Source of the DNA: Coniferiporia sulphurascens | Lineage: Eukaryota; Basidiomycota; Agaricomycetes; Hymenochaetales; Hymenochaetaceae | Length of the DNA stretch: 64,000 nucleotides | NCBI GenBank assembly: GCA_002794785.1 | Contig: NBBA01000006.1 | Location: 1,302,001-1,366,000 of the forward strand | Direction: 5' to 3' | Shown here: one piece after another, positions 1-64,000 of the stretch | Numbering within the stretch: the first letter of the stretch is position 1 | Layout of the letters: every line of letters starts with the position of its first letter | Notes under the pieces: model-generated | Database searches by the model: none | What the model saw: only the letters and a program-made list of their open reading frames with translations | What the model was told of the DNA's origin: nothing | Program-made: the position numbers and the translations under genes

Positions 1-13115: not shown

Positions 13116-13911
13116 CTCTCACTATTATGTAATAGCCACAATTACCCTCGCTGAACTCGGAAATCAAGACCAATTATTACTACGTCAATACCCAGACATT
13201 AGTATCTTTTGTGCATGTATTGCTCAATGCGTAACATGTGGCAAGCGGTATTTAGAACCAAGTCCATCTATCTGATCGAGAAACACCTCACCGATTTGGG
13301 GTCTAGACAATCCAGTGAGTTCCCCCGGGGGCAGTATAATTTCGGAAGCGAAGAAACTGAGGCAGGGAAAAGATTTTGCGAAGTAGAAGAATGATCTTCT
13401 TGCATTATAACAGAAAGCTAGTAGGAACTTTTAGAGCCCCGGATTCACAGGAGTTTCCCCCTATGGGAACCAAGTACTTCTCGCACCAAAGTGAGACCTG
13501 AATGTACCGGCCTGAGCCGTATAGCTCTTTGCGGAAATGTCTAAATGACAGGCTCTCATGCTCCCGGCGAACATAGCATGCCCCCGTTTTGGTAGGGGTG
13601 GCTCTATTCCCACGCCGGCATTGCTCGCGCTCTCACTCTGTTGGGGTCTGTTGCAAGAAACGCAAGTTTAGTACACGTCAATTGTTCACTGTTATTATTC
13701 CATTAGTCTGTATCAAAACGAGAGACTGGTATCATTAGGCGAAAGAGAAAGGGTGGAAATAGAGATGAAATCCATTTAGAGCTGAAATGAGTAACTATCA
13801 TAAGGACGTTAGGTGTAGCGAAGAGTTGCGTGAGGGGAAAAAAGAGAGCAGCTATGTGACAAGGGTAAAATAAATATGGAGGAAGCTGCGGACGACCAGC
13901 TGAAGCAATCA
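13116..13911. other. Intergenic, beta-tubulin 3' flank
   Basis: No gene seen. It contains the 3' end region of the beta-tubulin gene and the original continuation of the sequence interrupted by LINE copy 1. Confidence 0.5.
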
Positions 13912-15840
<1,929 letters not shown>

Positions 15841-16942
15841 CCTGAATAAAATTGACGTGTAAGCACTAAGATAATGGACCAGCACTGTCTAGGACAGAGT
15901 ATCCGGATGGATTATTGTCCGAGTTATTTTGACGCACATTTCGCGCGCAAATAACGCCAGCAACACATACTGAGCACATGCCGGAGTTCTACTCACCTAA
16001 TGATGTCTGCCAGGTTACAAGGAGGAGGTCGGGCTAGCGGTAGGTAAGGAATTAAGGTGAACAACCGGGAAGAAAAGCACCGCGTGTGGGTTCAAGCGGC
16101 GACGACACGTAGTCCATATTAGGAATTCCCTTGTGGCGCATAAGCACTTTATGACGTTTTACTAACTTGAACCTTAGCCGGGTGAAACGAGCAACTATAT
16201 GTGATGCTGTCCAAGGACAAGCACTTACCACCAAAGGTTACAGATCAGTCATTGAAAGTGTCGTATTATTTCGCAGCGCAAAGTTAATAACGGGACTTTT
16301 GGACAGGATTAGTACGTACTACAGTTCGGAACTGATTCACTCCAAGCAATCTGGAATCTGGACTACGCGGTTTTACGTCCTCATTGTTCTTTGTAATGAC
16401 AACAACCGCCCCTCGCACTCATCTCTGTGTCTAGTCTCTTCTTTGAGTAACATCTTCTGCTGTATCCATATTCCTGGCAGAAGGCCAGTCAACTAGATGA
16501 ACAAGCGTATTGATTTAACGAACCCCAACTTGACGCTCCGCACGACATGAGTAGAGCCTGTATCTTCCCTACCTAATAGAGCTTTCAGTGAGCTTGCAGT
16601 GGATTCCGGTCGCCGATGCAGATGTTAAAATTATCGTGTTAAAAAATGTGAAATTGTGACCTACTTCTACTCGGGCGTCTGTCGATCACATGCATTTACA
16701 TGTGCGCCGCGCTGAGCCCCATCAACTCTGACTTCTCATAAGATTATGTGTAATGCATGCAGTGGTCCGTCATATAGCCGAAATTCAAGATTGTTCGGTT
16801 GTTCCAAAAAAAAACTAACAAGTTGGTCCGGCCTGTATGTGTACTGTACATGTCAGATAAAATCTCTGGGTATCAGATATTTAAAAGAGAGGGAAAACGT
16901 AAAAATCTGAGACAAACACAACACGTTGAATACGTTGAACCC
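15841..16942. other. Intergenic, beta-tubulin 5' flank and KDD1 3' flank
   Basis: About 1.1 kb with no exon chain I can support on either strand. It should hold the beta-tubulin promoter next to 15840. Confidence 0.45.
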
Positions 16943-19338
16943 TTATGAAGTTTCTGCACAGCTGTCTATCCACGCCGTTGCCGCGTTTCGGGAAGCCTTC
17001 TCTTGTGCATCCTCTTGGGTTGTTCCAACGCCTGATCCCAAAACAACCCCGTTTACTGTCGAAGAACATCAGCACTATTTACTCCTAATTAGGTTAAAAT
17101 AGCTAAGACATACATGTGAGGGTCATTTTATAAGTCCACTCTCCATTATCGTTCTTTACAGGCACAGTTGGCGCACTCCATCGGAAGCCAGTATGTGAGC
17201 TAATATATTTCTTGAAGATGGGAAGGTAGCGCAAGGTCGGAATGTGATATGCACGCTCCTGGTCTGTTCGATGAAAATAACTTCGTTAGTTTCTCCCTAG
17301 TTACAGGGAATGAATGACCCCACCGAGTATTGCCAACGTGCGGAGGGCCGCGAGTTCTTTCGCGTCTTTCTTTTTCCCTGCGATACTACCAATCCCGTAC
17401 TCTCGGCCTTCAACTATGGAACAATTCGTAATTAACCGAGGTAAGAGCATGCCGAACTTACTCGAACAAATTACGGTGTGTGTAGACGTGTTAGATGGCC
17501 CTAGCACCACGGTATATCTGTACTGCAGACGATCACCATGAAAATACTCGTTCAATGCACCTTGAGCAGCTAGATTCATCCATAAGCTGACTTGCGAACG
17601 GGACTTATGAGACAAAAAGTAGATACAATGCTTACACTTCGAAAGACACCTCAGTATCGACTTAACAGAGGGCGAAGGAGGTGGGGATAATGCCAACCAA
17701 GGTTTCAGATTCGCCGAGAATACGCTTTCTCCAGGCTCGCCGGTTCGCTCCGTTGGCGAATCGGTTGAATTTTGGCCCAAGATTGAGGATAACGCAGAAT
17801 TTGAATCATTGAAGTTGTCTGTTACTACCGCGCCGGATGGCGTGACCTCATTTTCTCCGAGCTTTATATCTGACTCAATCGGGTCTGCGGTCTGGCTGCT
17901 AGGCGTGATAGTGGATAAAGAAGAAGACCTGCGTGAAGGTCGAGTTAATCGGGGTTGTCCGGCTAGACTACCGCTTCCTGTCCTAGTGTCCTGGGTCGCA
18001 TCATGGATGGCGTTCTGGCCACCCCGGGCCGCAGCACTGTGACTGTGATTATTGTCCTCGGTGTAGGAAATATCGCGTTCGCAGGATCCTCCTATGAGGC
18101 AATACGAGCTTGGAGAAGGGGAGTAAAGACATTAGGAAAAAGCGCGTTGCCCAATACCACTCACTCGATAATTGATAAAATCACGTCAACATTTGGTCTA
18201 TGCCAAGGGTCTTTAACCCAGCATACGTGACATAATCCAGCTACTCCTCCCTTATATATTTCGAACTCGCTCCGTTGTAGCGAATGAGGAAATTTAGGCA
18301 ATTCCCCTTTTGATATGCACAACACTACCCGTGGCTCTTCTTTTATGTCGTAGTAAGGAAGTTCTCCCGAAAGCAATTGCTAGATCTCATGATAAAAGCA
18401 ACTCTCAAAATCATTCAGGGGCAACTTCTCACCAGTGCCGTACATCCATAACTCCACACATCTCCCGGCTTTGTCGGAGACTGAGGGCCATTTTCGAAGT
18501 CGAGGTATTCAACGGCTGTCCAGCGACTTGCCCTATTGCCGTCTGATGTCATAGAACTCATAGTTCCATCAAGCTTCAATGTCCTGGATAGTCCAAAATC
18601 CCCCATAAGGGCGTCCCCAGTGTTCGTCACCAAGACATTGTTCTAAGTGGTGGAGTTAGCCCCAGTAGCTTGACTTCGTTGTATAATATACTTGACCACA
18701 CACTTACACCTTTTATATCGCCATGTATAATGTTTCTGCTGTGTATATACGAAAGCCCTTTCGCCATCCCTCGTAGCTGCACGAGACGAGCGTAAGAACG
18801 GATAAATTACTAGGGCCTGTGACTAACGAGATGAATCAAGCTTGTTCGTGGAGCACTTTTAACGTACTCGTCGGCTGTGCCGTTCTTCATGAAATCAGAG
18901 ACTAGACACGGAACTGGATTGCCGGTCTTGTACATCACCCCATGCAACTGCAATACATTAGGATGATGTAGAGAGCTCCAAGTATCGATTTCGCGCTTCA
19001 ATCTCTTTCAAGTGGTCCTGTGAGTAACACCGTGACGAGCTTCAGGGTCCTGGGAGCAGACTCACCTTGATCGACTTCTCCAGGTTCTCGCCTTGGTCGT
19101 GCGCGTAGTGTTTGAGTACTTTAACGGCATACATTTTATCTTTTATTAAGATGCTGGACGGTTGGCAACGAGCTCGATATTTGAAGACCGAGGAGTAACC
19201 GCCGCGAGCAAAAGGATGGCCGTCAGAGTCAACCGCCTCTAACAAGCCGCTAAGGTCCTCAATTCGGGTTTCCAGATCAACCGAGGATAATGGTTGGGTA
19301 GACATGTGGCGATCATTGAAGTCCACGAGGGTACTCAT
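16943..19338 (-). CDS. KDD1: protein kinase with two C-terminal dsRNA-binding domains
   Basis: Ten exons: 19066-19338, 18828-19004, 18708-18776, 18433-18642, 18165-18379, 17636-18108, 17462-17569, 17324-17413, 17114-17263, 16943-17055; 1878 bases, 625 residues. Kinase about 40-315: glycine loop FARGGYSSVF, Lys73 in YAVKVL, HGDIK (168-172; non-RD because Gly replaces Arg), DFG 188-190, DVWSYG, and a C-lobe ending in HRPNVDVI. A Ser/Thr/Pro-rich linker of about 155 residues ends in PWLALSPPPSPS. dsRBD1 about 473-540: helix ALNEYFHGD, strands to EGREYG, then the basic helix GKKKDAKELAALRTL. dsRBD2 about 541-620, less basic (TTQEDAQEKASRNAA). Each dsRBD is split by a phase-1 intron. The acceptor at 17570 could instead lie nine bases further on. 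First gene of the array. Function unknown; by analogy with PKR it could phosphorylate targets when bound to dsRNA (inference). Confidence 0.88.
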
Positions 19339-20262
19339 CGAATGAAGTATTGCTGTCAATCTCTGGCCGCGCTGTCCTCAGTACGCGTATTCACAGGTCC
19401 TGTTGAACAAGCAGTTTGGGTTGGGTTGGCCCAAGGTGGGTGAGTGAGGTGGAGAGGTGCTTGAAAGAGCAGGACATCGGTATGTGTGCCTATAAGGAAG
19501 ACTCTAGCGGTGCATCATGCTTGAGGCAAGCAGCGAGGCTTCCGTAATTGCACTTTTCATGACGACTTCTTATCACCATGAACTGTAAACTCACGCAAGC
19601 TTCAGCACTGCCCGAAGCTGTGTGGGAAGAGAACGGGGTGCCGGATATCACAACGCCTTAGTACATACAGATCAATGACCATGATCTCGATTTCGAGTTT
19701 TGGAGCTTATTGAGGACGAACGGTGAGCTGCCAGGGTATAAGTAAACAGTAGCCTGGCAGTAGTATCTGTAATTCATGATTAGCGTCGTTGGGACACAGC
19801 TTGGACCAACGGATATTACTCGGCCGCACGAGAACATGTGGCATAGCACCATCTTCACTGCTGTTTGTCAAATTTACCAGCACAATAATAGCACGGTAAC
19901 ACGGTTGAATTTGCCAATTTGGACTTGAAGTTGGTATGTATCGAAATGCCGAGTCTCCCGCTCTGCATGTTCACAGCGGCAATTGCCGGTCGCTTGACTC
20001 AAGCGGGGTTTTCCGTACGCCGACTTCACGTACGTAAACCACCATGCAGGTAGTCGGAACGATCATCTCTCCTCCTTTTTCATACATCAGAAAGCCCGAT
20101 TAAAAACAGACTCGTATCAGGCTCGATAGCGACGAGTCCCGCGCAGCGAGAACCACTCCCTTTTTCAAACAAAGACTTCAATAGTGAGATAAAACATTCT
20201 TCGACGGAATATTTAATAGTTAACATGATAGCACAGGATCTTGGTTCAATGGATAACCTGGT
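19339..20262. other. Intergenic between KDD1 and DD1
   Basis: No gene seen. It holds the KDD1 promoter side and the 3' flank of DD1. Confidence 0.45.
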
Positions 20263-21042
20263 CTACCCGCGACCCCACCCATTTGCCGCAGCAACAACAG
20301 CTGCCTCTCGGGCCTCCCTTTTTGTCCGCCCTGTGGCCTCTCCAATGATCTCATCGTCAACTGCATCAGAAAATGATGAATTCAAAATTCGATAGACTTC
20401 CATAAATTTCAACGGAAAAGCTACGTACGGACGACTCCGCATGACCAGCTGGGATGGTGATCAGGGCCAACAGAGGTATCCACGAACGTAATTCGGTTCG
20501 TCAAATGCTGTTGGACCGTGTAATCCATAAAAATTGGATAGTATGCTCGCGCATTGGAAAGATGAGCCGGGTTCTCCTCCTCTGTGAAAGTCCCAATAAA
20601 TCCTATGCAGAATATGAGCGAAGGAAAGGGCACTGACCTAGCCTCAAGAGCGCTTGTCTGGCGGCTTCGCTATGTGCGGACTTGGTAGTGAAGGCGACCG
20701 CTCTCCCATACTCCTGATCGTTGACTGCCATTAAATGTGGATGTGTAATGAGCATTCATCCCGCTTAACAGCGTGAGACAGGCGTACTATAGCAGGTGGA
20801 AATCCATTGCGGGTTATGTACCTCTGGATCATTAGCTGACGACTGTTCAAATCGGACGGTCATCCCGTTTTTTATGCAAGCATTAGTCAGAGCTGTTCTG
20901 TGACCTATGAAGGAGTTGGGAGCCAACGAAGGGTTATCAATGATCCAGTGCTCCATCCATATTCATACTAACTATTTTTTGGATTCCAAGTCACATCAGT
21001 GGTAGGAGGACTGACGGTTGGCCAATTGATCGTAGACGCCAT
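20263..21042 (-). CDS. DD1: stand-alone tandem dsRBD protein
   Basis: Five exons: 20973-21042, 20788-20904, 20638-20724, 20429-20581, 20263-20360; 525 bases, 174 residues. No kinase. A short 23-residue leader (start MASTINW, context CAATGG) is followed by dsRBD1 (about 24-92; helix RTALTNACIKNG, then NDQEYGRA and the helix KSAHSEAARQALLRL) and dsRBD2 (about 95-174; DDEIIGEATG, then RTKREAREAAVVAAANG). The internal exon lengths 117, 87 and 153 are exactly those of the dsRBD exons of KDD5, and all phases match (phase-1 introns). This shows DD1 comes from the C-terminal half of a KDD gene. Architecture resembles small dsRNA-binding cofactors such as TRBP/PACT or RDE-4; a role as modulator or decoy of the KDD kinases is inference. 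An alternative start at 20956 would remove the first exon. Confidence 0.8.
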
Positions 21043-21584
21043 TGTTTACGGACAAGTCTATGCGTCTGGCGATGGATCACGAAATGTAGAGGAGGTGGAA
21101 ACAAGTGAGTCAATGCTCTACCGGTAGATCCACGAGTGTTTTATACGATACGGTGAAGTCTGCTGTGCCTTATTTATTCCTGGGCTCGCCGTGGGTCCGT
21201 AGTAGCTTCCGCTGCCGCAGTAGAATCAATGGGGCTGTACCCAAGTACGCGTTTGTGGCCTACCCCTTTACTTGAGACCCCTTTACTTGAGACAGTCCTG
21301 TGCGCCAAGAAGTTATGTTGAATAAATAGAACATCAAGCCTGGCTGCAAGGCGGTTCTGGCTTATAAGGTTCATAATCGAAGGGAGACAAGCGTGCGCCA
21401 TACGCAGCACACGATGTGGTATCTTTGGGCAGTCACAATTGCGGCAGTGAAAGCGACAAGCACAATTAGGAGGCCGGTACAGCTTGACCGTGCACATACC
21501 AGACAAGCCTCATCAGGAAGTATAAATAACATGTTGGAAAAAGAAGGATTAGGATCTGAGCTATGTAAATATGATGCGCAGTTT
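21043..21584. other. Intergenic between DD1 and KDD2
   Basis: No gene seen; DD1 promoter side and KDD2 3' flank. Confidence 0.45.
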
Positions 21585-23857
21585 TCATAGATTTTCTGCA
21601 AAGCCGCCCCTCCATACAATTGCCGCGTTTTGGGCAGCCTTCTCATGTGCATCATCTCGTGTCGGTCCAACTCCAACGCCCAGGTCAACTCCATTGACTA
21701 TCGAATAGGTTTAGCACTATTCCATTTTAGCCGAACTCAAAAGTTCTGGACATACATTTGAGAGTTACCGCGTGAACCCACTCTTCGTTATTCTCCAGTT
21801 CAGGCACAACTTGAAAGTCCCATTCAAAGCCTTGATACGCGGTTATGTGTTTTCTCAAAGTAGGCAGATAGCGCAAAGCCGGGATTCTTAATGGGTCCTC
21901 TCGACCTGTCAAGATAGATGTTACTCAAATCCTGTTTATCTCGGAAGAAATCACTTACGAAGTCGTTCCAATGCACGCAAAGCTGCAAGCTCTTCCGCTT
22001 CCTTTTTCTTACCCCGAACACTAGCAAGCCCATATTCTCTGCCTTCAACTGAGGATGGCTCACAGTTGTTGAGTATGGAACGAGGGGCAGATAGAAAACT
22101 CACTCAAACAAGACACAGTATGCACGGGAATATTCGTCGATCCAATCGTCATGGAGCCGTATTCATATTTCAGACGGTCACGGGAAAGACCGTTGTGATA
22201 CTCATTCAACACGACTCGAGCGGCTAGCGTAACATATGATATAACTTGTGAGTAAATAGTTGTCCACAATGCTTACATTTTCCTATGCGCTCCAGTGTTT
22301 TCTCAATCGAGGGAGAGAGAGGAGGGGGCACCTCCGACCATGGCCTTATATCTGCTGCAATTGAGTCCATCTCAAGTTCTCCACTTTCATAATAGACCTG
22401 ACTCACTCCTGCCTATTAGCTCTCCAGTCGTTGTAGTGGGCAAGGAAGGGGGACGGCGTAAGGGCGCAGTCGCTCCAGGAATCTCAGCTGGATCGCCGGC
22501 CTCAGCCTCAGCAAGCTGGGCGGCGTTCTGGATAGCGTTTTGGTCGCGCTCGATGCTGCAATCGTTATCGGCGGTGATAGCAACATCACAGGTCTCTCCT
22601 TTGAAGCAACGCGAGCTTGAATAGAGATTAACAGGATTGGGTAAAGGCGTGCCACTTAATACCACTCACTTGATGAATGACGCAATTATGTCAATACTTG
22701 GCCTATAACCAGGATCTTTAACCCAACACATGTAGCACAATGCAATTATTCCCTCCCTGTATATTTCGAAGTCGTTCCGTTTTAGTGAAGGGGGGAATTT
22801 AGGCAGTTCCCCCTTTTCTATAGTAAATACCACTCGTGCCTCTTCTGCAATTTTGATGTCATAGTATGGGAGCATGCCGGATAAAAGTTGCTAGGATGAG
22901 TGGTAAGGTCAGTCGTCATCGGGAAAACCAAACTTAATTCCATACCAGAGCCGTACATCCATAGCTCCAAACATCCCCCGCTTTGGCTGGTGCTCTAGGC
23001 CCATTCTTAAAATCAAGATACTCGACAGCTGTCCAGCGACCAGCCCTGTTGCCGTCTGACGTTGTTATACTCACGGATCCATCGAGCTTTAATACTCTGG
23101 ACAGTCCGAAGTCTCCTACAAGGGCATTACCGGACTTCGTCACCAAGATATTATCCTGGGCAGAGAAGTATGATTTCAACTGGCCAGAAACGAGATTTTA
23201 ACCAAACTTACGCCCTTGATATCGCCGTGTACAATATCTCTGCCATGTATATAGGATAGGCCTCTCGCTGTCCCCTGCAACTACGTAGAGTAAGCGTGAA
23301 CACGGGTCGAACGTTAAGAAAAAAACGACTTACGAGGTGTATCAAGCTCGCAGTAGGTGCGTCTTCAACGTACTTTGCGGCTGTACCGTTCTCCATGAAA
23401 TCCGAAACTAGACATGGAATTGGGTTGCCACTCATGTACAGGATACCATGCAATTTTAGTACATTAGGATGGTGTAGCAAAATCCAGGTGGAGACTTCAC
23501 GTCTCAATTTCTTAAATAATCCGCGTGAGTGTGTGTATCATGGCAAGTGATGGAGCCTAGCGAACTGACAAAACTCACCTTGATCAGCTTCTCTTCTTGG
23601 GATCTATCCCGATTGCCCGTGTGGTATCTGAGTGCCTTGACGGCGTATACAATATCTCTTGCAAGAACGCCAGGTGAATGGTTCAGTGTTTTGTATAGAA
23701 AGACCGAGGAGTAGCCACCGTGGGCAAAAGGATGACCGCCAGAATCTGCCTTTACTTCTAAAAAGCTACTAAGATCCTCAATCTGAGTTTCTAGGTCGAC
23801 TGATAATGGCGGCTGGCTAGTCGAAGAATGTCCACTGAAATCCGCGCCAGAAGTCAT
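21585..23857 (-). CDS. KDD2: protein kinase with two C-terminal dsRBDs
   Basis: Eleven exons: 23579-23857, 23334-23510, 23212-23280, 22946-23155, 22670-22890, 22407-22615, 22277-22354, 22104-22223, 21959-22048, 21756-21905, 21585-21697; 1716 bases, 571 residues. It is the closest sister of KDD1 (N-terminus SVDLETQIEDL, then FAHGGYSSVF). Lys74 in YAVKAL, HGDIK (170-174, non-RD), DFG at 190, and AVEY in place of APE. The linker is shorter (about 95 residues), is split by an extra 52-base phase-1 intron, and ends in PWSEVPPPLSPS. dsRBD1 about 416-485 (VLNEYHNG; EGREYG; the basic helix GKKKEAEELAALRAL). dsRBD2 about 490-571 (LRYLPTLRKHI; TRDDAHEKAAQNAA). The final exon has 113 bases, as in KDD1 and KDD3. 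Intact, no frame breaks. Confidence 0.88.
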
Positions 23858-24532
23858 TGTACGGAAGTGTTGTAACTGCAGGTAAATCTCCGTCGATTTC
23901 TCAGCTCAGGTTACGCGTCTTTCACAACCGTTGGGTGAGTTGACGGTTTTGCGGGGAGCCAAGATGGTTAGAGGAGGAAGCAAGGCAATTGCGTGAGCGG
24001 GGAGGCGGTACGAAAGCTTATAAGGGGATTGATATTAATTCATCGCGACTACGGCAATTCGGATAAGACGAAGGCTTCTGTTGTTTAGTTTCCACAGACT
24101 TCTAATTATCTCGAAATACAGGCTCACATAGGAATACGAGTTCTTCCGAACTTCAGAGCTGTGCGGAAGTTGTTGGAGCACTGGATGTCGGCAGTCATTG
24201 CAGCAATTCAGTGCCTGAGAATGAACGGAGCCTGAACTAGAAAAGCGTTGCGCCGCGCCTCTTTGAAGCGCAAGTGATCAAAACACAGCCCCGGCCATTG
24301 CGAAGAATTGAACATTCGGCCCAGGAATAAAATACGTAGGGGTTCTGCGCGCAGAATCGCCGCACGACATCGGATTTACAAGCAAAATCATGCAAATAAA
24401 CCGTAGGAGGATTTTGCTTAGTAGTGGCAAGAACCAGTGCTGCCGCGGTCGTGGTAATCGAGTCTAGCGGCATTCGTATCCAGAATGGATTCAGTCGGCG
24501 ATTACGTAAATCCACGATTTTGTCTTCGTGGC
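23858..24532. other. KDD2 5' flank
   Basis: No intact gene seen. Part of it (about 24290-24420, minus strand) resembles the KDD3 5' flank, with a shared block GCGCAGAATCGCC and a similar conceptual peptide (GDSAR). This may be a duplicated promoter block or the remains of a small gene duplicated with the kinases. Confidence 0.4.
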
Positions 24533-24754
24533 ACTACTATCGTATGACCCCTATTACAAAGTCACTTCGAAAACAAAAAATTGTCTCAAAGGGGAGGCAT
24601 CTCTAAATTTTGCCGAAAAAAATGGCAAGGAAGATTTATATACTGTACAACAGTGCAGAAGGATTTTTTCGACCCTATACCCACGATGTGGAGGTTGGAA
24701 ACCCAAGTTTTGTCTGAAAATGTGACTTTGTAATAGGGGTCATACGATAGTAGT
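24533..24754. mobile_element. MITE-like element with perfect 33-bp inverted ends
   Basis: Positions 24533-24565 and 24722-24754 are exact reverse complements over 33 bases (outer ends ACTACTATCG / CGATAGTAGT). The about 155-base AT-rich interior encodes nothing convincing. Size and structure fit a miniature inverted-repeat transposable element. I could not settle the target-site duplication. Confidence 0.7.
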
Positions 24755-24757
24755 AGT

Positions 24758-24772
24758 ACTGTCAAAAGCTGC
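24758..24772. repeat. Target-site duplication, left copy (outer retroposon)
   Basis: ACTGTCAAAAGCTGC, identical to 32095-32109. Confidence 0.88.
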
Positions 24773-25396
24773 AACCACCCTTGACCTCTAACCACCATCA
24801 TCTCACCCAGTGCACATCCACTCGCACTGCCCCTAAACTCCCTGGGTTAACCACCCACACCAGTCCTCACTCACAGTAGACATCTGTCAAGCTGTTTTAC
24901 GGCCTTGTTCATCATTCCACTCCCCCTTTTCCCCATTCCCCCATGCCCCCTTCTATTCCTTCACCTCCTGGTGCCAAACTTCAAAACCGATACCACATAT
25001 GAACCTTTCAACCTCGTTGATGAAAATCAGCACATACTAGACTGGGCCATATGCCAGTACAAACTACAGGTCATCAGCATCATTGAACAACCACATAATT
25101 CATGGCACATCCTCCTCTACTGGGAACACCTCAGCTTTTATGGCCCATGCTTGGACTTAACATCAGTCCTCCTACAATTCAGAGTCAACACCACACCTCA
25201 TGGCAACCTGCCCCTAGCCTCATGCACACAAGCTGCTCCAATTGCTGTCATGTCACACCTCTCAGAGTCACAAATATTGGACATTAAACAATTCAAATCC
25301 CATCAATCCTCACATCAAAAAAAATCAATTAATTTTTCCCACCTTATGCAATCAATATCAGTCATCATAGAATCCATAAAACCACCACCCCCTCCT

Positions 25397-25411
25397 GCTA
25401 AATTTGTTATT
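25397..25411. repeat. Target-site duplication, left copy (LINE 2)
   Basis: GCTAAATTTGTTATT, identical to 31870-31884; it follows the (TTTTA)n tail of the minus-strand LINE. Confidence 0.93.
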
Positions 25412-25614
25412 TTTATTTTTATTTTTATTTTTATTTTAAATGCATTTCTATAGCGCGTCATGACTATCTAGTACAAAATACGCTCCAGGGGCCTTTAGGC
25501 CCCTGTATTATGTGAGATGGGGATTGTTATAGATGGAATAATCGTGATGGGACGCTGTAAGCGGAGACGGGATCTGGGCAGATGCCAGTGAAAAGAGAAG
25601 ACGTGGGATCTGGC

Positions 25615-28600
25615 TTAGTTGCCAATGGCAAAACCTGAGTCAGATATATGTACCACCGTGGGGCCACCCGGATCGAAGACGAGGATGGGTTCCACCTCGA
25701 AGGCGGGGTGAGAGTCAAGGAAAGAGGCCAGGATTGGGAGGCCGTCCTTGGAGAACCATTGGGCTTCCGTGGAGGGTAAAGGGGTTTTCCACACCGCTTG
25801 ACGGGCAGTGAGGGTGTGAGGGCAGGAAAGCAAGAGATGAGCTCGAGTCTCCGGAACGTGGCAGACAGGGCACAGGGGGTCGCGTCCCGGAATACGTCCA
25901 AAGTATGCACCGAAGCCGGCGTGTCCGAGGAGTGTCCGGAAAACTTTGCACTTAGTGTGGCGGCCGATAGTGAGGTTCTGCATCAGGGCAGACAGCTTAG
26001 GAGAGGGAGTTTGTGTGGAGCCCATTGAGTGGGCGTCCGATGTCCCTCGGAATTTGTGACAGGCGGAGACCCAGTCGGATTTCCATTGTGAGAGCGCCGT
26101 AGAGGATGCAGCTTCCCGAAGGAAGCGGATGGTGGGTGGGAACTGGATAGTGCCCGGGGGGGGGTTGTCCGCAATGCCCGAGGCGAGGACGTCAGCAAAT
26201 TCATTGCCTTCTACATCGGAGTGTCCCGGAACCCAGTGTAAGTGAAAAAACACACGTGGGAACCGCTTGGTGGCGATTTTGAGACATTTCCGGATGAGGA
26301 GGGCGACGTTGACGCCTGGGGCCGGACGAGGGTCGGCGAGTAGTGTAAGAGCCACTTCGCAGTCTGTGTAGATTTCCACTTGCATGACAGCAGGGTGTAA
26401 ATCGTAAGAGTAAGCTAGCAGCCAGGCGGCATCAGCAAGGGCAGCAAGTTCACAGTCCGTAGCATGGACTGATGAACCAAGATAGGACTCGCGGGTGAGG
26501 ACTGCCTCGCCGCGATAAAACCAGACCCCAGCGGCACCGCCAGAGTAAGAGGATGGGGATGAGCCCGTACGGGAACCGTCCGTATAGATAAGGAGGCGAG
26601 AGGGGACATCCTTCAGTTGGTCGATGAGACCATGGTGTGACTGAATGAGTGTGTCTCAAGCTTCTTGAGAGTGGTCAATCGTGCGGTCGATGCTTACATG
26701 GCGTAAAGCCGGTAAGGCAATCCACGGCGGGCGAGTGTATCGGGGAACTCGTTCGCAACCAGGGGGGACCCGGCTAATGAAGGAGGCAGTAATTGAGCCT
26801 TTACGCGGGGTGTGTATAGGGAGAAGGGTGTGCATGGTGGTAAGGTAACGAATCGCCGCACGAGATTTGGTACGCTCTAGGCGGAGGGGGATGGGTAAAA
26901 TGGAGGCCAAAACCTCAGAGGGGCCGTGTGGAGACGTGCGCCATGATCCAAGGATACGGCAGCACGCCGTGGATTGCACTAAGGTCATCTTCTCACACAA
27001 CCCTTTTTGCCGTGTGCCGGTGAACCAGAGGGGGGATCCCCATAGTAGAACCGGCAGTATGCACCCAATGTAGAGACGTCAGAGGTGTAGCAGGTCAAGG
27101 CCGCGTATGGTGTTGCCGAGGAGTTCCAAGGCGCGTAGGGATGACATGGCTTTGAGGCACATGTGTTCGACATGGACCGTAAACCATAATTGCGCGTCGA
27201 AAAAGATGCCCAACCAGCGGAAAGGCCTGGAGGGTACAATTCGAAGGGGCTGGAAGCCCTGGCGCGGCAAGTGGATAGGGTAGATAAGGGAGTCTTCGCA
27301 TAGATCATGTCGGCGGGTCCAGTGGATGAGCTCTGATTTGTCGTCATCCAGGGAGAGTCCGAGGGCATGGCATGCGGCGGAGAACGAGACATAGGCCTGT
27401 TCGAGGCGTGCAACGTTAGTTGCGATAGAACTCGAAGAAGTGGTCAGGAGGTGGTCGTCCACATAGGCGCGGACAAAGACGAGAGGGTCGGAGACCTGGA
27501 GAGAGGTGAGAAGGCTGGTCGCGAAGAGTGCTGACAGGATGGGCGAGATGGGGGAGCCTTGGGGAATGCCCATGTTGGGTATGGGGGTCAGAGTGTTGGT
27601 AAACCCGTCAAAGGACAGGGCGACGCGACGGTCTGTGATGAAGGACAGGACCCAAGAGACAAGGAGAGGGGGGAACCCTAGTTCTATGAGGACAGCACGT
27701 AGGCGAGGGTGTTGAACTGAGGGGAAGAAACCAGCCACATCGACGGCCAAAGCCATCATGACTTGATGTTTAGCCCAAGCAGACTCAATTTCGTTTACGA
27801 GGTCCGAGGCGGCATCCAAAACGCCCGACTTTTGGCGGGTGCCGAATTGGGTTGAGGGTAGTGCGCCGAGTTCGTTGGCAATGAACTGGATGCGATTGGC
27901 GATAATCTTCTCGAGTAATTTACCCATAGTTTCCTCGAGAGTGATAGGGCGGTATGCGTTAAGGGCGGTGGGGTCTTTCTTATTAAGTTTCCGGAGCATC
28001 ACCACCTTAGTGTCCTTCCAAGGACGGGGGTGGTGTCCAGCATTCAGGCACTCGTTATAGAGAGCGAGAAGTGGAACACTATGGACAGCATGCAAGCTTT
28101 TGAGGGCCTGGTAGCCAATCCCTGTAATGCCCGGGGCACTCGAATTAGAAGTGAGATTGATGGCGTGTTCCAGTTCTTCCATGAGGATAGGATGGTCACG
28201 CATAGGGCGGGCGCCGACGAACAAATAGGTCGGTGGGAGGGCAGTGGATGGTTGGGTACTGAAGTACTTAGACCGGAAGGCAGAAGCCTTCTCCGTGGGA
28301 GAGGTCGCGATGGAGTGTCCTGAAACCAAGGAGGGGATTGGGGCACGTCTAGTGCCCATTGCCCATTTCGCCATAGGCCAGATTTTGTCCGGCTTGATGG
28401 ATGCGGTAAACGAGTCAGCCCATGTGCGTTTTGCACGGCGAAAGATGCCGGCCAACTGTCGTCGGAGCACAGCACGATTTGCCGGAGAAGCTCCGTGCAA
28501 AGCAACCATGTGAGCACGACAGGAGGCGTCCCACCACTTGACCTTGTGGCCCCCTGCCTTCGAAGAAGACGGAGGGTGTGAGGAATCCATGGCGAGAACC

Positions 28601-29534
28601 AATGCATCGTGAATGGCGGCGACTTTGACGTCCAGGAGTTGAGGGGTGGCGCCGGAGAGGGCGAAGGCGGTAGTGAGGGGTGCATCAAGAGCTTCCAACC
28701 ATTCAGTAGAGAGCGAGTCATCATACTTAGGGCGAAGGAAGGGGTCGAAGAATGGCGTAGAAGAGGTGGGGACAGACCAGGTGATAACAGCGTGGTCGGA
28801 TCTGGATGGAGTATCCCAGGATCGTGTCCAGGAATCGCCCAAAGCAAGGTCCTCCAAAGAAGGGGAAGCCCACGCGAGGTCGATGACTGATTCAGTGAAT
28901 TGGGTGGAAGGGTGGCGCCGGGTATCGAAGCCCGGCTGATTCAGGAGGTGCATGGCGTGTGAGGCGGCCCAGTGCTCCAGAGGACGGGCTTTTTGCGCGT
29001 CGCTGGCAGAGTGGGTGCCATGGTCCCAGTGGGTGGAGTGGAGGTTGAAATCCCCAGCTACCAGCCAGTGTGCACTTGGGGGAGCTTGAGAAGAGCGAGA
29101 GAGGAGATGGTTTCTTTTTTATTGGCATCATGATTGTATACATTGGTGACATAAAGTGGCCCAAGGCCAGTGTCAAAAATTAGCGTGAGTATGTCTCGGG
29201 ATGGGGAGCGCAGGGCATCCAAAATCACCCGGGACAGAGGGATAGACTGGTGAACCAGTATGACCACACGCGGGCGTGTTAGTTCAGTGCCACCCGAGGA
29301 GGGGGACACAAAGACATGGTAGTTGGGCATGGCCGGGAAGCCGAAGACGGGCATACCTGATGCTGCAAACATGGACGGGGAGGCACCGATGGGGTACCAA
29401 GGGGGCTCCTGTAATAGAATAACTGCAGGTGGAGAGGGGGCACTGGGGGTTGACGAGAAGGAGTGGACAAGTGCTTCAACGTGCACTCGGGACGTTGCAA
29501 CATGGTGTTGCAGGAACATCCAGGAACTACTCAT
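25615..29534 (-). pseudogene. LINE copy 2 ORF2 (endonuclease-RT-RNase H), broken
   Basis: Starts at the ATG inside the ORF1 stop overlap. The endonuclease begins MSSSWMFLQHHV with the catalytic-Glu motif ILLQEP. A one-base deletion at about 29078-29082 (5 G on the plus strand; copy 1 has one more) shifts frame just before GDFNLHS. Two TGA codons, at 27079-27081 and 26656-26658, stand where copy 1 has CGA. RT keeps GIPQGSPISPILSALF and YVDD. RNase H and the final knuckle (CPVCHVPETRAHLLLSCPH) are open to the stop at 25615. No protein can be made in full. Confidence 0.9.
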
Positions 29535-31809
29535 CAGCTGGGGGTGGGGCGAAAGAGGAACGGGCATGGCCGCGCTGTTTGGGGCAGCTGGAAGAGTCGG
29601 TGCGGTGTTTGCCGGAACAGTTCGAGCATTTGGGGAGGTGGGTGCAGGGGGAGGAAGCCGGAAGGGCATCCCTTACACATCCGGGGCAGCGCATGCGGTG
29701 GTCCACCGTACGGTGGCGGCCAGCGCATATGAAGCACAACCAAGGACGGTTCCTGCAGTTTTGAACGAGGTGGCCTAATGCTGCGCACTTAGTGCATTGC
29801 ATGAGACGGGGGAGGTCACGTCGGGCCACCAGTTTGAGCCGGCGGCCAAACATGTAGACTACACGGTTCCTCGGGGTAGAGAGGATGGCCGCTGAACAGG
29901 AACCCGTAGAGTCTTCGAAGGAGAAGGCGATAGGGGCTGACATGACGTCCTCGCCCAGGAGTGCGTAGGCCCGGGTCCAGTCGGGCTCTAGCGTCATAGG
30001 GAGTGAGAGGAGGTGAGGGTTGGCGGCGCGGAACTCCGCTTGGAGATCCGCCGCAGTAAAGGCGGGGAGGCCCGGCGCTGGGCGCGTGGGGACTTCAGCA
30101 ATTTGGAGGCAGGCCCAAGATACGAGTTGGGAGACTGTGGCAGGGTAGACGCTTTGCACGGATGCCATCACAACTTCCTTCACGCTGTTCATAGTAGGGA
30201 CGTGAGTGTTGTGGGCGAACGTCACGAAGCAATTGCCTCGATCGTTCCAATGGGCAGCACGTATGACCAGTTTGGCCGCAGTGGGAAAGCGTGAGAGGGC
30301 GGTCCTGACATTAATGGTGGTCTGGGAGTTGGTGGGTCACGCTTCAGCAGGGGGTGGGGCTCCATGGAAGCGGATGGCGAGGGTCGGGTCCGTAATAGTA
30401 CGGATAACCGGGAGGACTGCACGCTTCGGCTCTTGTTTCACAGCGCTAGCAGTAGCGGGGGCCCCTGTCGACACTGGCGCTGCAGTAGCAGGGGCAGTGG
30501 CAGGGGTAGCCCCACCTGCGGCAAGACCTGGAGTGACAGGTGTCGGCAAGGTGGACCCGGCGGTGAGGTTAGAAGGGCCCGAAGGTCCTTGTGGTGGAGG
30601 AGGGGCAGTACTGGGGTTGGCTTTACCCTTCCCTTTCCTGTCTCCGGAGGGGGCAGACCCGACCCCCGAGGAGCATGGGGGGGGGCGTTCAAGGGCGTCC
30701 ATCCGCTGCATCATGAAGGCCATCTGGCGCGTAAGGTCAGACATGACCTGCACCATCTGCTGTGGCAGGGAGGGAAGAGAGGGGGGGCTGGCCACAGTCT
30801 GTGAGGGCTGGGGCAGGGCGGAGGAGGGAGCGGGGCCAAGGGCCGTGCTGAGATGGGGACCCGCCACCGCCCGGAAGGCCTGCGTCGTGGCTGATTGTGC
30901 GAGAGGATCCTCCTGGACCAGAGCACGATTGAGAGATGACACCGCGAAGGCGATCTCTCCGAGGAGAGCAGCTGTTGGGGCGGCCGAGTTAGAGGTCGTT
31001 TTCCCGAGAGTGAGGAGTTCGTGGGAGGCACGCATAGCGGTAGTAGCGGCCAACCGGAGAAGGGGAACCTGCAGCGCCTGTGCTGTGGGGGACACAGGCG
31101 TGGGGGCATTGGTGGATTTGCGCTTTTTCCGCGCAGAAGCCGAGGAGGCCTGGGCGTCAGTGGCCCCAGCCTCCGACATTTCAGAGTCGGAGTCCAGGGA
31201 CGAGATGGCTGCAGACGTTGGGCGGGACGGCCCATGAGGGGTTTCGTCTACGCAGGGAGCCGCCCCACCACCACCGGGGGGTGTAGTAGGGGCAGCAGGC
31301 TCAACGAGAGCGGGCGCTAAGTCACTTGGGAGATACTTCGCCCACATGGAGTCAGCGGTGGATTGGGGGGCCTGCAGGGCAGGAGCCAGAAAGGAGGGGA
31401 GGCCAGGTTGACCCCCAGTAAAGAGGGTTTCACCCGAAATAGCCCCTGAGAGAGGGAAGCCCAGGGTGACCGGGCACGAGATGTGGGCCATGACCTGGTC
31501 AGTTCCTCGGTCGCTCGCTACTGAGACAGAGCGGGACGGGGGGTGAAAGGGTTGGCGAGACGTGATCTCCACCACCAGTGGGGAAACTGTGGGGAGGATT
31601 TTAGGTGGAACCGGAGGCGCACGGGTGGCGCTCGAGATCGACCCCGAAAACGAGGAGGAGCGAGCAGCGACCGTTCCCCGAGGAGGCATTGGGTCGGTCC
31701 CTCGACCACGAAGAGAGCACGCACCGCCCCGTGTAGAAACAGTGGGGGCGTGAAAGGTCTCGTCGATGGGACGGGGGGGTTGTTGTTCTTGTTGTTGTTG
31801 TTCAGACAT
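29527..31809 (-). pseudogene. LINE copy 2 ORF1, Gag-like zinc-knuckle protein, one stop
   Basis: A single frame of 761 codons from ATG 31809 to TAG 29527 with one internal TGA at 30337-30339, probably a mutated CGA. The N-terminus starts with a Gln-rich run and is Pro/Ser/Ala-rich (low complexity). The C-terminal third has a folded region and then zinc knuckles: CTKCAALGHLVQNC, CFICAGRHRTVDHRMRC and CSNCSGKHRT. These bind the element RNA in related LINEs. The stop overlaps the ORF2 start (ATGAGTAG, ATG at 29534), suggesting termination-reinitiation coupling. Confidence 0.88.
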
Positions 31810-31869
31810 AGAGGGCAGAGTGCTCGTAAAGACTACCTAGATGGTGGTGGTTAGAGGACAAGGAGGATG

Positions 31870-31884
31870 GCTAAATTTGTTATT
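31870..31884. repeat. Target-site duplication, right copy (LINE 2)
   Basis: Exact repeat of 25397-25411, at the 5' end of the minus-strand LINE. Confidence 0.93.
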
Positions 31885-32094
31885 CCAATTCCTATCCCAC
31901 CTGACAAAATTACTTAAACACTTCTGATCCACAAACCTCATATCATTCAATGGTTAAAATCCAGACACTTTATACCTTGTTAACCTCCTCTTGCCCAATA
32001 CTTCAGATGGTCTCACATCCGTGTCTTTTACTTTGTAATGTAGCAGTATATGAATGCAGAATTTAAAAAATAAATATAAAAAAATATAAAAAAA

Positions 32095-32109
32095 ACTGTC
32101 AAAAGCTGC
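32095..32109. repeat. Target-site duplication, right copy (outer retroposon)
   Basis: Exact repeat of 24758-24772, directly after the A/T-rich tail. Confidence 0.88.
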
Positions 32110-32526
32110 CTTCCGTTTTAGGTCGATTTACTCACTTCTCTGTCCGATAGGTCCGTTCACTCAGGCTACTAGGATGAATATTTCGATTCGGCATGCCACC
32201 AACACGCAATTAGTGCCGGGTGCTCGGTGCGCAATTGGTGCAAGCTCTGTTGTCTCTTTGGAATTTACTACTGGCAGTGATCGGCGTTCAACTCCGATGG
32301 TGAATGAATAAACTTTTGACAGGATAGCAGGAATACACTATACGTTTGAACATCAAAAGACGAAACATAGTCCCTTTAAACAGTCACAATTGAAGCGACG
32401 GACGCGATCCAAGAAACTAATACGACCCGACCGTACACACCGTGGACATGTACCTCTTCAGGAAAAGTTAATCACATACGAGGAGATTGAGATCTGAGGC
32501 GAATGACAGATGGTAAGTGGAAGGTC
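32110..32526. other. Intergenic, KDD3 3' flank
   Basis: No gene seen; original continuation of the sequence at 24757 before the transposon insertions. Confidence 0.45.
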
Positions 32527-34888
32527 TTATAGGCTTTCTGCAAAGTCGCCCCTCCAGACACTCGCTGCGTTTCGGGCAGCCTTCTCCTGTGCATCTTCCT
32601 GTGTCGCTCCGGCTCCAACACCCAAGACAACCCCATTAACTGTCGCTAGGGATTAGCACCACTCTGATCACCACGGTGATAAAAGACTTTGGGCGTACGT
32701 TTGAGAGTCATCCTGTAAACCCTTCCTCCTCTATTTGTGACGGGCGGACTCCATTTAAAGCCGGGGTACTGCCCTATATGATCTTCCAGTATGGGCAAGT
32801 AGCGTAGGGTGGGGGCTCGTATAACATCTTCGCGAACTAATAACATTTTGAGAAGTCTGAGATTTAGAATTTATCTTTGTAGACGAGGAATACTTACGGA
32901 GAGTTTCCGCTACACGCCAAGCCGCAAACTCGTCCCTGTGCATCCCTTTCCCTTTGACGAGTTCCTTCCCGAGTTCCCTGCTCTCAACTAAAGAAATCAA
33001 CGTTTTAAGCAGCGATAATGACTTTACAGGTACACATACATAGATTCAGGCAGTTCGCAGCAAATTTGGACATGCGCGATGATCCACCGTTCTCACTGAA
33101 TTTGTATTGCAAACCGGGTATACCCAGCTGTCGATCCAGAACTTTATCGGACAATACATCTTGAGGGGCCACGCTGGGTGAGCTCTAAATAACAAGATTG
33201 AGAGCGGCAGAGGTACCCACTTTTAGCAAAATAATGCTTTAGCATGTTCTCAGCGGAAGGCAGAGGGGGCGGTGGTATTGTTGACCATGGGTTCAACGCA
33301 AAGTCGATAGACCGTATCATAGGCAACCCGAATGATGGTGTTTCTCCTGTAAGTGGCAATGCAGTCGAGAATGTATCGCCAGACTCTGTAGAACTGGTAG
33401 CACCAGTCCGTTGTCCTGCTCTCAACATAATTAGCCCGGCTTCCCGGTAAGGTGCGAGGATATCGGCAGGACGCACCTTCAGCGTCGTGATTAAACGAGT
33501 GGGGTTGAGGATATGAGGAGTGGCTTATAAGCGACATCTCAAGTGAGCTATCATCCCCACCCACGACTACGATAGATTGTACTTCAGAGGAGGCGGGACT
33601 TCGGCCCTCAACGTCGTAATTAACATTATCCGCGGTCGCGGCACTACGGGATGGGTCTACACTCAAACCGAATGAGCTTGTAATAATGTCAATTTGTTTG
33701 GGTTCATACAGCACGTCTCCAGTATTACTCACTTGATGATTGATGCGATCATGTCAATACTTGGTCTGTGCTTAGGATTTTTGACCCAGCACATGTAACA
33801 TACTCCCACTATTCCCTCTTTATAGGTTTCAAAATCGTTGCGTTCCAGTGAAGGGGGGATTTTAGGCAGCTCTCCTCTCGACAAACTGATCACTACTCGT
33901 GCATCTGTGTCAACATCATAATAAGGAAGCATCCCGGACAACAGTTGCTAAACTAATGGTCGGGAAAGCCATCGTTGTAAATGAAGCATAACGAACTCAC
34001 CAAAGCGGTGCACCCGTAGCTCCAGACATCCCCCGCCTTGGTTGGGACTTTGGGACCGTTATCAGAGTCAATGTACTCGGCAGCTGTCCAGCGAATGGTC
34101 CCGTTTATACCTGAGGTTGAAGTGGTCGCGGTGCCATCGAGTCTCAGCATCCTTGAAAGCCCAAAATCACCCACAACTGCATCGCCAGACTTCGTCACAA
34201 AGACATTATTCTAAGTTGCAGATATAAATCTAACTGTTAGTCTATGTCATATCATCCGCACTCACTCCCTTGATATCACCGTGTGCGACGTTTCTGCTAT
34301 GCATATATGATAGGCCCATCGCAATCCCTCGCAACTGTGTAGACTTAGTTGAGATAAAGACTGCCTTGAATTGCGACTCACGATATGTATTAAGCTCGGC
34401 TGTGGCGAAGCTGAGACATACTCGACGGCCGTTCCATTTTCCATGAAATCCGAAACTAGACATGGAAACGGATTGTCGTCCATATACATCACTCCCCGCA
34501 ACCGTAAGACATTGGAATGTTGGAGTGGGATCCACGTAATAATTTCTCGTTTTAGTTTCTTTTGAACAAGTTAGTGAATACTACTGCGGCAAGTACGAAG
34601 AACTCATGAATAAACGAAGCCCACCCTGATAAGCCTCTCGTTTTCTCTTCCCTGACTGCCTGCGTAGTATCTCGGCATTTTAACGGCATATGTATCACCC
34701 TTTGTCAAAATTCCAGACATGCAATCGCGAGCTTGATAAAGAAAAACTTGAGAGAAACCACCACGAGCAAAAGGATTACTGTCGGGGTCGCATGCTTCTA
34801 GTAAATCAGTCAGATTCTCGACTCGAGTCTCGAGATCAAGAGGAGATAACAGTTGAGTAGCTGAGACGTAGTCTGCAAGGGGAGCCAT
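32527..34888 (-). CDS. KDD3: protein kinase with two C-terminal dsRBDs
   Basis: Eleven exons: 34625-34888, 34382-34558, 34266-34334, 34001-34210, 33733-33947, 33477-33676, 33221-33418, 33040-33159, 32898-32987, 32699-32836, 32527-32639; 1794 bases, 597 residues. Glycine loop FARGGFSQVF, Lys70, HGDIK (165-169, non-RD), DFG at 185, and AAEY for APE. The linker of about 130 residues has one intron and ends in PWSTIPPPPLPS. dsRBD1 about 446-515 keeps the fold pattern, but its basic helix has drifted (GKGMHRDEFAAWRVAETL), so RNA affinity may be weak. dsRBD2 about 518-597 (LRYLPILEDHI; TQEDAQEKAARNAA). It belongs with KDD1/2 by its N-terminus and by sharing the 113-base last exon. The donor near 33220 has a close alternative (GTACCT). 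Confidence 0.85.
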
Positions 34889-35427
34889 TTCAAGGAAAAA
34901 TAACGAAATTGTTTGAGTCAACCTCTGTGGAGCTGGATGGGTGACAGCAGTCGGCAAGGTACTTGCATGAGCAGTGTACAAGCAGTACACTAGCCCTAGA
35001 CCCGCCTTCCGGAAGTTGCGTGAAAAGCGAAGAGCCGGTTTGAGGCGCATGCCCGGATGCAGCGACGCATCTTCAAGAACTTGGGCCTGGTAACTTGGAG
35101 CTTAGTTGTCGTGGCAAATGAGGCAATTGGGATACAGCCTTGGCCAGCGAGGAATTAATATGTAGCCACGAGGAGGGTTCCCTATCCGCGCAGAATCGCC
35201 TCCAGATCCGCTGATCAAAAGGAGCAGAGCATCGGAAAGTATTTCAACTGGCAAGAAGGAACACTCCGGATCGCAAACCTTGTGCGCACATTGTAAGCGC
35301 ATGTTTCCAAGGTGCTCACGCACGTGGAATACAGATACAGACATGTTCATGTCTTCTCAATTATGCACGCGTAGATAGGATGAACGACCGATTTCAAATT
35401 CCCATTCGGACACAAGTAGCTCCGATA
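34889..35427. other. KDD3 5' flank with an 82-codon F-box-like ORF
   Basis: On the minus strand 35102-35350 is open for 82 codons and contains FLPVEILSDALLLL, which resembles the start of an F-box (LPxEIL). A related but frame-broken block lies upstream of KDD2. It could be the remains of an F-box gene duplicated together with the kinases, or a conserved promoter block read by chance. Confidence 0.3.
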
Positions 35428-37765
35428 CTATCCTTGAAGAGTCCCCTCATAGGCACTTATCCATGCACGTGCAGCATTCTGAGATGCCCGCTCATATGCT
35501 TCGTCCCGTGTCATGCCAACTCCGTCAGCCAAAACAACACCGTCGCCTGATCCTTTTCTGGTGAGCAAACATCCGTATCCCAAGAGACTGTATGACTGAC
35601 ATTTAATAACGCTCTTTATTGTCCACCCTTGATTATCAGCATGACTCGGCCCTGGTAGTACGTCCGATGTTATGCGATCTGCTAAATCATAATCTCTCAA
35701 ATGTGCTCCGAAAATTGGGGTGTATGGTAGAAATGAGAAACGTGATTGTTCTTCAGGGTCTATCTCGAGTCGTTATTTGATACCCCCCATCGCAAGCTTG
35801 CAAATGGATCAAGGACGCACATATTTTTTCCAAAGCACGCAAGGCTGCCATCTCTTTGGCTTCCTGTTTGATTTTGGCTGTGGCTGAGCCGTATTCCTTG
35901 CCTTTGACTGCAATATACTGTTCAATAAGCCCGAGTGCAAGGCACATGGTAAACTCACTCAAACATGTCAAAGTATGGACGGATTGATTCGTCTCGTTAA
36001 TTGACCAATTTGGCTTGTAAATCAGGTCCTTCTGGCTTGCAAAGCCATTGTTCAGAGCCTCCCGCGCGGCTTTGCCTTGGCGATTAGACTTTGACGAGTT
36101 GGAGAGAAAAAGAGTACGCTTACAGATGCCTTTGAAACGAAGAAGCGACTCCACCGAGGGTGACGGAGGAGGAGGCAACTTCGACCATGGTAACCCAGCC
36201 GTCCGGTTCAAGTCAGACATATCGGCAGTTAATGGTGTATTCAAAGGAGACTCGTCTGGAGTGAGAGTCTGAGGGGAGGTCGTATAGTTATAGTCTATCG
36301 AGATGCGCAATCCGGACAGGATGGGTGTAACTTCGAAAAACATTAGACTGTGGAAATTCTTAGGAATGTATAGCTCACCTGTATCGACAGACGTATTCGA
36401 CACTGGTGTCGCCGATGGACGATAATGACCATTCTTTTCGGTGGTCAAATCTATTCCGCTATCGTTCGAGCTTTGACTTCCGGAAGTATTATAGGGGAAT
36501 GGGCGTAAGTCATTGGACGAGTCATCTTCCGGGTCTTCCTCAAAGCAATATACCCTTAAAATTAAAGGCAGATAATTTCAGTAGTGGAAGCTTAGACAGA
36601 AATGTAAGCTTCGTAGGCTCACCCAATCATCGCCAGTAAAACATCGATTCTTGGTCTATTTTCCGAATCCCTAACCCAGCACAGGGTGCATAGGGCCTCG
36701 ACACGCTCTTTGTACCTTTGAAAAGCCAACCGTTGTGGTATTGGAGGGATTATAGGAAGCACGCCGGACCTGATCAAGGTCGGTAGTTGGAGATCACTGA
36801 TATTGTGGTATGGCACTTGCCCCGACCACAGTTCCTAGTGGGAAAGGCATGAGCACAGGAAACTGTTAACTTATTTGGAGCACGTACCAGACAGGTACTT
36901 CCAAACATCCAAACATCGCCTGCCATTGTCGGAAATTTGGGGCCGTTTTCAAAATCAAAATGCTCGGCAGCAGTCCAGCGCCAAGCACCGTGTCCGCTGC
37001 TAGTCATACTGAAGCCCACTTGCTCGGGATCGATGATTGCAGACAATCCAAAGTCCGCGACAAGCGCGTCACCATTATCGGAAACTAGGATGTTGTCCTG
37101 CATGCGTGAGCTACACCAACTCTAAAGGTGAATTTGCAGGGCCACTCACTGCTTTGATGTCCCTATGCACCACACCCTGTTTGTGCAAATAGGAAACTCC
37201 TCTCGCTATTCCTAAAATCTGCAAGAAGAACGTTGAGTTGAAGTAGGATATCCATGAAGAAGCTAGGGAGAACATGCGGGAATAAACTCAACAAATTTCC
37301 AGAACAGCGCCGGCTGAAAGTCTTCTCGCGCAGTATAACACTTCGCTGTTCCGTTCTTCCTGAAGTCCGACACAAGGCAAGGAACAGAGCACTCGTCTCT
37401 GTACAGATAGCCATGAAGGCGGTGAATGTTTGGGTGGCTTAGTCGCACCCATGTATAGGCTTCCTTTAATACTTTCTTTCGAAGACATGAGGCTCCTGCG
37501 CGTATGAATACTTGAAGTTACTTACCTTCGGGATCATCGACCTGGAAGTCCCTCCAAACTGTCTGAAAGACTTGACAGCATAAAACTGTAGGCTATTCGA
37601 GCCTGAATGTATGGGTTTGTACTTGTAAACGTCCGCAAACGCCCCGAAACCAATAGGTGATGGCGCTGCCGGCTCTAGCACCTCACTTAGATTCTTCACA
37701 CGGAGGTCAAAGTCCGCAGGCAAGCGATCCCTGATACTATCCTCGAAGGAGTTGTCTGAAGACAT
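35428..37765 (-). CDS. KDD4: RD-type protein kinase with two C-terminal dsRBDs
   Basis: Eleven exons: 37526-37765, 37293-37475, 37150-37218, 36888-37097, 36623-36834, 36379-36554, 36124-36330, 35959-36075, 35821-35907, 35601-35759, 35428-35546; 1779 bases, 592 residues. The only member with a canonical HRDIK (159-163). Glycine loop IGFGAFADV, Lys65, DFG at 179, and AAEH for APE. The linker of about 128 residues is Ser/Thr-rich and ends in PWSKLPPPPSPS. dsRBD1 about 433-501 is textbook-like (AREALNNGF; KGKEYGSA; IKQEAKEMAALRAL). dsRBD2 about 505-592 (DGVVLADGVGMTRDEAYERA). Two introns (the 48-base one in the linker and the 54-base one in dsRBD2) are multiples of three and could be read through, but homology and phase support splicing. 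Confidence 0.87.
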
Positions 37766-38379
37766 GGCTACTGGATAGTGGAAGTCGCCCAAGTAGTGAG
37801 GTTGGGCGGTCTGTTGCGTCCTAGTAGGTCCATATCAAGCTGCAGACGGTACCAAGCAGTTGACATGAGGCGATGAATTCTAAGAAGTGGGAAAATGATG
37901 TAGGTCCGAGTATAGAACCGCCCTTCCTCCATGAGTAAATCTTTTTTTGGCCAGCGAAGACGGCTTCATCGCGGCGAAAGAATTGGGAGTCTGACGCAGC
38001 AGTGCAACTTGAAAAGACCGCCCAAGTCGTTTCGAGGGTCGACATGCACTGCGCTTGTATGTGTTTGTACGTAAATAGCTGCACTCGGCAGTCGCCGAAG
38101 TCAATACGCACCCACAAATAGCGGAAGAACCTTAAACACGGTAGACGACGGAACTCTCAGATAACCCCCCAATCTTCCAGGGTGTACTTGAACGTTTGTA
38201 TGTATAATTGCAGAAGTGGCTTAGCCATGAGGACTGTTCGTAGAGACTAAATTACCCTTGCATAAAATTATTCGGAGAATAAAATGTGTAAATGTCGATT
38301 CGCGCGCCAATTCTGGGTCAATATAACGGAGCTCGGACTAGACGATTTTATAATGGACTATGCCTTCGGCGGTCTTCTG
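37766..38379. other. KDD4 5' flank and KDD5 3' flank
   Basis: No gene seen. A stretch near 37950 (TTGGCCAGCGA) is also found upstream of KDD3 near 35130. Confidence 0.4.
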
Positions 38380-40809
38380 CTAGATTCCGTGGGTCCATAC
38401 TGACACAGCATTTCTTGCCGCTTGCTCTGCTGCATCTTGTTTTCTTGATCCCACGCCACTGGCTAAAGTGACGCCGTCCCCTTCAAAGCACGACCACAAA
38501 CATTAGAACCCGATTGCGTGTGGGTAAAAGCGGAAGAAATAAGCGCTCACTTATCAGTTCGCACTTCCACGTCTTCATGTGGTCCACCCCATCATCCTCG
38601 TACGAAAATTGAACGCGGCCTGCTAGACCGTTCTCTGCTAGATAAAGCTTGAATTTGGACAAGTAAGACGGGAAAGCATCAGAAACCGAGGGATCTTCAG
38701 CACCTGCCCATACCTCTAGTTAGTAAAGCAGGTATCTTAAACGAAAAAAATCGATACACACGAAGCCTCATTAGTGCTTGCCGAGAAGCTTCGTCTTCGG
38801 CTTTCTTCTTGTTCCTGTTAGCAGATCGACCGTACTGTACACCGTTAACTTTGAAAAGAGCTCAGCTGCTTCACAAAACACTATAGGCGTGATTACCGAC
38901 TTAAGCAAATCGATGTCCACAGAGCAAGATGGGGTTCGCCATCGGCATTTGTAATTAGTTTAAACGGTGTCGACTTCCTGTGTCCAATCATGTAGTTGAA
39001 CAATGCCGTTTTGTTCGCTTACAGATATCAATACTTGGCTTGCAGAGAAATAAGGAAAGAACTCACAACCTATCTCACCCAGTGTGGTATCGGGAGATGG
39101 AGGCAAAGGGAGGGCACCAAAGCTTTTGCTTCCATTATTTTGAGTAGGACTGTGACTAGCTTGGGTGTATGTGCAGCTTGCTCTGCAAGCGGTCGTAAGT
39201 CGGGCCTAGATGCATTCGTTCTTTGAGGGCCACCGTCTCCCCCTCCGGAATGGGACCAGTCACTGAGGCTGACTGTATCATCATGATTCTCCACCTTCAA
39301 ATGGCTGTTCACTGTAAATCGTTAGACAATTTCTGGTCGAATACCATTAAAATCATACTCTTCACTGTCCCGTTACTTTTAGAGGAGTTCGATGACGGCG
39401 AAGAAGCTGCGCTTGAACTTAAAGTTGTATCGTCTACAAGTCGGAAGCTTTTTTGTTCTGTAAAGTCTGAAGTTCTGCTGTCAGCTGTCAGTGCTGGAGT
39501 ATTGGCAAAGCTGGCAACACTGGATTGCTGATAGGATACCGAGGTCATCCTTTCTACCTCAAATTCTTCTCGAATTGCTTCAAGATCTTTTCCCTCAACA
39601 AGTTCACTGAAGATGCAAGATTAATTTTCTGTAGAAAGAAGCGGAAAAAAAGACTTACCGTAGGATATGGACCAGTTCCTGCATTTTTTTCCGGTCTTCC
39701 TTGGATTTCTTCCAACATAAACCACATAGAAACTCTAAGTTGCCTCTCAATGCTTCAAATTCATGTTTGACAATACCAGGAGCAGGAAAAACGGGGTAGA
39801 GTCCTCGGTTGATCTTTAAAGGGACCAGTTCGAGCTTCGTCTCGTGATAGGGCACTTTCCCTGACCACAACTCCTAAGTCGTCACGTCAACCAGGAAACA
39901 GCTCAGTGAGAAAAGCACTTACAAACATCGTCATTCCAAATGACCACACATCTCCAGGCTTCGTTGGTTCGTGTATGGCCTCGTCACCGAGTTGTATAAA
40001 CTCAACGGGCATCCATCTTATTGCGCTGATATCATTATCAGGATCCGCACCCAATCCTATTTTCTCGAGCAACAACCGTATCCGCGGCAGACCAAAATCT
40101 GTGATTTTTGGCTCTCCGTCAGCGTCAACGAAAATATTGTCCTAACATCTTCTAGTGAGAAACAAACTATAGAGTGGGAAACCAAAATGAAACTGACGGC
40201 TCTCATATCACCGTGCGAATAGCCAAGGGAATGTAGGCAATCGAGACCTTTGGCAATTCCCAGTAACTGTATAAGATGCTTAGCCGCAGTCAACGTGGCA
40301 CGGGAGCCATTAAATGAATATGTACAAAGTTCATGAGATTGATGTCCTTTTGTTTCTGTAGATAGTCTTTTGCAACAATTGATTCTTGATACACCGGACA
40401 AGGCAAGACGCTGTCAACACTGTCGCACCAGCCGAGTATATTTGCGAAGTTACTCGTAGTCCCCGATCGACAAAACTGACTCCAAAATGCCAGTCCTCGC
40501 ATTATTTCCTGGGGCATATATACTCTTGTGAGTACATTAAAAGGGAGTGGCATAAAGAAAAATTACAGTGAACATCTCTTTCTTGGCGGCAGGTGTGATC
40601 GCTTTAGGAGACAGCCCATTGTACACTTTGACGAGGGCGGTGTTGCGCTTGATCTTTACTCTATGCAAATAGAATCCGACCGGCGAGCAGACGAGTTCTG
40701 AACGGGATCTTATGGTATCTGTAAGGTTCGCCACGTAGTTTGTCGTATCAACGCCGTCAAGAAAGTGAGACATATTGAGCGAGTCCATAGTATTCGGGGC
40801 GTCCACCAT
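38380..40809 (-). CDS. KDD5: divergent kinase (degenerate glycine loop) with two dsRBDs
   Basis: Twelve exons: 40567-40809, 40326-40508, 40198-40266, 39923-40141, 39659-39873, 39359-39606, 39274-39311, 39067-39205, 38901-39017, 38762-38848, 38551-38703, 38380-38480; 1812 bases, 603 residues. The loop region reads SPVGFYLHRVKIK, without the GxGxxG pattern. Lys61 (ALVKVY), HGDMR (160-164) and DFG at 180 remain. So ATP binding may be weak, and a pseudokinase role is possible. The C-lobe is normal (KPGDVWSFGM). The linker is long, and its small 38-base exon and neighbouring intron are my least certain calls. dsRBD1 about 452-520 (ALFNYMIGHR; NGVQYGRSA; RNKKKAEDEASRQAL). dsRBD2 about 523-603 (DGVTLASGVGSRKQDAAEQA). 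Its dsRBD exon lengths are those of DD1. Confidence 0.8.
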
Positions 40810-41826
40810 GTATGCGTAAAGCTATAGCTATTGAAGAGTTTGATTTGTGGTGGAGGAGTCATGAAGATGGCACAGCCGGATACGGAACTTGAAGCTGATG
40901 CCCGTGTACGGCTGTCATGGCTAACTCCGAACCGCGCCTCTTCATAGGGAAGCTGGCCTGTGCACGCAGACACAGCAAGGCTTTCGAGAAGGTTTGTGAA
41001 ATACCCGTCATCCAGCGTCGACCATCCTGAAGTTCGTAACTCTAGTTGTGCCCAGATAGCACACGATTAATCGATATGAGGCGGGTAAGCAGCCCGCCAG
41101 TGCCAGTGGGACACCCGGAGCGGTGCTTCGGGTTTCTACTCGCCCAGAGGAACGCTGAAAAGGAAGCATCGCCAGGACTCCTAAGGAAACACGAGGCAGA
41201 ATCTTCGCTGAGCATGACGGCAAGTTACACAGGAAATCAGATCACAGCAGGCGGCTCGCTGACTTCAGGCGGTGCGTCAAAACCGGAATCTCGTTAGAAA
41301 CCATACATTTTTATATACCTGTGAGGTCATGCAGACCACAGCACGCAGGCCACGACTTTTGTTATATGAGATGCCGTCAAGCATACGAATCTGGTGCCGC
41401 TTCCTAGTACTGCATCGCACCTAGCGGTGGTTTGCCCGTCCCGAGAACATCCAGTGAGTGGACCCCGGGAAACCGCATCGTCCGTTATGCGGATATAAGT
41501 CGCTAGGCAAGTGTATTCTGTAGATTCGGTTTTTCTTCGGATGAGATCTATCGTGATAGAAGACGAGCAACGGTAAAAAAAATCGCCTCTAAGGAGCTGA
41601 GAGCTCGGCACAGAAAGATATTACATAATTTAAGGGACACCTTGCAAGCTGCAATTACGGAAAGATACATATTTGCGTCGATTTAATTTACATGTTCACA
41701 TCGTAAACCTATTCTTAAAATTTCTGGTACCCCACCAGATGCAAATAATGCTGCACATGAATGCATTAAGGCGAGTTGTCGTCCACAAGCACAGTGAGCT
41801 TTCATATTCGGAGACTACTCAAACTG
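40810..41826. other. Intergenic between KDD5 and KDD6
   Basis: About 1 kb; several short open frames on both strands but no splice-supported gene. Confidence 0.4.
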
Positions 41827-44009
41827 TTAGAACGATATTGAGGTAGCTCTTGCAGCCTCTTCCTCGGCTGAGGCGTGCGAAACTACCCCGCCCAGACCAA
41901 CAATGGTGTTACCTCCTGGCATAAAGCACATTTGGCTTAGACCGGGATTTCTCAGGCATGTTCTGAAGATGCTCAACTGTATAATGTAGACGACCAATTG
42001 GCAGGATATGCATTCCGCCAATCACCGCACACTTCGGTGTGCCATCGAAACTGATCTCGCAACCCGTGGGCATTCAGCCGATTCATGAATACAGGAAGTA
42101 TGGGACCGAAAGGCTGATGTCCTCTTTCTCTAGAGCCATAGTCAAAGAACCGCTCGGAATAGTCCATGGACAAACACTGACCTACGGCGGCGTAAGCGTG
42201 CTTTGCCGCTTCTTCTTGCGCAAGCTTTTTCGACGGTCCAGATGCTTCTCCAAGCACGACATCATCAACTTCGAGAAGAAACAGGTTTGATGTTAAATTT
42301 ACAAGAGCTCTTTTTCAGACATGCAAGAGGCGCTTACCGAGGATATTGACGGACCATGTGGGCGCATGATCCGGCCACATGAACTGTATTGAACCAGACA
42401 TTTTCGAAGTTGCCTCGATAAAACGAAATGATTTCGAAGCGCTGTCATATATGCTAATTGCCGGTCATTAGAGCCTTCAATACACAAGCAACATTTTACC
42501 AAACAGGCTCACATATTTTATTCCCTTTTAAGAACTCACTAACTTTATCCGGGCTATTGCCCCCCGCTTCGCTTTGGTTCGTAGGCAAACTCTGTTTTAT
42601 AGGTTTGTTTATTGTCGGAAACTGTTGCTCGGGAAAATCTTGATTGTCTGGCTTCCGAGGAGGTTCAATAGTAATCGATCTATCTTCTGTAGGACTTGCT
42701 AAGCTGAAAAAACCGATGTCTCTTGAAAGATGGTCTAATGTACTGTCCCGAGGGTATAAACGAGGTGTTAGCGATTGGTCCTCGAGTTCTTCATCCCCGC
42801 TCGTGCTTCCCGCCAACCCATTTTTCCTTTAAAATATAAATAATTAGAATACCAAATATCGTCAAAGAAAAGAGGAGAAAAGCACTTTATTCGTGCTAAA
42901 AGGTCGTCCACGTCAGGGCGATGATGGGGTTCTTGGGCCCAGCAGGACACGCAAAGGGACATAAGAAATTCCTCATATTTTTGCCAGTGGTCGTAGAGGG
43001 CCCTGGGAAAGTCAGGTAAACGGCCTTGGACTATAACTTGCACGACATATGCCTCAATCTTGTAATTGTAATAAGGGTATTCCCCCGAAAACAGCTCCTA
43101 AGCCTGCTTTAGCAGAATGTGACATGCTTAAATGGCATAGCCAAACCAATATCGTCATTCCAGCGGACCAGACGTCAGACGCCGTGGAACGCCTCGAGCT
43201 CGCCCCGTATCCTGAAACTTTCGAATCCGCTTCAAGAAGTTCGCGTGCCATCCATCGGAGTGTTCCCCTGCATCCGGAGTTCGAGGAATCTCGTCCAAAA
43301 AGTTTAGAAAGCCCGAAGTCGGCAATTTTGGGCACGCCTTCTTTAGAAGCGAGAATGTTCCCCTATAAAAATTTGTGAGTAAGAAATATCAACTTACATT
43401 GCGAAACGCTAATTCATTACCCCGCGCAAATCCCCATGGATAATGCCCTCCATGTGCATGTGCCCTAAACCCGATAGAATTCCCTGTATCTTGGTGCATG
43501 ATCGGAAGGAGCAACACAAAAGTGACCTATTTAAATGACAGGGAGGACGTACGATGCCCATAATATCGGCTTCTGGATTCGTCTTCAAATAGTGCGTGAT
43601 TTCCTTGTTTTCTTGCCACTCCGAAATAAATCCAGGCTGAAGTTCAGGCCCTGCCAAGGATGTGTAGTATATTCCCGTCAGTCCAAGTATATTCGGGTGC
43701 AATCCCACTTTTAGCCAGGAGACCAGCTCATAATTGAAGTTCTGCGGCGTTAACAATGCATTTAAGCTATAGGACATTCGGGCCTGAGTCCTCGAGTCTC
43801 GCCTTTTTGAGCTCCACTGGGCTAGAGAAGGCGAAACGGCGTAAGACCTTCAGTGCGAGTCTCTTTTTCCCAAGTGCAGCACTGTATATATCCGCGTAAT
43901 GGCCAGCACCTTCAATGTCGAAGTCCGTATCACAAAGGAATATAGAGAAATCTAGAAGAAATGGAGGTATATCAAAAGTAATAGTGCTTTCTGGACCGAC
44001 GCTGGACAT
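41827..44009 (-). CDS. KDD6: protein kinase with two C-terminal dsRBDs
   Basis: Ten exons: 43803-44009, 43553-43741, 43421-43489, 43147-43362, 42886-43097, 42500-42826, 42338-42453, 42182-42268, 41978-42127, 41827-41912; 1659 bases, 552 residues. Glycine loop IEGAGHYADI, Lys54, HGDLR (150-154, non-RD), DFG at 170, and ARE for APE. The first intron uses a GC donor (AAG|GCGAGA), like KDD7. The linker has no PW-PPP motif. dsRBD1 about 425-475 is strong in its second half (PDHAPTWSVNIL, then DDVVLGEASGPSKKLAQEEA). dsRBD2 about 480-552 (PVFMNRLNAHGLRDQ; SAEEEAARA) has a short C-terminus. The splice before 42453 was chosen because it is the only one keeping the dsRBD frame. Confidence 0.83.
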
Positions 44010-44975
44010 GATGGGTGCGAGTTGCGATGACTTGACTTTGCGGTGTCTTCTGTGAATCTTTTTAAAAGAGCACCAGCACGTCTATTTAAGCACTAGTTGA
44101 CTCACCGCATATCCCGCTAGCAGGACTTTCGCGATAATCATCTGCGGACATTGCATTTCGCCAAACCACTGGCAAGAATCAAGATTGGCTGGAGAAGTCG
44201 AACCTATCGTTACCACTTACGGCGGAGATAGGTACGTGTGCACGCCTCGGCGCAGTTGGAAGCTGTGGTCTTCCATCTTGATTTAATCCTGTCCTCCGTG
44301 TAAACAGCATTGGTAGGCGAAGCAGAAGTGGCACGTAAAGGAAGTAGAATCCCTGATAGCGGTGACGGGCATTAGGTAAGTGCTCCGAACACGTCGTGGC
44401 GAGAGTAAGACTTTCCATTCAGGGGTGATTGTCATATGATCGACGCCGCCTCAAATACTGGCTGCGTCTGAGGCTCAGATAGTCAGGGCTTATATGTGCT
44501 CCCGAGCGTTCGTTTAACCAAAGCAACGATATTGGCGACATTCATGGCACCTCCCTGTAAGTGCTACGCGAGTCTGTATCGACGGAAGCTTGCTGGTTTC
44601 GTGGAATCTGTTAAGTCGGTCTCTCGCAGGTTGAGGTTGACGAAAACCCTGCCAGGTCAACCAAGCCATTTAATTAGACTGGTTACTGGAAGTATGTCGT
44701 TGGCACGAAAAAAAAACGCCATCCTAGGCTTGACGTACTGGATAGAAAATGCGGCTACCTTAGCTGACGAACATTACAGGTGGGTGCTGGGGTCGTGTCA
44801 GCCGGTCTGGACATCAATGCTTTCCTGGGACGTTCGTGTGAAGGAATAAAATGGACGGCTGTCTTTGAACCTGTCCGCCCTCTTCCCTTTCGTTCGCCCA
44901 CCTTGTTATCCGCCTTTTTCTACACGTCCTACGGAGCTGGCTCCTTTCATATATCGCGTTCATTGTCATTATAGT
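44010..44975. other. Intergenic between KDD6 and the lyase gene
   Basis: Two genes point away from here (KDD6 minus, lyase plus), so this should be a divergent promoter region. An open frame at 44496-44849 (+) has no supporting features. Confidence 0.4.
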
Positions 44976-47396
44976 ATGATGCGTCTCCTGGCCATCGTCG
45001 CCCTCTCCGTCGTCCTGCAAGAAGTGACTGGTAAAGTCCCATATATTCCCATTGGCCGGTGGGAGAGCACATTTGACTGATAAAACGTGCATTTTCCAGC
45101 CGACGGAAATGACTGGGTCAATCCGTCCTTCGTCCAGCAAAAGAGTGGGGCGCCTCAGGCGCAGAGCAGGATTGTCGAATTTGCCAAGTCGACTGGGAGC
45201 AATGGACCGTGGAGTAAGTTTCTCGTCTTGTCCTTCCCGTCGTCCTTCTATTGACAGCTCAATTGGTTTACCCCTCACCCTGCATCTAGCGGTTTTCGGG
45301 GGCGCGTCAATACTCCCGCCGAATGGAGACAAGCTCGACTATCTGAGCTGGGCACCATAGTAGGTCACTTCATCATTTCCTGCTGGAAAACAAATTCAGA
45401 ACGGCCCCTCTGTTGTAGCCATTGGCCAGATTGTAATTGGTGCGCGGGCCCGCGTACGCACCTCATCACGGGCGGCAATAGTACCAACTCGACGGGGGCT
45501 GATGATCCTAGTGCTGATTCTGACTCGGCGGACGATGATCAAGGAGATGACAACGATGCCGCAGACGATCCCGACGACGATGACGGCAGCAGTGGAGAGG
45601 CTGGTATTATTCCGGACGTTATTAAATTCTTGCCCGTTCCAGTCGCACATCGAAAAATGGTCAAACGTGTCAGGCGCTTTGCACACGCAGAGAAAAGGTC
45701 TATTCTCATCGCACCCGGGGATAGGATCGAGGACTCTGAGGGTGACAAGCCTGATCTGGGTTCGGTAACGTCCGACATATCACTGCCGACAGTACTACCA
45801 GACCCTGTGTCACAGACGACCGACGACAGCAATGTGGCGAGTGGGACCGCTGCAGCTGCAGAGAACGCAAGAAAGACGCAAAAGGCACAGCCCAAGGCCA
45901 CGGACGCGCCGAAAGACAAGGGCACGCCCACAACGCAAACGGGTGCAGCAGGCTGCACACCATCGCCGTCCAAAAGTCTACCTCCCAGTGCCAGTAAGCT
46001 CATTTACCCTCCACGTTTTCTAAGACCCGTATTAAATGCGTTATTTCCCGTGTCCCCTCTGCGTAGCATGGACGACGTGCAAGTACGTCGTTCGAGACGG
46101 TCTGCTCAATCCCGATGTGCGTACATTGAACGGTGTAAACGCTATTGTCGATGTGTCGCAGTCCATACTCTACAATGCCGCCGCTAACGTGCTCTCCGGG
46201 CCGGCAACATACGCGGAGAATGCGGTGCATTTCATGCAGAACTTCTTCCTCGACAGTAAAAATGGCATGCATCCGCGCATCTCTTACGGACAGCTCATCC
46301 GTGGGCCGGGGGAACAAGTCGGCCAGTATTTGGGGGTAATCGATTTTCGCGGCATGGTCAAGGTCGCGAACGCCGTGCAACTCATGCGTGCAGCGAAGGC
46401 GCCTGCATGGACGGATGTAATGGATGCGCAAATGACTTCGTGGACGACCCAGTACGTCAAGTGGTTGGAGACGAACGAACTCGGCCAGAAGGCTCTTTCG
46501 GCACCGAAGTAAGCTTGCTTCCTTGCACATTGTTCCCCAGTACTTGGCGCTGTTGACCAAAACATTCTTCCACAGTAATCACGGGTCGTTCGCTACGAAC
46601 CAGCTCGCCGCGATGAACATCCTGCTGCAAGATCAGAGCAGCGCGGAGACGGCGCTCAACAATTACTTTACGCACCAGTTCCTTGACCAGATTGCAGTGT
46701 CGGGCGAGCAACCCTTCGAGGCCGTCCGTACACGACCTTTTCATTACCGCTGCTTCAATCTGGAAGCTATGATAGTGAGTCATTTTCCTAATCACCTTCT
46801 ATCTTCCCAGATACAAACAAACTCACCGGTACACGGCGCACCAGACGAATGCAAAGCTAGGCGATCAGCTCGGATTGGACTTCTGGACAGCCAAATCTAA
46901 GTATGGTGCGACGATCAAGGACGCACTTGACTTCGTATTGAAAAAAGGACCGGGAAAGGAGGACGTGACTGACATTTTCCCTCACGTCGCAGCGGTTGCC
47001 GCGGCTTACGGTGACCCAGACGGCACGTATACGGCATACCTGAAAAAGACGGACAAGGATTTCAATGTTGCGCCTTATTATTTCTACAATCAACCGGGCG
47101 CGTTGACGCAGGCGCCATCCGCGAACACCAGTCCTAGAAAAGAAAAAGGGAAGAGGGCGGAAGTCGTACAACAGTACTTGGCAGGAGCAGATGAGAATCC
47201 AACTCCGACCCCCGTCCCAACGCCCACGCCTACCGACCTGCCTGTGGTGACACCAACAATTCCCTGGGAGTGTCCAGAGGTGTTCATGACGGCGACTGCA
47301 GTGCAGCTTGACGACGGCGTGTTTGTGACGTGCGACGAGCTGAAGGTCTTCTATGGTTATGCCGTCGATGATTTGCCAATATTTCAGAATGTGTAA
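44976..47396 (+). CDS. Secreted alginate/chondroitin-lyase-like protein
   Basis: Seven exons: 44976-45030, 45100-45213, 45290-45359, 45419-45993, 46067-46508, 46576-46774, 46845-47396; 2007 bases, 668 residues. A signal peptide (MMRLLAIVALSVVLQEVTG) leads into DWVNPSFV and ILPPNGDKLDYLSWAPYHWP, the start of the alginate-lyase fold as found in many basidiomycete proteins. An acidic Asp/Ser-rich insert of about 190 residues, probably disordered, follows. The catalytic part has NNHGSF (Asn-His of the family), then GEQPFEAVRTRPFHYRCFNL. The end is a Thr/Pro-rich tail (PTPTPVPTPTP) after the fold, perhaps an O-glycosylated wall anchor. Likely a polysaccharide lyase acting outside the cell; substrate not predictable. 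Confidence 0.85.
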
Positions 47397-47498
47397 TTTG
47401 TATTTCTTCGGAAAAAATAAAGTAGAGTATGGGAAGGGGAGAAGTATTAGTACACTTTTGAACAAGTACATATTAAGCGTCATAAGAAGAATAGCAAA

Positions 47499-48402
47499 TC
47501 AACGGACGAATAGTTTCTTCCCTCGCGTTGGTCTCGCCGCCCCCACTCTTCCCGCCTCATTCTGGTACTCGCGATACGCCTCGCGGAGATGGTCTGGCGA
47601 CAGAGGCCCAGTTTCTCCACGGTCCTGTTGCACTCGTCGGGCCTTCTCGACCATCTCGCCGACGAAGACCTTAGCAAAACCCGCGACAACCTGCGCGACA
47701 GGGGTGGAGACCTGCTGACCGAGCGTCTGCTGGATAACCTGTCCAGGGAAAATATAATGAGAACAGGCACATTTAGACATGAATGTCAAACACTAACCCT
47801 CCGCACCGCTTGCTTCGGCAATGCGTTCCTCCTGTATGACTCGTATCGATCGTACTGCTCCGCGGAAAAATTGTCCATCAACACTCTACCGCTCAAGTCA
47901 ATAAACGAGTCGAAAAAAACATGAATATGGCGTACTTCAGGTTATCCTTCGATTGGCTCTGCCAGGACAGTTGTGCCGAGTAGTCGTCATCCGCCATGTC
48001 AGGAAGTATATCCTCGTCACCCTCGCCATCATCATCCGCACCTGGTGCAGCGCCCTGTCCACGGCCAGAGCTGTACGCTGCGGCTGGTCCATCGACAACA
48101 ATGGTGAGCCCCCCATTCTCTTCCCCACTCCCACCCGTCTTTATCATAGCAGGAACATCAGGACCAGATGCTTGTATAGGCGTAGCCCATTGGATAGTCG
48201 ACGGTCCGGATTGAAGGTCTGATGACGCAACGGACGGTGCAAGACTGGTCCCTCGCGATTTGCGGCCTTTCTTCGTACCAGTTGTGGCCTTGCTGCGGCC
48301 CCCTCCTAGAGATGGCGTTGACGGACCTGGCGTCGACGCTTGGAACGTGCTGATATGCCCTTGCTCGGGAGTAATTGAGAATTGTGTGTATGGTGAGCTC
48401 AT
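47499..48402 (-). CDS. TAF11: TAF11, TFIID subunit with histone fold
   Basis: Three exons: 47936-48402, 47798-47891, 47499-47738; 801 bases, 266 residues. The N-terminal 155 residues are low-complexity (Ser/Gly/Pro, KKGRKSRG basic patch, acidic run [13 protein letters not shown]). Residues about 157-266 are the TAF(II)28 histone fold: [47 protein letters not shown], and [18 protein letters not shown]11 pairs with TAF13 in TFIID and contacts TBP/TFIIA. Convergent with the upstream lyase gene; their 3' ends are 102 bases apart. Confidence 0.95.
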
Positions 48403-48646
48403 CGTGACAGTTTGGCGTTTGAATAACTGCTGGTGCAGCGCGCGCTTCCGATGTAGTATTTCCAAATCCGGTCTTGCATTACAGAAGTACTCGATAAAGT
48501 AACTCAGGACTCGCAGCATGCACTACTTTACATTCAATACAAAAAAGTGCCGTAAAAAATTATCGTGTAGCATCGACAAACAAAAGAATAGCGTCAGTGT
48601 TCATCCAAGAAAAGAAGAAAGTTCAAGAAAAGGACAAAAAGAGTTC

Positions 48647-49980
48647 CTATGAGCCATTTATTCCAATCACGTAGTCCTCAATCGCGGCCTGCTGAGTCGA
48701 AGGGCCTCCATATGTGAATGGCAGCTGCGGCGGTTGTATAAGAAACTCGGCCTGAGGACTTTCAAAAACAAGGTCATTGCTGGGTGACGAATGAACGGAA
48801 TATCGATACACACCCTAGATAGGAACGCAGAACCTCGTCAAGAGTTTCTTCTTTCTGTTCGCGGGCACGGCGTTCTTCATTGCGTACTACGCGCAATTCT
48901 TCCAAAAGACCCTCGTGTTGTTCGAGTACGAAACGGTGCTTTGCCTTCATAATCAAGTACCGAACCATAGCTGGCGAACGTCCCATGATCTTGCCAGTTT
49001 GTGGATCCATCTGTTGAAGCAGGTACTCGGGTAAAGAGTCCTCGCGCTCATCGCCGCCACCTGACGCCGCGCTCATCCCACCGGGACTCGTACCCGCGGG
49101 GGTTTAAGTAGTCGGGCCGTTCATCGAAGGGCGGCGTCACACCCGCACCGTCTTCGTGTTCCGCCCACAGGATACCCGCACTCAGGTCGGTCGGTGTGTG
49201 CCCCTCAACTTTGAGAACCGGCGCCGACGGATTCGGCCCTGGAGTGCCATCTGCTTCGTTGCTGTCGTCGCGTTTACGCTTACGGCTTCCACCGCGACCG
49301 GGAAGTGGTGGCGGAATGTTATGCTGCAGGCGCATATGCTTCGCCATCGCGTCCGAACGTGTAAACGACTTGTCGCACTCAGGAAGTGGGCAAGTGAAGG
49401 GTTTCTCGCCGGTGTGAGCGCGGATGTGGGAGATGAGTGCGAATCGCGAGGCCTGCTGAATGCCGCGCCGCGAGCAGGTCGCCCACTCACACGCGTACGC
49501 CGGTTTATTCATTCCAATGTGTTCTTGTGTAATATTATTTCGCGATCAAGCCGCCTCCAAGTAATATTGTGGCTCACCATTGTGTATGTGGTCGATGAGC
49601 GTCTGTAAGTGAGAGAACGGCTGCCCGCACTTGTCCCAGAGACAGGTCACACTATCGACCTCGCGGTCGCCGCCACGGCCCTCGGAGATCAATGGGGAGG
49701 CAGGGCGAGAGGCGGACAACTCAATGTCGCAGGACGAGTCCCAGACCCCCTGCTCGCCATTCGCGCCTGGAGAAAAGTACGGTGACGGAGAGCGTGCACT
49801 AAATGGTGGTGAGATGCTGCCCTGCCGACTGTGTGCCATCCTTAATAACGAATGGGAAAGCCCTACGGCTCGACGAGTGCCAAAGGTCGCGACGCTAGCT
49901 GTAACTTGAGGCGGAAAAACGACGAAGTCCCTTTTCCCACGCACGCTCGCGCGGCGCGACGCGGTTACGCTCCCAGACAT
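48647..49980 (-). CDS. C2H2 zinc-finger protein, resembles INO80-complex Iec1
   Basis: Four exons: 49578-49980, 49143-49523, 48814-49060, 48647-48758; 1143 bases, 380 residues. GLI/YY1-like fingers span the first intron: CLWDKCGQPFSHLQTLIDHI, then YACEWATCSRRGIQQASRF and HTGEKPFTCPLPECDKSFTR with the zinc ligands in place. A basic patch GGSRKRKRDD (nuclear signal) follows, then a helical region LPEYLLQQMDPQTGKIMGRS continuing into a Lys/Arg/Glu-rich coiled coil. This order matches fungal Iec1-type zinc-finger subunits of the INO80 remodeller, though I name it only by resemblance. The second intron (49061-49142) has a GTGTGA donor; a 33-base alternative exists but is too short. Confidence 0.72.
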
Positions 49981-50111
49981 GCTATTATGTGTACCAGAGG
50001 CTGGAGTCGCTTGTATTCAACCTAGCCGTGCTTGCTGCTGGCAATACTATGCTATTCATTATCGCTTTGTAGCGCTCCAGGTCCTTTGCTGAAGCCGTAC
50101 ACAGGATAAAA

Positions 50112-53100
50112 ATGGCAGACATCAAAGAAAAGCACTACTGGGCTCAGGTGCGGGCAGCGCTACTAGCTGGGCAATGGAACTCGTCTGCACCGGGGAAGAC
50201 GCCCAATGGCTCGTTTCTTTCATGGTCGGAGCTCTTCAGGAAAGCAAAGAAACACTCCAAGGAACCAGGTAAAGTGGCTTGACCCCCTTCAAAACCAAAT
50301 CTATGTGCTAAAATTTCGCGTGTCCAGATGTACCGGAGGCTGCATCGCAGATACACTACCTATCTCTGCTGCTATGCTCGATAACACAGACCCCGAAGGA
50401 CCTTGGAATAACTGAGAGCCCTCAGAAGGACCCATACGGCCTGGATAACGTATGTATATTGTCCGAAGAGAGGAAAGAAGAAGCAGGAAAAGCGTACGAA
50501 GCTCTGCGACTCATGAATACATCTGACGAGGTGCACATTGTTCGTGCCAATTCTCCTGTAAATGCTACTGAAAAGAATCTTTGCAGCTCGTAAAACAATC
50601 TATAGCATTCTTCTCTTACACATTGGGCAGACCTTCTGACTGTCTGGAGTACGTTTCGGGCGTCACGTTCGCCGACAGGCTGACTTCTATACGCCCTACT
50701 CTTCTCGTAACGTCCGCGGACGAGGAAGAAAAGCCGTCGCTCCCCTCGAGGCCTACTCCAAAAGAAGTTGGAGAAGAGGATGCTTGGTTACTCATGGAAG
50801 CTCTCCGCAGCTGTTGTTTGGAAGGTGCGCTCAATTTTAGGAGTTATGTAGACACCCGATAAACATACCTTTGTCTAGGGATGTCCCATGAACGCATTTC
50901 TCCGGATTCTCCCGCTCAAGCGCTTGCATCATACGAAAAAGGGATTATCCTCCTTCAAGCGTTTGCGATCCCTAAGTATCCTCCTCCTCGTCCGGGACGT
51001 ACCAGCTTTGAGTCCTTCAACAAGTATTGCGAATTGTGGCGTTGGGCCGAACGCCTTCTTTGGCGCACCGTCGTCCTTTCTGCGCGTTACAGAGGCACCG
51101 AATCGACTATACCAGTCTTTCGTGCATACGCCATGCACAGTGTCCACTGGCCTGCGACATTCGAGCCAGTGCACCGTTCTACGGTGTGCACTCTATACCT
51201 TCGCGCGCTCATCATGCTCGCCTGGCAGTCCAGTACACTTCTTCAGACCAAAGCAGCATTAACCGTGGAAATGCGGAGTGTAGCGAACGAGTACCGTGAA
51301 ATTCTTGGGACGACAACACTTTTCCCGAGCGCGGGTGAACGGAACGTGCGCGTGGAGGAATTTGTCGACTATTGTGTCGCAGCCTGGGAAGCTGGCGGCT
51401 CAGTATGCGACCAAGCAGGCTGGGTACTCGAAGTACGCCCATGTCTATTCTTCACATGCAATGCTCGAAAACGTCAACTGACAAACAAAGTAGATTTTAT
51501 GGTGGGCGACGCGTTTGACGTTTAATTCACCTCCTATCCTCCGACACATGGCTCGACTGCTACACGTAGCAGGCGATCACGATCTTGCGACGCGTATTCT
51601 GCGGTTATACGTCCAGATCGTCCGCAAAGCCCGTGAAACGGGGACAATGAATGCACAGGGCGAAGACACGCACGGTGCGGGTGCGGCTGAACGCGATTCA
51701 TTATGGGTTGCGACGCTCGTTCAAGGTGCGCGCATGCTATGTCGTGTACCCGGTGGTGTACGAGAAGTGCGGGAGGCGGAAGGGCTCATAGCGCTAGCGA
51801 GAGAGCGTATTGGAAGCTTGAATGATGACAAGCTTATCGCCAGTGTTAACCTAGCTGATGGTATATGCAAGTCCGTTCTGGCAACTAGGGGTGCGTATCA
51901 ACGCTGGCTCTCCCTTATCGTGGTCATACTTACCGCCTGCGTCCAGAACAAGAACCGGCCGAGCGAGGATCTCTACTGTCAAAGTCGGTGGATCTCCTCG
52001 TCCGTTCTGTTGAGCAGAATCCTACAGCTTCTGCATGCTTTCATGCTGCAATTGCGCTCTCCCGACCTATTCCTGAACGTGACCTAGAGAAAGCTGTTGA
52101 GCTATGCAGGCGAGCCGTCGAGGCAGAATCGCAGGAAGTGCGTTATTGGCACTTACTCGTACTCCTGCTAGCGAAACTCGGTGAGTGGAAAAAGGCACAA
52201 GGCGCGCTCGACGTGGCTGTCGCGATCGCGGAGGTTGCGGAACAGCGCGCACAAGCGGAGGAACTTCGTGAGGATGGCATTGTATCCAGGGACTACGCAG
52301 ATGCAGACGGTGAACGGGAGCCTATATCACCATCCACTAACGGTAATGGCAATATCGCTGGTACAGATCACCATACAGACTCCTCGCTTCTTTTTCCCTG
52401 CAAACTTGTCTACCCCAATACACAGCGTTTGCCATCCGCGACAGATTTGTTGCAGCCTGTACCAGACCACCCGCCGGCGACGTCACGCGAACTGTTTGAA
52501 TACATTTTGCGGTTGCGAATGACGCAGATCGCGCTCACGGAACTTATCGAAGGTTCGGAGAGCGTCGAGGCGTGCTGGCTTGAGGTTTTTGAATGGTACT
52601 CGCAGAGGCGAGACACTGTTGCGCAAGCTCGTGAGTAGTATTTTTTTCCAGTCGTTTGATGATATCCCTGGACTTTTTTTTTACTGAATGTGTTTCACAG
52701 GATCGGCAAGACCATCAACAGACGTACGCCTCACTCCAATTGCCGCGTATCTTGACACCGATACGCAAGAATCCTCGCAAACTCCTAGCGAAATTGCAGA
52801 AGAGTCATCAGGACTCACAGTCTCGAATGGACATACTACTACCTCCTTGGATGCTGCAACTATCCGTTCTCCTGCTCGTACATCGCTTGATAGATCCGCT
52901 GAGACCAGTGTTATGGAGTCCGTTAGGCCATCCTCGCCTCCAGGACAAAGAAAGGATAAGGAACGAATGTCGGGGGAGTCCCAATACACTGAGCGCGACA
53001 AAAAGGGAAAGCGTGTGCAGCAAATGCTCAAAAATCAGGTGCACAAACAGTCTGCACGAATTAATACGATCTCGAAGAAGATCGGGCATGGGGTTACTAG

Positions 53101-53973
53101 GAGTAGTATGAGTCTGAATCGCTCTAATTCAGCTCCAGGTGAGTGCCAGTTTCCACAACTACAATTGCAGGGTAACCCAAGGGTGTCATCTGTTTACATC
53201 CAGATTTACACGCTGTTCTGGCGCGCGCCGGACCTTACCAGGCCTCATCGATTCATTCCCGAAGGCGCCTCTCTTTCGGCTCAAGGGTGACACGCACAGA
53301 TAGGACCAGGCCTGTATCCTCTTCGATATCATCTCCCCCTCCATTGCCCCTTCCTCTTCCCCAGCCTGTACCGGAAAATGCGCATGACGCTCGAAATGCG
53401 CGAGAGCGCAGACTACTCAGCAATCTGTGGTTGATGTCCGCCGCGACATTCAGGCGTTTGGACAAGCTCGATCAAACACGAGGCGCCATCCAGGAAGCAG
53501 AAGCTCTGGACGAAGAAAATGAGGCTGTCTGGGTACAGGTGCGTGCTTGCGGCGCGGTACATACCGCATTTTGGTGCAGGCTGACATGTATACGGCTTTT
53601 CCTCTCCCAGCTCGGGTTGTTCTTCTTTGCACGCGGTGAAGAAGGGAAGGCCATTGAGTCCTTCCATAAGGCGCTGTTTATTGCACAGGACTCCGTGCCC
53701 GCTACCTTACATCTCTGTCAGTTGTACCTCACATCACGCGACCCTAACGTACGATCAAGTTCGTATGGCGCTGTCGACATCGCCGCTGGAATGTTGGAGG
53801 ACTTGACGCGCGGTCACGGCTGGGATGTCGCGGAAGCGTGGTATCTTCTTGCAAAAGCGTACCGCATGCAGGGTCGTGCAGAGCGTGAGCGCGAATGCCT
53901 AGTTTTTGCGCTAGGACTTTCTGAGGTGCGCGGTGTGAATGATATAGGCACTGCTGTCGGATGGTGTCTATGA
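50112..53973 (+). CDS. YPP1: Ypp1/TTC7-like TPR protein
   Basis: Nine exons: 50112-50268, 50328-50539, 50587-50824, 50879-51432, 51494-51890, 51947-52630, 52701-53138, 53204-53538, 53611-53973; 3378 bases, 1125 residues. Helical TPR-like repeats run along most of the chain (for example ILRHMARLLHVAGDHDLATR; DLEKAVELCRRAVEAESQEV; KAIESFHKALFIAQDSVPAT; AWYLLAKAYRMQGRAERERE). A Ser/Pro-rich disordered insert of about 200 residues separates the middle and C-terminal repeats, as in fungal Ypp1. In yeast Ypp1 with Efr3 holds the PI4-kinase Stt4 at the plasma membrane. Start has context AAAAATGG and the N-terminus is helical. The intron 50540-50586 (GTTCGT donor) is the least certain. Confidence 0.85.
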
Positions 53974-55433
53974 ATTTTCTCCCTATATGCACTTACAACA
54001 TAAGTTAACAATGATTTGATTTTTTTTCTTCACTGATATACCTCTGCACGCTCGAATACTCCTCCAAGCACCCACATTCCCGAGTGTTCGCTTTCACATT
54101 CTTGCCATCCAATATGGTTATTACAGCTAGCACTTTAGTTTCATGTCCCTCAGGATCCTACTTTAGTGATATACTTTTATTAGTAGGACGAACATTTATA
54201 CTGGTATTATCTAGGCCAGCGTTATTTCAGTATGGATTGTTTCTCGAGTCTTGTCGAATTGACTCATGATGGTATTAATGTTGCTTTATGCATTGAACAG
54301 AGAATTATCATACACTCCCACGTACTAATTTTGCGGATGAAGATTACTTCCAGATGTGTACATATCGGTCGCTTCACATCACCGATACTATTAAGAAAGC
54401 CATACATGTGGCTTACTGTATAACCTCCAGGATCAATGTAAAAGATGGTATCAACGTGTTTGCACTAAGCTATAAAGGCTACTCGTTCTTTCTTGCTAGT
54501 TAGCCCTAGGCGACATCAGCTTTTCCGGAAGCAGCGTTGGAATGCGAATCAGATTTGCGCCCATTTGGGGCTTGAAAATATCGAGCTATCAATATGTCGT
54601 AGCCTGACTAAAGGATTTGAAGAGAGGGAGAGCTTTTGCGCTTTTGCACTGCACGTAGAGAATCTTGCTGCATGAGTTCCAGTCGGAAGTTCCCATGAGA
54701 CTGGGAGTCGACTTTCAAGCGACCTGCGCCGTCTAGCCGAGGTCCCAGCTCGCCAAATGATAGTTGAAGCAGACGGAACGTGGGTAACATCACACATCAA
54801 AGAATTCACGGAATCATCTGTGAACAGCTTGCATACTGTCAACCAGATATGTATCATTATCATGGTTTAAAACGGAATAGCCTCACACAATTCCAAAAAT
54901 AGAGTTGCATCCCATAAGCGACGTGTTAAACCTTTCAGCTGAATGACTTCAGAACAACGCAAATTCTGCGTGTAGTAGGCGAGTTGTCTGGATTCCCCGT
55001 GGCCCCCGTGCATCTGGTATTGTGGTATGGTCAGTTTCGAAGCGAGAGTACAGCATCCTAGTAAACGTGCGCCAATAACCAGCTTCAGTAGTGAGATTCC
55101 GGGAAGTGGGCACCCCGGCCCTTGATGAGTAGCCACTACAGTGTTCTTCGGCCAAGTGGTTGAGATACACATATCAGAGGTTTCCACTCTGGTCCCGAAG
55201 ATCGAGCTTTAGGGCCGGCTCTCCGGAATATCCCGTTTTCCCAATCCAGGCGAGTAATTATTGCCAGTGCCGCAAACTTCCGAGTCAATACTATACTACT
55301 ACTGTAGTGGTCACGGTGTGCCAGTGTCCTTGCCTCCATGACGCCACCACTTGTCCAGCAGGTGTGTTAGCGACGACCTCTAGGCACTACAGGGATATCA
55401 TGCCCCGCCCGCGAGGACCTCCGGGCACAACTC
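53974..55433. other. Intergenic, no gene supported
   Basis: About 1.5 kb, AT-rich near 54000-54480. Short open frames at 54549-54863 and 54867-55187 (minus) show no domains or convincing splice sites. Confidence 0.4.
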
Positions 55434-55690
55434 ATGGCCTATCATTCGGGGTCTTCGTCTACTGTCTCTTCTATCATCAAAAGTGGCTTCATCCGCCTAT
55501 TTCCCCTAACTTCTGAACTCAAATACGCCGGACTGGTATCGTTACTCATAATGGCTCCTGTTCACGAGTACTTGATGGTTCAAATCCTCTGGGTAAGTAT
55601 GATGCATCTTTTCCATGATGTATATTTTTCAAGGTGCAACCGCGCAAAAAAATCCTCAACAGACATTTTGTGCTGACTGGTCCAGATTAA
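55434..55690 (+). CDS. Possible two-exon small protein upstream of KDD7
   Basis: Exons 55434-55592 and 55634-55690 would give 71 residues, with a GTAAGT donor and TTTTTCAAG acceptor; the intron is only 41 bases, at the low end for this genome. It starts MAYHSGSSSTVSSI and has a hydrophobic middle. No family recognised. It could be a real small gene, an upstream ORF of KDD7, or chance. Confidence 0.28.
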
Positions 55691-55930
55691 CAGAACCCCG
55701 AACCCTTAAACCTGCCCAAAGTATGCACTGACTTCCGTTCCCCATATGTAATATTTGTCAGCCCTCGCAGAAATCGGAAAATACGGTGTTCCCCGTAGAC
55801 GCTTCAGACTAAATTTTACCATAACCGGACGTGGGCACTTATACTCTGTCTTAATATATAGGACCACAGCATGATCACATACGATGTATAAAGCTTGACT
55901 CCGTGATGAGAACCTTCGAACACGATCACT

Positions 55931-58243
55931 ATGCTCATAGCGATGCCCCCGGGTCATCAACCTATCCACTTACCGTATGCTGTCGACTATACACCATACC
56001 TCACAGAAATCAGCAAGCACCACGAGGTCGAAGGTGGTTTTGCCTACATCTACAAAGCCAAGCTCTACGGGAAACGGGTGGCCATCAAGGTTCTTAAGCA
56101 TAAAGGGCCGGGTCCAAGGGACCCAAACGTGGAAGCCAAGGCACGTCAACTGTTATTTGGCGGTGATCTGTTGTGCTGATATCCAAGTAAATATTGCTCA
56201 CAGGTGGCCCAACAAGAGTATATGCTATGGCATCCTCTCAACCATCCAAATATCCTTTCGTTGAAGGGAATATGCTTCTTCCGCTCAGATACTGTGGTCC
56301 CATCGTTCATTTCTCGATGGCAGGAAAACGGCCGGATTACCGATTTCGTTTCCCGAAGACCTGACTTGGAAATACTCAATACAGTATGTTCGTTTGGTGA
56401 CATATACGCACTTTATTTCTTTACAGTTCCTCCAGTTCGAACACATTGCCATGGGTGTCTCTTATCTTCACGACAATGATATAATTCATGGGGACCTTCG
56501 AGGCGTAAGTTATTTCCGCATTATATCTTGGATTCGTTCTATGCGGTGAATGAGCGCTCTATCCAGGCGAATATCTTAGTCTCTGGTAGTGGCAGACCAT
56601 TGGTGACGGACTTCGGAATCGCGAAATTGGACAATGGCAGAGGGGTGGAAATGTCGACAGCGATGAATGGGAATCATCGATGGATGGCCCACGAACTATT
56701 CAGAAGAATCAATGGGGTACATGAGGAAGCTATCGTCGTGCTTCGCACAAAAGAGAGCGATGTCTGGTCACTTGGGATGCTTTTTAAGGTAAGAAGGGAG
56801 GTGGTATGTTATCGCGCCGTAAGCTCACGCTTTCAATCACTGAAATAAGGAAATAATGTCAGGGAAAGTCCCGTACCATGAATATGGGCATCACACTGTT
56901 CTTCTGCACATTAATGACGGGTTAATGCCTCAATTTCCGCCCGCGCAGCATCAAGAATGGACACGGCACGATGATATGCTGCAGGAAATCTGCTCCCGTT
57001 GCTGGGAAAAAGAGCCGAATGCGAGGCCAGATATGAAAAATGTCATATCACTATTAAGGTACATGGAGATATTTTAGTCTAGAGAAGGCTTTCCCCTGAT
57101 ATAAAGACTTATCCCGACAGAGCATCGAGATCAAGCCCCCTTCCTGTTGGGTCCGCAAAAAGCGCTCGCTCCCCTCCTATGGGCAATGAATCGCGACACT
57201 CTTCTCCTAAGTCGCGATCACCGACTTCAAGACCAAAGCACAATCAGGAAGATGATACCCTCACACTATCAGGAGTCATAGAAAATCTAAATCTTCGACC
57301 AACACCCCATCCCAACAAAGGTGGGGGCTCAAACGTCATCGACGACAGTCCGCAAGGACCTGTGCTAGCAGATATCGGACCCGACAACGCTCGTGGATAC
57401 TCGCCTCGCAGAACAACTACTTCAGCAGTGCCGCCTTCAGCTCCACTTCCACAGACCGCTAAACCACTTAGGCCCGGAGACTTGCCTCCCTCTTCTCCGT
57501 ATGCAGCCCAGGCCGTTGGGGAAAGAGGAGATCTGGACGTAAAACAGTTGCTGAATATTAACAGGTCCCCTACCCAAGGGTGCACGGTATCTCCTGGGGG
57601 TATGTCCTCTGCTAAGTTCTGTAACGGGAACTTTCCTTAACATTGTTTTTTCTTCGCACCACAGTGGAACTAGATAACTTCCTTGCCCGAGAGGGTCTTA
57701 AAGACTCATTTCGTGTGGAATACAGCCACCCGACTCCTTATGACGAGCAAACATGGATAGCAACTTGTTTCTGTAAGTCCCCTTGGTAAACGGTAACAAT
57801 GGGAGAAAACGTCTCATGAGGCTGTAGTTAAAGGAGACGAGATCGCAAAGGCGATAGCAACGAGGAAAACTCTGGCATACGTCGAGGCTGCAAAGACTGC
57901 CTTAGATAAGCTCCGTTGGTCATCTTTACTTATTGTTTTATAAATAATAAAGATGCTCACATTTCTAGTAGGTGGTTTACCTCTTCAGCGGCATGGTTAT
58001 GCCCTACACAACAATACAAAATCGCTTGATTTATCTCTTCTTGAAGAAAAATTCGTTGCTAAAGGCGCACCCCATAAGCCGACGTGGGAATGTATACTTT
58101 CCAGTGAGCTCCGACCCAGAGATTCTGCATGGTCCTTCTTCTTATACATAAATGTTATAGTCACCGGGGAAGAGGTCTCTCGGGGAATTAGTGAGACAAA
58201 GAAGAAAGCTAGACAAAGTGCACGATTGCAATTATATGGCTAG
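55931..58243 (+). CDS. KDD7: protein kinase with two C-terminal dsRBDs, opposite strand
   Basis: Ten exons: 55931-56140, 56204-56383, 56427-56504, 56567-56788, 56850-57058, 57121-57599, 57665-57772, 57828-57914, 57969-58103, 58161-58243; 1791 bases, 596 residues. Glycine loop VEGGFAYIY, Lys53 in VAIKVL, HGDLR (151-155, non-RD), DFG at 171, and AHE for APE. The first intron has a GC donor (AAG|GCACGT), shared with KDD6. The linker of about 160 residues is Ser/Pro-rich. dsRBD1 about 460-525 (VELDNFLAREGLKDSFRVEY; TRKTLAYVEAAKTAL). dsRBD2 about 526-596 ends in a strongly basic helix (SETKKKARQSARLQLYG). A second ATG (codon 5) is an alternative start. It lies 12 kb from the rest of the array and points the other way, so it was moved or the block between was inserted or inverted. 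Confidence 0.86.
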
Positions 58244-59162
58244 AAACCCAGTGGACAGACAGTTGAGCCCGCTAGTGTCATAATATTGGAGCCACAATGT
58301 AGATTCATGTCGCTAATCTAGCAACAGTCCTTAATGGAGCTTGTCTCGAAGTTTTCTTTCAACTCTACGCGTTTGGAGCCTTCTTCCTGTCCGGCTAGTG
58401 GGTTCGTTCCGTAGAGCGAGAGGAACTCGGTCCGGGTATGGCTTGGCGAACGAGAGTAATTTTTATTCTTGATACGTAGTACGGTGTAGCGAGATTGTCG
58501 TAGTAGATTCTCTAAAAATATGGACTTCTGACGCGTCAAGAAAGGTGCGAGCTCGGAAGTCATGCCTTACACCGTGTGCGGCGGGACTTTTGAACTAAGC
58601 GCAGAAATATTTTCTGTCACCAGCACATAGCTCTCTTTCGTGATGTAGCGATTGTCAGACTAGTGCCTGTGGAAAGTTGCACTGTTATCAGAATTATGGG
58701 GGTACAAAAGTAGAAACATTTTGTAGGACCAAACAGGACCACACCCAATGATTACGCAATATATGTTCAATCAAGTACCGTTAGACTGCTCGTCGTTCAC
58801 AGTCGTCGAACTGACAATTGATTTCAACGTGCCGCCCATTATTGGATCTCCACAACGCTGTCTATATGATCACGAGATTGATTAGTATCGAAGGTTGGCG
58901 AAACCATAGCTACTGGGCGGCGCTAATGTATTGCTAACAGAAAGTAAACCGAGGAAATTATGGAAATGGAATTGACGAGCCAAGGTAGCGTGTTACAGAG
59001 TTAAGTGAAGCAACAAAAACTTGAAGGGAGCAAACAGTCCGGAAGATATTTACGGGGAGGGAGGGGTGTCAGAAAGCTGTTTACATAGATGCGGTTTACC
59101 GCAAGAAAAACCCCTAATGGTGCGTTGACGATGTCATTATTTCGTTCAGGTTCCTGTGCATT
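58244..59162. other. Intergenic with an 81-codon open frame
   Basis: An open frame on the minus strand, 58318-58563 (starting MTSELAPFL), is hydrophilic and unrecognised; it could be a small gene, with no supporting evidence. Otherwise nothing seen. Confidence 0.3.
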
Positions 59163-60389
59163 CTACTCCACGCCAGGCATTCCCAGACCCTTCGCGGATT
59201 GCACGTAGCAGTAGCCGTCGTCGCCTATCTTTCGCCCTCCATACAACAGGCCATCCCTAACAGCGAACGAGCAGTCCCCCAACAAGGGATATTCCAGCTC
59301 GTTTATCCCGGGTTGCACCTTTATTGCGATGTAGGGGCGTATGGTATCCGTGCTCGGGGCCGGGATTTCAAGTTGGCCGTAAGGTATTTGCGCATTGTTC
59401 GGGTTGCCGCCCAAATCTTCGGTCGTTGGAAGCCCGTATTGCAAGAAATTCACAGCGGCGGTGGTGAGGCTGTTGCCGTAGTCAGGGATTTCTGGAGTGC
59501 CTTCGTTATTGGCATCGTTGGCAGCGTTGTCTACTGTGTGGGCGTCCAACGCCGCCGATAAGTCCTGGGATGTCTGTGGAATTGTCGATGGTGTCGGAGC
59601 AGGTGGCGAGCTGAGCTCCACATACTTCTCGCGGCGCGGATTGCGCGAAGAGAGCCGCAAAGTTGGCGAGTCGGTTCTGGCCCTTTTCTCTAGAGGACCG
59701 CCAAAACGTTCAGACTCACTATCTTCGTCGTCTGGTACCTTCCGCTTTCCCTTCCCTTTCTTCGCCGGAGACGGTGAAGGACTCGGAAGTTGCGACTGGC
59801 TATACACGGCATGGTATGATTCCGACAATCCCCCGCTTCTGGTCCAGGGATGCACTTGCGGCGCGGATGCGCCGCCGGCGATGTGAGCCGGCCCAACGCC
59901 CTCGTCCCATGTGCACCCACGGACGGCGCTGGGGAATACCTGGCCGTCGCGGATTAGCCTGCCGTTTGAGCGCTCTATCTGTCTGATTTTATTGCAATAA
60001 ACATCAGTTCCGTGCAAAGTCCAGTACCCGCAGGACTCACATGTCGCCGAAGCGCTCCTTCGACTCGATTGCTCTTAGCAAGGCAAAAAGTGAATCATTT
60101 CCGTGCATATCGCGTATCATCTCCTTCATTTCTTCTAGCTCCTTCGTGAGCTGTCTGACTTTTCTCTCTGCCTTTTCCGCACGCTCGAGCGTCCGGACCA
60201 TCCTTTCGTCTGCAGCACGACCAGCCTTGACGGGCGTGCGAGGCGCTTGAAACCCGGATAATTGGATATCTCCCCTCGTTGATTTCCCGTGCTTCCTGGG
60301 AGTCTTGGGAGTCGGTGATGTCGGTGTAGTGGCACGAATGGGAGCAAGTTTAAGCCCATTGTGTTCTATGCCGGGACTAGGCTCGTAAA
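59163..60389 (-). CDS. Nuclear coiled-coil protein, unknown family; 5' exon not resolved
   Basis: Two certain exons, 60041-60389 and 59163-59982, joined by a GTGAGT...CAG intron, give about 388 residues. The acceptor at 60390 needs one base from an upstream exon I could not fix (candidates start at 60796 or near 60610). Seen: TPTSPTPKTPRKHGKS, a proline-directed, basic start; a coiled coil about 60-95 (RTLERAEKAERKVRQLTKEL); a bipartite-like nuclear signal KKGKGKRKVPDDEDSE; and a folded C-terminus with GDCSFAVRDGLLYGGRK. No family recognised. It may be a basidiomycete-specific nuclear protein. Confidence 0.6.
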
Positions 60390-61698
60390 CTGACAAGTGG
60401 CATTACGAAGTAAGACAGGTGCGAAGTCCTCGCAGAACAACAAACGCACAGAGTTTAGAAGGGAAAAACTCTTCATGAACCCGACCTCTGCCGGGCGCCC
60501 TATCCGGGAAGAGGAAGAATGCACTTGTGTCTTCTTTCCTAGCGTCCGTCGGTGCGTCACCGTTGCATGCAATGGACGCTTCGCTGATATCCTGCATACA
60601 GGCACCCATGTAGGTTAACACTCAATTGAACCATGTCAATTGAGGGAAAGACAACCACCTTTAGCCCAGAAGACTGGGCAGACTTGTAATGCGATTGTCG
60701 TACGGTGCCGGGATCACCCCGATGGACAGGCACGGGCGAGCCAGCTCTAGACTCCGAGCCGGCGCCGGATGGGACCTGCGAGTGCGCTACGATCATCCTG
60801 GTTTCCGGGCGTTATTTGTGTTTAGCAGTCGGGGGTAGTTCAGCCGAGTTGGTATTGGTGTGTACGAGCGAGGTGTTTGTATGATAGGAAGAAAGGAAAG
60901 AAACGGAATAGTTGTACGCACTTTATATGCATGGCTTGAAAGGCAAGCCTGGTGGGGAGGCTCAGCTATGGGGAAGTGCTTTGAACGTTGTAGAATCTCT
61001 CAACACTGCCCCCTTAGAGCTCTTTTACGTAGCCCTCGAGACCTCATTGTAAACTGATACCTTTATTTCTTTCTGCCCGTACAATACAGTGAATTATTAC
61101 CTTTTTAATGATTCTGGGCTAAGGAGCTGCATATTTAGGTTATTTCCCCTTATGTTTCTGAATCCGGGACAAAGGAAATCCCCGCATTTATGAAAGATTA
61201 CACCTTCGGCCTTTGAGCGTCTTTGAGCGACCTCCATGCGCCGACCGGAGAAGACCAATATAGTAACTACACACCGACGTGGCGCCCCTGTTCGTGCAAC
61301 TCAGTCGGTGGCTCACAGATCCAGTACACAAAGCGACCCCGACGCTCCGAGTATAATAAGAGTTATACAAACACGTTCAGGAGGGGTCGATGACTCCGCC
61401 AAGGTTCCTAGGGCCAGCTCTGACAGTCCCTCCTCGTGTGCTTTGTCGTAAAAATATCTGATCATTTCTATACGTTCAACTACAAGACTAAGGACTATCG
61501 ACAGGACTTGAGGTAAAGCACACAATTAGAACTTACAAAAACCAGTAAAACGCGGGTTTGGGGAGACGAAATAGTCCACAAATGGTTCAAATACAACCTG
61601 AATTCGGCGAAGCTTCAAGAGACAGTCCGTGAATAAATAGGCCCCAAAAAATGCGAAAGAGGCTTAGGTAGCCAATGGTATCAAACGAGTCACAACCC
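60390..61698. other. 5' region of the coiled-coil gene, then intergenic
   Basis: It probably includes the first exon and promoter of the preceding minus-strand gene (an open frame from 60796 starts MIVAHSQVPSG). From about 60800 to 61698 I see nothing beyond the 3' flank of the next gene. Confidence 0.4.
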
Positions 61699-64000
61699 TC
61701 AGTCGCTGTCCTCTGGTGATCGTAATGGGGGCGTGAAAGGCTCAACTACATAGCCAGGCTGACCCAACGGTGCCGTCCTGGGATCTCTGCCTAACAGAGA
61801 CATCAAGGTCTCTTCATGCGAACTAGGACGAGAGCCTCCAGCTCTCTGAGCCATTTGGGCAGCCGTCTTCTCTCCCTGAACTTCGTTATCCGAGTTGTCG
61901 AGTTCATCACGGTCTCGAGCTACGATCGCACCGGAGCGGCGATCGAGGTGGAAAAGTAACGGAGATAGCTTCGAGGCGATATCCACCTCAGTGTCGTACG
62001 GGACGAGGAACATGCCGTAGCCAGAGTGTGACGTAAGCGCAACGGCACTGGCAATTGACCCGGGGGGTGAAGCAAGGAAGACATTCCTACGAATATTACG
62101 GTGCACGATGCCGACAACCAGCATCAAACCACCTATGACGATTAGTACAACCGATAGGGCGTGGCCCGCGAGAGGCCTAGAAATGTCATTAGCATTATAC
62201 GCAAATGTATGTAGGATTTTTGACGCACTCAATTACAAGCCGAGGCTTCAGCGAAATGACTTTAGCTGGAAGGGGTTCGTTCGTAGGCAGGAGGTATGTA
62301 TTCTTAGCGACCAATGCCAAGTGTTGCGTCTACCATATTGTGCATAAGCGATTAAGTAAAGCATTGTGAAGTATAAAGGATGGACTCACATAAATTCTCG
62401 ACGTCGTGTCAACGAACCCGTCCAGGGAGTTGAAAGCATTGGGTGCCACGGTGTTGTTGTTCAGGACTGCACGCAAAATAGCTCCAGGGACACCGTTGTT
62501 GGTCGCTTGCGCTCGAGCAGCAGTAAAATTATCAGGAGAAGGTTGATCAAACACGACACTGTACATGTGCTCTTCGTGAGTATTTCCAAAGAAAAAGTGA
62601 GAAAAGATTAACTAACCCGTTGAACGGAATTCCGTTCAGAGGTGAACCTGTTACGTTGTTATCCAGACCAGTGATTGGGCTTATAATGCTGACATTCCCC
62701 AGCGACCCGTCATTCAGTGACGCATTTGCATAGACGTTAAATACTTCAAGTGTCGGATTGCAGAAAACGCCCGCCGCTTGCGGCCCGTTGTTCGTTGTAT
62801 TCGAATAGAACCAGAAGAATACAGGAAGGAAAGTTACGTTTCCTCCCGCATTCCCACAGTCCTGCACGGCACTCACTCCATACTGCTGATTCGCGTTCGT
62901 AGGGTCAAATGGAACGCTGATTGAGCAACCAGCATTCGACGTCGCGGAGATAGTGGAATTAGTGAGTATGTTTGTATTGGGAGTGACGCTTGTCGGCGCC
63001 GTGCAAGTTGCGTTTGATCGGATGCCGGTTGTGTTTACTGAAACAGTCCCATTAAGATAGTTTTGGTCCGGAAACTGCGTATACATTAGATAATATTCCG
63101 ACATTTGAAAAGTAGACCCTACCCGGAAGTCGGCCGTCGCCCAGTTGTTATGGATAAATGGAGGATCCGGCAGGCCATTTATAACAGCCGCGAGCACATA
63201 CTGCCGGAGGTAGGGGTCAGGTATATCTTCCTCGCGCGCGTAAGAATTTACACACCCCGGCAGCAGCAAGGAAAGCGGTTAGTTGATAACGATCTGGATC
63301 TAGCCCAAGGGTTCTGATACTTTGGACTGTACTACTGCCGCCACCTTCAGGAATCTGTTGTATGTCAAAGATGGCGCCGGCGAGAGGCTGAAGTAGCAGA
63401 GTCGCCAGGCCTGCAAGCGCAGATATGAAAACTAGCCAGTGGCGCTTTGTGAAGGAGACCCATACGCAATACAATGAACTGAAAAAGATGTAAGCCATGG
63501 ACGGCATTGCGCGGAACAAAATCAACTTACTTGATAGATACCTATATTGCGCACCAGTCAGCAAGCGGTAAATGAAGCGATGAATAATACATTACTAACA
63601 TAGTCGAGTAGCAAAGAATCCTCCGCTGAAGCGTCACCTCGGGCAAGATTAATATATGGCTGAAGACAAAACGTAAGAATAGTTGTCCCAGTAGAGTGGA
63701 TGGATTCAAACATGCCTGGTATCTTTTAACCAGCCAATTCTTCGCCTCCCAGAGTAAAGCCAAAGGTGCCACGAGCACTATGGGGAAGAAAGACTGTCCA
63801 GATTAATCCCTCGTTAAGAATTCCATTTTTTCTCTCGATCTAGCGGTAACCGTACGCACAGTCAAGAACTGCTGGGAAGCAAATTTAAAGACGTTCTGTT
63901 GATGAACAGCAAAGCCTGCTGACGGTAAGGACAAGGTTTCCGACCACCATTAGGGTACACACCTTGGTTCTTATTAGAAATGGCCAGTGCTACTTCCAGT
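61699..64000 (-). CDS. Multi-pass membrane protein, DUF3433-like, N-terminus beyond the window
   Basis: Nine exons seen: 63963 to the right edge, 63860-63915, 63596-63793, 63531-63541, 63256-63478, 62617-63200, 62390-62558, 62229-62329, 61699-62176. All phases agree, including an 11-base microexon. Membrane segments include PIVLVAPLALLWEAKNWL, WLVFISALAGLATLLLQPLA, and SVVLIVIGGLMLVVGIV near the C-terminus. The large loop between the second and last segment is rich in N-glycosylation sites (NGT, NTT, NST, NVT, NVS). The cytosolic tail has FLASPPGSIASAVALTSHSG, GMFLVPYD, and a Ser/Glu-rich end. The layout fits a family of large fungal membrane proteins I associate with DUF3433; function unknown. 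Confidence 0.7.

What the first reader, a model, noticed from the sequence alone, without database searches (positions are those of the whole stretch)
16943..58243. A seven-gene family joining a protein kinase to two dsRNA-binding domains
Seven paralogues (16943-19338, 21585-23857, 32527-34888, 35428-37765, 38380-40809, 41827-44009, 55931-58243) each splice to kinase, linker, dsRBD, dsRBD. Kinase motifs (Lys, HGD/HRD, DFG, DVWS.G) and dsRBD signatures (strand pattern ending xGxxYG/xGxxLG followed by an Ala-rich, in many cases Lys-rich helix) are directly readable. Vertebrate PKR joins the same two modules in the opposite order and shuts down translation on dsRNA. I know of no described fungal counterpart. 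Local expansion with sequence divergence is typical of defence genes. A dsRNA sensor against mycoviruses or transposon RNA is an inference, not shown.
Basis: partly seen in the sequence, partly recalled or inferred. Interest (0 to 1): 0.93.

Follow-up and report, generated by a model that had tools for sequence, protein, structure and literature searches.

The report
Fungal kinases carrying two dsRNA-binding domains
A mushroom-class fungus carries a cluster of seven genes that each join a protein kinase to two domains of the kind that grip double-stranded RNA, the same two parts as the animal antiviral sensor PKR but in reverse order and apparently on a different kinase branch, which points to a possible fungal alarm for viral or transposon RNA that has not been tested.

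Summary
Pfam finds a kinase in 7 of 7 and dsrm above its cut-off in 6 of 7 (K3 19.4 of 23 bits); both dsRBDs in 4 of 7. Annotated Hymenochaetaceae proteins show the fusion too: Coniferiporia weirii (P0001, P0121) and Phellinidium pouzarii (P0002, K6-K5 order kept). A JGI protein from a 1140-base contig runs from kinase C-lobe through both dsRBDs over all six intron sites, as a cDNA would. The dsRBD profile best matches PKR's tandem dsRBDs (1.2e-13); the kinase profile best matches EGFR, Eph and RAF. So it is PKR-like in design, on a tyrosine-kinase-like, probably FslK, kinase. Most likely a dsRNA-triggered, proximity-activated signalling kinase; dsRNA binding, substrate and antiviral role are inferred. 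Ten capped library searches listed no report; one paper's table of extra domains could not be opened.

The parts
16943..19338 (-). K1: kinase (18165-19338), linker (17636-18108), dsRBD1 (17324-17569), dsRBD2 (16943-17263); 10 exons, 625 aa
   Evidence: Spliced model; PF07714 4e-35, dsrm 52.9 bits in two stretches
20263..21042 (-).
   Evidence: dsrm 72.1 bits in two stretches; best PDB match PKR dsRBDs 2.7e-4
21585..23857 (-). K2: kinase (22670-23857), dsRBD1 (21959-22223), dsRBD2 (21585-21905); 11 exons, 570 aa
   Evidence: PF07714 7e-31, dsrm 42.6 bits in two stretches
32527..34888 (-). K3: kinase (33733-34888), degenerate dsRBD1 (32898-33159), dsRBD2 (32527-32836); 11 exons, 597 aa
   Evidence: Pkinase 3e-32, dsrm 19.4 bits, below the 23-bit cut-off
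35428..37765 (-). K4: kinase (36623-37765), dsRBD1 (35821-36075), dsRBD2 (35428-35759); 10 exons, 608 aa; orthologue of Coniferiporia weirii M0805_001266
   Evidence: P0001 74% identical over the whole query
38380..40809 (-). K5: kinase (39659-40809) lacking the helix-C Glu, dsRBD1 (38762-39017), dsRBD2 (38380-38715); 12 exons, 595 aa
   Evidence: orthologue in the second half of P0002
41827..44009 (-). K6: kinase (42886-44009), dsRBD1 (42182-42441), weak dsRBD2 (41827-42127); 10 exons, 549 aa; first intron GC-AG
   Evidence: orthologue in the first half of P0002
55931..58243 (+). K7: kinase (55931-57058), linker (57121-57599), dsRBD1 (57665-57914), dsRBD2 (57969-58243); 10 exons, 596 aa; first intron GC-AG
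   Evidence: orthologue P0121 = Coniferiporia weirii M0805_001273

Best explanation
The cluster encodes a family of dsRNA-responsive protein kinases. A tandem dsRBD module at the C-terminus binds double-stranded RNA from mycoviruses, transposons or other structured RNA, mainly through dsRBD1 in K1, K2, K4 and K5 and perhaps through dsRBD2 in K7 and D8. Two or more molecules on one dsRNA, or held together by the non-canonical dsRBD, bring the N-terminal tyrosine-kinase-like domains together so that they phosphorylate each other on the activation loop and then a downstream protein that is not predicted to be eIF2alpha. D8, with the same tandem module and no kinase, would act as a partner or as a competitor and brake. 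Shown: the architecture, its presence in other Hymenochaetaceae, intact catalytic residues in most copies. Inferred: RNA binding, activation by dimerisation, substrate, biological role.
For: Kinase plus dsrm in one spliced protein. Annotated proteins of other species with the same fusion: P0001, P0121, P0002; these are gene predictions too. P0004 (350 aa, 1140-base contig) runs from the kinase C-lobe to the end of dsRBD2 across all six K4 intron sites, as a cDNA would. Best PDB match of the dsRBD profile is the PKR tandem dsRBD region, 1.2e-13. Catalytic Lys, HxD Asp, Asn and DFG invariant in 7 of 7, helix-C Glu in 6 of 7. Activation loop with 5-8 Ser/Thr/Tyr in K1-K4 and K6, 2 in K7, 1 in K5. 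The strand3-helix2 half is net positive in dsRBD1 of K1, K2, K4, K5, K7 and D8 (+1 to +4) and in dsRBD2 of K5 (+1) and K7 (+3). Kinase under purifying selection among K1-K3 (dN/dS 0.08-0.14). Orthologues keep kinase and dsRBD1 about equally well (K4/P0001 87% and 80%; K7/P0121 87% and 88%; K5/P0002 60% and 57%).
Against: No binding or kinase assay exists. The exact KKxAK RNA-contact motif (recalled) is present only in K1 dsRBD1; the strand3-helix2 half is neutral in K3 dsRBD1, -2 in K6 dsRBD1 and net negative in six of eight dsRBD2 (K1-K4, K6, D8); dsRBD2 of K1-K4 has an acidic helix start, and K3 dsRBD1 and K6 dsRBD2 look eroded, so several domains may not bind RNA. K5 has lost the helix-C Glu and may be a pseudokinase. 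No sign of positive selection. A search with the K2 tail found no relative among 3939 candidates. Both AlphaFold jobs failed (pLDDT 42 and 44), so the fold is not confirmed by structure.
Confidence: 0.5

Rival explanations
1. The dsRBDs are mainly protein-protein modules (as in the third dsRBD of TRBP or PACT, recalled): they dimerise the kinases or dock them on RNAi or RNA-processing proteins, and the kinase regulates those partners without itself sensing dsRNA.
For: Acidic, neutral or eroded helix-2 starts in many domains; a shared dsRBD2 subtype with a Trp just after helix 2 in K1-K5, D8, P0004 and the second half of P0002; the genome has Argonaute (Piwi) matches and, by reading, Dicer- and RNase III-like dsRBD genes to dock on.
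Against: dsRBD1 of K1, K2, K4 and K5 keeps a lysine-rich helix-2 start, and dsRBD2 of K7 and D8 a Lys/Arg one, hard to explain if RNA contact is dispensable.
Confidence: 0.25
2. A regulator of endogenous RNA (growth, fruiting or stress), like a localised RNA-binding kinase, with no defence role.
For: Purifying selection on the kinase among K1-K3; orthologues, and K6-K5 order, kept between genera; PMC3937382 proposes roles of FslK kinases in mushroom development (section 4 read).
Against: Expansion to eight members, uneven domain decay and an interrupting retrotransposon look more like a dispensable defence-type family than a core regulator; this is only suggestive.
Confidence: 0.17
3. Gene-model artefact or decaying relics: kinase and dsRBD genes lie side by side and were joined wrongly, or the cluster is pseudogenising.
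For: Models are hand-built and guided by paralogue similarity; Pfam sees two dsRBDs in only 4 of 7; K3 dsRBD1 and K6 dsRBD2 look eroded.
Against: Eight full-length frames without stops; seven genes share the kinase intron phases 0,0,0,0,2; four database proteins show the same join, one of them crossing all six intron sites.
Confidence: 0.04

Closest known systems
PKR (EIF2AK2) of vertebrates
   Same: A protein kinase joined to two dsRBDs in one protein; the dsRBD profile's best PDB match is PKR's N-terminal tandem dsRBDs; fish and amphibian PKR genes also occur as up to three head-to-tail tandem copies (PMC2291453, abstract read).
   Different: dsRBDs are C-terminal here, N-terminal in PKR (recalled); the kinase profile's best 60 PDB matches hold no eIF2alpha kinase; catalytic loop HGD[ILM][KR]..N in 6 of 7; no known link to eIF2alpha.
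FslK / tyrosine-kinase-like kinases of Agaricomycetes (PMC3937382)
   Same: Lack the TK-specific AARN and proline motifs and have P at the fourth place of the GxR(L/M) motif, 7 of 7; Agaricomycete; the paper reports lineage-specific expansion, for example in Fomitiporia mediterranea.
   Different: Most FslK have no extra domain (16 of 241 do; table not opened); these seven carry two dsRBDs.
Tandem dsRBD proteins without kinase (TRBP, PACT, plant DRB4; and poxvirus E3, which has one dsRBD; recalled)
   Same: D8 has only two dsRBDs, as a partner or competitor of a dsRNA-binding enzyme would; its 8 PDB matches at E <= 1 include PKR (2.7e-4) and, weakly, DRB4 (0.014) and E3 (0.028) chains.
   Different: D8 lies inside the kinase cluster and shares its intron site; its function is untested.
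PKZ of fish
   Same: Shows that nucleic-acid-binding modules are swapped onto sensor kinases (start of abstract of PMC7137213 in a listing).
   Different: Z-nucleic-acid domains, eIF2alpha kinase, vertebrates.

Membership tests
Protein kinase superfamily (active) | Catalytic Lys, HxD Asp, Asn, DFG, helix-C Glu | tested here: met
   Lys, Asp, Asn, DFG invariant in 7 of 7; Glu in 6 of 7 (Gly in K5); PF07714 above cut-off in 7 of 7
dsRBD (PF00035) | Significant dsrm match | tested here: met
   6 of 7 kinases and D8 above 23 bits; K3 19.4 bits is below
dsRBD (PF00035) | RNA-contact residues (helix-2 KKxAK; recalled) | tested here: inconclusive
   Exact only in K1 dsRBD1; Lys/Arg-rich variants in dsRBD1 of K2, K4, K5, K6 and dsRBD2 of K7 and D8; weaker or absent in the other nine (read)
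PKR / eIF2alpha kinases | Kinase domain of the eIF2alpha-kinase family | tested here: inconclusive
   Best 60 PDB matches are EGFR, Eph, one 'tyrosine-protein kinase' and RAF entries, no eIF2alpha kinase; 2507 sequences matched and only 60 were shown; no tree with eIF2alpha kinases was built. Points against membership.
PKR / eIF2alpha kinases | dsRBDs N-terminal to the kinase (recalled) | tested here: not met
   dsRBDs are C-terminal in 7 of 7 and in P0001, P0002, P0121, P0004
PKR / eIF2alpha kinases | dsRNA-induced autophosphorylation and eIF2alpha phosphorylation | not testable with these tools
   Needs biochemistry
FslK (PMC3937382) | No AARN in the catalytic loop, no P in motif 2, P in the fourth place of motif 3 | tested here: met
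   7 of 7 for each, read, compared with section 4 of the paper
FslK (PMC3937382) | Falls in the FslK clade of the kinase tree | not tested
   No FslK reference sequences were used; own tree has none

The most novel reading that the evidence does not exclude
Hymenochaetaceae fungi have independently invented a PKR-like dsRNA alarm: a clustered, diversified family of dsRNA-activated tyrosine-kinase-like kinases with an in-cluster kinase-free dsRBD regulator (D8), acting beside RNAi against mycoviruses or retrotransposons.
Probability: 0.38. Interest if true: 0.92.

Novelty: new variant of a known kind. Interest (0 to 1): 0.8.

Why it matters
Antiviral defence in fungi is usually discussed in terms of RNA interference (recalled). 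A kinase fused to a tandem dsRBD module would be a direct, testable candidate for a signalling-type dsRNA sensor in fungi, would be a convergent counterpart of PKR with a different kinase and reversed order, and would give a first concrete job to part of the large set of tyrosine-kinase-like kinases of mushroom-forming fungi, whose functions PMC3937382 says still need experiments.

Tried and rejected
Automatic splice modelling with a codon model trained on one neighbouring gene gave partial or wrong exons and was replaced by hand-built models (K7 needed one more base, mended). Searching the protein collection with the K2 tail alone found nothing. A reading in which K3 is frameshifted was dropped: a 61-nt intron gives a full frame. 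Structure prediction of P0004, alone and with five other rows, gave pLDDT 42 and 44; no fold search was run because such models give meaningless matches. Six-frame Pfam dsrm over the genome is insensitive to intron-split domains: at E <= 0.001 it saw 2 of the 8 cluster genes and at E <= 10 7 of 8, so absence elsewhere is a soft result. NCBIfam gave only sub-cut-off matches.

Considered and rejected: two separate neighbouring genes (P0001, P0002, P0121, P0004 speak against it); true PKR orthology (order not met, nearest solved kinases TK/TKL); pure chance dsRBD look-alikes (dsrm E-values 1.2e-5 to 5.5e-20 in six kinases and D8).
Full report
WHAT IS THERE. The window lies in a 39.3-Mb, 31-contig genome (G000:C6:1302001-1366000). 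I built spliced models by reading the sequence and testing the frames. All eight genes give full open frames: K1 625 aa, K2 570, K3 597, K4 608, K5 595, K6 549, K7 596, D8 174. The models are hand-built and were guided by paralogue similarity, so they are not independent of the hypothesis; the independent support is the database proteins below.

DOMAINS. Pfam: a kinase above cut-off in 7 of 7; dsrm above cut-off in 6 of 7 kinases and in D8. K3 reaches 19.4 bits against a cut-off of 23. Two dsrm stretches (each E <= 1) are counted in K1, K2, K5, K7 and D8; only one in K3 (in dsRBD2), K4 (dsRBD1) and K6 (dsRBD1). Half-domain profiles made from the 16 domains recover 16 of 16 first halves and 16 of 16 second halves in the window, with one extra weak hit for the first half; this is a training-set result, not a test.

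SHARED GENE STRUCTURE. In the models all seven kinases have introns of phases 0,0,0,0,2 in the kinase part, and all 16 dsRBDs are split by a phase-1 intron at the same place, just before strand 3. The intron before dsRBD1 is phase 1 in six kinases and in D8 and phase 2 in K6, whose splice site there is uncertain. K6 and K7 each start with a GC-AG intron.

INDEPENDENT SUPPORT. The K4 search of 5.8 billion proteins (7995 candidates scored, 1127 hits, 120 listed, 3 of the 120 carrying PF00035) returned P0001, Coniferiporia weirii M0805_001266 (74% identity, whole query), P0002, Phellinidium pouzarii EW145_g4230 (1025 aa), and P0004, a 350-aa JGI protein from a 1140-base contig. P0002 reads as a K6-like gene followed by a K5-like gene, the same order and orientation as here. 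A tail-profile search (5797 candidates, 3 hits, one a bacterial kinase) added P0121, Coniferiporia weirii M0805_001273, the K7 orthologue; it did not return P0004, which was in the query alignment, nor P0002, which is too long for its limits, so absence from that list means little. P0121 has a kinase and one dsrm match (24.7 bits) and ends inside dsRBD2, where K7 has its last intron. P0001 and P0121 are each listed on a contig of 32,665 bases, presumably the same one. P0004 runs without a break over all six K4 intron sites from the kinase C-lobe to the end, as expected of a cDNA; an intronless gene is the alternative. Both named species belong to Hymenochaetaceae. Only P0004 and the second half of P0002 show two full dsRBDs; P0001 and P0121 have dsRBD1 and about half of dsRBD2, and the first half of P0002 has half of dsRBD1 and no dsRBD2 in its annotation (read).

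KINASE TYPE. Lys, HxD Asp, Asn and DFG are invariant; the helix-C Glu is present in 6 of 7 (K5 has Gly, while its orthologue in P0002 keeps Glu). The best 60 of 2507 PDB matches are EGFR, Eph receptors, one entry named tyrosine-protein kinase, and RAF. The sequence features given for FslK in PMC3937382 (section 4 read) are met in 7 of 7 for each of three motifs. In a tree of 27 rows (9 of 36 candidate rows dropped: 2 duplicates, 5 from loci holding several kinases, 2 short; one kept row, L054, may also mix two kinases) K1-K5 with orthologues form a clade (SH-aLRT/UFBoot 97/98), K6-K7 with orthologues another (94.1/96); all together they form one group only with weak support (65.6/50). A single origin of the fusion is therefore likely but not proven.

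dsRBDs. The 16-domain profile matches PKR's tandem dsRBDs best among PDB chains (1.2e-13; 64 sequences matched, 60 shown), followed by a double-stranded RNA-binding protein 4 and two RNase III chains. The canonical KKxAK (recalled) is exact only in K1 dsRBD1 (KKDAK); K2 KKEAE, K4 KQEAK, K5 KKKAE, K6 KKLAQ are variants; dsRBD2 of D8 (KREAR) and K7 (KKKAR) are basic there; dsRBD2 of K1-K4 has an acidic helix start (read). RNA binding is therefore plausible for some domains and doubtful for others.

ELSEWHERE IN THE GENOME. At E <= 10, six-frame dsrm gives 14 hits: 8 in this cluster (7 of 8 cluster genes; K3 missed) and 6 hits at five other loci. By reading, those five look like a DEAH helicase with two dsRBDs, two RNase III-like genes, a Dicer-like gene and a small single-dsRBD gene; no frame in them matched the kinase profile (loci of about 3 kb). 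Of the other kinase places that K1 and K7 matched in this genome I examined 19 with roughly 1.5 kb of flank, and 0 of 19 showed a dsRBD half-domain at E <= 1; the remaining kinase places were not examined. The fusion thus appears confined to this cluster, within the limits of these searches. Argonaute (Piwi) matches lie on four contigs, so RNAi and this family probably coexist.

EVOLUTION. Among K1, K2 and K3 the kinase has dN/dS 0.08-0.14; dsRBD1 gave 0.35 for one pair and no usable dS for two; dsRBD2 0.15-0.44. dS is 0.96-3.1 in the usable comparisons, so these are rough, but nothing suggests positive selection. Orthologue identities: K4/P0001 kinase 87%, dsRBD1 80%, dsRBD2 68% (50 of 92 residues aligned); K7/P0121 87, 88, 69 (48 of 72); K5/P0002 60, 57, 56; K6/P0002 kinase 66%, dsRBD1 59% (37 of 64), dsRBD2 4 of 14.

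MECHANISM. Best reading: dsRNA binding by the tandem module clusters the kinases, which activate in trans and signal to an unknown substrate; D8 is partner or brake. Steps shown: architecture, conservation, catalytic residues. Steps inferred: everything from RNA binding onward. PKR-type eIF2alpha phosphorylation is not expected from the kinase type. Fish and amphibian PKR offers a parallel of tandem, lineage-specific duplication of a dsRNA kinase (PMC2291453, abstract read).

LITERATURE. Ten searches of the PMC library listed no title or abstract start that reports a fungal kinase with dsRBDs; two of them held far more papers than were listed (15 of 196, 15 of 1,393), and most subscription papers are not in the library. 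PMC2838846 (passages by term) reports 65 accessory domain types in fungal kinases and has no occurrence of dsrm, dsRNA, double-stranded or RNA-binding in its main text. PMC3937382 says 16 of 241 FslK members carry additional domains in a table I could not open, so prior tabulation cannot be excluded.

VERDICT. A real domain architecture in fungi, shared by at least three Hymenochaetaceae genomes (this one by its close relatives, the two named ones by annotation) and, as far as searched, undescribed; a new variant of the known kind 'dsRNA-binding kinase', more likely convergent with PKR than orthologous to it. Function is open but directly testable.

Noticed in passing
20263-21042 (-): Eighth cluster member D8, a kinase-free tandem dsRBD gene between K1 and K2, with the strongest dsrm score of the eight (72.1 bits).
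   Followed up: yes
9335-13100 (+) and 25410-29181 (-), with further open frames to 31836 (-): Two non-LTR retrotransposon copies, 86% identical, the first with RVT_1 and RNase_H; the second sits between K2 and K3 and has gag-like upstream frames (by reading).
   Followed up: partly
linkers of K1-K5, P0001, P0004, P0002 second half: Conserved proline-serine motif (PW..LPPPPSPS-like) shortly before dsRBD1, seen by eye; not evident in K6 and K7. Possible docking or phosphorylation site; unexplained.
   Followed up: no
40326-40809 (-): K5 has lost the helix-C glutamate although its Phellinidium orthologue keeps it; the glycine loop looks poor in both. Possible pseudokinase.
   Followed up: partly
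G000:C1:3474936-3478025 (L063): Small single-dsRBD gene elsewhere in the genome which, by reading, has a phase-1 intron at the same site; possible relative of the donor of the kinase dsRBDs.
   Followed up: partly
46036-46509 (+), 49051-49545 (-), 53176-53970 (+), 2355-8835 (-), 14703-15685 (-): Unrelated neighbours: alginate-lyase exon, C2H2 zinc finger, TPR protein; CAD/URA2-like and tubulin-like genes (by reading).
   Followed up: no
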